This document shows, in pieces, positions 1 through 51,939 of a stretch of DNA of 51,939 bases. Origin of the DNA: an uncultured Eubacteriales bacterium. GTDB lineage: Bacteria > Bacillota > Clostridia > Lachnospirales > Lachnospiraceae. A program made the position numbers and the translations under genes. The stretch lies in contig OMVU01000025.1 in NCBI GenBank assembly GCA_900314565.1, positions 1 through 51,939 on the forward strand, written 5' to 3'. The notes below the pieces were generated by a model that saw only the letters and a list, made by a program, of their open reading frames with translations, did not search any database and was not told where the DNA came from. Within the stretch, counting starts at the first letter, position 1, and the number at the start of each line of letters is the position of its first letter.

Positions 1-118
1 CATACGCGTAGATCGTCTCGCTGTCCGTAAGGAGCGGCCGGAAAATGCCGTACACAATGACCGGATTCTCATGGCGGAGACGGATCAGCTTCTGATAATC
101 ACGATGCACATGCAGCAT
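1..118 (-). pseudogene. 3' fragment of a GH13 alpha-glucosidase (oligo-1,6-glucosidase type)
   Basis: The minus strand reads HRDYQKLIRLRHENPVIVYG followed by a stretch ending TDSETIYAY. This is the pattern at the start of the C-terminal beta-sandwich of GH13 oligo-1,6-glucosidases (YQKLI-LR-E--VIVYG ... IFAY). The frame is open to the left edge, so the true C-terminus lies outside. Toward the 5' side it begins at an ATG (118-116) directly preceded by an in-frame TGA, and the catalytic barrel that should come before is absent. The neighbouring sequence instead belongs to a plus-strand fragment. I infer a truncated gene remnant at a rearrangement point, or an assembly join. Family recognition is from motif memory only. 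Confidence 0.55.
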
Positions 119-438
119 TCATCATCGACGGACAGGAAAAAGAGTGTTTTGTTGCATGGATCACCACAATGGATTATACTGAAGCACAGTCGTCATCTGA
201 ATCAATGACCGCAACAGCACTTATTCCGATTGACGGAACCGATATCTATTACACGAAAGAGCAGGCGTCAAACTTCGACGAAGTCTTTGGGACCAATACC
301 AACTATACGATTGATCCCGAGGAGTGCATGGCAGATAACTTCGCGGACGCGATGCAATACGGGATGGACGGCAAAAACGGTCAGGGGTATCCCAACCCTG
401 AGATCATCCGGGGCGTGCTCGATATCGTCAGTAAATAA
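112..438 (+). pseudogene. C-terminal fragment of an unknown protein, possibly zincin-like
   Basis: From about position 112 the plus frame reads a coherent protein end (AAFIIDGQEKECFVAW, then DPEECMADNFADAMQYG) and stops at 436-438. The first in-frame ATG is at 169, but sensible protein sequence extends upstream of it to about 112, has no ribosome binding site there, and runs into stop codons (58-60 and before). The 5' part of the gene is therefore missing. The PEE-x-x-ADNFA pattern resembles the helix carrying the third zinc ligand in some secreted metallopeptidases, but no HExxH is present in what remains, so function is not assigned. It meets the oppositely oriented GH13 remnant at about 105-120. 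Confidence 0.45.
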
Positions 439-509
439 AAGTACCACACGATTCAGTTGGAGGCAGCCGGGATAGTTGAACGGAGAGATGCGGAATGACA
501 TTAATCAGA

Positions 510-540
510 ACCGGCGGCTTTCTCGAACTGAACCGCCGGT
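510..540. terminator. Hairpin between convergent genes, probable trpG terminator
   Basis: ACCGGCGGCT (510-519) pairs with AACCGCCGGT (531-540), leaving one mismatch and an 11-nt loop. It lies 15 nt past the trpG stop on the minus strand. The T-run after it is weak in either direction, so the call rests on the GC-rich stem and the position. Confidence 0.5.
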
Positions 541-554
541 CCCTCAGGTCATCT

Positions 555-1118
555 TCATGCAGTGATGAAATTTTCAAGCATCTTTTTCCCGTCCGGCGTC
601 ATGATCGACTCGGGATGGAACTGCACTCCGTAAACAGGATAATTCGTATGCTGTACCGCCATCACCTCTCCGTCTGTGGTGATGGCGGTTATTTTTAATT
701 CTTCCGGAAGTGTGTCCGCATCCGCCGCTAGAGAATGATACCTGGCGACAGGCGCGACTTCCGGACAGCCGCGGAAAAGCGGGCAGTTCCTGTCAAATTT
801 CACATCTGACTGCTTACCGTGCATGAGCTTCTTTGCGTAGGTGACCTCTGCGCCGAATGCCGCGCAGATCGCCTGATGTCCGAGGCAGACTCCCAGGATC
901 GGAATGTCATGGATCTCCTTTACGACATCGATGATCACTCCGGCATTTTCCGGCCTGCCGGGTCCGGGAGACAAAATGATATGGTCGGGCTTAAGCGCCC
1001 GGATCTCCTCTGTCGTCATTTCATCGTTTCGGATGACTTTTATTTCCGAATCGATCTCTCCGATGAGCTGATAGAGGTTATAGGAAAAACTGTCATAATT
1101 GTCGATCAGCAGAATCAT
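555..1118 (-). CDS. trpG: Anthranilate synthase component II (glutamine amidotransferase)
   Basis: The 187-residue product is a class I glutamine amidotransferase that supplies ammonia to TrpE for anthranilate formation. The N-terminal IDNYDSFSYNL motif is that of the TrpG/PabA family. The nucleophile is Cys78 in LGVCLGHQ and the His168/Glu170 pair lies in VQFHPES, so the triad is intact. An AGGAGG lies 7-8 nt before the ATG. It follows trpE by 52 nt in the same direction and is surely co-transcribed. In many bacteria one such subunit serves both tryptophan and folate synthesis, and no separate pabA is seen here. No other trp gene follows within the window. Confidence 0.93.
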   Translation of the reverse strand: MILLIDNYDSFSYNLYQLIGEIDSEIKVIRNDEMTTEEIRALKPDHIILSPGPGRPENAGVIIDVVKEIHDIPILGVCLGHQAICAAFGAEVTYAKKLMHGKQSDVKFDRNCPLFRGCPEVAPVARYHSLAADADTLPEELKITAITTDGEVMAVQHTNYPVYGVQFHPESIMTPDGKKMLENFITA

Positions 1119-1170
1119 ACCGACCCCTCCTCACATTCAAAAATCAATCCCTCTTCAAATTTCAAAAGGA

Positions 1171-2637
1171 TCATAATCCACCCTCTCCTGCAAGCTTTAA
1201 TGCTTTAAGTGAGGCTTTTGCCTTGTTCAGGCACTCTTCATATTCTTTTTCGGGATCCGAATCCGCCACGATGCCGGCTCCGCTGCGAACGAAGACTTTG
1301 CCGTTTTTCTTATAGGCGATGCGGATGGCGATACAGGTATCCATGTTGCCGGTGAAGTCTATATATCCGATCGCGCCGCCGTAAATGCCGCGCTTATTGT
1401 TCTCGAGCTCCCCTATGAGCTGGCAGGCTCTGATCTTAGGAGCACCGGAAAGTGTTCCGGCGGGAAGCACCGCTTCGACTGCATCCAGCGCATCCCTGTC
1501 CTCCCGTATTTCTCCCCTGACCGTTGAACCGATATGCATCACGTGAGAGAAGCGCTCGATGGAGTGCAGCTTTTCGACCTGGACAGTGCCGAATTTGCTG
1601 ATCCGGCCGAGATCATTTCGGCCGAGATCCACCAGCATGTTGTGCTCCGCAAGCTCTTTTTCGTCCGCCAGAAGTTCGGCTTCCAGAGCCCGATCTTCCG
1701 CATCTGTTTTTCCTCTCGGCCTGGTCCCCGCCAGAGGGAATGTGTGCAGCACACCGTTCTCCAGCTTGACGAGGGTCTCGGGGGACGCGCCCGCAACTTC
1801 GACATCCGTTCCGGAGAAATAGAACATATACGGGGAAGGATTGATCGTGCGCAGGACGCGGTAGGTGTCAAAGAGGCTTCCTTCAAAGGGCGCGCAGAGG
1901 CGGTTAGAGAGCACGATCTGGAAAATATCTCCCTCGTGTATGTAGTGCTTTGCCTTTTCCACCATGCTGCAGAACTGTTCCCGCTCAAAGAGCGGGGTAA
2001 CCTCGCCGAGGAGCTTTCCGCCCGGTTCGTTTTTCTTTTCCCCGTTCCGGAGAAGGTCTGCGAGCTGCTTAAGTTCCATGACTGCCTTTCTGTATCCGAC
2101 TTCGGGATCCTTAAGCGGCATGTTGACGATGAGCGTGATCTTCTGCCGAAGGTGATCAAAGGCAATGACCTTGTCAAAAAGCATCAGATCGACGTCTTTG
2201 AAAGCTTCGTTGTCTTCCACCGAACATCTCGCGGAAGGCTCGCTGTAACCGAGATAGTCATAGGAAAAGTATCCGACGAGTCCCCCCGTAAAAGAAGGAA
2301 GATAATCAAAACGGGGGCTTTTAAAATCTGCGAGGATCTGCCGAAGAGACTCGGACGGATCATCGGTCCTGACTATCAAGCTGCCGATTTTCATTTCCCC
2401 GTCCACGCAGGTGATCTCGAGCTTCGGGTCGAAACCGAGGAAAGAGTAGCGGCCCCATGTCTCATTGGCCTGAGCGGATTCCAGCAGATAACAGTGCGTG
2501 GAGATGTTTTTCAGGATCCTGAGCGTTTCGATCGGGGTCGTAAAATCAGAGAGAATTTCACAGCTTACCGGCAGTACGGTGTATTTTTCGGCTGAGGCGA
2601 TTTCTCGGACTGTATCTAAGGTCGGGAGTATTGTCAT
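1171..2637 (-). CDS. trpE: Anthranilate synthase component I
   Basis: Chorismate-binding enzyme making anthranilate with TrpG. The 488-residue length is normal. The N-terminal domain has the LLES motif (YLLESAQANETWGRYSFLG) of the tryptophan feedback site, which favours TrpE over PabB. The C-terminal chorismate-binding domain shows GASPE, AGTRPRG, DLGRNDLGR, HIGSTVRGE and LPAGTLSGAPK. The open frame extends upstream to 2721, but I chose the ATG at 2637 because GGAGG stands 8 nt before it and the protein then begins MTILPTLD, as is usual for TrpE. The leader between promoter and start holds a strong hairpin and a palindrome, suggesting control at that level. Confidence 0.94.
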   Translation of the reverse strand: MTILPTLDTVREIASAEKYTVLPVSCEILSDFTTPIETLRILKNISTHCYLLESAQANETWGRYSFLGFDPKLEITCVDGEMKIGSLIVRTDDPSESLRQILADFKSPRFDYLPSFTGGLVGYFSYDYLGYSEPSARCSVEDNEAFKDVDLMLFDKVIAFDHLRQKITLIVNMPLKDPEVGYRKAVMELKQLADLLRNGEKKNEPGGKLLGEVTPLFEREQFCSMVEKAKHYIHEGDIFQIVLSNRLCAPFEGSLFDTYRVLRTINPSPYMFYFSGTDVEVAGASPETLVKLENGVLHTFPLAGTRPRGKTDAEDRALEAELLADEKELAEHNMLVDLGRNDLGRISKFGTVQVEKLHSIERFSHVMHIGSTVRGEIREDRDALDAVEAVLPAGTLSGAPKIRACQLIGELENNKRGIYGGAIGYIDFTGNMDTCIAIRIAYKKNGKVFVRSGAGIVADSDPEKEYEECLNKAKASLKALKLAGEGGL

Positions 2638-2711
2638 GAAGTGTACCTCCGGATTGCGAAGGGGCAGCAGCTTTGAAATGAGGATCCCGGCTGTCATGAG
2701 CGATGAAATAT

Positions 2712-2755
2712 CCCTGAGCATCCGGTGTGGTGATCAGGAGGGTATTTGCTCAGGG
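2712..2755 (-). promoter_or_regulatory. Leader hairpin upstream of trpE
   Basis: CCCTGAGCA (2712-2720) is an exact inverted match of TGCTCAGGG (2747-2755), giving a 9-bp stem with a 26-nt loop. It lies in the transcribed leader about 75-120 nt before the trpE ATG. No T-run follows, and I see neither a T-box consensus nor a tryptophan-rich leader peptide, so it is a structural element of unknown mechanism. Confidence 0.45.
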
Positions 2756-2829
2756 GATGTATTTTGAGTACTGCAGGATGATCCTATGGAAAGGCCTCGA
2801 TGCCGTCACCGCTGTCTTCGCTTTAATGA

Positions 2830-2843
2830 GTTAATGCATTAAC
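2830..2843. promoter_or_regulatory. Perfect 14-bp palindrome just downstream of the trpE promoter
   Basis: GTTAATGCATTAAC is self-complementary over all 14 bases and sits roughly 10-25 nt past the inferred trpE transcription start. Position and symmetry fit an operator for a dimeric repressor. The regulator is not identifiable from sequence. Confidence 0.45.
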
Positions 2844-2860
2844 ATACAAATACATCAATA

Positions 2861-2889
2861 TTTTTAACATTGAGACAGAGGATTGTCAA
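2861..2889 (-). promoter_or_regulatory. SigA-type promoter of trpEG
   Basis: On the minus strand TTGACA (2889-2884) is followed after 17 nt by TAAAAA (2866-2861). The -35 box is perfect and the -10 moderately good. It separates trpEG from the yolD/polymerase operon upstream, whose last stop lies about 37 nt away. Confidence 0.6.
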
Positions 2890-2926
2890 GGAGAACAGCC
2901 GGATCAGAGTGGAGAACAGCAGGGCC

Positions 2927-3424
2927 CTATTCTGTATCACCCGGAAAATCGACCTGCTCCCCGTGTATCGCGAGGATCCTGTCCATCGTGAGGACCCGGT
3001 TCATGCTTCCACGATCTTCCGCATTTGAGATTGTCAGAATCACTTTTCGGGAGACCGGGTCGATCTTTTTCACGGAACCGATGATGGTTTCATATCGGCC
3101 GCCTTCTTTGTTCTCATCGGGGACGAAGACAGAGAAGCTGAGCTCAGGATGCCTGCCGACGCGGAGCGCATCGGCGATCAGAGTGAGCTTTTGATTCAGC
3201 ACTTCCAGCTCATATCCTTCAGGATGGACCTGCGCATCGGTGACCCTCTGCTCCTCCCTGATCATGTCACTGTACCCGGCAAGTGCATCGAAAGAACTGA
3301 ACTGCGCTGCACGGTCATAGAGCGACATGTGAGGGCGGACAGGAGACTGCCAGTGCGGATGATCAATGATATCCGGATAGACGTCGCGGCCGTTTCGTTC
3401 GCCGACTTTTAGTCCTTTGCTCAT
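2927..3424 (-). CDS. YolD-like protein, partner of the upstream Y-family polymerase
   Basis: The 165-residue product has the YolD-like signature: YPDIIDHPHW near the N-terminus, then RPHMSLYDRAAQFSSFDALAGY, and a C-terminal beta-rich part with GSVKKIDPVSRKVIL and IPxxDI-like ILAIHGEQVDF. In Firmicutes YolD-like genes accompany UvrX/UmuC-type polymerases on chromosomes and plasmids; their molecular role is not settled. It lies 54 nt downstream of the polymerase gene in the same direction, so the two form an operon. Confidence 0.8.
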   Translation of the reverse strand: MSKGLKVGERNGRDVYPDIIDHPHWQSPVRPHMSLYDRAAQFSSFDALAGYSDMIREEQRVTDAQVHPEGYELEVLNQKLTLIADALRVGRHPELSFSVFVPDENKEGGRYETIIGSVKKIDPVSRKVILTISNAEDRGSMNRVLTMDRILAIHGEQVDFPGDTE

Positions 3425-3478
3425 GGATGATAACCTCTTATATGAAAACTGGTGGATCCGGAGCTGCAGGCTCCGGTT

Positions 3479-5194
3479 CTACTGTCTTTTTCTGTCTTTC
3501 GAACCGCTTTTTACATCCGTGCGGGCATCCTGTTCATCCATACGGGTATCCGGAGAAGTTCCGGGCCGGGAAGAAGACTGTCCCGGCTGATCAGCCGCAT
3601 GCCCGCCGATCTGACGGTTCCGCTGTCTTGTAGTGGCACCTTCCAGTAAATTCATTCCCTTCAGCATGGCATTCTTCCCGAACTTGCGTTGAATGGCGAG
3701 AGCAGCTTCCTGCATCCTGCGCTCCTTCGCATCCTGTGCACGTTCTGCTTCCCGCTGCTTCTCCAGAGCATCGTAATCCACGAACAGATTCAGCTGTTCT
3801 GGACCGTCTTCGGGAATTTCATTTTCTTTGATCAGGTTGATGGCAGCCACATTGACCCGCCGGACAGTCAGATCGGGATCAACGATCCGATCATATAGTT
3901 CCATCATGCAGTCCACGATTCTTCGGGTACTGCTCGTCCATCGATCGAGGGTGCCGGTCCCGTGCGCGTGCTTCGGACCCGGCCGGCCATAGTAATCAAG
4001 ACCGACAGTTCCGTGATAAGGTTTGCCGGTAGAGGAATATTTATACTTATTTTCTTTTGGCGTTTTTCCGCGAAGTGAGAGAGTGACGGACGTCCTGTCA
4101 TAATTGACGGTAAGCTCGATCTTCTTCGTGACCAGCCCTTTTTTTACCAGGTCCAGTACCAGTACCTCTGTCATCTCCCGCACGATCAGCTTTGCCTTCT
4201 CAGCAGTGTACGGTTCCATCAGGACCTGTCCGGTCCCGAGAGAAGTATTGGAAGGCTTGTAACTCTTGATTGTTGCGATATCCGTCGGCTCCCAGCCCCA
4301 GGCGTGATCAATGACGAGCTCGGCATTGATGCCGAGAGCTTTGTACAGCTGTCCTTCGTCTCTCTCGCTCAGCCGCGCCACATCCCCCATGGTGAAGCAT
4401 CCGAGTGCTTCGAGTCTCCGCGCGATTCCCGGTCCGATGCGCCAGAAATCCGTGAGCGGTCTGTGACACCAGAGGAGCTCCCGATATTTATTTTCATCCA
4501 GTTCCGCGATACGCACACCGTCTTTGTCAGCCGGGACGTGCTTCGCCACGATATCCATCGCAATCTTTGCCAGATAAAGGTTCGTGCCGATGCCTGCCGC
4601 AGCCGTGATTCCTGTTTCAGACAGGACTTCCCGGATCATGGTGATCGCCAGCTCATGGGCAGTCATGTGATACGTGTTCAGATAGGCCGTTACGTCCAGA
4701 AAGCATTCGTCTATGCTGTACACGATGAGATCATCGGGGCTGATGTATTTCATGTAAATGGAAACGATCCTGGTGCTGATCTCCTCATAAAGCTTCATCC
4801 TGGGAGGAGCGACATAGTATGTGAGCTCCAGGGAAGGATCCGCTGCAAGAGCGGGAGCATTGAAAGAGGACCCGCTGAAATGATATTTACGGTCGTCGGG
4901 GGATCGCTTTACCAGGCCGAGCCGGATTGCCTTCTGCAGGCGCTCGGCATTGACCTCTTTGACTCTCTGCACGACCTCGAACAGCCTGGCACGTCCTGAA
5001 ATTCCATGCGCTTTCAGGGAAGGGGACACTGCCAGGCATATTGTTTTTTCGGTCCGGCTCGGATCGGCGACGACCAGGTTCGTGGTCAGGGGATCGAAGC
5101 CGCGGGCTGCGCATTCTGCTGAGGCGTAGAATGATTTGAGATCGATGGCGATGTAGGTCCGGGGCCTGTCCGGAACGAATAATTTATCGCTCAT
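3479..5194 (-). CDS. Y-family DNA polymerase (UvrX/UmuC-like), probable translesion polymerase
   Basis: The 571-residue product carries the Y-family palm: YIAIDLKSFYASAECAARG near the N-terminus (first metal-binding Asp18) and VYSIDECFLDVT around residues 158-168 (second Asp and Glu). A helix-hairpin-helix part (WRIGPGIARRLEALG) and a little-finger domain follow. It is longer than Pol IV and has the extended form seen in the UvrX/YqjW group. The last 60 residues are hydrophilic and low-complexity, possibly a linker for a beta-clamp contact. An ATG at 5245 is possible, but 5194 has AAGGAGGA 11 nt upstream and yields the usual MSDKLFVPDRPRTYIAID start. The partner yolD-like gene follows. No LexA box is obvious. 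Confidence 0.85.
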   Translation of the reverse strand: MSDKLFVPDRPRTYIAIDLKSFYASAECAARGFDPLTTNLVVADPSRTEKTICLAVSPSLKAHGISGRARLFEVVQRVKEVNAERLQKAIRLGLVKRSPDDRKYHFSGSSFNAPALAADPSLELTYYVAPPRMKLYEEISTRIVSIYMKYISPDDLIVYSIDECFLDVTAYLNTYHMTAHELAITMIREVLSETGITAAAGIGTNLYLAKIAMDIVAKHVPADKDGVRIAELDENKYRELLWCHRPLTDFWRIGPGIARRLEALGCFTMGDVARLSERDEGQLYKALGINAELVIDHAWGWEPTDIATIKSYKPSNTSLGTGQVLMEPYTAEKAKLIVREMTEVLVLDLVKKGLVTKKIELTVNYDRTSVTLSLRGKTPKENKYKYSSTGKPYHGTVGLDYYGRPGPKHAHGTGTLDRWTSSTRRIVDCMMELYDRIVDPDLTVRRVNVAAINLIKENEIPEDGPEQLNLFVDYDALEKQREAERAQDAKERRMQEAALAIQRKFGKNAMLKGMNLLEGATTRQRNRQIGGHAADQPGQSSSRPGTSPDTRMDEQDARTDVKSGSKDRKRQ

Positions 5195-5224
5195 AAACAC
5201 CAGATTCCTCCTTGATTTGATATC

Positions 5225-5253
5225 AGTATTGTCTTCCGTAGGCAATTAGTCAA
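5225..5253 (-). promoter_or_regulatory. Putative promoter of the polymerase-yolD operon
   Basis: Minus strand TTGACT (5253-5248), 17-nt spacer, AATACT (5230-5225), about 30 nt before the chosen start. Both boxes are one to two bases from consensus. Confidence 0.45.
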
Positions 5254-5287
5254 GGATTCGTTTCCGGCATTCCGTTCTGTCGCCGAA

Positions 5288-5468
5288 TTTATTCTTTATC
5301 GCGCAATACTCGTGTCTTTGGACTGAGATACGCACGACAAAATGATACTTGCCTTCATCTTGAGTACAATCTCGCGATGAAGAATAAAAGCCTTCGGCGG
5401 ATCGCAGACGTGCGCTGTGGAAGGCGCTTTCGCGCCACGCACGTTGCAGCAAGAACGTCGAGGCGTTC
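5288..5468 (+). repeat. Dispersed hairpin repeat family 2, full-length copy 1
   Basis: This 181-bp unit matches the copy at 30254-30434 over the same length. Its first 101 bp are bounded by TTTATTCTTTATCGCG (5288-5303) and CGCGATGAAGAATAAA (5373-5388), a 16-bp inverted repeat with one mismatch. Two further hairpins follow: a GC-rich nested stem near 5408-5448 and AAGAACGTC/GGCGTTCCT at 5451-5470. A short echo of the core (ATGAGATAC, then CACGAC) recurs just after at 5475-5490. No protein is encoded. It lies directly upstream of the polymerase promoter. Confidence 0.75.
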
Positions 5469-5490
5469 CTGAATATGAGATACACACGAC

Positions 5491-6074
5491 GAGAAGTCGG
5501 ACGAAAATTCGGTTATATGCATCACAATAGTGAAATAAATATACTATAATATGCAGATAATAATATATCTGTAAATAAGGAGAAATATATCGAAATAAGC
5601 GATAAAATACAGACTAGATGATGCGAGAAAGAGATGATATAATATATCATTAATTAATTTTGACTAAAAAACGGAGTATCTGCATACATATAGCTCCCTG
5701 ATTCTTAAAGGGCAGCGCATAATTGGGCAGGATTGGTTCAGAGGAGCATGTCAGGAAAAGCAGTATGGACTCCATTATAACATATTATATTCAGGTGTAC
5801 CGTTGAAGGGACAAATGCCGGAAGGCGGTTATTGTTCTTTGAGCCCTGCGGTGTCACTTGCAGAAGCAAAGACTTATCATTATACACTCCGATTCTATAA
5901 CATTTCTTTATTACAAAAGGGGAGGACTTGAAAAAAGTCTGAGAATCGGGGGAGCGCAACCAAGAAAAACGGGTCTTCGGATTCAACGCACATTCGTGAA
6001 TGTAACGATCTGCGATACCAATCGTGGCCAATTACACGATAGCAGACACCAGTTAATCAGAAAAGAGGGATCGT
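5491..6074 (+). other. AT-rich, structured leader upstream of the surface protein gene
   Basis: No convincing gene is present. From 5500 to 5680 the sequence is very AT-rich with a candidate -35 TTGACT at 5660-5665 and a poor -10 (CATACA). Further along are several stems: GCTCCCTGA pairing with TCAG-A-GGAGC (about 5693-5750), GACTT/AAGTC (about 5926-5940), ACATTC/GAATGT (about 5991-6004), and TCTGC/GCAGA enclosing ATCGTG/CACGAT (about 6009-6048). The last three stand in line just before the surface-protein ribosome binding site and could be a regulatory leader. I could not match them to a known riboswitch class. Confidence 0.35.
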
Positions 6075-9000
6075 ATGCGATTTCTGCTGAAAATGATTGA
6101 GCGAATCATACAATTTCAGAAAAATAAAAAGTCCTGGTGGAAAGTGGTCAGGTTTCTTGAATGCATTACTGTGTTCGTGACGACCTATGCGCTCATTCTG
6201 CCGGCGATCTCTCTGAGTCAGGATACTGCCAGACAGCAGGACGGCATCTCCCTTCAGGAGAGTGTGGACACAGTTCAGGAAGCAGCCGCTTCCGGGAACG
6301 ACATGTCGGCTTCGTCGGAACAGGCGGAGTACGATGTAGAGGGATCGATACAATCCTCCGATAACGCAGTGCAGGAGGAAACAGTAGATGCCGCAGCTCT
6401 TACCGGTACGGTTTATCCGAAATCGCTTGACCTTCGTTCCGAAAAAAGAATGGATGCGGATGCGATTATGGTCATACCGCAGGAGACAGTGGTGACTGTA
6501 CTTGAGGATCAGGGGGACGGGTGGCTTCTCATTTCCACACCGGATGGGTGGAGCGGCTATGTGAAAGCGGCGGAGATATTTCTTCCGGATGAGAAGGTCG
6601 AGGAGAAAAGACCGAAGATGACCTTCGAGCTGATTGCCGACAGGAATTCACCGGACGCTGAAATCAGCGAGGTATTTATCAACGGGACGTTCTCGGATCC
6701 AATCAAGGTCCATGTGGAGGCACCTCTCGGAGCCTTCCCCGCAGGTACGACGATGAAAGTACGGCCGATCGCGGAGGAGCAGGTCCGGGAAGCGGTCGAG
6801 TCCGTTGTTCCGGATCCGGAAAGTGTCAGCCGCGTGAGTGCAGTGGATATCACTTTCCTTGATGTCTGGGGAGACGAGATCGAGCCGGATGCAGAAATCA
6901 AGGTATCTCTGACTTCAACGAGTATTCCGACTGATCAGGAACCTGTCGTGGTCCATGTGGATGACAGGGGTCAGGCAGAGATGGTCGAGGCGAAGAAGGA
7001 AGAGGAGAAGGTCGTATTTGAATCGGACAAGTTCTCGGTCTATGCGGTCGTCGAAACAATCGAGAAGTATGTGCTGGCAAGTGACGGATATAATTATAAG
7101 ATCAGTGTGACTTACGGTCAGGATGCCGGAGTGCCGAAAGGGGCGGAGCTGGCTGTCTCTGAAATTATGGCTGCTGAGTCTGATGTTTTCGAAACAGAAA
7201 AATATGAAGAACTCATTGCAAAAACAGGAAACACGCTTGGCTGGGATCCGGAACAGGCCTCCTATTTCAGGCTTTTTGATATAAAGATTGTTGATGAGAA
7301 TGGGGAAAAAGTAGAAATCCTGACACCGGTGGATGTGAAAATTGAGCTGGCTGATAAGGAGGCTGGAGAAGAGGCGGCTGCGAATACACAGGTTATACAC
7401 TTCGCTGATGGTGCAGAAACCGGTGATGTCGTTCAGGGTGTGGAGATCGAAGGAGAGACTGTCTCTTTCTCAGCAGATGGATTCTCTGCGTATGCGATCA
7501 TAGAGGGACCGTCAGCCATGCAGGTTAACTGGCATAAGGTTGAGTCTGTTGATGAACTGAGTACTTTGGGAAGCAGTGGATTATATATCGGTCATACAAA
7601 GGGTTATTATTTTACAAGTGATGTTTTTCAGATAAACAGTTCACGTACCGGTATCACCAAGACAACACCCGCACAGAAGAATTATCCGGCAAGTAATGCA
7701 GTAAAGTATTATTTCGAACAGGTCGAAGGTACAGATAACGGTTTTAAAGTGTACTGCTTAGACGGTCAGAGCCGGAAGTATATTGTTCAATCATCTAACA
7801 GCCTGAATCTTACAGAAAACAGTGCAAGTGCATCTGTTTTCACAATTGAGCCCGGTACCGGTGAAAATGAATTCCGTGCACATGGAAGTGGTAATTATTA
7901 CTGGAATATGCAGGGAGGCGATAACGGCAAATCTTTTGCGGCCTATACAGGGGCGGGTGATGTTAATGCACAGTTTTATTTCTGGTACCATGACGAAATC
8001 GGAAGCGATCCTTTTGGGCTGGATAATACCTCCTGCGGCCTGATGTTCTGGGATGAAAGTCTTTATGGAAAAGCCATGATGGCAAGTTCAGAAAACGCGA
8101 ATGCGCTGGACGCAAAAGCTCTGATGGTTCTGGCAACAGCAGACAACTCAAAGAAGCTGTTTGTACCAAATGACAGTGACATTTCAATGTGGACGTTTCA
8201 CTGGGATCATGATGACTGTTATTATCTGACAGCAACCGTTGACGGAGCTACAAAGTACCTTAAAATCGATACAAATGGGCTGACGCTTGTTGACAGCATG
8301 AATGAAGCGGATCCGATGCAGGTGGTTCCCGGAACGGGGACGCATGCCGGACAGATATGCCTGAAATCTGGTAATGCTACGCTGACATACAGCGGAACCG
8401 CAGAGTCGGGTTTTTCCACAGGAGGAGATGTTGGGTCGGAATGGCTCAATCTCGTGGAGCTTTCCGCGCTTACGAGTGATTATTACAAAACCTACTCTGC
8501 CACTAAGGTCAGTGTTTCGGATGAGAGTATCACGACCGGCTCAAAGGTCATCGTGTATACCAGGGCATGGAATGAAGAGACTCTGAAATACGAATACTAC
8601 GCTATTAATCACGATGGCACCCTGGTGCCGGTTTATGAGAACGGTGATTCCATTGAGTGGGTCGGAAATATCATCAACACGATGCTCTGGCAGTTTACCG
8701 ATTATCCTGACGAAGACGGAACATCATCCTATTTTTACGAGCTGTACAACGAGTATGCCGAAAAATATCTGGCACCGCAGGTGACAGGCGGACAGATCGT
8801 AGCGGACGATCCCATCGGCATTAACATGAACGGCCGCCGGAATGGCCAGTATTACTCCACCATTCTGGCATGGGATAAAGATAACTATTCTTACGCCGGA
8901 CTGAAGGTCGAGAACGGTCAGATCGTTTCCTGCCCGAAGTCGGAAGCGATGGATTTCTTTTTTGCTGTCATGGAGGATATTCCGGTTGATGATGAACTGA

Positions 9001-12000
9001 AGCAAGTAAATACGGTGGATCATACGCAGAACGGTATCACCATGAAGCTGGTGGACTTTAATTCGAATGTGATTCAAGTAGACGGTTCCCCCACGACTTC
9101 AGAACAGCATGCGGTCATGGGGACAAGTGCTTACACGAAGTGGAATGAACAGCCCGGTCTTTTAAGCACGAACCTTGAAAATGGCTATCCGACTGCTGTA
9201 AAGACTAACAAGTCACTTGGTGTGCTTTTTCAAGGGGCGAAGGAGGTCAATCACCTTTTCATTGAAAGCACCTATAATGCCAGTGGCTATTTTGAGTATG
9301 ACAGTGCCCAGAATTTTGCCAGTCTTAACGGAGCGGCAGGTGGAAATTACACTTCTGGTTTTGATGGAAATTTCACGGTTTATAAAGAACTTGGGACCTA
9401 TGACTCGAAGGTTTCGGATACCCTGAAGCACGGGCAGTTCCTCCCTTATAACAACATTGAGGCGGGACGTTTTGCTTCTGTGAACAGACAGAATCTTTTT
9501 TCGGTGGCTGCAGAAAGCCTGCCGGACAGTGATCCAAGAAAGTATGAGAATCTGTATCTGGTCAATGATCCTGCCGCTGCAGACCTTTATTTCGGTGTGG
9601 AACTGGAAGCCAGCTTTACCCAGACACCGGATGGACTGGATGACTGGGGGCACGATATTATTTTCGAATTCACCGGTGACGATGATTTCTGGCTGTACGT
9701 AGACGGTGAACTGGTAATCGATCTGGGAGGTATCCACAGCGCCCTGCCGGGTTCTGTCAACTTTCGAACCGGTGATGTGTATGTGAACGGAAAACATACG
9801 ACATTGCTGGATATCTTCCGGGAGAATTATAAAACACGAAATTCGATTGCGGATGATAATGACGAGGGATTGATCAATCATCTGAAAGAGTACTTTGACT
9901 ACGATGAAACGACAGGAGAGTTCAGCAGGATATTCAAGAATTATTCCACCCACAAAATGAATATCTTCTATATGGAGCGAGGCGGCGGTGCATCGAATCT
10001 TCATATGCGTTTTAATCTGGCATCCGTTAAGCCGGGCACGGTGGAACTGAGTAAAGAGCTGGCGGGCATTGATGAATCTGAGTCACCTCTGGCGGAGTTT
10101 TACTATCAGATCAAGTATAAAAAGAAGAATGATCCTACAGAATACTTGCTGAAAAATTCAGGAGGCTCAAGCCAGGAAGATTATGTATTTTATAAGAAAA
10201 CGACTAATCCGGTAACGTTTAATGCATCCAGGAGGATTGGCGGTGTAAATTATCAAAATGTTTTTATTCTGAAACCGGGCCAGACAGCGGTGATCAATTT
10301 TCCGGCATCAATCAATGAAGAAATAGAATCCTATTCAATTGTAGAGTGCGGCGTGAATACGGAGGTCTACAACCGTGTTGCGGTAAACGGAGAAGAATTG
10401 ACAGGGACGGCGGTAAGCGGAACCTCAGACAGAAAAGATTATGACATCGAGTATAAATCTACCGGGGATCGTTCGCGAGTAAACTATGTTAATACTGTTA
10501 ATCGTGAGGCGATGAGGACATTGACCTTCAGCAAGAAGCTCTTTGATGCTGATGGAACAACGCCTATTCCGAATTCACAGGATGGCACTACTTTTGATTT
10601 CCGTTTGTATTTGAGTGCGGAGTCGGATACAGTGCTTTCCGGTGCTGATATGCATACCTATCACGTAAGGGACGAAAACGGGAACTATTGCAGCTGGGAT
10701 GCGGCAAATCAAAAATTTACGAAGATTGGAGATGGTATAACAGAGTATACACAGCTTACGTCAGAGCAGAAAGTGGCTGCCAGCTTCAGTACTTCCATGA
10801 ACGGCGCAATTTCCAGAATACCGGTAGACTATACCGTGGAAGTGCGTGAGATTCTGGCTGGAACGAAGTTCAAGGTACAGGAACGCCCGGCGGAGATCCC
10901 GGACGGCTATTCCTTCCAGAAATATGTATATTATGATAATTATGATCCGGATGAAAGTGATGGCCGGACCGCGACAGAAACCTATTCCGGAGAAGACTCT
11001 GATGCTGTTGCCGATGCGGGCGCGCCTGACGGCAATGACCATGACGGTACAGTCTATAACGTGATTGCCACTGGGAAAGATCCACATGTTGATGTCTGCA
11101 ACCTTAAAGGATACGGACTTCGTGTGAACAAGGTCTGGACGGATGCGGACTATATGGAGAATCGGGAAACCACGTATTTTGCAGTATATACTCCGAATTC
11201 AAGCGGCAGCGGGAACGAACATGGCCATGGTCAGGGATTATGGAAGATGGTTCCGGGATCGCTTCGGGCTTTGCCTTACGGTACAACGACATTGTACTGG
11301 TACTGGCTGAGGCTTCCGGTGGGTGACGTGTCATTTGATGATTATGTGATCCGAGAGGTTGAGATAAAACACGGAACACCTGCAGTTGATGCAGATGGTG
11401 TGGTTACGAATGCGGATGATTTAAATTTAAAGTGGGTTGGAGAAGGCGACCTGCTGACTCTTAATGGCACACAGAAGGGTGAAACAACAGAGGATACCTT
11501 CAGCTATACTGTCCAGTATACGCAGGGCACAATCTCTTCGGAGTCCAATGTCCGTGTGGATACAGTGACCAATACCCGGCCCGGTATTATCCTGAAAAAG
11601 CAGACATGGAACGGGAATCCGCTGGCGGGAGCAACATTTTCCCTTTCAGAGGAAGGCAGTGACACCCCAATCGGAACGTTTACATCCGATTCTGAAGGAT
11701 ATATTACGACTGCTTTCCTCAGCGAAAACAAAAACTATACGCTGACGGAAACTGTCGCTCCACAGGGTTATCACGGTCTGGAAACGCCTGCGATCATAAA
11801 AGTTACCGGCAGCACAGTAACTGTAAGCGGACCGGATAGTGCATATTACTCCCTGACTCAGGCAAGCGGAACTGGACCTGCATCGCTGATCATTAAAAAC
11901 CGTCCATTCATATTCCAGGCAATAAAGCAGGATGGTGACACGGAGATTAAACTGTCAGATGTTCATTTTGAACTGCATAAGCAGGTGACAGTTGGCGGTG

Positions 12001-12761
12001 TAACCGCCTTCGATGAGGCAGTGATGACCGGATATGAGGATCTGGTTACAGATCCGGAAGGTATGATTCCGCTCATTGACAATACGCTTCCCGCCGGAAC
12101 CTATCAGCTGCGGGAGAAAGCACCGCTGAGCGGTTATCAGACTTTGCCCGGATATGTTGAGTTTACTGTCAGCAAAGCAGGGGCAATCAGTCTGCTGCCG
12201 TCGATGAGTTCAGCAGAATGGGTCTCTCTGGATTCAGAGGTTTCTACAGGAGCTGATGAAACACTCGTCTATACATTGATTGTCAGGAATTATATGGATA
12301 TTTCAGTGACAGTCAGAAAAGTGGATGAAAACGAAAGAGATCTTTTGGGATCAAAGTTCCGGTTATGGAAATATGAGACAAGCTGGGCAGTTGTAAGTGA
12401 GTACAGTGAAATTGATCTGACATCAGTGAATCAGAAAACCCTTGAAAAATTGTCAGCGGGAAGATACTATCTTGAAGAAATACAGGCTCCGGATGAATAT
12501 GTGATCCTGGAAAAATACACTTATTTTAATATCGCCCCGGATGGGACGGTCTCGTTGACAGACGCAGCCGGTACAGGATCCAACAGTAATGAAAATGCAA
12601 GCATTTCCGATACAGGTAACATCATTACTGCAAAGAATACTTCCGGTAATGCACTTCCCGTAACAGGTGGTCCGGGTACCGGCCTGCACTACATCCTCGG
12701 CGGTTTATTGTCCGTTTTAGGAGCTGTACTGCTTTTACTCAGGAAGAGAAGAGTGCTGTAA
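6075..12761 (+). CDS. Giant LPVTG-anchored surface protein with SH3b, fibro-slime and Cna-B domains
   Basis: The 2228-residue protein starts with a basic stretch and a hydrophobic segment (VVRFLECITVFVTTYALILP, about residues 24-45), the export signal common in Clostridia wall proteins. Next are an SH3b-like domain (about 108-160) and ZU5-like beta repeats (about 170-490). A fibro-slime domain lies near 1090-1260, with FTGDDDFWLYVDGELVIDLG at about 1197. Three or more Cna-B/SpaA-type beta domains follow, at about 1680-1790, 1836-1910, 1946-2033 and 2074-2163, typically ending in E-x-x-AP-x-GY. The C-terminus is LPVTG (about 2194-2198), a hydrophobic span and RKRR, the sortase signal. Cna-B domains often form Lys-Asn isopeptide bonds. 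AGAGGG precedes the ATG. No sortase is nearby. A role in adhesion is inferred. Confidence 0.88.
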   Translation: MRFLLKMIERIIQFQKNKKSWWKVVRFLECITVFVTTYALILPAISLSQDTARQQDGISLQESVDTVQEAAASGNDMSASSEQAEYDVEGSIQSSDNAVQEETVDAAALTGTVYPKSLDLRSEKRMDADAIMVIPQETVVTVLEDQGDGWLLISTPDGWSGYVKAAEIFLPDEKVEEKRPKMTFELIADRNSPDAEISEVFINGTFSDPIKVHVEAPLGAFPAGTTMKVRPIAEEQVREAVESVVPDPESVSRVSAVDITFLDVWGDEIEPDAEIKVSLTSTSIPTDQEPVVVHVDDRGQAEMVEAKKEEEKVVFESDKFSVYAVVETIEKYVLASDGYNYKISVTYGQDAGVPKGAELAVSEIMAAESDVFETEKYEELIAKTGNTLGWDPEQASYFRLFDIKIVDENGEKVEILTPVDVKIELADKEAGEEAAANTQVIHFADGAETGDVVQGVEIEGETVSFSADGFSAYAIIEGPSAMQVNWHKVESVDELSTLGSSGLYIGHTKGYYFTSDVFQINSSRTGITKTTPAQKNYPASNAVKYYFEQVEGTDNGFKVYCLDGQSRKYIVQSSNSLNLTENSASASVFTIEPGTGENEFRAHGSGNYYWNMQGGDNGKSFAAYTGAGDVNAQFYFWYHDEIGSDPFGLDNTSCGLMFWDESLYGKAMMASSENANALDAKALMVLATADNSKKLFVPNDSDISMWTFHWDHDDCYYLTATVDGATKYLKIDTNGLTLVDSMNEADPMQVVPGTGTHAGQICLKSGNATLTYSGTAESGFSTGGDVGSEWLNLVELSALTSDYYKTYSATKVSVSDESITTGSKVIVYTRAWNEETLKYEYYAINHDGTLVPVYENGDSIEWVGNIINTMLWQFTDYPDEDGTSSYFYELYNEYAEKYLAPQVTGGQIVADDPIGINMNGRRNGQYYSTILAWDKDNYSYAGLKVENGQIVSCPKSEAMDFFFAVMEDIPVDDELKQVNTVDHTQNGITMKLVDFNSNVIQVDGSPTTSEQHAVMGTSAYTKWNEQPGLLSTNLENGYPTAVKTNKSLGVLFQGAKEVNHLFIESTYNASGYFEYDSAQNFASLNGAAGGNYTSGFDGNFTVYKELGTYDSKVSDTLKHGQFLPYNNIEAGRFASVNRQNLFSVAAESLPDSDPRKYENLYLVNDPAAADLYFGVELEASFTQTPDGLDDWGHDIIFEFTGDDDFWLYVDGELVIDLGGIHSALPGSVNFRTGDVYVNGKHTTLLDIFRENYKTRNSIADDNDEGLINHLKEYFDYDETTGEFSRIFKNYSTHKMNIFYMERGGGASNLHMRFNLASVKPGTVELSKELAGIDESESPLAEFYYQIKYKKKNDPTEYLLKNSGGSSQEDYVFYKKTTNPVTFNASRRIGGVNYQNVFILKPGQTAVINFPASINEEIESYSIVECGVNTEVYNRVAVNGEELTGTAVSGTSDRKDYDIEYKSTGDRSRVNYVNTVNREAMRTLTFSKKLFDADGTTPIPNSQDGTTFDFRLYLSAESDTVLSGADMHTYHVRDENGNYCSWDAANQKFTKIGDGITEYTQLTSEQKVAASFSTSMNGAISRIPVDYTVEVREILAGTKFKVQERPAEIPDGYSFQKYVYYDNYDPDESDGRTATETYSGEDSDAVADAGAPDGNDHDGTVYNVIATGKDPHVDVCNLKGYGLRVNKVWTDADYMENRETTYFAVYTPNSSGSGNEHGHGQGLWKMVPGSLRALPYGTTTLYWYWLRLPVGDVSFDDYVIREVEIKHGTPAVDADGVVTNADDLNLKWVGEGDLLTLNGTQKGETTEDTFSYTVQYTQGTISSESNVRVDTVTNTRPGIILKKQTWNGNPLAGATFSLSEEGSDTPIGTFTSDSEGYITTAFLSENKNYTLTETVAPQGYHGLETPAIIKVTGSTVTVSGPDSAYYSLTQASGTGPASLIIKNRPFIFQAIKQDGDTEIKLSDVHFELHKQVTVGGVTAFDEAVMTGYEDLVTDPEGMIPLIDNTLPAGTYQLREKAPLSGYQTLPGYVEFTVSKAGAISLLPSMSSAEWVSLDSEVSTGADETLVYTLIVRNYMDISVTVRKVDENERDLLGSKFRLWKYETSWAVVSEYSEIDLTSVNQKTLEKLSAGRYYLEEIQAPDEYVILEKYTYFNIAPDGTVSLTDAAGTGSNSNENASISDTGNIITAKNTSGNALPVTGGPGTGLHYILGGLLSVLGAVLLLLRKRRVL

Positions 12762-12831
12762 AATCTGATGTAGACCTGATAATGTCATACCATACCCTTC
12801 CTGCAAAAGTGTCAGGAGGTGAAGGAAATTG

Positions 12832-12865
12832 TGGCTGGCTCTATGGACATATGCAGAGTCAGCCA
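12832..12865 (+). terminator. Hairpin after the surface protein gene
   Basis: TGGCTGGCTCT (12832-12842) pairs with AGAGTCAGCCA (12855-12865) with one mismatch and a 12-nt loop. Only a short T-rich tail (TATTTC) follows. Confidence 0.5.
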
Positions 12866-12904
12866 TATTTCGGCTATGAAATGTTTTAGAATTAAAACGT
12901 TTGG

Positions 12905-12933
12905 TTGTATTCGCAAACAGGATTTGCTATTCT
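12905..12933 (+). promoter_or_regulatory. Putative promoter of the small HTH regulator
   Basis: TTGTAT, 17-nt spacer, TATTCT, ending 25 nt before the start codon of the downstream gene. Confidence 0.4.
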
Positions 12934-12958
12934 CTTATTAGGAAGGAGGACTGTACCT

Positions 12959-13165
12959 ATGACTGCGCCGGATATTTCTTTCAAGCCATTGTGGAGGCTT
13001 TTGATTGACCGCGGTCTTTCAAAGCGTGATTTGCAGAAACAGGCGGAAATATCCCGATCGACATTGTGGAAGATGGGCAGAGATGAGTATGTTTCGCTGG
13101 ATGTGATCACGAAAATTTGCAAGACCCTGGATTGTAATGTAGATCAGATAATGGAAATAATCTGA
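12959..13165 (+). CDS. Small Cro/CI-type (HTH_26-like) transcriptional regulator
   Basis: The 68-residue protein is a bare helix-turn-helix: FKPLWRLLIDRGLSKRDLQK, then the AEISRSTLWKMGRDEYVSLD recognition part, and ICKTLDCNVDQIMEI at the end, as in the YozG-like XRE subgroup. I chose the ATG at 12959 because GGAAGGAGGA lies 8 nt upstream; an upstream in-frame extension overlaps the promoter. No sensor domain is present. It is placed between the surface protein and a PH-domain gene, and whether it controls either is unknown. Confidence 0.85.
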   Translation: MTAPDISFKPLWRLLIDRGLSKRDLQKQAEISRSTLWKMGRDEYVSLDVITKICKTLDCNVDQIMEII

Positions 13166-13231
13166 TAGAAATCAGTCATTGTCAGAGAAGAGAGAAAAAT
13201 AGAAATCAGTCATTGTCAGAGGAGAAAGAAA
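13166..13231 (+). repeat. 34-bp tandem duplication carrying a ribosome binding site
   Basis: A 22-base stretch starting TAGAAATCAGTCATTG occurs at 13166-13187 and again at 13200-13221, period 34 bp, filling the whole gap between the HTH gene and the PH-domain gene. The second copy provides the GGAGAAAG used by the next start. Confidence 0.85.
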
Positions 13232-13675
13232 ATGTCAAAGAATAAAAGACCTCCGGTCTCGAAGGCACGACCTTCCCGTGAAATAATGTGGAGCGATAAA
13301 AAAAGGATCTGGTGCGGGCTTCCCTGGACATTTACCAGATACAGTGTGAGTCCGGACCGTCTCTATATAAAGAGAGGCTTAATAACGATCCATGAGGATG
13401 AGGTCCGGCTTTACCGGATCCGTGATATCAGTCTCCGTCAGGGTTTCTTTCAGAGACTGTTCGGATTGGGCACGATCAATATCAGCTCATCGGATTCCAG
13501 CATGGGGAATTTTCAGCTTAAAAATATCAAGAAAAGTCATGATGTGAAGGAGATGCTCTCGGATGCGGTCGAGACCGAGCGCGAGCGGAAGCGCGTGTCG
13601 ATGCGTGAGTTCGTCGGCTATGGAGAGATGCACGACACGGACGACATTGATTTCGACAATTTTGATGATCGATGA
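13232..13675 (+). CDS. Bacterial PH domain protein (bPH2/YdbS-like), cytosolic
   Basis: The 147-residue product has the bacterial PH-like core: WTFTRYSVSPDRLYIKRG, then EDEVRLYRIRDISLRQGFFQ and LFGLGTINISSSDSSMGNFQ, ending in KNIKKSHDVKEMLSDAVETE. These are the YdbS/bPH2 family patterns. The usual transmembrane helices before the domain are missing, so the protein is a free PH domain with a charged, acidic tail (DTDDIDFDNFDDR). Function is unknown. The ribosome binding site GGAGAAAG is 5-6 nt before the ATG. Likely co-transcribed with the HTH gene 66 nt upstream. Confidence 0.75.
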   Translation: MSKNKRPPVSKARPSREIMWSDKKRIWCGLPWTFTRYSVSPDRLYIKRGLITIHEDEVRLYRIRDISLRQGFFQRLFGLGTINISSSDSSMGNFQLKNIKKSHDVKEMLSDAVETERERKRVSMREFVGYGEMHDTDDIDFDNFDDR

Positions 13676-13796
13676 CCGCCTGAGAGTGTATTTGTATTTG
13701 CTAATTTCGTTTCCAGTACGTATAATCAGAATAGGTGCACAGAGATTACAGTGAGGTGTTAATTATGGTTACAATAGCTAATATCTCACTTTTTCT

Positions 13797-13825
13797 TTGA
13801 CTGTCAAAAAATAGATAACATACTT
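13797..13825 (+). promoter_or_regulatory. Putative hydrogenase promoter
   Basis: TTGACT, 17-nt spacer, ATACTT, ending 34 nt before the ATG at 13860. Confidence 0.4.
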
Positions 13826-13859
13826 GTAATTGAGCACCCAGTGCGGAAAGGCGGTCTCT

Positions 13860-15335
13860 ATGGTAAATAATGATCAGAATGTAATCAGCTTGAAGCATCG
13901 TGTAGTCCGGGCTGTCTGCCGGGCGGCGTGGGAAGGTGAAATCGGGTACGAGGAGCGTGAAAAGATCGTCATGGAGGTCGCGCCGGGACCGAAGCCCAAT
14001 TATCGCTGCTGTGTCTATAAGGAGCGGGCAATCGTTCGGGAGCGTATTCATCTGGCGATGAATGAGAACGCGGATATCAATAATCCGACGAAGAACGTTG
14101 TTCAGGTCATCAACGCCGCGTGCGACGAATGTCCGATCGCGACATTTTCCGTAACCGATAACTGCCGTTTCTGCCTTGGCCGTCCGTGCATCAGCTCCTG
14201 CCGGTTTGACGCGATCACTCCCGGTGAGCTGCGTATGCACATTAATTCGACTAAATGCAAAGAGTGCGGAAAGTGCGCGGAGGCATGTCCGTATGGCGCG
14301 ATCGTCCACCTGGAGCGTCCGTGCAAGAAAGTATGTCCTGTGAATGCGATCTCTTATGATGAGTACGGATTCTGCAAGATTGACGAGGAAAAATGTATCC
14401 ACTGCGGACACTGCATTCACAGCTGCCCGTTCGGCGCGATCAGCGATAAGGTCACGCTTGTTCCGATCATCCGCGCGATCCAGGCAGGAAAGAAAGTGAT
14501 CGCAATGTGTGCTCCTGCGGCGGAAGGCCAGTTCGGGCCGGGCATCGGCATGGCTTCCGTGAAAGCTGCTCTGAAGAAAGTCGGGTTTGCGGATATGGTC
14601 GAAGTCGGTCTCGGCGGCGACATGACGGCTGTCTATGAGGCGAAGGAGTGGATCGAGGCCAAGAAAGAAGGCAGGAAGATGACGACGTCCTGCTGCCCGG
14701 CCTTTATCAGTATGATCCGTCATCAGTTCCCGAAGATCTATGAGAACAATAAGTCATCGACAGTCTCTCCGATGGTCGCAGTCTCTCGCTATTTGAAGGT
14801 GATGAATCCGGACTGCATAACAGTGTTCGTCGGACCGTGCGTGGCCAAGAAGGGAGAAACACTGAACGAGTTCATCGCGGATCGTCCGGATTATGCGATC
14901 ACCTTTGACGAGATGCTCGATCTCTTCGAATCGAAGAATATCGAGATTGAAGCAGTCAATGAAGATTATCAGGAGTCCTCGACCTGGGGCAAGAAGTTTG
15001 CCGGATCCGGCGGTGTCGCGGCGGCTGTCCTCGAGGTCATTGAGGAGATGGGAGAAGATGTTTCGGATATCAAGCTTCTTCCATGTGCGGGCGGAGCGGA
15101 ATGCCGTAAGGCTCTGATGCTCCTGAACAGCGGAAGGCTTCCGGAAGACTTTGTCGAAGGCATGATGTGTCCGGGCGGATGCGTCGGCGGACCGTCCAGG
15201 CTGGGAGCTGAGAAAGAAATCACGAAGGCGAGGGCCGGACTGCTTGCAAAGGCGGACCGCAGAAAGATCCTCGAGAATCTGGAGAATTATCCGATGGACA
15301 AGTTCTCGATGTATCGGGATGGCCATATGGACTGA
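13860..15335 (+). CDS. [FeFe]-hydrogenase, group B-like, with ferredoxin clusters
   Basis: The 491-residue protein has the three H-cluster motifs in degenerate group B form: TTSCCPAF (about 277), GPCVAKKGE (about 325) and MMCPGGCVGG (about 435). N-terminally there is a cysteine-rich part (CDECPIATFSVTDNCRFCLG, about 88-110) and two 4Fe-4S motifs, CKECGKCAEACP (about 133) and CIHCGHCIHSCP (about 180). Family knowledge: it couples ferredoxin-type electron transfer to H2 chemistry, but group B members are little characterised. Maturases HydE/F/G are not in the window. The ATG at 13860 follows AAAGGCGG by 7 nt; an upstream TTG at 13830 is less likely. It stands alone, with a promoter before it and a terminator behind. 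Confidence 0.85.
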   Translation: MVNNDQNVISLKHRVVRAVCRAAWEGEIGYEEREKIVMEVAPGPKPNYRCCVYKERAIVRERIHLAMNENADINNPTKNVVQVINAACDECPIATFSVTDNCRFCLGRPCISSCRFDAITPGELRMHINSTKCKECGKCAEACPYGAIVHLERPCKKVCPVNAISYDEYGFCKIDEEKCIHCGHCIHSCPFGAISDKVTLVPIIRAIQAGKKVIAMCAPAAEGQFGPGIGMASVKAALKKVGFADMVEVGLGGDMTAVYEAKEWIEAKKEGRKMTTSCCPAFISMIRHQFPKIYENNKSSTVSPMVAVSRYLKVMNPDCITVFVGPCVAKKGETLNEFIADRPDYAITFDEMLDLFESKNIEIEAVNEDYQESSTWGKKFAGSGGVAAAVLEVIEEMGEDVSDIKLLPCAGGAECRKALMLLNSGRLPEDFVEGMMCPGGCVGGPSRLGAEKEITKARAGLLAKADRRKILENLENYPMDKFSMYRDGHMD

Positions 15336-15361
15336 GAACCCGGGGGATTCCCAAAAAAGGC

Positions 15362-15387
15362 CCTGAATTTTCAGTCAAAAATTCAGG
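15362..15387. terminator. Hairpin after the hydrogenase gene
   Basis: CCTGAATTTT (15362-15371) and AAAATTCAGG (15378-15387) form a perfect 10-bp stem with a 6-nt loop. A T-tract follows only on the minus strand, so as a plus-strand terminator it would be weak. Confidence 0.4.
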
Positions 15388-15435
15388 AAACCATTTCATA
15401 CACTGGCGGTAAGATCAAGAGAAGATTATAAGACG

Positions 15436-15471
15436 GAGACAGTCGCTTTCGCGGGCGGCTGTCTCTTTTTT
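15436..15471 (+). terminator. Intrinsic terminator before the copper operon
   Basis: GAGACAG (15436-15442) pairs with CTGTCTC (15459-15465), extended by inner GC pairs, followed by TTTTTT. It isolates the hydrogenase transcript from the csoR promoter that starts 3 nt later. Confidence 0.8.
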
Positions 15472-15473
15472 AG

Positions 15474-15530
15474 TTGACATATACCCCGGATGGGTATATT
15501 ATTATCTCGGCAAGATACCCCAGGGGGGTA
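15474..15530 (+). promoter_or_regulatory. csoR-copA promoter with two CsoR operator boxes
   Basis: TTGACA (15474-15479), 17-nt spacer, TATTAT (15497-15502) is a near-consensus promoter. The spacer itself is a CsoR-type box, TACCCCGGATGGGTA (15482-15496). A second box, TACCCCAGGGGGGTA (15516-15530), overlaps the expected start of transcription. Both have the TACCC-N5-GGGTA form. CsoR bound here would block polymerase at both places, and Cu(I) should release it. Confidence 0.85.
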
Positions 15531-15684
15531 ATATTTCCTGCAAGAAAGAGACTGTTTACCCCTGACGGTGCCTGTATGTATTAAGCCCGGCCGACGGGAG
15601 CTGCAGAAATGTCGCGAAAACTGCAGAAGCAGTAATGGATGCGAAGGCCGGAAACGCAGTAATACGACATTTATGAGGATGGGT

Positions 15685-16050
15685 ATGGAAAGCGAAGTAA
15701 TAAAGAACGAAAGAATGGATGAGGCGGGGAAGGATATCGGCCTTTCTGAAGAGAGTGGCGATTCGTGCTGCTGCAGAAAAAAGATCCGGAGTGAAAAAGA
15801 GCAGAAAGATCTTTTGAACCGCCTGAACCGGATAGAAGGGCAGATCCGCGGCATCAAGGGAATGCTGGAAAAGGATGCCTACTGCATCGATATCCTGAAT
15901 CAGGTGTCGGCAGCCAACAGCGCGCTGAACAGCTTCACGAAGGTCCTTCTTGCGGAGCATATAAAAAGCTGCGTTGCGGAGGATGTGAAGGCGGGGAACG
16001 AGGAGAAGCTGGACGAGCTTGTGCGAACTCTTCAGAAGCTCATGAAGTAG
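15685..16050 (+). CDS. csoR: Copper-sensing repressor CsoR
   Basis: The 121-residue, all-helical repressor shows RLNRIEGQIRGIKGMLEKDA and then YCIDILNQVSAANSALNSF, with VLLAEHIKSCV completing the Cys-x-His-x3-Cys Cu(I) site typical of true CsoR. Cu(I) binding lowers DNA affinity. It autoregulates through the two boxes in its promoter. An N-terminal extension contains a Cys triplet (DSCCCRKK), unusual for CsoR and perhaps a further metal ligand. The start at 15685 has GAGG about 7 nt upstream; alternatives are an ATG at 15673 or 15715. The 180-nt leader has no other gene. copA follows in the same direction. Confidence 0.88.
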   Translation: MESEVIKNERMDEAGKDIGLSEESGDSCCCRKKIRSEKEQKDLLNRLNRIEGQIRGIKGMLEKDAYCIDILNQVSAANSALNSFTKVLLAEHIKSCVAEDVKAGNEEKLDELVRTLQKLMK

Positions 16051-16244
16051 GACGTTTTCTGTCTGCCCTGCATGCTGTGTGGAATAAGCTGCAGGAATGC
16101 CGCAACAGTGAGCAGCTGAAAGCTGCGAATCTGTCGGCAAGGCTCATTGCGAACAGCAACATAGCGCGCAGCGCGACATGAGCATGGAGCGCAAGCGGAA
16201 TGCGAACAGAACCGCTAAGATAAATCGGGATCTTGTGAATTCTC
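16051..16244 (+). other. GC-rich spacer between csoR and the palindromic element
   Basis: No gene seen. The stretch holds short self-similar words (TGCGAACAG at about 16147-16155 and again at about 16201-16209, GCGCGCAGCGCG at about 16165) and a purine-rich segment, but no clean terminator, so read-through from csoR into copA remains possible. Confidence 0.3.
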
Positions 16245-16368
16245 GTGTTACAGAATAGGCGCTTGCGAAATTCTGTGCGAAATGGAATTGTTTGGGCACG
16301 GAAGCCGTTTGAATGTTCAAACAATTTCCATGAAGCACAGACTTTCGCAATTGCCCGGTGTTACAGAA
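16245..16368 (+). mobile_element. MITE-like palindromic element family 1, copy A, with 11-bp direct repeats
   Basis: GTGTTACAGAA occurs exactly at 16245-16255 and 16358-16368. Between them lies a 102-bp imperfect palindrome beginning TAGGC and ending GCCCG. Its arms contain TTGCGAAATTCTGTGC and, on the other side, GCACAGACTTTCGCAA, with ATGGAATTGT/ACAATTTCCAT further in. The loop is about 17-25 bp longer than in copies B and D. Direct repeats of this length, different at each copy, are what a transposition event leaves. The element sits inside the csoR-copA operon, ending 20 nt before the copA start. Confidence 0.75.
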
Positions 16369-16388
16369 CGGGAAAAGGAGAATCATCA

Positions 16389-19055
16389 ATGGATCAATAT
16401 ACAGTTACGGGAATGAGCTGCGCCGCCTGCCAGGCCCGCGTTGAGAAAGCCGTGTCGAAGGTGCCCGGCGTCTCGGCGTGTTCGGTGAGCCTTCTCACGA
16501 ACTCGATGGGCGTGGAGGGAAGTGCCGCACCGGCGGATATCATCAAGGCAGTGACAGATGCAGGTTACGGCGCACAGGCGAAGGGAGCCGAGAAGACTTC
16601 CGGCGGTCTCTCAGCAAAACTTGCCGCGGAGGAGGACGCCCTGAAGGACCGGGCGACACCGGTTCTTAAGAAACGTCTCATCGCATCTCTGGGATTTCTC
16701 GCGGTGCTCATGTATTTCTCGATGGGGCATATGATGCTGGGGCTTCCGCTCCCTTCATTTTTCGAAGGGAATCACGTGGCGATGGGGCTTCTGCAGCTCC
16801 TTCTTGCTGGAATTGTCATGGTCATTAACCAGAAATTCTTTATCAGCGGTTTTAAGAGCCTCGCCCACGGTGCTCCGAATATGGACACGCTGATTGCGCT
16901 GGGCTCGTCAGCGGCTTTCATTTACTCGACAGCCATGCTCTTTGTCATGACGCGGTCGCAGGTCGACGGAGATTCTCAGGCGGTCATGAACTGCATGAAG
17001 GAGTTCTATTTCGAATCCGCCGCGATGATCCTCACGCTCATCACGGTCGGGAAAATGCTGGAAGCCTACTCCAAAGGGAAGACGACGAACGCGCTCAAAA
17101 GCCTCATGAAACTTGCCCCGAAGACGGCCAACGTGATCCGGGACGGGAAAGAAGTGACGGTTGACATCGATGACGTTCGGAGGGACGACATTTTCGTCGT
17201 GCGCCCGGGTGAAAATATACCGGTCGACGGTGTGGTCGTAGAAGGGACAAGCGCAGTCAATGAGGCTGCGCTGACCGGCGAGAGCCTGCCCGTGGACAAG
17301 TCCGTCGGGGACGAAGTTTCTTCGGCGACGCTCAATCAGTCCGGCTTCTTAAAGTGCAGGGCGACCCGGGTCGGAGAAGATACGTCTCTGGCTCAGATCA
17401 TTCAGATGGTCAGCGACGCGGCTGCAACGAAAGCACCGGTCGCCAGACTTGCGGATACGATCTCCGGTTACTTTGTTCCTGCGGTCATTGCGATCGCTGT
17501 CGTGACAACGGTGATCTGGCTGCTTGTCGGGCAGACAGTCGGCTTTGCGCTTGCCCGCGGTATCTGCGTGCTTGTCGTCAGCTGCCCCTGTGCACTGGGG
17601 CTTGCGACCCCGGTCGCGATCATGGTCGGAAACGGCGTCGGAGCGAAGAACGGTATTCTGTTCAAAAATGCCGGTGCGCTGCAGGAGACCGGAAATATTC
17701 AGATCGCTGCCCTGGATAAGACCGGAACTATTACGAGCGGTGAGCCGCGCGTGACAGATGTTTTTGCTGCGGACCGGGTCCTTTTCAAAGGTTCCTCCGC
17801 CCCGGCATCCGGGGAAGAAGGTCTTTCGGATCGGAACAGGGCTGATTTGCTGAATGGAGAACGGTTGGCTTCTTCAGAGGAGGAACTTCTGAGAGCAGCC
17901 TGCTCGCTCGAGGCAAAGAGCGAGCATCCTCTCGCAAAAGCTGTCCTTGCGTATGGCAGGGACAGACAGATTTCCGCGGAGGAGGTCACAGGATTTTCTG
18001 CTCTGCCGGGGAACGGCCTGCAGGCCGAACTGGGAAATAAGAAACTGATCGGCGGGAGCCTGAAGTTCATTTCACGGAAGGTGAAGGTGCCGGAAACGGT
18101 CAGGAAGAAAGCGGAAGAGTACGCGGAATCCGGAAAGACGCCGCTGCTTTTCGCGGCTGACGGAGTGCTGCTCGGCATCATCGCGGTCGCGGACACCATC
18201 AAAGCGGACAGCGCGGAAGCGATCCGTGAGCTCCGGAACATGGGAATTCATGTGGTCATGCTGACCGGAGATAATGCGAAGACTGCGGAGGCGATCGGCA
18301 GAGAGGCCGGCGTTTGCGAGGTCATCGCAGGTGTCCTCCCGGATGGTAAGGAGAGCGTGATCCGGGAGCTTCAGCAGTTCGGTAAAGTCGCGATGATCGG
18401 TGACGGCATCAATGATGCGCCGGCACTTACCCGCGCGGACATCGGCATCGCGATCGGTGCGGGTACGGATGTTGCGATCGACGCCGCGGATGTCGTCCTC
18501 ATGAAGAGCTCACTTCGCGACGCGGCAGGAGCGGTCCGGATCAGCCGGGCGACCTACAGAAATATCCTGGAAAATCTCTTCTGGGCGCTCATATACAACA
18601 CGCTCCTCATTCCTCTGGCGGCAGGTGCCTGGGCTCCCCTTTTCGGGCTTACGATGGATCCGATGTTCGGAGCGCTCGCGATGAGCCTGTCCAGTTTCTG
18701 TGTAGTATCCAATGCGCTTCGGCTGAACCTGCTGAAGGTCCACGACGCGTCAAAAGATAAAAAACTTAAAAATGCAGTGCAGCCCGGTGAGGACGGTGCC
18801 CTGCTGGAAAAAACGGATTCGTCTTCGGACGGGAAAGGAAATGAGATGACAAAGACAATTACGATCGAGGGAATGATGTGCCCGCATTGTGAGGCGACGG
18901 TAAAGAAAGCGCTTATGGCTCTGCCGGAGGTCGAGGATGCTCAGGTCAGCCATGAGGCTGGAACTGCAGTCGTCACGCTGAATGCCGATGCGGAGGACGC
19001 AGTGCTTGCGAAGGCTGTTGAGGATAAGGACTATAAGGTCCTGGGAATTGTCTGA
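16389..19055 (+). CDS. copA: Copper-exporting P1B-type ATPase with N- and C-terminal heavy-metal domains
   Basis: The 888-residue membrane pump exports Cu(I). Order: N-terminal HMA domain ([15 protein letters not shown], from residue 8), six to eight membrane helices, actuator TGES (about 297), the [11 protein letters not shown] metal path (about 397), phosphorylation site DKTGTITSG (about 443), HPLAKAV of the nucleotide domain, and [20 protein letters not shown] (about 671). After the last helices a linker leads to a second, CopZ-like HMA domain (residues 820-888, [14 protein letters not shown]). A C-terminal HMA is uncommon in CopA. AAAGGAG lies 8 nt before the chosen ATG at 16389; an upstream extension runs through the palindromic element and is rejected. 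Expression should follow the CsoR-controlled promoter. Confidence 0.93.
18830..18848 (+). promoter_or_regulatory. Possible internal translation start for a free CopZ-like domain
   Basis: Inside copA, GGGAAAGGAAATGAG leads directly to an in-frame ATG at 18846 that begins the C-terminal metal-binding domain. The AAAGGA is 7 nt before it. This would yield a 69-residue CopZ-like chaperone from the same transcript. Inference only. Confidence 0.4.
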
Positions 19056-19089
19056 AAGACAGGCAGGAAGCTGTAAGGCCGTAAAGGCT

Positions 19090-19195
19090 GTCTTTCGAAG
19101 GGATCTTATTCCGGGAGTCGTCTGAGGTCCGGATATGCGAAAAGACCGTCTTTCGGAGGAATCTTATGCCGGGAGATGACTGAGGTCCGGATATG
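19090..19195 (+). repeat. Imperfect 58-bp tandem repeat after copA
   Basis: GTCTTTCGAAGGGATCTTAT at 19090 recurs as GTCTTTCGGAGGAATCTTAT at 19148, and both copies go on to TGAGGTCCGGATATG (ending 19137 and 19195). Period 58 bp, two copies, in the otherwise empty copA downstream region. Confidence 0.8.
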
Positions 19196-19202
19196 AAGAA
19201 TG

Positions 19203-19259
19203 AAAGGCTGTGAGAGAGTCGGAGAGCAAGTTTCTTCGTCTGCTTTTACAGCCTTTTTT
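19203..19259 (+). terminator. Terminator of the csoR-copA operon
   Basis: AAAGGCTGT (19203-19211) pairs with ACAGCCTTT (19248-19256), with a long 36-nt loop and a T6 run. From here to 19521 no gene is visible on either strand; the rest is AT-rich upstream sequence of the amylosucrase gene. Confidence 0.6.
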
Positions 19260-19521
19260 CGCCTTTTAAGACGCAGAAATCCTCTGATGTGAATTTATGA
19301 TGAATCGCACAGTGATTCTGTTTTTCGGTTTTTTTGCCCGAAAAATGCGGTTTTCGAAGCCTGCTGCCGACTTCTTCGAGCGGCTTCGAATGTGTCATGA
19401 GCAATGTGGTACTTTCGCGCAAAAGCATTTTTACAGCAAAAAAACAGGCTGTAGAAAGTGCACAATTATCGACAGGAACCTTGATGAAAATCACGAAAGT
19501 TAAAAAAAGAATTAAAAGAAT

Positions 19522-19550
19522 TTGCAAAAAAATTGTCAGTAAATTATAGT
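19522..19550 (+). promoter_or_regulatory. Putative promoter of the amylosucrase gene
   Basis: TTGCAA (19522-19527), 17-nt spacer, TATAGT (19545-19550), 64 nt before the ATG, in a strongly A-rich stretch that could serve as an UP element. Confidence 0.55.
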
Positions 19551-19614
19551 TAAACAAAGTGCTTTGATGATTCGATTCATCTGTGGAAATTTCAAACAGT
19601 GCCGGGAGGGAAAA

Positions 19615-21867
19615 ATGATCGATCAGAACTGGGAACCGAAGTTTATTGAGCGCCTGAAGGTCCATTATGACGAGATGAAATGGCTGTACAGTGAACTCTA
19701 CAACAATGATCAGCAGGCATTCGATTATTTTGTGACAATGCTGCACAACTACTATGCAGACAGAGACCCGCTTCTTCGGGAGTGGGATGACGCAAGAACG
19801 CTTGTACCGGACTGGTACAAGGGAAATGATATGCTTGGCATGATCATTTACGCGAATTGCTTCGCCGGAAACCTGAAGGGAGTTCATGCGCATCTGGATT
19901 ATATCAAGGAGTGCGGCGCGAACTTTATCCATCTGATGCCGCTCCTTGAGAGCCCGAAGGACCGCAGCGACGGCGGTTATGCGGTCTCTGATTTCAGAAA
20001 AGTCCAGCCGGAACTCGGCACGATGGAAGATCTGTATGAGCTTTCGAAGGACTGCCATGCGAAGGGACTCAGCGTCTGCCTTGATTTCGTCATGAATCAC
20101 ACGAGTGAGGATCACGAGTGGGCAAAACGCGCCCGCGCCGGAGAGAAGGAGTATCAGGACAGATATTTCTTCTATGATGACTGGACGATCCCCAATGAAT
20201 TTGAGAAGACAGTTCCGCAGGTCTTCCCGACGACTGCTCCCGGAAACTTTACCTGGTGCGAGTCGGTCGGAAAGCCGGTCATGACGATGTTCTATCCGTA
20301 TCAGTGGGATCTCAATTACCGCAATCCTGTCGTGTTCAATGATATGACGGCGAACATGCTGAACCTCTGCAATAACGGTGTCGACATTATCCGTCTGGAT
20401 GCTGTTCCATATATCTGGAAGCAGCTCGGCACGGATAACCGCAATCTGCCGCAGGTCCATACGCTCGTCAGGCTGATGCGCATGGCAGCGGAAGTCGTCT
20501 GCCCGGGCACGCTCCTTCTCGGCGAGGTCGTTATGGAGCCCTCCAAGCTGGCTCCTTATTTCGGAACCGTAGACAAGCCGGAATGCCATATGCTCTATAA
20601 CGCGACGACGATGTGCACGACCTGGAATACAGTCGCGACCAAGGATGTCAGACTTCTGAGAAAGACTCTGGATGACGTATTCGCGCTTCCGAAGCAGTTC
20701 GTTTTCCTGAATTATCTGCGCTGCCATGACGATATCGGCTGGGGCCTTGACTTTAATTTCCTGAAGCAGTTCGGGATCGAGGAAGTTCCGCACAAGAAAT
20801 ATATCAATGATTATCTGAAGGGGGCTTACTGGGGAAGCAATTCCCGCGGCGAGCTCTACAATGACGATCCGCGCCTCGGCGATGCGCGTCTGTGCGGCAC
20901 GACTGCCTCTCTCTGCGGGATTGAGGCGGCTGAGTACGAGCAGAATGAGTGGAAGCTCGGGGAAGCCATCAAGCTTGACGTGATGCTGCATGCATTCCTG
21001 CTCACGCAGACCGGTATCCCGGTTCTCTACAGCGGCGATGAGATCGGCCAGAAGAACGATTATTCCTATCACAATGACCCGATCAAGTGCGAGGACAGCC
21101 GTTACCTGCACAGAGGAAACTTCAACTGGGACGAGGCAGCGCTCCGCACAGATCCGAATACGAGGCAGGGAAAACTGTTCAACGCGCTTCGGAAGATCGA
21201 GGAGATCCGCGCGGAGTATGAGCTCTTCGATACAGATGCGGATGCATGGACGCTCGATACATACAATGACAACATCCTCTGCATCGGAAGATACTACAAG
21301 GGACAGAAGCTTCTCGGTCTCTTCAATTTCGGAGACACTGATCAGACCGCATGGATCAATGAGGAAGAAGATTACATTGACCTTATGACCGGAAAACGCC
21401 GCGAGGCGCGTGCTGTCGGGGTTCCTGCCCATGATTTTGCGTGGCTTTTCTATGACTTCAATCCGAAGCCTGTGAAGACGGATGTACAGGAGGCTGCTCC
21501 TGTTCCGGAGAAGACCGAAGAGCCGGCGGAAGCTCCTGCTCCTGCGAAGGCAGAAGAAGTGAAGGCTGAGGCTCCGGAAGCTCCTGCGGAGGAAAAGGCA
21601 GCTGTAAAGGAGGAGAAGCCTGCAAAGAAGACGACCCGGAAGAAGACAGTGAAAGCTGCGGAAGCAGCTGAGGAGAAGCCTGCAAAGAAGACAGCGAGAA
21701 AGAAAACTGCAAAAGCCGCTGAAGCAGCAGCTGAGGAGAAGCCTGCGAAGAAGACGGCAGGAAAGAAGACAGCAAAAGCTGCGGAAGCAGCGGCTGAGCC
21801 TGCAAAGAAAACGACCAAAAGAACTTCAAAAAAAGCAGCTGAGAAGAAGGGGAATAGCGAAGCATGA
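19615..21867 (+). CDS. Amylosucrase (GH13_4-like) with a histone H1-like Lys/Ala-rich tail
   Basis: Residues 1 to about 620 match the amylosucrase family, which builds alpha-1,4-glucan from sucrose: DGGYAVSDFRKVQPELGTME, FVMNHTSEDHEWAKRA, PYQWDLNYRNPVVF, IIRLDAVPYIWKQLGTDNRN (nucleophile Asp), LLGEVVM (acid Glu) and LRCHDDIGWGL (transition-state Asp). From about 623 a Pro/Ala/Glu linker follows, then from about 668 to 750 three to four repeats built on KPAKKT-x-KKT-x-KAAEAAAE, ending KKAAEKKGNSEA. This strongly basic tail resembles histone H1/AlgP-type tails and is not part of known amylosucrases. GGGAGGG precedes the ATG. The stop overlaps the next gene. No signal peptide, so cytosolic. Confidence 0.87.
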   Translation: MIDQNWEPKFIERLKVHYDEMKWLYSELYNNDQQAFDYFVTMLHNYYADRDPLLREWDDARTLVPDWYKGNDMLGMIIYANCFAGNLKGVHAHLDYIKECGANFIHLMPLLESPKDRSDGGYAVSDFRKVQPELGTMEDLYELSKDCHAKGLSVCLDFVMNHTSEDHEWAKRARAGEKEYQDRYFFYDDWTIPNEFEKTVPQVFPTTAPGNFTWCESVGKPVMTMFYPYQWDLNYRNPVVFNDMTANMLNLCNNGVDIIRLDAVPYIWKQLGTDNRNLPQVHTLVRLMRMAAEVVCPGTLLLGEVVMEPSKLAPYFGTVDKPECHMLYNATTMCTTWNTVATKDVRLLRKTLDDVFALPKQFVFLNYLRCHDDIGWGLDFNFLKQFGIEEVPHKKYINDYLKGAYWGSNSRGELYNDDPRLGDARLCGTTASLCGIEAAEYEQNEWKLGEAIKLDVMLHAFLLTQTGIPVLYSGDEIGQKNDYSYHNDPIKCEDSRYLHRGNFNWDEAALRTDPNTRQGKLFNALRKIEEIRAEYELFDTDADAWTLDTYNDNILCIGRYYKGQKLLGLFNFGDTDQTAWINEEEDYIDLMTGKRREARAVGVPAHDFAWLFYDFNPKPVKTDVQEAAPVPEKTEEPAEAPAPAKAEEVKAEAPEAPAEEKAAVKEEKPAKKTTRKKTVKAAEAAEEKPAKKTARKKTAKAAEAAAEEKPAKKTAGKKTAKAAEAAAEPAKKTTKRTSKKAAEKKGNSEA

Positions 21868-22688
21868 GCAAAAAGCTGATCTTTCTTGATATAGACGGGA
21901 CTCTGACAGTTGCGGGCTCCAATGAACCGCCGGCCAGCGCCCTCATAGCGATCAAAAAAACGCAGGCGCTGGGAAATATGGTCTTTCTCTGCACCGGCAG
22001 GAATTACGCAATGCTGAGCCCGCTTCTTAAATTCGGTTTTGACGGTATGGTCGCTACAGCCGGAGGCTATCTGACAGTCGGAGACGAGGTGATCTATGAC
22101 AAGCCGATGACACCGGAGCAGACAAAGACTGCGCTCGAGACGCTTCATGCGGGAGGTGTCTTCTGCACGATCGAGGCGAAGGATGCTACTTATGGGGATG
22201 AGGATCTGGGGAGCTTCCTTTCAGGTCAGGGAGAGGGAAATTCTGAAATTGAAAGATGGAGAAAAGCACTCTCCTCCAGCCTGAATATCCGACCGATGAG
22301 TGAGTATGACGGACGTCCGGTCTATAAAGTCGTCATCATGTGCCTTGAGGACAGTCAGCTTGACCGTGCGAGAGCAGCACTTGAAGATCAGTTCCAGTTC
22401 GTCATTCAGGAGGTCAGCGCGCACAGCTGCCTGAACGGGGAACTGATCAACCGGGATTTTGACAAGGGACGGGGGATTCTCCGGATCTGTGAAAAACTGG
22501 GTGTTCCGGTGGAAGATACATTCGGGTTCGGCGACAGCATGAATGACCTTGAGATGATCGAGACAGTAGGAACCTCTGTGTGCATGGAGAACGGAGCCGA
22601 AGCGCTGAAGAAGATCAGTGATTACGTATGCCCGTCTGTGGAGAATGACGGACTTGCGGAGGCTTTCCGCCATTTCGGTCTCGTGTGA
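21864..22688 (+). CDS. Cof-type HAD-IIB family phosphatase
   Basis: The 274-residue hydrolase shows HAD motif I FLDIDGTLT, motif II in FLCTGRN, the Lys region in INRDFDKGRGI and motif IV FGFGDSMNDLEMIE. The large C2-type cap between motifs II and III marks Cof/IIB enzymes, which act on sugar phosphates and similar small phosphates. Its ATG overlaps the amylosucrase stop (ATGA), so translation is coupled. A role in handling a sugar phosphate near sucrose metabolism is plausible; the substrate is not readable from sequence. Confidence 0.85.
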   Translation: MSKKLIFLDIDGTLTVAGSNEPPASALIAIKKTQALGNMVFLCTGRNYAMLSPLLKFGFDGMVATAGGYLTVGDEVIYDKPMTPEQTKTALETLHAGGVFCTIEAKDATYGDEDLGSFLSGQGEGNSEIERWRKALSSSLNIRPMSEYDGRPVYKVVIMCLEDSQLDRARAALEDQFQFVIQEVSAHSCLNGELINRDFDKGRGILRICEKLGVPVEDTFGFGDSMNDLEMIETVGTSVCMENGAEALKKISDYVCPSVENDGLAEAFRHFGLV

Positions 22689-22865
22689 TCTGTGACGCAG
22701 CCCGGCAGGAACGTCTGAAAGTACAGGCAGAAGTCCGGACGAGGTACAGAAGGAATCTTCGTCCGTAAGAAATGCAGCCTGCGTAAAGAGCATTGTATGG
22801 AATGGTTTTCAAAGACCTCGGATATGAAAAATGTGCTTTTGTGCAGGTTTTATGGGAGCTTTGTG

Positions 22866-22894
22866 AATAGTTTATTATGTGAATGTAAACTATT
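22866..22894. promoter_or_regulatory. Inverted repeat upstream of the PTS promoter
   Basis: AATAGTTTA (22866-22874) and TAAACTATT (22886-22894) are exact inverted copies separated by 11 bp, 14 nt before the -35 box. Likely a binding site for a dimeric regulator. No regulator gene is adjacent. Confidence 0.5.
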
Positions 22895-22907
22895 TATAAA
22901 TTAAAAC

Positions 22908-22936
22908 TTGTAAAGCACTTAATTATTAGGTATAAT
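22908..22936 (+). promoter_or_regulatory. Promoter of the PTS gene
   Basis: TTGTAA (22908-22913), 17-nt spacer, TATAAT (22931-22936). The roughly 115-nt leader behind it contains a small stem TCTGCC/GGCAGA (about 22972-22994). No RAT-type antiterminator sequence is recognised. Confidence 0.7.
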
Positions 22937-23056
22937 TACTATACTTGCTCGCATAAGTTCATCTGCCAGGGGTGTATTGCTTCGGCAGACGGACAAAAGC
23001 GGGAAGTGTGTATAGTGCTGCAACTGTTAAGTTTCCAGAATAAGGGAGGAAAAATT

Positions 23057-25045
23057 ATGGCACTGGATTACAGAAAGTGCGCGCAGGAAATCGCTGATAA
23101 TATCGGCGGTGGCTCTAATGTTGCCTCTGCGGCGCATTGCGCTACCAGACTTCGCCTCGTTATCTCCGATAACAGCAAGGTCAACAAGGAAGCGCTTGAG
23201 AATGTCGACGGCGTTAAGGGTATGTTCGAGTCCAATGGACAGCTGCAGCTGATCATCGGAACCGGTACAGTCAACAAAGTCTATGACGAGTTCCTTGATA
23301 TCACAGGTGTATCCGCCGCTTCCAAGGAAGAGGCAAAGGCAGCCGCAGCTGCGAAGCAGCCGTGGTACATCCGTCTTCTGAAACCGATCGGCGATGTTTT
23401 CGTTCCGATCCTTCCTGCTATCGTTGCTTCCGGTCTTATGATGGGTCTTGTCGAAGCGCTGGCTAAGATCCCGGGTCTCGGATTCGGCGGTACCGACTGG
23501 TTCAGCTTCCTCGATACAGTAGCCAATACAGCGTTTGCTTTCCTTCCTGTCATCGTTGCTATTTCTGCGGCGCGTGTTTTCGGCGGAAACATTTTCCTTG
23601 GCGCAGTTATCGGTCTTCTCATGATCCATGGCGCATTCCTCAACGGATGGAATGTTGGTAGCGCAGAAAATGTCTCGAAATTCTTTGGCCTCACAAGCCC
23701 GGAAATGGTTAGCTGGGTCGTGAAAGAGTTTGGCGAGAAAGCTGCCGCCGCAGCTCCGCAGCTCTATGACTGGGCTACGAATCCTGCAAATGTAACCATA
23801 GCGTCACTGGGCGGAATACCGAAGTGGCACCTTTTCGGACCAATCCTGGCAATTAACCGTGTAGGCTATCAGGGCCATGTTATCCCGGTCATGCTGGCGG
23901 TCCTTTTCATGAGCAAGCTGGAGAGCTGGCTGCATAAGCATGTTCCGGAGATGATCGACCTCTTCGTAACACCGCTTACGACAGTCCTTGTAACAGCCCT
24001 TGTTACACTTACCATTATCGGACCTATCTTCTCAACACTTGAGACGCTCGTTCTCAACGGAGCAGAGAAGCTGGTCGCTAACCCGTTCGGTTCTATGATC
24101 ATGGGTGCTCTTTATCCGTGTACAGTCGTCATGGGTCTGCACCATATGTACAACGTTATCGAAGCCGGCATGCTTGCTTCCAAGGGTCTGAATACCTGGA
24201 TGCCGATCGCTTCGGCAGCGAACTTTGCACAGTTCGGCGCCTGCCTTGCAGTCGGTCTCAGATCCAAGAATAATAAGACAAAGGCAGTTGCGATTCCGTC
24301 TTCCATGTCCGCAGCTCTCGGTATCACAGAGCCGGCTATCTTCGGTGTTAACATGCGCTTCTTCAAGCCGTTCGTCGCAGGTATGATCGGCGGCGCTGCA
24401 GGCGCTCTTGTGGCTGCATTTATGGGCATCGGTGCTTCCGCTTACGGTGTTACCGGTATCCCGGGTTACCTGACCATCAACAACGCACTCCTTTACACGA
24501 TCGTTCTTGCAATCTCCGGCGGTCTGGCATTTATCATTACCAATGTGATCTTCAAGGAAGAAGAGCCGAAGAAGAAAGCAGCTCCGGCAGCTCCGGCAGT
24601 CGACATGGCTTCCCAGCCGGTCGTTATTGAAGTCGGCGCTGACAAGATCGTCTCCCCGGCAGTCGGAACGCTTGTAAAGCAGGATGATATCCCGGATGCA
24701 ACATTTGCATCGGGTGTCCTCGGCGCAGGTCTCGGAATTGCTCCGACAAAGGGCATTGTTGTCGCTCCGTGTGACGGCACGATCTCCACAGTTGCTGAGT
24801 CCAAGCATGCGATCGGTATTTCCACAGATACCGGCCTTGAGCTTCTCATCCATGTCGGCGTTGATACCGTCAAGATGAACGGCGACGGATTCTCACCGGC
24901 AGTTGCTGAAGGCGATACTGTCAAGAAGGGTGACCTGCTCCTGAACTTCGATATCGACAAGATCAAGAAGGCGGGTTATTCGGATACGGTCGTATTCCTT
25001 CTCACAAATTCTGATGACTTCAACGAAGTGAAGGTCAACGCATAA
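23057..25045 (+). CDS. PTS sugar transporter EIIBCA, sucrose type
   Basis: The 662-residue permease imports and phosphorylates a sugar using phosphate from HPr. Domain IIB comes first (phosphorylated Cys28 in AAHCATRLRLV), then IIC of about ten membrane helices (about 105-505, with PILPAIVASGLMMGLVEA and ALGITEPAIFGVN), an Ala/Pro/Lys linker, and IIA (His599 in LLIHVGVDTVKMNG). The IIC is closest in pattern to the sucrose/trehalose branch of the glucose superfamily. Start: GGGAGG about 8 nt before the ATG. Amylosucrase lies just upstream, but it uses free sucrose whereas this system would deliver sucrose 6-phosphate, so they need not act in one route. No sucrose-6-phosphate hydrolase is nearby. 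Confidence 0.88.
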   Translation: MALDYRKCAQEIADNIGGGSNVASAAHCATRLRLVISDNSKVNKEALENVDGVKGMFESNGQLQLIIGTGTVNKVYDEFLDITGVSAASKEEAKAAAAAKQPWYIRLLKPIGDVFVPILPAIVASGLMMGLVEALAKIPGLGFGGTDWFSFLDTVANTAFAFLPVIVAISAARVFGGNIFLGAVIGLLMIHGAFLNGWNVGSAENVSKFFGLTSPEMVSWVVKEFGEKAAAAAPQLYDWATNPANVTIASLGGIPKWHLFGPILAINRVGYQGHVIPVMLAVLFMSKLESWLHKHVPEMIDLFVTPLTTVLVTALVTLTIIGPIFSTLETLVLNGAEKLVANPFGSMIMGALYPCTVVMGLHHMYNVIEAGMLASKGLNTWMPIASAANFAQFGACLAVGLRSKNNKTKAVAIPSSMSAALGITEPAIFGVNMRFFKPFVAGMIGGAAGALVAAFMGIGASAYGVTGIPGYLTINNALLYTIVLAISGGLAFIITNVIFKEEEPKKKAAPAAPAVDMASQPVVIEVGADKIVSPAVGTLVKQDDIPDATFASGVLGAGLGIAPTKGIVVAPCDGTISTVAESKHAIGISTDTGLELLIHVGVDTVKMNGDGFSPAVAEGDTVKKGDLLLNFDIDKIKKAGYSDTVVFLLTNSDDFNEVKVNA

Positions 25046-25086
25046 TTAAAAAGAGACGGCTGTTTTTGCAGCGAAGTGAAATTTTG

Positions 25087-25115
25087 GCCCGGGTCCGTAA
25101 GGATCCGGGCTTTTT
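25087..25115 (+). terminator. Terminator of the PTS gene
   Basis: GCCCGGGTCC pairs with GGATCCGGGC (one mismatch) around a GTAA loop, followed by TTTTT. Confidence 0.88.
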
Positions 25116-25231
25116 ACCATCTTAAAAGAAGGTCCTGAAGCTTCCTCGATCCGAAGCGCTGTTTTTGGCATGACTGTTGATCCATGCATGGTAATAACTG
25201 CCTTTCTGCGGGAAGGACGCCTTGCCCCGGG

Positions 25232-25260
25232 TTGTATTTGCTTCCCCATCTGTGTTATAC
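25232..25260 (+). promoter_or_regulatory. Promoter of the lipoprotein gene
   Basis: TTGTAT (25232-25237), 17-nt spacer, TTATAC (25255-25260). Confidence 0.5.
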
Positions 25261-25277
25261 TGACAAAGGGGAAATAA

Positions 25278-25297
25278 TTATAACAGGGGAGTTATAA
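25278..25297 (+). promoter_or_regulatory. Small hairpin with the Shine-Dalgarno in its loop
   Basis: TTATAAC (25278-25284) and GTTATAA (25291-25297) form a perfect 7-bp AU-rich stem. The loop is AGGGGA, the only ribosome binding site of the lipoprotein gene, whose ATG follows 3 nt later. Confidence 0.5.
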
Positions 25298-25300
25298 CAT

Positions 25301-26524
25301 ATGAAAAAGATTGTGGCGCTGCTTCTGACAGCGGCTGTTCTTATGTCTTTTTACGGATGCAGGGGAGGAAGGGAAGATATGACCGGTGATGATTCGTCGG
25401 TCGAATCCGGAGCGAGAAGCGAAGAAAAGGCAGCTCTGGATGAGGTCAGAAAATCTGACCTAGCATGTCCCGATAAGACCGTCGCTCTGACGGAGGAGGC
25501 TGCGAGGCTCTGGCTGTTGGCAGGCGGAAAGCTCTACGCAGTCTGTGACAGTGAAAATGAAATATCCGGTCTTTCCGGAAACGAGAAAAAACTCGGTAAA
25601 AGCGGTGTCGTTAATGCGGAGGAAGTCCTGAAGCTTTCGCCGGATCATGTGCTTCTGGATGACTCCCTTCCGAATGCGAAGGAGCTTAAGGAAGCCTTGT
25701 CAAATGCCGGAATCAGGTGCGAGGACACCACGATCACTTCATTTGACGACTATTTTTCCACGATAAAGAACTTCTGTATGATGACGAAAAATGCAGAAGC
25801 TTATGAAAAAGCTGCTCTGAATGTACGGGGCAGACGGACTGCGATCATGCGGAATGCTGCTAACGAGATGCCTGATCTGAAGCTCTCTCTCGGTAAGAAA
25901 AAATCGAAGGAGTCCGGGGCCTCCGGTACAGCAGACGGGAAAGAGTCCGGGACGGAGAGATCCGACAACGTTACATTTGAGCTGATCAGGGTCAGTGCGG
26001 ATGGAGCGGCGATCGCATCAAATAATGACTGGGTCTGCAGCATGCTGGAGGATCTGGGACTGGTCAATCTCTGTGCGGAAGAGGAACCGGTCGCTGTGAC
26101 CTGGAAGAATGCGGAGAAGAGCAGGACGACGGCTTCTCATGCCGCCGAATCCGGAACTGCGGAATCCTCCAATACGGAATCCGGTTTATCCGGAGAAGAG
26201 AGCGCGCCCTCTGAGGCGCAGAATACCGGCACAGAATCCGGGGCGAACGGGGAGCAGGTCTCCTCTGCGAATGACCGCGAGGCTTTTGCGAAAGAGATCG
26301 GGAAGAACCCGGATTTCATTTTCGTGATCTACTGCGAAAGTGAAAAACAATATAGGAAGGAGTTTGAAGAGCTGACAGACTCGATCAGGGGATGGAACAG
26401 TCTTAAGGCTGTAAAGTCCAATCATATGATCACGCTGCCCAAAGAATCGTTCTGTACGCTCCCGAATGATGCATGGGATCTTCCCATGGAGTACCTGTAT
26501 CAGTCGATTTTCCTTATGGGATAA
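25301..26524 (+). CDS. Lipoprotein, ABC-type (Fe/B12-like) substrate-binding protein, orphan
   Basis: The 407-residue protein begins with a lipoprotein signal (lipobox FYGC, Cys20), so it should be membrane-tethered outside. The rest follows the class III binding-protein layout: PDKTVALTEEAARLWLLAGG, VVNAEEVLKLSPDHVLLDDS, a long helix (TKNAEAYEKAALNVRGRRTA), and NPDFIFVIYCESEKQYRKEF in the second lobe. Two serine/glutamate-rich inserts interrupt the C-lobe (about 200-225 and 275-325, with repeated TESG/ESG words), atypical for this fold. No permease or ATPase gene lies nearby, so it either works with a distant transporter or has another job. The gene has its own promoter and a stem with the ribosome site in the loop. 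Confidence 0.65.
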   Translation: MKKIVALLLTAAVLMSFYGCRGGREDMTGDDSSVESGARSEEKAALDEVRKSDLACPDKTVALTEEAARLWLLAGGKLYAVCDSENEISGLSGNEKKLGKSGVVNAEEVLKLSPDHVLLDDSLPNAKELKEALSNAGIRCEDTTITSFDDYFSTIKNFCMMTKNAEAYEKAALNVRGRRTAIMRNAANEMPDLKLSLGKKKSKESGASGTADGKESGTERSDNVTFELIRVSADGAAIASNNDWVCSMLEDLGLVNLCAEEEPVAVTWKNAEKSRTTASHAAESGTAESSNTESGLSGEESAPSEAQNTGTESGANGEQVSSANDREAFAKEIGKNPDFIFVIYCESEKQYRKEFEELTDSIRGWNSLKAVKSNHMITLPKESFCTLPNDAWDLPMEYLYQSIFLMG

Positions 26525-26572
26525 TTTATTCTTCATCGCGCAATACTCGTGATTTTAATCGTGAAATATGCG
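26525..26572 (+). repeat. Dispersed hairpin repeat family 2, truncated copy 2
   Basis: Starts TTTATTCTTCATCGCG and follows the family for about 48 bp (CAATACTCGTGATTTTAATC and on to ATATGCG), then diverges. It lies directly after the lipoprotein stop. Confidence 0.7.
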
Positions 26573-26588
26573 TTACTTTTGATGCGGG

Positions 26589-26616
26589 CCGCCAGAGGTT
26601 TTTTGATCTCTGGCGG
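26589..26616 (+). terminator. Terminator after the lipoprotein gene
   Basis: CCGCCAGAG pairs perfectly with CTCTGGCGG, 10-nt T-rich loop, followed by TTCTCATATT, a modest T-rich tail. Confidence 0.6.
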
Positions 26617-26668
26617 TTCTCATATTCATTATCACAGATCAACGCTATAGAAAATGAACGGAGGAATA

Positions 26669-27319
26669 ATGAAATCTGCTGCTATTTTTGATATGGATGG
26701 GCTCATGTTCGATACGGAAAGAATATACAGAGATAACTGGATGCTTTATGCGCCGCGATTCGGGTATAAAGCCGATCCTGAGTTCCCAAAAGCTGTCTGC
26801 GGGACGAGCGGGCAGCATATGCTCGATGTCATAGAATCTTATTATCCGGGAATCGACGCGATGGGCTTCAAGCTCGCTGTGCGTTCTGCCGTGGAGGCTG
26901 CGATCGAGAAGTCTGTCCCGCTGATGCCGGGGATTCGCGAGATCCTGCAGATGTTTTCGGAGAGGGGAGTACCCTGTGCGGTAGCTTCGAGCAGCCGAGC
27001 TGCGAAAATAGAACACTGTCTTTTAAAGAGCGGTCTTGCGGAGTTCTTTGCGGTATCGGTCTCGGGGGAAGCAGTCGAGCACGGGAAGCCGGCCCCGGAC
27101 ATTTTTCTTTGCGCAGCCGAAAAGCTGGGCTTTCCGCCGGAGAACTGTTATGTATTCGAGGATGGCCTGAACGGGGTTCATGCCGGAATAGCGGCAGGCT
27201 GTGCGACGATCATGGTCCCGGACCTCCTCGAACCGGATGCGCTCGCCCTTGAGAAATGTGCCGGGATCTATTCGAGTCTCGATGAGGCGAAGGACGCGAT
27301 CCTCCGGGGAGAGGTTTGA
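26669..27319 (+). CDS. HAD-IA family phosphatase / beta-phosphoglucomutase-like
   Basis: The 216-residue protein has motif I IFDMDGLMFDTE (both catalytic Asp), a helical cap, motif II AVASSSR, a Lys in EHGKPAPDIFL and motif IV YVFEDGLNGVHAG. This is the subfamily I pattern that includes beta-phosphoglucomutase and many small-molecule phosphatases. The GLMFDTE start and short cap fit either. Start chosen at 26669, with GGAGG 5 nt upstream, rather than the ATG 15 nt earlier that has no ribosome site. Substrate unknown. Confidence 0.82.
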   Translation: MKSAAIFDMDGLMFDTERIYRDNWMLYAPRFGYKADPEFPKAVCGTSGQHMLDVIESYYPGIDAMGFKLAVRSAVEAAIEKSVPLMPGIREILQMFSERGVPCAVASSSRAAKIEHCLLKSGLAEFFAVSVSGEAVEHGKPAPDIFLCAAEKLGFPPENCYVFEDGLNGVHAGIAAGCATIMVPDLLEPDALALEKCAGIYSSLDEAKDAILRGEV

Positions 27320-27437
27320 GACGCAAAAAAACGAAACGGTAAGCTTCACAAAACCTGCAAATTGTGGACACAATTCCTTCATAAAAAGAACCAAGAATAG
27401 AATCATTCAAACAAGGATTCTACCAGGAGGTTTCATT

Positions 27438-28766
27438 ATGAAGGACAATCAGAAGAAAAACAGAAAATCATTTGCGGTAAAGGCCGGATGTACAGCTGGA
27501 CTTGCGGCAGTGTTCGGGTTCGTGGCATCCGGAGTGTTCATTTCCACGACGACACTCGCCACGAACGTGCAGAACGCAAAGATACAGACCGCTGTGGTCG
27601 CGGAAGCGGAAAACGCTTCGGATCAGAACGGGATCGTAACGACCGATGTGAATATTGGGTCGACTGCTGAGGCCAATGAAGCCACTGAGCAGGAGACAGG
27701 AAAGGCCCTCACGGTACAGGAAGTTGCGGCGAATGTAATGCCTGCCATGGTCGCGATCACGAATACAACGGTCGAAGAAGTCAATGATTATTTCGGAGGC
27801 TTCGGAGGATTTGGTCTCTTTGGAGGCTATGGCCACGGCTCATCGGACGGATCGAATACGGTCGAGTCGGTCAGCGCCGGCTCAGGTGAGATCATAGGGG
27901 AGACGGACGATCAGCTCATCATTGCGACAAATCAGCATGTTATCGCGGATTCGACGACACTTTCAGTAGCCTTCGTCGATGAAAGCGCTGCACCGGCATA
28001 TGTCCTCGGTGAGGATGCATCGACAGATCTGGCAGTGATCGCAGTCAATAAGTCGGATCTCTCTGAGGGCACGCTTCAGGCGATCCGTGTGGTCGCGATC
28101 GGAAGCTCGGATGATCTTGTCGTAGGCGAGTCGGTCGTCGCGATCGGAAACGCGCTTGGATACGGACAGTCCGTTTCAGCGGGCATTGTGAGTGCGGTGA
28201 ACAGGGTCCTTGCAGATGAGAACGGGAACAAGGAAGGGACCAATAATGGCATGCTCCAGACTGACGCGGCCATTAATCCCGGCAATTCCGGCGGAGCGCT
28301 CCTCAACATGAAGGGTGAACTCATCGGGATCAATTCCGCGAAGTATGCGGATACGGATGTTGAGGGCATGGGGTATGCGATCCCGATCAGTGACGCGCTC
28401 CCGATCCTGCAGAGTCTTCAGAACGGAGAGTCCGTAAGCGGAAGCGACTCTGCCACAGGCACTGTCCGGCTCGGCATCAAATGCGCGACGGTGACGGCTT
28501 CCAACGCAGGATATTATAACCTTCCGCAGGGCGTGTATGTCAGCGAGGTCGAGAACGGTACTGCTGCATATAACGGAGGTGTAAAGGCAGGCGATATTAT
28601 TACTGCGATCGGAGATACCCCGGTCAGCACTGTGGAGGAGCTTTCACAGGCGCTCTCAGGCTACAGCGAGGGCGACAGCGCGGTTCTGAAAATAAGCCGT
28701 GAGCAGTCAGGCTCCTATGTTGAGGGAGAGCTGACAGTGACTTTCGGCAATGGTCTGAATATGTAA
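27438..28766 (+). CDS. HtrA/DegP-like trypsin-family serine protease with PDZ domain
   Basis: The 442-residue protein is anchored by an N-terminal membrane helix (about 15-42, GLAAVFGFVASGVFI) and acts on the outer face. Catalytic triad: His in ATNQHVIAD (about 166), Asp in ASTDLAVIAV (about 196) and Ser in NPGNSGGALLN (about 284). A single PDZ domain occupies about 345-440 (GVYVSEVENGTAAYNGGVKA). A Gly/Phe-rich insert (FGGFGGFGLFGGYGHGSSDG) precedes the protease core, where the LA loop lies in the family. AGGAGG is 7 nt before the ATG. Expected role: quality control of exported proteins. An open frame upstream of 27438 overlaps the preceding gene and is rejected. Confidence 0.92.
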   Translation: MKDNQKKNRKSFAVKAGCTAGLAAVFGFVASGVFISTTTLATNVQNAKIQTAVVAEAENASDQNGIVTTDVNIGSTAEANEATEQETGKALTVQEVAANVMPAMVAITNTTVEEVNDYFGGFGGFGLFGGYGHGSSDGSNTVESVSAGSGEIIGETDDQLIIATNQHVIADSTTLSVAFVDESAAPAYVLGEDASTDLAVIAVNKSDLSEGTLQAIRVVAIGSSDDLVVGESVVAIGNALGYGQSVSAGIVSAVNRVLADENGNKEGTNNGMLQTDAAINPGNSGGALLNMKGELIGINSAKYADTDVEGMGYAIPISDALPILQSLQNGESVSGSDSATGTVRLGIKCATVTASNAGYYNLPQGVYVSEVENGTAAYNGGVKAGDIITAIGDTPVSTVEELSQALSGYSEGDSAVLKISREQSGSYVEGELTVTFGNGLNM

Positions 28767-28775
28767 GCTGTAAAG

Positions 28776-28883
28776 TCTATAAATACCAGGCTCCTGCGAA
28801 ACTCTGTGCGAAATGGAATTGTTTGAACAATTCATACAATTTCCATGAAGCACAGACTTTCGCAATTGCCTGTCTATATATAC
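28776..28883 (+). mobile_element. MITE-like palindromic element family 1, copy B, with near-perfect 11-bp repeats
   Basis: The 86-bp element (28787-28872) starts CAGGC and ends GCCTG. TCTATAAATAC precedes it (28776-28786) and TCTATATATAC follows it (28873-28883), 10 of 11 identical. Arms: CTGCGAAACTCTGTGCGAAA and GAAGCACAGACTTTCGCAA, with ATGGAATTGT/ACAATTTCCAT inside. It begins 20 nt past the protease stop. Confidence 0.72.
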
Positions 28884-28902
28884 AGCAGAAAGGAGGTTCC
28901 GG

Positions 28903-28939
28903 GAAGCCGCCGGCGTGAAAACGCTGACGGCTTCTTTTA
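28903..28939 (+). terminator. Terminator after the protease gene
   Basis: GAAGCCG pairs with CGGCTTC, with inner GCGT/ACGC closing a GAAA tetraloop, followed by TTTTAT. The following 110 nt hold only a possible 18-codon frame (29031-29087), which I do not call. Confidence 0.75.
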
Positions 28940-29053
28940 TGGACCTTTCTGAGCTTTTACATGAAGCAGAGAGACCCTCGTTCCTGCAGGCGGAGTACAT
29001 TGTATCCTTCCCGTCTCAATGGGGAGGATGAGCATGGATTCGATCCGGTCTTA

Positions 29054-29082
29054 TTGCCCTTTTGGGGCAGCGGGTGTAAAAT
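29054..29082 (+). promoter_or_regulatory. Putative promoter of the lipid kinase gene
   Basis: TTGCCC, 17-nt spacer, TAAAAT, ending 61 nt before the start codon. Confidence 0.4.
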
Positions 29083-29143
29083 GAACAGATAATAAGGGGA
29101 CAGGCGTCAGGGGAAACGCTTATGAGCTGGTACGGAGGTGGAA

Positions 29144-30109
29144 ATGACACAGCCACAGATGCTTTTAATATATAATTCACGTGCGGGAAAGGGGAGCTTT
29201 CTCACGAAACTGCCGGAAGTGATCGATATGTTCGTCAAGGGCGGATACCGGGTGGAAGTCTATCCGACACAGGCAGCAGGAGATGCAGTTGAGAAAGTAT
29301 CAAAGATCCCGGGATATGTGAGCCTTATTGTCGCGGCAGGCGGAGACGGAACGATTGACGAGGTCGTGACAGGCCTTCTGAGGAGCGGACGGGACGTGCC
29401 TGTCGGATATATACCGGTCGGGTCGACCAATGATTATGCGGCCAGTCTCAAACTGTCCTTTAATGTGCTCGAGGCAGTCGGAGATGTTCTGGGCGGCGAG
29501 CCCCAGGCTGTCGATATGGGCGAATTTAACAACGGGATTTTTGTCTACGTAGCCGCATTCGGGGCGTTTACGGATGTCTCGTACGCTACAAATCAGGATA
29601 TGAAAAATCTGTTCGGCCATATCGCATATATCATGGAAGGCGTCCGCCGTATGGCCGATATCAAGTCCTACGATCTCAGAGTGGAGGTCGACGGGGAGCT
29701 GCACGAGGGGTCTTATATATATGGTATGGTGACGAACTCGGTATCCGTCGGCGGGTTCAAGGGAATCACAGGGAAAAATGTTCTTTTGGACGACGGTGTA
29801 TTTGAAGTGCTTCTGATCCACACGCCAAAGAATATTCTGGAACTTCAGGAGATCGTGACGGTCCTCCTTTCGGGGTCTATGGACAGTCCGCTGATCGAGT
29901 TTTACCGGACGGAACGGGTACGGTTATGGTCGAAGGAAGAAATAACGTGGACGCTGGACGGGGAATATGGGGGAGCGCATACCTATGTGGATATCCGTAA
30001 CCGGCACCAGTGCGTCCGGATCATAATGGATGGAGATAAGTCTGATGTGCTGGGAGGCTGGAGAAAGCTGGAGAACAAATCGGCCGGGGAAGGGCAGACT
30101 TCACAATGA
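29144..30109 (+). CDS. Diacylglycerol kinase-like lipid kinase (DagK/YegS family)
   Basis: The 321-residue product begins MLLIYNSRAGKGSF after a few residues, has the GGDGT nucleotide motif in IVAAGGDGTIDEVVTGLL (about residues 65-70) and PVGSTNDYA, and the C-terminal FDGE-like segment WTLDGEYGG. These are marks of the DAGK catalytic family, which recycles diacylglycerol into phosphatidate; related enzymes act on sphingosine or other lipids. GGAGG is 5 nt before ATG 29144; a GTG two codons earlier is possible. It stands alone. Confidence 0.87.
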   Translation: MTQPQMLLIYNSRAGKGSFLTKLPEVIDMFVKGGYRVEVYPTQAAGDAVEKVSKIPGYVSLIVAAGGDGTIDEVVTGLLRSGRDVPVGYIPVGSTNDYAASLKLSFNVLEAVGDVLGGEPQAVDMGEFNNGIFVYVAAFGAFTDVSYATNQDMKNLFGHIAYIMEGVRRMADIKSYDLRVEVDGELHEGSYIYGMVTNSVSVGGFKGITGKNVLLDDGVFEVLLIHTPKNILELQEIVTVLLSGSMDSPLIEFYRTERVRLWSKEEITWTLDGEYGGAHTYVDIRNRHQCVRIIMDGDKSDVLGGWRKLENKSAGEGQTSQ

Positions 30110-30253
30110 CGGCCGCGGCAGCTGCTTTTTCCTGCAGGCGTCAGGGACGCCGGATCATTCTTGAAAATGCGTAAAAGAAGTATCTGTTCTTATGCGATTT
30201 CCCGGGTTTCTTTTTCGGGAAACAGCGGCATATTATTGTACAGACCGATATAT

Positions 30254-30434
30254 TTTATTCTTCATCGCGCAATACTCGTGATTTTAATCATGAGATACGC
30301 GCGCAAAGTGAAATCTGGCTTCATCGTGAGTACAATTTCGCGATGAAGAATAAAAGCCTCCGGCGGATCGCAGACGTGCGCAATGGAAGGCGCTTACGCG
30401 CCGCGCACGTCGCGGCAAGAACGCCGAGGCGTTC
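30254..30434 (+). repeat. Dispersed hairpin repeat family 2, full-length copy 3
   Basis: This copy is the cleanest. TTTATTCTTCATCGCG (30254-30269) and CGCGATGAAGAATAAA (30339-30354) are perfect inverted ends of a 101-bp core. The core contains a competing stem in which a second CTTCATCG (about 30319-30326) can pair with the same right arm. Behind it are GACGTGCGC/GCGCACGTC with a nested GGCGC/GCGCC hairpin (30373-30411) and AAGAACGCC/GGCGTTCTT (30417-30436), the last looking like a terminator. It fills the gap between the lipid kinase and the aldolase gene. Confidence 0.8.
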
Positions 30435-30483
30435 TTCTTTAAAAAAGCATGATTCCCTTCTTTTATTTTTTGCAATTTTACTA

Positions 30484-30489
30484 TATAAT
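30484..30489 (+). promoter_or_regulatory. -10 box of the aldolase gene
   Basis: A perfect TATAAT lies 58 nt before the aldolase ATG in an AT-rich stretch. No clear -35 is present at 17 nt. A small stem GGTTT/AAACC lies in the leader. Confidence 0.45.
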
Positions 30490-30546
30490 AAAGCAAAGCG
30501 CGAGGTTTGATGGGAAAACCCGCCAAATTAAAAGGAGGTCTATGAA

Positions 30547-31410
30547 ATGTTAGTATCTGCAAAGGAAATGGTCGCAAAAGCTTATGCCGGACATTATGCA
30601 ATCGGCGCATTTAACCTTAATAACCTTGAGTGGACAAAATCTGTTCTGAAAGCAGCTCAGGAGTCCAATTCTCCGGTCATCGTTCAGGTTTCCGAGGGCG
30701 CCGGCAAGTACATGGCAGGCTTCAAGACCGTCAAGGACATCGTCTGCGATGTTATTGAGAGCCAGGGCATCACAGTTCCGGTAGCTCTTCACCTTGATCA
30801 TGGTACATACGAAGGCTGCAAGAAGTGCATCGACGCAGGGTTCTCATCCATCATGTTCGACGGCTCCGCTCTTCCGTTCGAAGAGAACGTAGAGAAGACA
30901 AAAGAACTCGTTGCGATCTGCAATGAGAAGGGCATGTCCATCGAAGCAGAAGTCGGCGCGATCGGCGGCGAGGAAGACGGTGTAGTAGGCGGCGGCGAGT
31001 GCGCAGATCCGGAAGAGTGCAAGAAGATCGCTGACCTCGGCATTTCCATGCTGGCAGCAGGCATCGGCAACATCCACGGCGTATATCCGGCGAACTGGCC
31101 GGGACTTCGTTTCGACGTTCTTGAGGCTATCAAGGCTTCTGTCGGCGCTATGCCGCTCGTTCTCCATGGCGGATCCGGCATCCCGGATGCTATGGTACAG
31201 CAGGCGATCAACCTTGGCGTTTCCAAGGTCAATGTCAACACAGAGTGCCAGATCGCTTTCGCAAAGGCTACACGTGAGTACATCGAAGCCGGCAAGGATC
31301 AGCAGGGCAAGGGCTTCGACCCGAGAAAGCTTCTCGCTCCGGGCGCAGCTGCAATCGTAGACATGGTCAAGTATAAGATCGAAGTTTTCGGCTCCAAGGA
31401 CAAAGCCTGA
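30547..31410 (+). CDS. fba: Class II fructose-1,6-bisphosphate aldolase
   Basis: The 287-residue zinc aldolase has the family order: AIGAFNLNNLEW, VALHLDHGTYEGCKKCIDAG (catalytic Asp and zinc His), SIEAEVGAIGGEEDG, HGVYPANWPGLRFDVL (second zinc His, phosphate site) and PLVLHGGSGIPDAMVQQAI (third zinc His), ending SKVNVNTECQIAFAKATREY. It cleaves fructose 1,6-bisphosphate in glycolysis. GGAGG stands 8 nt before the ATG; a 3-codon out-of-frame ATG (30542) overlaps the start. Codons are strongly biased to a few choices, as expected of a highly expressed gene. Confidence 0.96.
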   Translation: MLVSAKEMVAKAYAGHYAIGAFNLNNLEWTKSVLKAAQESNSPVIVQVSEGAGKYMAGFKTVKDIVCDVIESQGITVPVALHLDHGTYEGCKKCIDAGFSSIMFDGSALPFEENVEKTKELVAICNEKGMSIEAEVGAIGGEEDGVVGGGECADPEECKKIADLGISMLAAGIGNIHGVYPANWPGLRFDVLEAIKASVGAMPLVLHGGSGIPDAMVQQAINLGVSKVNVNTECQIAFAKATREYIEAGKDQQGKGFDPRKLLAPGAAAIVDMVKYKIEVFGSKDKA

Positions 31411-31421
31411 AACCGACCGTC

Positions 31422-31450
31422 TTGACACGGAAAAAACAATCAGTTAAAGT
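31422..31450 (+). promoter_or_regulatory. Promoter of the glutamine synthetase gene
   Basis: TTGACA (31422-31427), 17-nt spacer, TAAAGT (31445-31450). It begins 12 nt after the aldolase stop. Confidence 0.65.
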
Positions 31451-31461
31451 AAGTGTTCTAA

Positions 31462-31482
31462 ACAGTACGTTGAGTGTACTGT
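31462..31482 (+). promoter_or_regulatory. Inverted repeat at the start of the glutamine synthetase leader
   Basis: ACAGTAC (31462-31468) and GTACTGT (31476-31482) are exact inverted copies with a 7-bp spacer, located where transcription should begin. A candidate operator or leader stem. Confidence 0.4.
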
Positions 31483-31522
31483 GAGCGGTACCTTTTCAAT
31501 GTATTGTAATTAAAGATGAATA

Positions 31523-31588
31523 GAGCGGCCGCCAGGGCGGCCGGCTCCGATCAAGGAATCCGGGGGGAGCAGATGCTTTCTCCGGATT
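31523..31588 (+). promoter_or_regulatory. Two leader hairpins upstream of glutamine synthetase
   Basis: GAGCGGCCGC pairs with GCGGCC-G-GCTC (31523-31547, one bulged G), and AATCCGG (31557-31563) pairs with CCGGATT (31582-31588). Neither has a T-run. The leader is about 165 nt, long enough for RNA-level control by nitrogen status, but no known motif is recognised. Confidence 0.35.
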
Positions 31589-31621
31589 CGTCAAGAATAC
31601 AGCATTACAGCAAGGAGCTTC

Positions 31622-33736
31622 ATGAGCGATTCATTTAAGAACATAACAGAGATTTTCGGCGAGGATGTTTTCAACGACACTGCGATGCGGGAACGGCTTC
31701 CGAAAAAGGTATACCAGTCCCTGCGCCGTGCGATCGAGGAGGGCTCCGAGCTGAGCTTCGAGACCGCCGATGTCATTGCACATGAGATGAAAGAGTGGGC
31801 GATCGAGAGGGGAGCGACCCATTATACACACTGGTTCCAGCCGCTGACAGGAGCTACGGCTGAGAAGCACGATTCCTTCATCAGCGCTCCGCTTCCGAGC
31901 GGAAAGGTCCTGATGAGCCTTTCCGGAAAGGAACTGATCAAGGGAGAACCGGACGCGTCTTCGTTTCCGTCGGGCGGCCTGAGGGCTACCTTTGAGGCGC
32001 GCGGTTATACGATCTGGGATTGTACATCGCCTGCATTTGTCCGCCATGATGAGGGCGGGGCAACTCTCTGCATTCCTACCGCTTTTTGCTCCTATACAGG
32101 GGAGGCTCTTGATCAGAAGACACCGCTGCTTCGGTCAATGGAAGCGTTGAACAGGCAGGCAGTCAGACTTCTCCGGCTGTTCGGGGATGACAGGACGATG
32201 CGCGTAACACCGTCCGTCGGCGCCGAGCAGGAGTATTTTATTATTGACCGTGAAAAATATCTGAAGAGAATGGATCTGGTCTTCACCGGCCGCACGCTGT
32301 TCGGAGCGATGCCGCCGAAGGGGCAGGAGCTGGATGATCATTATTTCGGAACGCTCCGTCCGAGGATCGCGTCCTATATGAAAGATGTCAACGAGGAGCT
32401 CTGGAGACTCGGAGTTCCCGCGAAGACACAGCATAACGAGGTGGCGCCTGCTCAGCATGAGCTGGCTCCGATCTTTGAAAAAGCCAACGTCGCTGTCGAT
32501 CATAATCAGATCGTCATGCAGACCCTGAAGAGGGTCGCAACCCGGCACGGGCTCAGATGTCTTCTCCATGAAAAGCCATTTGCGCGCGTGAACGGATCCG
32601 GTAAGCACGATAACTGGTCTCTGACGACCGATCTGGGCGTCAATCTGTTGGATCCCGGAAGGACTCCGCATGAGAATATTCAGTTCCTGCTTATCATATG
32701 CTGTATATTAAAAGCCGTCGACGAACACGCGGATCTGCTCAGAGAATCCGCGGCCGATGTGGGAAATGAAGTTCGTCTTGGCGGAAATGAAGCGCCGCCC
32801 GTCATTATTTCCGTCTTTCTCGGAACACAGCTTGGGGATGTACTTAATCAGCTAATCTCGACCGGATCGGCTACCAGCTCGATCGGAGGAGGAAAGCTTA
32901 AGACAGGTGTGTCTTATATGACGGATGTCAGCCGTGACGCGACCGACAGGAACAGGACGTCCCCGTTTGCGTTCACAGGCAATAAATTTGAATTTCGCAT
33001 GGTCGGCAGCCGGGATTCCATCGCAGGCGCGAACACCGTCCTGAACACGATCGTAGCAGACGCGTTCAAGGAAGCGTGTGACAGACTGGAATCTTCAGAT
33101 AATTTAGATGCTGCCGTTCATGATCTTATTAAAGAATATGCTACCAGGCACAGCCGTATTGTATTTAACGGAAACGGATATTCGGAGGAATGGGTCCGCG
33201 AGGCGGAAAGGCGGGGCCTTCCGAATATCACGAATATGGTCGACGCGATTCCGGCCATAACCACCGAGAAGTCCGTGGAGCTCTTCGGGAAGTTCAATGT
33301 CTTTTCCCGCGTTGAGCTTGAGTCGAGAGCGGAAGTCAAGTATGAGACTTACTCAAAAGCGATCAATATTGAAGCAAGAACGATGCTTCACATGGCGAAG
33401 CGGGAGCTCATACCGGCTATGATCCGCTATTCAGGGGAGCTTGCGAAGACAATAGCCGGAGTGAGAGGATGCGGTTTTGACACAGATGTATCGGAAGGAC
33501 TGTTATCTGATCTCCTGAAGCTCATTAAAGAAGCGCAGAGCGCATGCGCAGTTCTTGAGATCGAGACAGACGCCTGTGAGGCGGAGCCTTTCGGCAGAAC
33601 ACAGGCGGTCGCATTCAGGGACCGTGTCGTTCCGGCGATGGAGGCGCTCAGAAGGCCTGTTGACAGCGCAGAGCAGATCGTTGACAGCTCGTTCTGGCCG
33701 ATCCCGACCTACTCGGATCTCCTGTTCGAGGTCTAA
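31622..33736 (+). CDS. glnN: Glutamine synthetase type III
   Basis: At 704 residues the length fits GSIII, much larger than GSI. Signatures: [20 protein letters not shown] near the start, [50 protein letters not shown] (metal site), [20 protein letters not shown] and [11 protein letters not shown]. It makes glutamine from glutamate, ammonia and ATP in the cytosol. AAGGAG lies 6-7 nt before the ATG. The gene has its own promoter and a long leader; the next gene has a promoter too, so it is likely monocistronic. Confidence 0.95.
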
Positions 33737-33771
33737 GTTGTTAACAAATTGTTAAAAACTAAAAATAAGAC

Positions 33772-33800
33772 TTCACAAAATTGTAAAAATGTTGTATAGT
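33772..33800 (+). promoter_or_regulatory. Promoter of the CdaR-like regulator and probably ftsEX
   Basis: TTCACA, 17-nt spacer, TATAGT. A perfect palindrome TTGTTAACAA lies just upstream at about 33738-33747, right at the glutamine synthetase stop. Confidence 0.5.
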
Positions 33801-33864
33801 ATTGGGGTTATTTAAGGTTCTTTCCCTGAATATCCCTGAATAATCTTAAAAGTGAGGGAAAGAT

Positions 33865-34956
33865 ATGATTTCCAATCTGGTATTGCAGGATACAATTAAT
33901 GGGATTAAAAATATCAGCCGCTGCGAACTTACGATTGTAGATCTCGATGGGAAAGTCGTAGCCTCAACGGAGGACGAGAATACCATCGACCGAAATGATA
34001 TCGTCATTTTTGCGCAGTCGCAGGCAGATTCACAGGAAATCAGAGGCAGTATGTACTTCAAAGTCTACGATGACTACCAGGTCGAGTATGTCGTCATCGT
34101 GACGGGCGGAGAAGATATGTCCATGATCGGCAAGCTGGCAGCCTTCCAGATCCAGAATTTGGTCGTTGCCTATAAGGAGCATTTTGATAAGGACAATTTT
34201 GTCAAGAATCTGCTCCTTGACAACCTGCTCCTCGTGGATGTATATAATCGGGCGATGAAGCTTCATATTGCCACCAATGTAAGGCGTGTCGTCTATATTC
34301 TCGAATCAGAGCAGAGTAAAGATTACAGCACGCTTGAAGCCGTTAAAAATCTGTTCTCAAAATCAAAGAATGATTTCATTACTGCGGTCGATGAGAACAG
34401 TATTATTATCATCAAGGAACTTAAGGATGAGGACGGGCCGGAGGAGCTTCACGCGATCGCCGAGTCCATCATCCAGACGCTCTCGAAGGGTGCGGAAGAT
34501 TATGATTCCGTGCATGTCGCCTACGGGAACGCCGTAGCGGAGATCCGGGAAGTCTCGCACTCCTACAAGGAGGCCCGTATGGCCCTGGATGTCGGAAAAA
34601 TCTTCTTTGGCGAGCAGAACATCATTGCGTACAGCCAGCTTGGAATCGGCCGCCTGATCTATCAGCTTCCGATCCCACTCTGCAAGATGTTCATCAAGGA
34701 GATCTTTACGGACAAATCCCCGGATGATTTTGACGATGAGACCCTTGTCACGATCAACAAGTTCTTTGAGAACAGTCTGAATGTATCGGAGACATCCCGT
34801 CAGCTGTACATTCACAGAAACACACTCGTATACCGTCTGGACAAGCTTCAGAAGAGCACGGGACTTGATCTCCGCGTGTTCGACGACGCGATCACCTTTA
34901 AGATCGCACTTATGGTCGTCCGGTATATGAAATATATGGAGACGCTTGAGTATTAA
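33865..34956 (+). CDS. CdaR/PucR-family transcriptional regulator
   Basis: The 363-residue protein has an N-terminal sensing region resembling the diacid-recognition domain (LVLQDTINGIKNISRCELTI, DLDGKVVASTEDEN), a GGDEF-like middle part (VHVAYGNAVAEIREVSHSYK, EARMALDVGKIF), and a C-terminal PucR-type helix-turn-helix (NVSETSRQLYIHRNTLVYRL, about 310-330). Members respond to small acids or sugars, but the copy next to ftsEX in Clostridia has no assigned ligand. GTGAGGGAAAG precedes the ATG. The ftsE start is 78 nt downstream with no terminator between, so the genes are probably one transcript. Confidence 0.83.
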   Translation: MISNLVLQDTINGIKNISRCELTIVDLDGKVVASTEDENTIDRNDIVIFAQSQADSQEIRGSMYFKVYDDYQVEYVVIVTGGEDMSMIGKLAAFQIQNLVVAYKEHFDKDNFVKNLLLDNLLLVDVYNRAMKLHIATNVRRVVYILESEQSKDYSTLEAVKNLFSKSKNDFITAVDENSIIIIKELKDEDGPEELHAIAESIIQTLSKGAEDYDSVHVAYGNAVAEIREVSHSYKEARMALDVGKIFFGEQNIIAYSQLGIGRLIYQLPIPLCKMFIKEIFTDKSPDDFDDETLVTINKFFENSLNVSETSRQLYIHRNTLVYRLDKLQKSTGLDLRVFDDAITFKIALMVVRYMKYMETLEY

Positions 34957-35033
34957 GTGTAAAATGCCGAGGAACTGCCGGCTGAAGGTTCCGATTGCGC
35001 TGCGTCTCCCCCACGAGAAAGAGGAGGATAGGT

Positions 35034-35717
35034 ATGATCGATCTGGACCGCGTGAGCAAGTCTTACGAAAAAGGTCAGCCGGCAATTGATAAGATTTCTC
35101 TCCATGTGGACAGGGGCGAATTCGTATTCGTCGTCGGAGAGAGTGGTTCCGGGAAGTCGACGCTCATTAAGCTGCTGCTCAAGGAGCTTGAGCCGTCGGA
35201 AGGCGTTATCACAGTCAATGGTCATGTTCTGAATACAATGAATAGAAGGGCCATTCCGAAATACCGGCGTGAAGTCGGAGTCGTCTTCCAGGATTTCCGA
35301 CTGCTCGGCGACCGCAATGTATATGAAAATGTAGCGTTTGCCCAGCATGTTATTGAGGAACCGGGCCGTAAGATCAGAAAGAGAGTTCCGGAGACTCTGG
35401 AGCTTGTCGATCTGGCCGGAAAGTATAAGTCCCTTCCGAGACAGCTGTCCGGCGGTGAACAGCAGAGAGTAGCGGTCGCGCGCGCGATCGTCAACCAGCC
35501 GGAGATCCTTCTGGCAGATGAGCCGACCGGTAACCTTGACCCGAAGAACTCATATGAAATCATGAAGCTGCTCGAGGATATCAACGCACGCGGAACGACA
35601 GTCCTTGTCGTTACGCACAATAAAGAGCTCGTTGATATGTTCCAGAAGCGCGTTATCACGATGCGCCGCGGCAGGATCGCCCGCGATGTTGAGGAAGGAG
35701 GTTATCATGAAGCCTAA
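35034..35717 (+). CDS. ftsE: Cell division ATP-binding protein FtsE
   Basis: The 227-residue ABC ATPase has Walker A GESGSGKST, the Q-loop region VVFQDFRLLGDRNVYENVAF, signature LSGGEQQRVAVARAIV, Walker B ILLADEPTGNLDP and the H-loop VVTHN. With FtsX it forms the divisome complex that activates peptidoglycan hydrolases. GAGGAGG lies 7 nt before ATG 35034. The stop overlaps the ftsX start by 11 nt. Confidence 0.96.
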   Translation: MIDLDRVSKSYEKGQPAIDKISLHVDRGEFVFVVGESGSGKSTLIKLLLKELEPSEGVITVNGHVLNTMNRRAIPKYRREVGVVFQDFRLLGDRNVYENVAFAQHVIEEPGRKIRKRVPETLELVDLAGKYKSLPRQLSGGEQQRVAVARAIVNQPEILLADEPTGNLDPKNSYEIMKLLEDINARGTTVLVVTHNKELVDMFQKRVITMRRGRIARDVEEGGYHEA

Positions 35718-36618
35718 TTCCTTCTTCTACACTGTCCGGCAGGGATTTAAGAATATCTGGAGGAACCGTCTCTTTTCGGTCGCTTCGATTGCGACGATGA
35801 CGGCCTGTATTCTGATATTCGGAGTATTTTTCTCGATCCTCATGAATGTCACGCACATGATCCGCACGCTTGAGGAGGAAGTCGGTGTGACGGCGCTCTT
35901 TGATGAGGGGCTGGAAGAAGCCCGCATGAAAGAGATTGGGGCAGAGATCAAAAAGATCGATCACGTTACGGAAGTGACGTTCACATCCGCAGAGGAAGCC
36001 TGGAAAAATTTCCAGGAAGAGTACTTTGACGGAAATCCCGAATATGCCGAGAGCTTTGCGGCGGACAATCCTCTGGCCAATTCCGCCAGTTATACGGTCC
36101 AGGTCGATGCGATCGAAAATCAGGATGCGGTCGTGGCAGCAATCGAGAAGCTTGACGGTATCCGTCAGGTCAACCAGTCCGCAGCCGCAACACAGACACT
36201 GATCGGTTTTAACAGACTGTTCACGTATGTGTCGGTAGTAATCATCGCCGTTCTTCTCGTCGTTGCGGTGTTCCTGATCGCGAACACAGTCAACGTAGGC
36301 ATCTCCGTCCGAAGAGAGGAGATTGCGATCATGAAGCTGATCGGGGCGACGGACGCCTTTGTAAGGGCACCGTTCATCGTCGAGGGAATTCTGCTCGGTC
36401 TGATCGGAGCTGCGATTCCGCTGCTGCTTCTCTTCTTCTCCTATGACCGCCTGATCGGTTATCTGCTGGCGAAGTTCGAGATCCTCGGTTCGATTTCCAA
36501 ATCTCTTCCGAGTGTCTATTCGATTTTTGCAAGCTTACTTCCGGTCGGTCTGGTGCTGGGAATCGGAATCGGTCTGGTCGGCTCGCTGATCACGGTGAGA
36601 AGACATCTGGATGTCTGA
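35707..36618 (+). CDS. ftsX: Cell division protein FtsX
   Basis: The 303-residue membrane partner of FtsE. One helix lies at about 22-46 (FSVASIATMTACILIFGVFF) and an extracellular domain at about 50-165. Three further helices are near 172-195, 220-245 and 270-295, with the RREEIAIMKLIGATDAFVRA coupling segment after the second. Transmits FtsE ATPase motion to an outside hydrolase or its activator. The ATG at 35707 lies within ftsE, 7 nt after GGAGG, indicating translational coupling; the longer upstream frame is rejected. Confidence 0.95.
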   Translation: MKPNSFFYTVRQGFKNIWRNRLFSVASIATMTACILIFGVFFSILMNVTHMIRTLEEEVGVTALFDEGLEEARMKEIGAEIKKIDHVTEVTFTSAEEAWKNFQEEYFDGNPEYAESFAADNPLANSASYTVQVDAIENQDAVVAAIEKLDGIRQVNQSAAATQTLIGFNRLFTYVSVVIIAVLLVVAVFLIANTVNVGISVRREEIAIMKLIGATDAFVRAPFIVEGILLGLIGAAIPLLLLFFSYDRLIGYLLAKFEILGSISKSLPSVYSIFASLLPVGLVLGIGIGLVGSLITVRRHLDV

Positions 36619-36708
36619 TGATCGGCTGATCGCTCAGTATCCGGAATCGGAACTGGCAGCATATCCTGCCCGGGAGTCCGGCAGGGTTAATTGAACAGTA
36701 AGCGTTAT

Positions 36709-36742
36709 AAGACGGATCTTCAGGGATCCGTCTTATTTTGTT
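36709..36742 (+). terminator. Terminator of ftsEX
   Basis: AAGACGGATC and GATCCGTCTT form a perfect 10-bp stem around TTCAGG, followed by ATTTTGTT. Confidence 0.85.
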
Positions 36743-36849
36743 GCCCATACTGAGGGGATTGCGAAGCACGGCTCTTTATGGAAATTGTTTGAATTATTCA
36801 CACGATTTCATTTTGAGCAGCGTTTCGCAATCGTCTGGTTGCCCATACT
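36740..36849 (-). mobile_element. MITE-like palindromic element family 1, diverged copy C, with exact 12-bp direct repeats
   Basis: GTTGCCCATACT occurs at 36740-36751 and again, exactly, at 36838-36849. Between them is an 86-bp palindrome (GATTGCGAAG outward to CGTTTCGCAATC, with GGAAATTGTTTGAA in the middle). Read on the minus strand it aligns with copies A, B and D (CAGAC-GATTGCGAAAC start, ACAATTTCCAT in the right arm), but with about a third of positions changed, so it is older or another subtype. It lies directly after the ftsEX terminator and 57 nt before uvrB. Confidence 0.65.
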
Positions 36850-36905
36850 ATGAGAAAGGAATATACTGATACTGTATACACAATGAGATGAAATGAGGTT
36901 TTAAT

Positions 36906-39002
36906 TTGGAATTTAGATTACACTCTGAATATGCGCCGACCGGAGACCAGCCGGAGGCAATTGACACGCTTGTCCGGGGATTTCAGGAAGGAAATCAGGC
37001 ACAGACGCTTCTTGGCGTCACGGGCTCCGGCAAGACCTTTACGATGGCCAATATCATTTCCAGACTCAACAAACCGACCCTGATCATCGCACATAATAAG
37101 ACGCTGGCAGCCCAGCTCTACAGTGAGTTCAAAGAATTTTTCCCTGAGAATGCAGTCGAGTATTTTGTCTCCTATTACGACTATTATCAGCCGGAAGCGT
37201 ATGTGCCCTCCTCGGACACCTATATTGCGAAGGATTCGGCAGTCAATGATGAGATCGATAAACTTCGGCTCTCGGCACTGTCCTCGCTGTCAGAGAGGAG
37301 GGATGTCATCATAGTGGCGTCCGTATCCTGTATTTACGGTATCGGCGCGCCGGAAGACTTCGCGAACATGATGACATCCGTGCGCCCGGGCATGCAGAAG
37401 GACCGTGACGATCTGATCCGTGAGCTCATCGATATGCAGTACGAGCGGAATGAGATGGATTTCCACCGCGGGACTTTTCGTGTGAAGGGCGATACGCTCG
37501 AGATCATTCCCGCGGACAACAATGAATTCGCGGTCCGCATCGAATTTTTCGGTGATGAGGTCGAACGTGTGACCCAGGTCGATACGCTGACCGGAGAGGT
37601 CAGGGCGGAGCTCAGCTATCAGGCGATCTACCCGGCTTCCTTCTATGTCGTTCCTCCGGAAAAGATGCGCGCCGCCTGCGATGCCATCGAGGCTGAGATG
37701 CGGGACCGGGTAGCCTGGTTCAAAGAAAATGACAAGCTCCTGGAAGCGCAGCGGATCGGCGAGCGCACCGAGTTCGATATCGAGATGATGAAGGAGACCG
37801 GCTTCTGCTCGGGCATCGAGAACTATTCGAGACATCTCACGGGCAGGGTGGAAGGCCAGCCGCCGTATACGCTGATTGACTATTTTAAGGATGATTTTCT
37901 GATCATCGTGGACGAGTCGCATATGACTGTTCCTCAGATTGGCGGAATGTTCAACGGAGACAGGAGCAGGAAGATGACGCTCGTGGATTACGGCTTCCGC
38001 CTGCCCAGCGCCCTGGATAACCGTCCGCTGAACTTCAGTGAGTTCGAGGAGCGGATCGATCAGATTCTTTTTGTCTCCGCGACCCCCGGTAAATACGAGG
38101 AAGAGCATGAGATCCTTCGCGCGGAGCAGATCATCCGCCCGACCGGGCTTCTGGATCCGGACGTTGTCGTGCGGCCGGTCGAAGGCCAGATCGATGACCT
38201 TGTGGGAGAGGTCAACAGGGAGATCGAAAAACACGGAAAGGTCATGATTACGACGCTGACAAAGAGGATGGCGGAGGATCTGACGGACTACATGAAGGAT
38301 CTCGGGATTCGCGTGCGCTATCTTCACTCGGATATCGACACTCTTGAGAGAACGGAGATCATCAGGGACATGCGACTGGATGTTTTCGATGTCCTGGTCG
38401 GCATCAACCTGCTCCGGGAAGGTCTCGACATTCCGGAGATCACGCTCGTCGCTATACTGGATGCCGACAAAGAAGGATTCCTGCGGTCCGAGACGTCGCT
38501 GATCCAGACGATCGGAAGGGCTTCGCGAAACTCCGAAGGACATGTCATCATGTACGCGGATGTGATGACGGATTCGATGCGCAGGGCGATCACAGAGACA
38601 AAACGAAGGCGGAATCTGCAGGAACAGTACAATGAAGCGCACGGGATCACGCCGACGACGATTCAGAAGGCGGTGCGGGACCTCATTTCGATCTCGAAGG
38701 AAGTGGCAAAGACCGAGCGGAAGTTCGACAAGGATCCGGAGGATATGAGCCGTGCAGAGCTTCTGGAGCTGATCGAAAAGGTCGAGAAGCAGATGCGGGC
38801 CGCGGCTGCGGAGCTGAATTTCGAGATGGCTGCGGAGCTTCGTGATAAGATGATCGAACTGAAACAGAACCTCGATGATGCGACGGATGCCGAGCACAGG
38901 ATCCGGAAAGCGAACCGTGAAAAGAAGGATGCGCCGGGACCGGTGAGAAGTAAGCGAACCTATAATAAGGCCGGGCGGCGGAACCGGGGCGGAAAGGTCT
39001 GA
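36906..39002 (+). CDS. uvrB: Excinuclease ABC subunit B
   Basis: The 698-residue helicase-like damage-verification subunit of nucleotide excision repair. Walker [13 protein letters not shown], the [20 protein letters not shown] hairpin region, DESHMT box, [27 protein letters not shown] and [10 protein letters not shown] are all present. The C-terminal UVR domain for UvrC contact ([18 protein letters not shown]) is intact. The start is TTG (36906), preceded by ATGAGG about 8 nt upstream; the family N-terminus F-R-L-H-S-E-Y begins right there, so no ATG alternative fits. uvrA and uvrC are not in the window. Confidence 0.95.
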
Positions 39003-39008
39003 TGAAAT

Positions 39009-39188
39009 ATGAGCGGAAATATGTGTGATACCTGCGTCAATTACGTTTATGACGAGGACGATGAGTCCTGGGTCTGCTGCGTTGACATGGACGAGGATGA
39101 TTATGTGAGAATGCTGACATCTCCGAAGCCGATCTGCGTATTCTACAGGAACGATGACGAGTATGCCGTCGTGCGGCACCAGATGTAA
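39009..39188 (+). CDS. DUF6472-like small cysteine-rich acidic protein
   Basis: This 59-residue frame begins MSGNMCDTCVNYVYDEDDES, continues with WVCCVDMDEDDYVRML, and ends YRNDDEYAVVRHQM. The spacing CxxC...C...C with the YVYDED core and the YxxxDEYxxVRxQM tail match my memory of the DUF6472 family in Clostridia. It begins 6 nt after the uvrB stop and has weak ribosome-site sequence, so coupling to uvrB translation is likely. The cysteines could bind one zinc. Function unknown. Confidence 0.75.
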   Translation: MSGNMCDTCVNYVYDEDDESWVCCVDMDEDDYVRMLTSPKPICVFYRNDDEYAVVRHQM

Positions 39189-39263
39189 CTGTCGGATAAG
39201 GATGGGTGAACGGGCAGGCAGCGAAGCGGATCCTGATTATGTATTCAGAGAGGAGGAGAGAAA

Positions 39264-40358
39264 ATGGGAGCAAAGAAAGCAGGGAAGAAAAAGAAAATAG
39301 TGCTGCGTGTGATCTTAGGGATCCTGATTGCACTGATCCTGATCGTCGGAATTTATTTTCTGTATGTATTCAAGACCTATCACAGAATAGAGGATCAGCA
39401 GGATCTCGAGGTCACAAAAGGCAGTACGACGGAAGCCTGTGCGGTCGGGAAGGAGTATAATGTCATTTCCTATAATATAGGGTTCGGCGCATACACACCG
39501 GATTTCTCGTTCTTTATGGACGGGGGAAAGTCGTCCTGGGCGAAGAGCAAGGAGAGCGTGAATGAGACCGTCACCGGCGCTGCGGAGCTCGTCCGGAGCC
39601 TGGATCCGGAGATCGTGATGTTCCAGGAGATCGACACGGACGGGACGAGAAGCTATCATGTCGATCAGAAGAAGCTCATCGACGGGATCCTTCCCGAGTA
39701 TACGAATGTCTTCGCTGTGAATTATGACTCTCCGTTCCTCATGTATCCTCTGACACAGCCGCACGGGAAGAACCATGCCGGAATCGGTACCTATACGAAG
39801 TTTGATATTACATCGGCTCTTCGCCGGAGCCTCCCGATTTCGGAGAGTCTGAGCAAGCTGGTCGATCTTGACCGCTGCTACTCCGTTTCCCGGATCCCGG
39901 TGGAGAACGGGAAGGAGCTCGTCGTCATCAACGTGCATCTGTCCGCTTACGGTAACTCCGATGCGATCCGGGAAGGGCAGAAGAACATGCTGAAGGAGGA
40001 GATGGCTGCGGAGATCGCTGCAGGCAATTACCTGATCGTCGGCGGAGATTTCAACCATGATCTTACTGCGCCGGATGATCAGACGGATGTCGCAGGCTGG
40101 GCTTACCCGTATCCGCGCTCTTATCTGCCGGAGGGTGTGCATTTTTGCCTGGATGCACTGTCGCAGGAGGAGCTTTCGGCGCTCAAGCCGACCTGCCGGA
40201 ATGCAAATGAGCCCTACGATCCGGCCACGAGCGAGCAGTTCGTGATTGACGGAATCATCATTTCCGACAATATCGAGCAGATCAGCTACCACACCGTGGA
40301 AAATGAATACCTGTACTCCGATCATAATCCGGTCGAACTGGTCTTCCGCCTGAAATGA
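39264..40358 (+). CDS. Membrane-anchored endonuclease/exonuclease/phosphatase (EEP) family protein
   Basis: The 364-residue protein has a Lys-rich start and one membrane helix (about 14-36, VILGILIALILIVGIYFLYV), putting the enzyme domain outside. EEP motifs are present: VISYNIGFG, VMFQEID (metal Glu), VVINVHLSAYG, LIVGGDFNHDL (Asp and Asn) and YSDHNPVELVF (catalytic Asp-His). This fold includes nucleases, phosphoinositide and sphingomyelin phosphatases. The surface location and an aromatic-rich segment suggest a phosphodiester or phospholipid substrate, but that is inference. GAGGAGAG is just before the ATG. Confidence 0.82.
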   Translation: MGAKKAGKKKKIVLRVILGILIALILIVGIYFLYVFKTYHRIEDQQDLEVTKGSTTEACAVGKEYNVISYNIGFGAYTPDFSFFMDGGKSSWAKSKESVNETVTGAAELVRSLDPEIVMFQEIDTDGTRSYHVDQKKLIDGILPEYTNVFAVNYDSPFLMYPLTQPHGKNHAGIGTYTKFDITSALRRSLPISESLSKLVDLDRCYSVSRIPVENGKELVVINVHLSAYGNSDAIREGQKNMLKEEMAAEIAAGNYLIVGGDFNHDLTAPDDQTDVAGWAYPYPRSYLPEGVHFCLDALSQEELSALKPTCRNANEPYDPATSEQFVIDGIIISDNIEQISYHTVENEYLYSDHNPVELVFRLK

Positions 40359-40400
40359 GTTTGAGAGAGGCCCGGAACAGTAAAATTTGAGCAGGGATAC

Positions 40401-40429
40401 TTCACGGGACGATCCGGTTGTATTATAAT
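40401..40429 (+). promoter_or_regulatory. Promoter of the SPFH gene
   Basis: TTCACG, 17-nt spacer, perfect TATAAT (40424-40429), 66 nt before the ATG. Confidence 0.6.
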
Positions 40430-40495
40430 GAGTGGGAAGTTTTTGCTCTTTCTTTTCAGAGCGAATGACATTTCTATGTGAAACGGAGGTTTCTT

Positions 40496-41542
40496 ATGCA
40501 GCTTTATATGATTTTACTGCCTGTTATTCTGTTCGTACTTATTTTGCTTCTGTCGTGCATCAAGGTTGTGCCGCAGGCCAATGCCTACGTCATTGAGTTC
40601 CTGGGAAGCTATAAGTCTACCTGGGAGCACGGCCTTCATCTTAAGATCCCGTTCGTCGAGCGGATCGCGGGAAAGATCTCTCTGAAGGAGCAGGTCTGTG
40701 ACTTCGCTCCGTCGAATGTTATCACCAAGGACAATGTTTCGATGAAGATCGACACGGTCGTTTATTTCAAGATCTTTGACCCGAGGCTCTATACGTACGG
40801 CGTAGACCGCCCGATCAGCGCGCTTGAGAATCTGAACGCGACCACCCTTCGTAATATCATCGGCGGTATGGAGCTTGACCAGACACTGACAAGCCGTGAT
40901 ATCATCAACTCTCAGATGCAGCAGATCCTGGATATCGCAACGGATGCCTGGGGAATCAAGGTCACCCGTGTTGAGCTGAAGAACATCATTCCTCCTGCCG
41001 AGATCCAGAACGCGATGGAAAAGCAGATGAAGGCGGAGCGCGAGAAGAGACAGACGATCCTTGAAGCGGAAGCCCACAAGGAATCCGTTGTAGCCCGTGC
41101 CGAGGGTGACAAGCAGGCCAGAATTCTCGCCGCTGAGGCGGAGAGGGACGCGCAGATCGCCCGTGCACAGGGCCGCGCGCAGTCGATCATGCTCGTGTAT
41201 CAGGCGGAAGCCGATGGTCTAAAAGCGCTGAAGGAAGCTCAGATTGATGATGCGGTCCTCAAGCTGAAGGGTATTGAAGCGCTGAAGGATGTTTCCGACG
41301 GCCGTGCGACGAAGATCTACATGCCGACGGATCTTTCGGGAGTCATCTCCTCGCTGGGTCTTCTCTCGGAAAGTATCGGGATTGGGGATGCAACGCCGAT
41401 CGACCGTTCTCCGCGTCCGATGCAGGCGCCTGCTGCAGACCCGTGCTGCGATGAGCCGGAGAGAACACCGGAGACTGTCAGGATGAAGAAGGATGAACAG
41501 CATCGACAGATGAGCGTACCGGTGCGCAGACCGGAGAACTGA
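40496..41542 (+). CDS. SPFH/band-7 (stomatin-like, QmcA type) membrane protein
   Basis: The 348-residue protein starts with a membrane helix (about 5-22), followed by the band-7 domain (VVPQANAYVIEFLGSYKSTW, then HLKIPFVERI, NVSMKIDTVVYFKIFDPRLY). A long charged helical region follows (about 175-250, MEKQMKAEREKRQTILEAEA), the flotillin-type coiled coil that drives oligomers. Family members scaffold membrane microdomains and modulate FtsH-type proteases. A GTG at 40478 would add six residues, but CGGAGG sits between it and the ATG at 40496, so the latter is used. Confidence 0.9.
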   Translation: MQLYMILLPVILFVLILLLSCIKVVPQANAYVIEFLGSYKSTWEHGLHLKIPFVERIAGKISLKEQVCDFAPSNVITKDNVSMKIDTVVYFKIFDPRLYTYGVDRPISALENLNATTLRNIIGGMELDQTLTSRDIINSQMQQILDIATDAWGIKVTRVELKNIIPPAEIQNAMEKQMKAEREKRQTILEAEAHKESVVARAEGDKQARILAAEAERDAQIARAQGRAQSIMLVYQAEADGLKALKEAQIDDAVLKLKGIEALKDVSDGRATKIYMPTDLSGVISSLGLLSESIGIGDATPIDRSPRPMQAPAADPCCDEPERTPETVRMKKDEQHRQMSVPVRRPEN

Positions 41543-41743
41543 AGCCGGAAAGGAAAGGCTTTTCCATAAGGTGAGTCAGAGGGACTCAGCCCATAAAAGA
41601 ATTACATACTAAGAAATGAGAGAGCATCATATGCGGAAGACAGGCTTTTCGATGTCATCCGTGTATGGTGCTTTTTTACGGTCTTTGTTTTCGTATATGG
41701 TTTTTGTAATTTTTGTGTCCTTTCAAATCTTTTGAGATTTTTG

Positions 41744-41772
41744 TTGACAAGACTTTAGACAAAGAGTATATT
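41744..41772 (+). promoter_or_regulatory. Promoter of the hrcA heat-shock operon
   Basis: TTGACA (41744-41749), 17-nt spacer, TATATT (41767-41772). The 200 nt upstream, after the SPFH gene, are T-rich and hold only small stems such as TGAGTC/GACTCA. Confidence 0.75.
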
Positions 41773-41784
41773 ATCACTTAGATG

Positions 41785-41811
41785 TTAGCACTCCAACATG
41801 CTGAGTGCTAA
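41785..41811. promoter_or_regulatory. CIRCE operator (HrcA binding site)
   Basis: TTAGCACTC, 9-bp spacer, GAGTGCTAA: a perfect CIRCE element, directly after the -10 box. HrcA dimers bind here and GroE-dependent folding of HrcA sets repression. It is the only CIRCE in the window, so hrcA, grpE and dnaK probably share it. Confidence 0.97.
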
Positions 41812-41836
41812 CAAACAGAGAAAGAGAGTGATCGCC

Positions 41837-42925
41837 TTGGAGCTTACAGAGAGAAAACGGAAAATTTTATATGCGATTATCCGGAACTATCTTGAGACCG
41901 GTGAACCGGTCGGGTCCAGAACGATCTCCAAGTACACGGATCTGAATCTGAGTTCCGCGACCATCCGGAATGAGATGTCTGACCTGGAGGAGATGGGATA
42001 TATCATTCAGCCCCATACCTCCGCCGGCAGAATCCCTTCCGACAAGGGCTACAGGCTTTACGTCAATGAACTTGTCGAAGAGAAGACTGCACAGGTCTCT
42101 GCGATGAACAGCCTGATGATCGCGAAGACCAACAGGATGGAAGAAATCCTGAAGCAGGTCGTAAGACTGCTCGCGTCCAGAACGAACTACACGACCATGA
42201 TTTCGGCACCCTCTTACAGGGGGAACAAAGTGAAGTTCATCCAGCTGAGCAGACTCAACGCGCGCCAGCTCCTCAACGTTGTCGTCATAGAGGGCAATGT
42301 TGTAAAGAACCACATCCTGGATCTCGATGAGGAGATATCCGAAGAGCAGGTCCTGAAGCTGAATCTCCTTCTCAATACAAGGCTGAACGGCCTTACGCTT
42401 GCGGACATCAATCTGGGTCTTATTTCCAATATTAAGGAAGAAGCCGGTTCGCATGTGCAGGTCGTCAACGATGTTCTCGATACGATCGCGGATGTGATCA
42501 GAGCCGAGACCGATGAGAACATGGAGATCTACACGAGCGGAGCGAATAACATTTTCCGCTATCCGGAGCTCGCAGATACCGAACGGGCGAGTATGCTGAT
42601 CAATACGATCGAGGAAAAGAGCATACTTGCGGATTTCATCAAGGATTCGGAACAAAAAGAACAGAGCGGTGAGACCGGGATCAAGGTCTACATCGGCGAG
42701 GAAGGTCCTGTGGAATCCATGAAGGACTGCAGCGTCGTCACAGCGACTTATGAGCTGGGAGACGGGCTTCAGGGTACAATTGGTATTATCGGGCCTAAGC
42801 GTATGGATTACGAGAAGGTCATGAATAATTTAAAATCATTCAAGGTGTCGCTGGGCCAGCTCTTCAGGGACAACAGAGTGGTGGATCAGGAAGACACTGA
42901 GAATGGGAAAGCGAGGGAACCTTAA
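41837..42925 (+). CDS. hrcA: Heat-inducible transcription repressor HrcA
   Basis: About 362 residues. Winged-helix start (ELTERKRKILYAIIRNYLET, GEPVGSRTISKYTDLNLSSA, TIRNEMSDLEEMGYI, QPHTSAGRIPSDKGYRLYV), then the GAF-like dimer domain (INTIEEKSILADFI) and the final VIGP-like segment IGIIGPKRMDYEKVM. The frame is open from an ATG at 41798, but that codon lies inside the CIRCE element, so I use TTG 41837, which gives the usual M-E-L-T-E-R-K-R start with GAGAG 8 nt upstream; GTG 41828 is an alternative. First gene of the heat-shock operon, so autoregulated. Confidence 0.92.
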   Translation: MELTERKRKILYAIIRNYLETGEPVGSRTISKYTDLNLSSATIRNEMSDLEEMGYIIQPHTSAGRIPSDKGYRLYVNELVEEKTAQVSAMNSLMIAKTNRMEEILKQVVRLLASRTNYTTMISAPSYRGNKVKFIQLSRLNARQLLNVVVIEGNVVKNHILDLDEEISEEQVLKLNLLLNTRLNGLTLADINLGLISNIKEEAGSHVQVVNDVLDTIADVIRAETDENMEIYTSGANNIFRYPELADTERASMLINTIEEKSILADFIKDSEQKEQSGETGIKVYIGEEGPVESMKDCSVVTATYELGDGLQGTIGIIGPKRMDYEKVMNNLKSFKVSLGQLFRDNRVVDQEDTENGKAREP

Positions 42926-42928
42926 GGT

Positions 42929-43675
42929 TTGAGCACGGAAGAAAAGATGGCTTCGGAAGAGACTTTTGATGAAAATGAAAAGATGAATGCCGGAGAAACA
43001 AAGACAGAACCGGCGGCAGACGGCGCCGGTACCGAAGAAGCTCCGGAGGAAAATACGGTATCTGAAGAGACTCCTGAAGAAAAAGCGGCCTCAGAGGGAT
43101 CTGAGGAAATAGACGCGGATCCCGGAGAGACGGCCGGGCAGGAAGCTTCGGAGGAAGAACAGGCAGAAGACAGAGAGCCGGAAGAGGAATCAGACAAAGT
43201 GGGTTTGTTTGGCGGCAAAAAGTTAAAAAAAGAACTTGAGAAGAAAGCAGAACAGATCAGCGAATTAACTGACCGCAATATGAGGCTCATGGCGGAATTC
43301 GACAATTACAGGAAGCGCACCGAGAAGGAAAAAGCCGCAATGTACGGCATGGGTGCGAAGGATGTCGTCGAGAAGATCCTGCCGGTCATAGATAATTTTG
43401 AGAGAGGCTTTTCTCTGGTCGCGGAGGAGGATATGGAAGACCCCTTCACACAGGGAATGGAAAAGATCTACAAGCAGTTCCTTACCGTACTTGAAGGCCT
43501 TGGCGTAACGCCGATCGAGGCGGTGGGAAAGGAATTTGATCCGAATTATCACAATGCGGTGATGCATGTGGATGATGAGAATTACGGTGAGAATATCGTT
43601 GTGGAGGAATTCCAGAAAGGATACCTTTACAAGGATTCTGTCGTCAGACATTCCATGGTAAAGGTCGCCAACTGA
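42929..43675 (+). CDS. grpE: Nucleotide exchange factor GrpE
   Basis: 248 residues. The first 85 or so are an acidic, Glu/Ala-rich disordered extension. Then comes the long GrpE coiled coil (LKKELEKKAEQISELTDRNM, MAEFDNYRKRTEKEKAAMYG) and the beta domain ending VEEFQKGYLYKDSVVRHSMV. It releases ADP from DnaK. The start is uncertain: TTG at 42929, 3 nt after the hrcA stop and with only AAGG before it, or ATG at 42947, with GGAAG before it. Both keep the domain intact. Overlap-close spacing suggests coupling with hrcA. Confidence 0.92.
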   Translation: MSTEEKMASEETFDENEKMNAGETKTEPAADGAGTEEAPEENTVSEETPEEKAASEGSEEIDADPGETAGQEASEEEQAEDREPEEESDKVGLFGGKKLKKELEKKAEQISELTDRNMRLMAEFDNYRKRTEKEKAAMYGMGAKDVVEKILPVIDNFERGFSLVAEEDMEDPFTQGMEKIYKQFLTVLEGLGVTPIEAVGKEFDPNYHNAVMHVDDENYGENIVVEEFQKGYLYKDSVVRHSMVKVAN

Positions 43676-43791
43676 GAAAGCTTCTTAAGGATAGATCCGC
43701 TTAAGAACAAAGCCTTCTCAGTGAGATAAAGTGAGTTGAGCGGGGAACCGCTTTACTATAAATAAGAAATACAGATGTTTTTGTATAATAG

Positions 43792-45687
<1,896 letters not shown>

Positions 45688-45703
45688 ATAAGTAAATCAC
45701 AAC

Positions 45704-45739
45704 GGCTCCCGCTTTTTGCGGAGTGGGAGCCGGTTTTTT
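45704..45739 (+). terminator. Terminator between dnaK and dnaJ
   Basis: GGCTCCC and GGGAGCC form a 7-bp stem (14-nt loop), followed by GG and TTTTTT. It should lower dnaJ expression relative to dnaK. Confidence 0.75.
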
Positions 45740-45781
45740 CATGTCCGCACTGCGGAAGCAAATCTGAAAGGGATTTTCCAA

Positions 45782-46876
45782 ATGGCAGAGAAAAGAGATT
45801 ACTACGAGGTACTCGGTGTAGAGAAGAACGCCACTGATGACGACCTGAAGAAAGCATACAGAAAGCTCGCAAAAAAGTATCACCCGGATGTCAACCCGAG
45901 CGAAGAGGCTGCGGAGAAGTTCAAGGAGGCATCGGAGGCCTATTCGATCCTGTCTGACCCTCAGAAGAGGCAGCAATACGACCAGTTCGGGCACGCTGCG
46001 TTCAGCGGCGCCGGCGGTGCGGGCTATGGCGGTTTCGATTTTAACAGCTCGGGGATGGGTGACATTTTCGGAGATATCTTCGGGGATCTCTTCGGAGGAG
46101 GCAGGACTTCTTCCAGGAGGTCGAATCCGAATGCACCGATGCGTGGCGCGAATGTTCGGACAAGCGTCAGCATCAGCTTTGAGGAAGCGGTCTTCGGGTG
46201 CACGAAGCAGATCGAGATCAATTTCCGGGAGGAATGTCCGACCTGCAAGGGCACCGGAGCGAAGGCCGGCACATCTCCGGAGACCTGTTCGCGATGCCAC
46301 GGCACAGGGCGTGTCGTCACGACGCAGCAGTCTATCTTCGGCATGATGCAGACGGAAACAGTCTGCCCTGAGTGCCGGGGAGGCGGGCGGATTATCCGCG
46401 AGAAGTGCCCGGACTGCAACGGAACAGGGTACAGGACGAAGAAGCAGAAGATCGACGTCCAGATCCCGGCAGGTATTGACAACGGAATCGCAGTGCGCGT
46501 CAAGGATAAGGGCGAGCCCGGCGTGAACGGCGGCCCGAGAGGAGATCTTCTTGTCGAAGTCCGTGTATCGCGTCATCCGATCTTCCAGCGGGATGACATG
46601 GATCTGTACTCGACGGCGGCTGTCTCTTTTACCAAGGCGGCACTGGGCGGTAAGATCCGCATTAAGACGATCGATGGAGATGTCGAATATGAAGTCAAGG
46701 CCGGGACACAGACGGATACGAAGATCCGCCTGAGAGGCAAGGGCGTTCCGTCTGTAAGGAATTCCAAGCGAAGGGGCGATCACTATGTGACGCTCGTCGT
46801 GCAGGTCCCGACGAAGCTTACAAGAGAGCAGAAGAAGGCACTGAAGAGTTACGCGGAGGCGATGGGAGAGTCCTGA
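45782..46876 (+). CDS. dnaJ: Chaperone DnaJ (Hsp40)
   Basis: 364 residues. J domain [20 protein letters not shown] with the HPD triplet in KKYHPDVNP, Gly/Phe-rich part (about 70-115), four zinc-finger repeats ([32 protein letters not shown]) and the C-terminal substrate-binding barrels. Stimulates DnaK ATPase. AAAGGGA lies 8 nt before the ATG; an upstream extension runs through the terminator and is rejected. Confidence 0.96.
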
Positions 46877-46926
46877 CGCCTGCGTGTCCGGAACCCAATG
46901 TTCATGTTCTCATAAACATTGCAGCT

Positions 46927-47025
46927 TAAGAAATCGACAGGCTTTTGCGAAACTCTGTGTGAAATGGAATTGTTCATGCAATTTCCATGAAGCACAGACT
47001 TTCGCAACTGCCTGTAAGAGACTGA
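46927..47025 (+). mobile_element. MITE-like palindromic element family 1, short copy D, with degraded direct repeats
   Basis: The 77-bp element (46938-47014) runs from CAGGC to GCCTG and is almost identical to copy B except for a shorter loop (TGTTCATGCA). Flanks TAAGAAATCGA (46927-46937) and TAAGAGACTGA (47015-47025) match at 8 of 11 positions in exactly the place where the other copies have direct repeats. It lies 61 nt after the dnaJ stop. Confidence 0.68.
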
Positions 47026-47029
47026 GAAG

Positions 47030-47070
47030 GAAAGGCGTATGGGTCATACTGTTGACCGCATACGCCTTTC
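47030..47070. terminator. Long hairpin between dnaJ and prmA
   Basis: GAAAGGCGTATG (47030-47041) and CATACGCCTTTC (47059-47070) form a perfect 12-bp stem, extended inward by GGTCA/TGACC with one unpaired G. No T-run follows; a perfect TATAAT stands at 47078-47083, so the hairpin may overlap a promoter region for prmA. Its role as terminator is uncertain. Confidence 0.45.
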
Positions 47071-47162
47071 AGTGTAGTATAATCGGCAATGACGGGAGGC
47101 CCGCGGAAAAGGCATCATGCAGTCTGATCTGAAAAACGGGAAGTCCATGGAGGAGAATCATT

Positions 47163-48143
47163 ATGGAATGGATGAAATATACGATCACAACAACGGAGGA
47201 GGCCTGTGACCTGGTGTGTTCCATGCTGAACGATCTCGGCATTACGAGCCTCGAGATCGAGGACAAGGCACCGGTCAGCCCGGAAGAGAACGGCGGATAC
47301 TTCGGGGATGTCGTCCCCGACCCGGTCTTTGATGACCACAAGGCCCGCGTGACTTTTTACACGGAAGTCCCGGAGATAGATAGCGAAGAAGCGGCAGACC
47401 GCGAGGAGGAGCTGCTTCGGAGCGTCGGACAGGGGCTTATGGATATTTCCCGCTTCGCAGACATCGGTGACGGCCTGATCGAGATCGACAAGACAGCCGA
47501 GGAAGACTGGGTGAATAACTGGAAACAGTACTTCCATCAGTTCACTGTGGATGATATCCGCATTATTCCGTCCTGGGAGGAAGTACCCGCCGAAGGAAAT
47601 GAAGAGCTGGTCCTGCGCATCGACCCCGGAACCGCGTTCGGGACAGGCAAGCATGAGTCGACACAGCTTGCGATCAGAGGAATCCGGAAATATATTGAGC
47701 CCGGTATGCGTGTCCTTGATATCGGTACCGGCAGCGGAATCCTTGGCATCGTCGCTTTAAAGAGCGGCGCGTCGAAGGTCTTCGGAACGGATCTTGACAT
47801 CAATGTGCTCGAAGCGATCGAGGAGAATCTCGCGAAAAATGGGATCGACCCTGCTGATTTCAGATACGTGATCGGGGATATCGTGACGGAGCAGTGGGTC
47901 AGGGAGGAGGCCGGAAGCGGCTATGACCTTGTATGCGCGAACATTATCGCTGAGATCCTTGCGGATATCACACCGCATGTACCGGCATGCCTTAAGAAAG
48001 GCGGATATTATATCACGTCCGGCATTCTGATCACGCATGCGCAGATCGTGCGGGATGCGATCAGCAAAGCCGGGCTGACGGTCGTCGAGGAGATGGAGCA
48101 GGGCGAGTGGGAGAGCATCGTTGCAAGAAAAGACTTTGCCTGA
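47163..48143 (+). CDS. prmA: Ribosomal protein L11 methyltransferase
   Basis: 326 residues. An N-terminal substrate domain (MEWMKYTITTTEEACDLVCS, LGITSLEIEDKAP) leads to the SAM-binding Rossmann domain (DPGTAFGTGKHESTQLAIRG, MRVLDIGTGSGILGIVALKS, DLVCANIIAEILADI with the NPPY-like NI segment). It trimethylates L11 and follows dnaJ in many Firmicutes. AGGAGA is about 7 nt before the ATG. The last codons are also the first unit of a tandem repeat that continues into the spacer. Confidence 0.93.
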   Translation: MEWMKYTITTTEEACDLVCSMLNDLGITSLEIEDKAPVSPEENGGYFGDVVPDPVFDDHKARVTFYTEVPEIDSEEAADREEELLRSVGQGLMDISRFADIGDGLIEIDKTAEEDWVNNWKQYFHQFTVDDIRIIPSWEEVPAEGNEELVLRIDPGTAFGTGKHESTQLAIRGIRKYIEPGMRVLDIGTGSGILGIVALKSGASKVFGTDLDINVLEAIEENLAKNGIDPADFRYVIGDIVTEQWVREEAGSGYDLVCANIIAEILADITPHVPACLKKGGYYITSGILITHAQIVRDAISKAGLTVVEEMEQGEWESIVARKDFA

Positions 48144-48286
48144 GCGAGCGGTAAAATAACATATGACCGGGAAAGATCTTGACTGAGCGTGCGGGCAAAG
48201 AGGCATATGACCGGGAAAGATCTTGACTGAGCGTGCGGGCAAAGAAGCATATGACCGGGAAAGACTTTGCTTAAGTGAGCGGGCAG
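48129..48286 (+). repeat. 44-bp tandem repeat starting in the end of prmA
   Basis: Units beginning AAAGA(C/T)(T/C)TTG start at 48129, 48172, 48216 and 48260, so the period is 43-44 bp and about 3.6 units are present. Units 2 and 3 differ at a single base (CATATGACCGGG at 48160, 48204 and 48248). The first unit includes the final codons and stop of prmA; the array fills the gap to rsmE. Confidence 0.9.
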
Positions 48287-48315
48287 ACATGCCCTTGAAA
48301 GAGGAGAAGATCTAT

Positions 48316-49053
48316 ATGTACAGATTTTTTATTGAGGCGGGTCAGGTCTGTGATTATGTGCTGCATATCACGGACGAGGACGTTAATCACATCCGCAATG
48401 TACTTCGCATGCGGCCGGGTGAACAGATCGAGGCGGTCGATGAGGACCGCACCGTATACCTCTGCCGGATCTCAGAGATCCTTCCGGATGAGATCCTTGC
48501 AGACGTCCTTGAGACTGAGGAGGCAGATACTGAGCTTCAAAATGAGATCACGCTCTACATGGGCCTGCCCAAGGGGGATAAGATGGAGCTCATCATTCAG
48601 AAGGCTGTCGAGCTTGGCGTGAGCCGGATCGTTCCCGTCTCAATGAAGCGCAGCATTGTGAAGCTTGACGCGAAAAAGGCGAAGGCGAGGATTGCGCGCT
48701 GGCAGGCGATTGCACAGGCCGCGGCAAAGCAGTCGAAGCGCAGCATCATTCCGGAAGTCGGTGAGATCCTGACATGGAGCGGTGCTCTCGAGGAGGCGAA
48801 AGCTCTTGATGTGCTCATCCTTCCTTACGAGAATGCGCTGGATATCCGCTATACGAAGGACGTCATCCGGGAGATTCGGCCGGGTCAGTCCGTCGGCGTC
48901 TTTATCGGGCCTGAGGGAGGGTTCGACCGGCGGGAAGTGGAGACCGCAGAGGAGACCGGCGCAAAGCTCCTGACTATGGGGAAGCGGATCCTCAGGACAG
49001 AGACGGCCGCCATCTCCATGCTCTCGATCCTTATGTATGAGCTGGAAGGCTGA
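48316..49053 (+). CDS. rsmE: 16S rRNA (uracil-1498-N3)-methyltransferase
   Basis: 245 residues, RsmE family. N-terminal PUA-like part (FFIEAGQVCDYVLHITDEDV, NHIRNVLRMRPGEQI), then the SPOUT knot domain (ITLYMGLPKGDKMELIIQKA, VELGVSRIVPV, RWQAIAQAAAKQSKRSIIPE, VGVFIGPEGGFDRREVE, LGxRILRTETA-like MGKRILRTETAAI). Start at 48316 with AGAGGAG about 9 nt before the ATG; the frame is open upstream through the tandem repeats but not conserved there. It is the usual neighbour of prmA. Confidence 0.93.
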   Translation: MYRFFIEAGQVCDYVLHITDEDVNHIRNVLRMRPGEQIEAVDEDRTVYLCRISEILPDEILADVLETEEADTELQNEITLYMGLPKGDKMELIIQKAVELGVSRIVPVSMKRSIVKLDAKKAKARIARWQAIAQAAAKQSKRSIIPEVGEILTWSGALEEAKALDVLILPYENALDIRYTKDVIREIRPGQSVGVFIGPEGGFDRREVETAEETGAKLLTMGKRILRTETAAISMLSILMYELEG

Positions 49054-49165
49054 TTCCGGGAGAATTTGACTTAAATCAGGCTGATATTATGAGAAGCTGG
49101 CTTACAGCAGACTGATTTCTTGAAAAAGTCGACTTACAAAGGCTGAATCCATGAAAATTTGGTGG
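49048..49165 (+). repeat. 31-bp degenerate tandem repeat starting at the rsmE stop codon
   Basis: Units start at 49048 (GGCTGATTCC), 49079 (GGCTGATATT), 49110 (GACTGATTTC) and 49141 (GGCTGAATCC), exactly 31 bp apart, with a GAA...GACTTA(A/C)A core. The first unit contains the rsmE stop codon. Identity between units is only about 60-70 percent, so it is older than the 44-bp array. Confidence 0.8.
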
Positions 49166-49194
49166 TTGTCATTTAAAACGAAATGAGCTAATAT
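49166..49194 (+). promoter_or_regulatory. Promoter of guaB
   Basis: TTGTCA, 17-nt spacer, TAATAT; a TATAAT at 49192-49197 is an alternative -10 with 20-nt spacing. No guanine riboswitch motif is seen. Confidence 0.5.
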
Positions 49195-49250
49195 AATGCC
49201 TAATACGCAGGAAAACGGTTGTAAGGATCTGACCAGTAAAGGAGAATGTT

Positions 49251-50756
49251 ATGGCATATTTTTTCAGTGAACCATCTCGTACGTTCGGAGAATATCTTCT
49301 TGTCCCGGGTTACTCGTCTTCTGAATGCATCCCCTCTGCAGTGAGTCTCAGGACACCTCTTGTCAAATACAGGAAAGGGCAGGAAGAGTGCCCTCTTCTT
49401 ATGAATATTCCCATGGTCTCCGCGATCATGCAGGCTGTGTCCGGTGAAAAGCTGGCGATCGCTCTGGCGAAGCAGGGCGGCGTGTCTTTCATTTACGGAT
49501 CACAGAGTGTGCAGGACGAAGCGGACATGGTCCGGAGAGTCAAGTCCTACAAGGCAGGTTTTGTGACCAGCGATTCCAATCTGCCCCCGACCGCGACGCT
49601 CGGCGATGTGCTGAATCTGAAGGCGCAGACAGGCCATTCAACGATCGCGATCACTGAGGACGGATCAGCGCACGGAAAGCTTCTCGGAATTGTCGCATCC
49701 CGCGATTACAGGATTTCCCGCATGACGACAGACCTGTGCGTCACGGAGTTCATGACGCCTTTTGAAAAGCTCGTCACAGCGCAGGCGAATACGACGCTGC
49801 ATGACTGCAACGATCTTATCTGGGAAAATAAGATCAATTCACTCCCGCTGGTGGACGATAACGGGAATCTGGTCTATATGGTCTTCCGCAAGGATTATGA
49901 CAGCCACAAGGCGAACGCCAACGAGCTGCTTGACGGGAATAAGAGCTATGTCGTCGGCGCCGGTATCAATACCAGAGATTATGCGGAGCGTGTGCCTGCC
50001 CTCGTCGAGGCCGGTGCGGACGTTCTCTGTATCGATTCCTCGGAGGGATTCTCCGAGTGGCAGAGCAGAACGATCAAATGGATCCGCGACAAGTACGGCG
50101 ATACGGTCAAGGTCGGTGCGGGAAATGTCGTCGACCGGGAAGGCTTTATGTTCCTTGCAAAGGCCGGAGCTGATTTTGTAAAGATCGGTATCGGCGGAGG
50201 ATCCATATGCATTACGCGTGAGACGAAGGGCATCGGCAGAGGCCAGGCGACAGCTGTGATCGAGGTCGCGAAGGCCCGCGATGAGTATTTCCAGTCGACC
50301 GGCATTTACATTCCGATCTGCTCGGACGGCGGTATCGTGCATGATTATCACATCACACTTGCGCTTGCCATGGGTGCTGATTTCGTGATGCTCGGCAGAT
50401 ATTTTGCACGTTTCGATGAGAGTCCGACCGCACGTCTGCGCATCAACGGCAGCTACGTGAAGGAGTACTGGGGCGAGGGATCGAACCGCGCGCGCAACTG
50501 GCAGCGTTATGACCTCGGCGGAGCGCAGAAGCTCACGTTCGAGGAGGGCGTTGACAGTTATGTCCCGTATGCGGGAGCCCTCTCAGACGGCGTCCAGACG
50601 ACGCTCTACAAGGTCCGCTCGACCATGTGTAACTGCGGTGCACTCTCGATTCCGGAGCTGCAGCAGAAGGCCAGACTGACAGTCGTCTCCTCGACGTCGA
50701 TCGTGGAAGGCGGAAGTCATGATGTTATTTTGAAGAATAATCGTACAGAGGGCTGA
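49251..50756 (+). CDS. guaB: Inosine-5'-monophosphate dehydrogenase
   Basis: The 501-residue enzyme oxidises IMP to XMP, the first step to GMP. Barrel motifs: [55 protein letters not shown], and the active-site loop [20 protein letters not shown] with catalytic Cys. Two CBS domains (about 100-215, [10 protein letters not shown] inside) interrupt the barrel as usual. The C-terminal flap differs from the common bacterial form ([12 protein letters not shown]), so it belongs to a divergent IMPDH branch. AAAGGAG is about 7 nt before the ATG. It has its own promoter and strong terminator. Confidence 0.93.
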
Positions 50757-50766
50757 AACTGAGCAC

Positions 50767-50847
50767 TGTACTCACGATGAAGCCGGATTTCACTTTGTGC
50801 GCGTATCTCACGATCAACATCACGAGTATTGCGCGATAAAGAATAAA
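50767..50847 (-). repeat. Dispersed hairpin repeat family 2, truncated copy 4 (inverted)
   Basis: Read on the minus strand it starts TTTATTCTTTATCGCG and follows the family through GCTTCATCGTGAGTACA before diverging, so about 80 of 101 core bases remain. It lies between the guaB stop and its terminator. A short family fragment (GCGCAAAGTGAAAT) recurs at about 51055-51068 next to truA. Confidence 0.75.
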
Positions 50848-50850
50848 AAG

Positions 50851-50892
50851 CGGCCATGCCGGAGTGATTAAGCTCCGGCATGGCCGTTTTTT
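50851..50892 (+). terminator. Terminator of guaB
   Basis: CGGCCATGCCGGAG and CTCCGGCATGGCCG form a perfect 14-bp stem around TGATTAAG, followed by TTTTTT. Confidence 0.95.
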
Positions 50893-50900
50893 GAACTTAT

Positions 50901-51045
50901 GACAGAGAATTCCTGCGATCTTGATCTTTGACAGAGAATTCCTGTGATCCTGATCTCTGACAGAGAATTCCTGTGATTCTGATCTCTGACGCAGAATTCC
51001 TGTGATCCTGATCTTTGACGCAGAATTCTCGTGATCAGGGCAGTG
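50901..51045. repeat. 29-bp tandem repeat array, five units
   Basis: Units beginning GAC(A/G)(G/C)AGAATTC start at 50901, 50930, 50959, 50988 and 51017, exactly 29 bp apart with no spacer. Each contains an EcoRI-type GAATTC and a CTG(T/C)GAT(C/T) word. The array sits between the guaB terminator and the 3' end of truA. Confidence 0.92.
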
Positions 51046-51068
51046 AGATGAATGCGCAAAGTGAAATT

Positions 51069-51809
51069 TTAATTATAATCGACCTGCATGAGCGTCAGCC
51101 CGCAGGCCGGCGCTGTCGGTCCTGCCATCTTCCGATCCCTCGCCTCAAGCAGCGCGCCCATTGAGAAAGGATCCCGCCGGCCTTCGCCGACCTCAATCAG
51201 GGTGCCGACCAGAATACGGACCATATACTGAAGAAAACCCTCCCCGATAAATTCAAAATCGATCTCATCCTCCGTCTCACGGATGTGGATCGCATAAAGC
51301 TTTCGGACGGTGGACTTGCGCATCTTCGGGTTCCCGCAGAAGCTCTTGAAATCGTGTTCGCCGCGCAGCTGGATCGTGGCCACCTTCATGGCAGCAGTGT
51401 CGAGTGTTCCCCGGTACTCGTATATGTATTTTCTCTCGAATACATGGCGGGATTTATCTTTTCCGATCCGGTAGAGATATATTTTCCTGGTCGCGTTGAA
51501 GCGGCTGTGAAAGCGCGGCGCGGCTTCGGTCACAGAGAGGACTCCGATATCGTCCGGGAGATATTCATTGATATAATCCCGTATCTCATCCGGTGTCTTA
51601 TCTGTCTCGATCCGGAACTGGGCGACCTGGCCCTTCGCGTGAACGCCGGCGTCCGTGCGGCCGGCTCCATGGACATCCACAGGCTCACCGGTCATGATGC
51701 CGAGGATGTTTTCAAGCTTCTGCTGGATGGTGTTGTCTGTGTCGCCCTGTTTCTGCCAGCCGTTATAGCGGGTGCCGTCGTACTGGACGAGCATTTTATA
51801 ATTATTCAT
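51069..51809 (-). CDS. truA: tRNA pseudouridine synthase A
   Basis: 246 residues. It makes pseudouridine at positions 38-40 of tRNA anticodon arms. MLVQYDGTRYNGWQKQGDTD at the start, catalytic Asp in VHGAGRTDAGVHAKGQVAQF, RFNATRKIYLYRI, HDFKSFCG and FLQYMVRILVGTLIEVGEGR. A short AAAGG stands 4 nt before the ATG. It converges with guaB; no terminator of its own is evident beyond the repeat array. Confidence 0.95.
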   Translation of the reverse strand: MNNYKMLVQYDGTRYNGWQKQGDTDNTIQQKLENILGIMTGEPVDVHGAGRTDAGVHAKGQVAQFRIETDKTPDEIRDYINEYLPDDIGVLSVTEAAPRFHSRFNATRKIYLYRIGKDKSRHVFERKYIYEYRGTLDTAAMKVATIQLRGEHDFKSFCGNPKMRKSTVRKLYAIHIRETEDEIDFEFIGEGFLQYMVRILVGTLIEVGEGRRDPFSMGALLEARDRKMAGPTAPACGLTLMQVDYN

Positions 51810-51837
51810 GACCTTTGCTCTGCCTCTCTGAAAAACT

Positions 51838-51939
51838 TCTGTTTAACACGCCGTGAGCAAGAAATCCCCTTCCTCTACAGGTGGTGGGATGAATTGCGAT
51901 AAACACGGCGTTTCTTGACGTTTGTATTTCGTAGTATTA
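51838..51939 (-). mobile_element. Possible right end of an IS200/IS605-type element extending beyond the window
   Basis: On the minus strand the sequence CAATTCATCCCACCACCTG, then GAGGAAGGGGATTTCTTGCTC, has the arrangement I associate with the hairpin end downstream of tnpB (ATCCCACC.../GGGGAT stem before TTTCTTGCTC). An outer stem ACGCCGTG (51848-51855)/CACGGCGT (51904-51911) encloses it. If so, tnpB would lie on the minus strand to the right of the window. Only the motif pattern supports this. Confidence 0.3.

Follow-up and report, generated by a model that had tools for sequence, protein, structure and literature searches.

Bacterial mobile elements often limit the harm that they cause by entering rare sites, tRNA ends, terminators or repeats. 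Elements of the IS110 and IS1111 groups encode a recombinase together with a guide RNA. Their specific target choice, directed by a bridge or seek RNA, is described in the consulted parts of PMC11187229 and PMC11208160, and the part of PMC1525189 considered here reports that some ISs insert into REP sequences, a case of sequence-specific extragenic insertion. According to the available section of PMC3049150, bacterial MITEs are short, non-coding elements with inverted-repeat ends and a target-site duplication (TSD), which are presumed to be mobilised in trans. For the IS4 family, the excerpted text of PMC2266710 gives TSDs of 10-12 bp (IS231), 10-13 bp (IS4) and 8-10 bp (IS4Sa). A search of the titles and abstract openings of the open-access literature, a scope into which subscription journals mostly do not fall, returned no element that targets Shine-Dalgarno sites.

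The window (the whole stretch of 51,939 nucleotides that was analysed) carries four copies of a palindromic element, each enclosed by direct repeats as the original prediction had it, and all four were found with their repeats at the coordinates collected in Table 1. Copies 1, 2 and 4 are direct with respect to one another; copy 3 is inverted and 75% complementary over 87 nt. The folding of all four beats that of dinucleotide shuffles on both strands (z from -4.2 to -9.8), and a search of the window with Rfam covariance models gave no match at the gathering score. The target motif of copy 1, AAAAGGAG, has Shine-Dalgarno spacing to the ATG at 16389 of a heavy-metal P-type ATPase, and that of copy 3, GAAAGGAA, lies ~45 nt upstream of a UvrB-like ORF (ORF start as listed). 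Downstream of the copy 2 motif comes a terminator-like hairpin, and the rule used detects no start codon there; the motif of copy 4, GAAAGGCG, forms part of a terminator-like stem. The TSD of copy 4, with a score of 3.5, exceeds the 95% null (3.0) and falls below the 99% null (5.0), so that it is weak alone, yet it gains support from its target motif, which lies at the offset common to the other copies. At the corresponding site in G005 the right flank is conserved and, as judged by eye, the element is absent beside it.

Table 1. Element copies, target-site duplications and target motifs in the window.
Feature	Position	Strand	Sequence	Basis or remark
TSD copy 1, left	16245..16255	+	GTGTTACAGAA	11/11 with right repeat
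Copy 1, palindromic element, 102 bp	16256..16357	+		repeat, folding; same insertion in RUG13128
TSD copy 1, right	16358..16368	+		11/11
Target motif copy 1	16373..16380	+	AAAAGGAG (7/8)	4 nt past TSD
TSD copy 2, left	28776..28786	+	TCTATAAATAC	10/11
Copy 2, palindromic element, 86 bp	28787..28872	+		repeat, folding
TSD copy 2, right	28873..28883	+		10/11
Target motif copy 2	28888..28895	+	GAAAGGAG (8/8)	4 nt past TSD
TSD copy 3, left	36740..36751	+	GTTGCCCATACT	12/12
Copy 3, diverged element, 86 bp, inverted vs other three	36752..36837	-		repeat, folding
TSD copy 3, right	36838..36849	+		12/12
Target motif copy 3	36854..36861	+	GAAAGGAA (7/8)	4 nt past TSD
TSD copy 4, left	46927..46937	+	TAAGAAATCGA	8/11
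Copy 4, palindromic element, 77 bp	46938..47014	+		repeat, folding
TSD copy 4, right	47015..47025	+	TAAGAGACTGA	8/11
Target motif copy 4	47030..47037	+	GAAAGGCG (7/8)	4 nt past TSD

In the genome of the window (G000) the palindromic family occupies 117 places; its full-length form measures ~247 bp, and shorter forms are numerous. The 247-bp consensus folds as an almost wholly palindromic hairpin with the ends CAGGC...GCCTG, its arms, compared over the outermost 30 positions, match at 24 as terminal inverted repeats, and it holds at least one stop in each of the six frames and no transposase gene. One-ended copies exist alongside two-ended ones: in the locus set of 118, 43 loci are without a two-ended copy by the rule used, because the element there is one-ended, interrupted by a contig end, or more diverged. 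Forty of 163 first-look candidates were scored. The family is dispersed and has been recently mobile, the presence or absence of copies differing between G000 and RUG13128 (G041). Locus L194 shows that at least one shorter form was produced by deletion following insertion.

The view of the flanking repeats as TSDs, and with it the proposed MITE-like mobility with duplications of 10-12 bp, is borne out by the many copies, by a shuffled-pair null and by single-copy empty sites. The genome-wide set does carry flanking duplications, since 51 of the 76 two-ended copies in G000 have TSDs, mostly of 10-12 bp, above the 99% level of the null. Among the 36 sites queried in related genomes, seven empty orthologous sites were counted, six against RUG13128 and one against G005, the others being shared insertions, unclear or without a match. 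Every one of the seven holds one target copy; an empty site with both flank copies, which would speak against duplication, was looked for and seen in none. The repeats had also been called locus-specific; the sites are more than that, most of them having a motif in common at a constant distance, which had gone unnoticed.

The insertion site is defined by sequence: in most clear cases one of the two cuts falls exactly 4 nt before a GAAAGGAG-like DNA motif. The second is made 9-15 nt (mostly 10-12) further upstream, and the intervening stretch is duplicated. From a set of 77 copies, 32 were dropped for no clear abutting TSD, and in 36 of the remaining 45 the TSD edge stands exactly 4 nt before the motif (at least 6/8 matching positions; chance 1.2%), every further offset between -4 and 13 being represented by 0-2 copies and the motif at +4 being missing in nine. 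The same offset was observed in 33 of 42 TSD-supported copies outside the window. The analysis of TSD length covered the 42 copies that have a TSD as well as a motif matching at 6/8 positions or more; in 35 of them the offset is 4. The sets for both counts include window copy 3, which was entered manually. The cut-to-motif distance stays constant in 35/42 while TSD length changes, and TSD length co-varies with motif position (Spearman 0.83, n=40), such that it is mainly the far edge that moves. In other MAGs the motif was found at +4 in 8/9 copies, or in 11/13 with a different order of resolving overlaps; of those 13 insertions, six are also present in G000 (five according to the flank test, L235 as judged by eye), so that the independent count is 5/7.

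In this genome the GAAAGGAG motif overlaps with the Shine-Dalgarno core. A start codon lies within 40 nt of the copy end in 49/76 copies. Among intergenic positions of the window the share is 7.3% (of 6764) under one start-codon rule and 10.8% (of 7388) under another, which uses a Shine-Dalgarno-guided start; an earlier control (7.2% of 6864) let each ORF begin at its first possible start, by which leaders were hidden. Many copies therefore tend to stand just ahead of genes, leaving the genes unbroken, in their uncultured Lachnospiraceae-type hosts.

Taken as a whole, the data are best explained, with a probability of about 0.85, by a MITE (a DNA transposon that is non-autonomous and bounded by terminal inverted repeats) whose target resembles a Shine-Dalgarno site. 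Against this reading count the 9/45 TSD-supported copies without the motif at +4, the 32/77 copies that show no clear abutting TSD, the 20/76 in which the rule used detects no start codon, and the negative outcome of the partial search for a transposase partner described below. In addition, RUG13128 carries the element in opposite orientation at two loci (L151, L210), so that orientation may not be frozen. A process linked to ribosomes or mRNA, inserting where ribosomes bind and independently of any DNA motif, would agree with the likely start codon that follows most copies at a median of 30 nt from the element end (56/76). However, copies 2 and 4 of the window and L124 use motif sites in or before terminator-like hairpins where the rule used detects no start codon, which suggests that DNA rather than translation is what insertion recognises. 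Moreover, the target logo GAAAGGA is shifted 5' relative to the mean Shine-Dalgarno AGGAGG of 70 genes, a comparison in which only the flanking columns are fair, as both alignments are core-anchored and some of the 70 genes lie next to element copies. This process thus seems very improbable.

Slightly less credible still is insertion anywhere in AT-rich intergenic DNA followed by selection sparing mainly the copies just upstream of ribosome-binding sites. Random insertion and loss of harmful copies would likewise enrich intergenic positions, and the AT bias at the cut (88% A/T at position -1) points the same way, but the single-nucleotide offset is left unexplained, as are its retention at motifs without a start codon and the constant cut-to-motif distance despite varying TSD length. 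The least probable is target-primed reverse transcription of a SINE-like kind, in which cDNA of a hairpin RNA would be primed from a nick placed at a constant spacing from the motif, with variable TSDs as the outcome. One cut is indeed sequence-fixed and the other variable, whereas priming from a single nick should fix orientation, and both orientations are used in balance (19R:17L relative to the motif), which fits end-symmetric (DDE-type) transposition instead. The inverted-repeat ends are also precise in two-ended copies, although truncation is not absent, given the one-ended ones.

The mismatches kept within the stem (C facing C, GAA facing GAA), which had been attributed to selection on the hairpin or to common descent, are real and occur in the consensus of 75 copies, so that common descent accounts for them. 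Selection on the hairpin is not needed: one-sided changes affect 150/1800 paired cells, and the 18 double complementary changes (shuffle mean 3.8, maximum 10), which do not suffice as evidence of selection, also fit arm-to-arm copying. Quasi-palindrome templating explains the excess of double changes.

The full IS with CAGGC/GCCTG ends and a transposase, by which mobilisation in trans had been envisaged, was not found in a partial search of G000, G041 and G005 for three transposase families, the PF00872 search being confined to G000; one must bear in mind that MAGs lose repeats. In G000, 11 PF01609 (DDE_Tnp_1) loci and one PF00872 locus were scanned for inverted repeats and element ends, and none is flanked by the latter; nor do the nine PF01609 loci and the one PF13808 locus of RUG13128 have a flanking pair. 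An IS4-type helper is without support in G005, which has no match to PF01609 or PF13808. The end pattern gave 323 matches in G000 against 64 for the reversed control, and no IS-sized end pair stood out among the matches listed. In 23 same-genus genomes it occurs as nine single matches in nine genomes, with no second family end nearby; one of them (L244 in G023) looks hairpin-like.

Family matches were detected in 2/41 genomes, G000 itself and G005. An exact 20-mer scan of genome contigs yielded 12 stretches in three MAGs, namely RUG13128 (9), SRR873600_bin.3 (2) and RUG11020 (1); SRR873600_bin.3 (G043) is probably the same genome as G005, judging from identical match coordinates. Neither copy 2 (86 bp) in plasmid and phage collections nor the two end patterns in viral contigs had a match.

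If the element is indeed such a MITE, a transposase would act on it in trans, presumably an enzyme of the DDE type whose staggered cuts lie roughly one helix turn apart, like those of the IS4 family. The element would land in 5' leaders because GAAAGGAG overlaps the Shine-Dalgarno core, and insertion would be tolerated because the last 14-16 nt ahead of the ribosome-binding site are left intact. Somewhat short of even odds, we consider it possible that a dedicated transposition system uses the Shine-Dalgarno consensus as an integration address, with one cut tethered 4 nt from GAAAGGAG and the other floating about one helix turn off, which would provide a safe harbour ahead of a sizeable proportion of genes and leave strong hairpins in mRNA leaders. 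By reading the ribosome-binding motif itself, the element would have a harmless place to insert at many genes; the hairpins that it leaves in leaders could alter mRNA stability or expression. The insertions turn 5' leaders into long hairpins and offer a natural experiment, the same gene with and without a hairpin in sister strains; the transposase, if found, could become a tool for inserting DNA upstream of genes with a defined spacing.

Compared with the known systems, the element shares specific target choice with IS110/IS1111 but is too short for a recombinase gene. As with the REP-targeting ISs, its insertion is extragenic and sequence-specific, the target being a ribosome-binding-site motif instead of a repeated palindrome. 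Its TSDs, mostly of 10-12 bp, resemble those of the IS4 family in spanning about one helix turn, although no transposase of that family with the element's ends is present among the DDE_Tnp_1 loci of G000 (11) and G041 (9). Set by eye against the ends given in the excerpt of PMC2266710, CAGGC...GCCTG differs from IS231 (CAT...), ISH8 (CAT...) and IS4 (-AATR), and is accommodated by the loose IS4Sa consensus CA------T, which has three fixed positions. With bacterial MITEs such as RUP and BOX of pneumococcus, the Correia elements and Nezha, it has in common its size, inverted-repeat ends, strong hairpin, TSD and presumed mobilisation in trans, and it is set apart from them by duplications that mostly measure 10-12 bp and have one edge anchored 4 nt away from a motif of Shine-Dalgarno type.

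The four palindromic elements of the window, with ends CAGGC and GCCTG, and their flanking repeats were confirmed as the original prediction had described them, and each copy forms a strong hairpin. Copy 2, used as query, matched 66 pieces of the window's own genome, an assembly of 4.2 Mb in 191 contigs, with some of them counted twice, once per strand (40 of 163 candidates were scored). One pattern per end, with up to three mismatches allowed, located 95 ends of each kind, left and right, in 117 places; the reversed control of these patterns gave zero matches in this genome. From 118 stretches (the 117 places and window copy 3) 76 two-ended copies of 60-251 bp were recovered, and two smaller ones, of 41 and 47 bp, were measured by eye. 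A consensus of 247 bp, built from eleven copies of 240-251 bp, folds as a single long hairpin on both strands (-117 and -101 kcal/mol), and its middle parts are missing from the shorter copies.

Palindromic elements and other repeats in the window
Feature	Position	Remark
Element copy 1	16256-16357	motif match 7 of 8 at +4
Element copy 2	28787-28872	motif match 8 of 8 at +4
Element copy 3	36752-36837	motif match 7 of 8 at +4
Element copy 4	46938-47014	motif match 7 of 8 at +4
Second palindromic family (TTTATTCTTCATCGCGCAATACTCGTG...)	5285-5390	
Second palindromic family	26521-26572	partial copy
Second palindromic family	30253-30355	
Second palindromic family	50767-50848	
Tandem repeat, 29-bp unit (TGACAGAGAATTCCTGTGATCCTGATCTC)	50900-51044	
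Tandem repeat, 44-bp unit	48129-48291	

In two cases a further repeat, GCAGACGTGCGC...AAGAACG(C/T)CGAGGCGTTC, comes after the second palindromic family; it is related to one matching many places in RUG13128. A GACGCAGAATTC-like stretch also recurs next to some insertion sites.

The flanking direct repeats are target-site duplications (TSDs), as had been proposed. Against a null made by pairing the left flank of one copy with the right flank of another, 51 of the 76 copies scored above the 99% level and 63 above that of 95%; among the 51, lengths were 6 (1 copy), 9 (5), 10 (19), 11 (15), 12 (9), 13 (1) and 15 bp (1), and 35 were exact. Empty orthologous sites, a check named beforehand, were sought by comparing 36 joined flank pairs with RUG13128, RUG11020, SRR873600_bin.3 and genome G005. 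Seven were found, each with a single target copy, some with base changes: six in RUG13128 (loci L164, L188, L200, L212, L159 and L190) and one in G005 (L220). At the site of window copy 4, G005 has a conserved right flank and no element, judged by eye, the left flank not being alignable. RUG13128 shares the insertion of window copy 1 and also that at L194, there with an internal deletion, so that at least this short form arose after insertion. At L151 and L210 the RUG13128 counterparts (L294 and L298) lie in the opposite orientation at the same target; our guess is independent insertion into the same site, and the element may instead have been inverted in place. Elements or pieces of them adjoin each other at L159 (G000:C105:69068-70099) and L190; at L159 a second copy has inserted next to the first, at its right end, and only the first is present in RUG13128.

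Many copies directly precede an AAAGGAG-like Shine-Dalgarno sequence, the motif lying on either side of the element. Scored by the 8-mer GAAAGGAG alone (at least 6 of 8 matching), it begins 14, 15 or 16 nt beyond the end of the element in 49 of 77 copies. These positions mostly correspond to TSDs of 10, 11 and 12 bp, respectively, and the motif therefore keeps a constant distance from the near TSD edge, 4 nt in 35 of the 42 copies with both. In a less circular test, the offset was set at +4 from the window copies and applied to the rest of the genome: the motif was found there in 33 of 42 TSD-supported copies (chance, 1.2%), and at each other offset from -4 to 13 in 0-2 copies. Other metagenome-assembled genomes (MAGs) gave 8 of 9, or 11 of 13 with overlaps resolved in a different order (misses, L241 and L309); five of these 13 are insertions shared with the window's genome by the flank test and L235 is another by eye, leaving an independent 5 of 7. 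The window holds 77 motif sites matching at least 7 of 8. With ORFs called by Shine-Dalgarno guidance, 21 of them are outside ORFs, and four of these 21 adjoin elements; first-start calls give 3 of 17, as they place copy 1 within an over-long ORF. The insertion site is set by the motif.

A start was assigned by an ORF-and-Shine-Dalgarno rule within about 80 nt of 56 of 76 copies, 28 per side, and to none of the other 20. A start codon lies within 40 nt of the element in 49 of 76 copies. Among intergenic positions of the window the share is 7.3% (of 6764), or 10.8% (of 7388) with ORF starts picked by Shine-Dalgarno match; for 28-31 nt the figures are 34 of 76 versus 1.0 and 1.5%. By that rule no start was found at window copy 2 (motif followed by a terminator-like hairpin), window copy 4 (motif inside such a hairpin) or L124, whose setting resembles theirs. 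In the insertion-site logo the GAA ahead of AGGA is conserved at 71, 79 and 95% and the last G is weak (57%), versus 46, 41 and 47% and a stronger G (84%) in the Shine-Dalgarno average of 70 genes; only the flanking columns bear comparison, since each set had been aligned by its own core and some of the 70 genes adjoin element copies. Together, the sites lacking a start and the logo difference suggest that a DNA motif is read, coinciding with the Shine-Dalgarno core.

Selection on the hairpin, which had also been suggested, need not be invoked. Over 75 copies and 24 paired positions (1800 cells), both sides were consensus in 1622, one side was changed in 83 and 67, and both in 28. Eighteen of the 28 double changes remained complementary, versus 3.8 expected and a maximum of 10 in 1000 shuffles. 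Linked changes thus exist, but one-sided ones dominate, and templated correction of quasi-palindromes is enough to account for them. In five copies (L121, L159, L173, L218 and L224) the terminal bases are changed jointly (TAGGC...GCCTA), marking either a sub-lineage or the copying of a terminal base between ends.

Precise inverted-repeat ends, TSDs and a balanced orientation relative to the motif (19:17) fit DDE-type transposition by a complex that would be tethered at the motif; taken together, they do not agree with target-primed reverse transcription. The near TSD copy and four more bases stay beside the motif, which leaves the 14-16 nt ahead of the ribosome-binding site unchanged, and the palindrome folds on itself; these two features are our putative explanation for the tolerance of insertions.

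Element matches occurred in two of 41 genomes, the window's own and G005. In genome_contigs, scanned for exact 20-mers, the element turned up in three MAGs, whose titles name Lachnospiraceae, Clostridia and Clostridiales; RUG names denote rumen MAGs. In genome G023, a CAGGC(N3)TGCGAAA match at about position 1500 (L244), with a further inverted repeat (ACAATGTATGT...ACATACAATGG) after it, is possibly a distant relative in another species. No element with a Shine-Dalgarno target was found in the open-access literature, judged mostly by titles and the beginnings of abstracts. A search for three transposase families across the window's genome, RUG13128 and G005 (PF01609 in all three, PF00872 in the first and PF13808 in RUG13128 and G005) revealed no helper with the element's ends among the matches listed. 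PF01609 (DDE_Tnp_1) had no match in G005, which weakens the guess of an IS4-type helper, unless the helper is gone or unassembled. Compared with an account of the IS4 family (PMC2266710), the element's ends are unlike those of IS231, ISH8 and IS4 and fit loosely those of IS4Sa alone; its TSD lengths match those of the family (10-12 bp for IS231, 10-13 for IS4 and 8-10 for IS4Sa).
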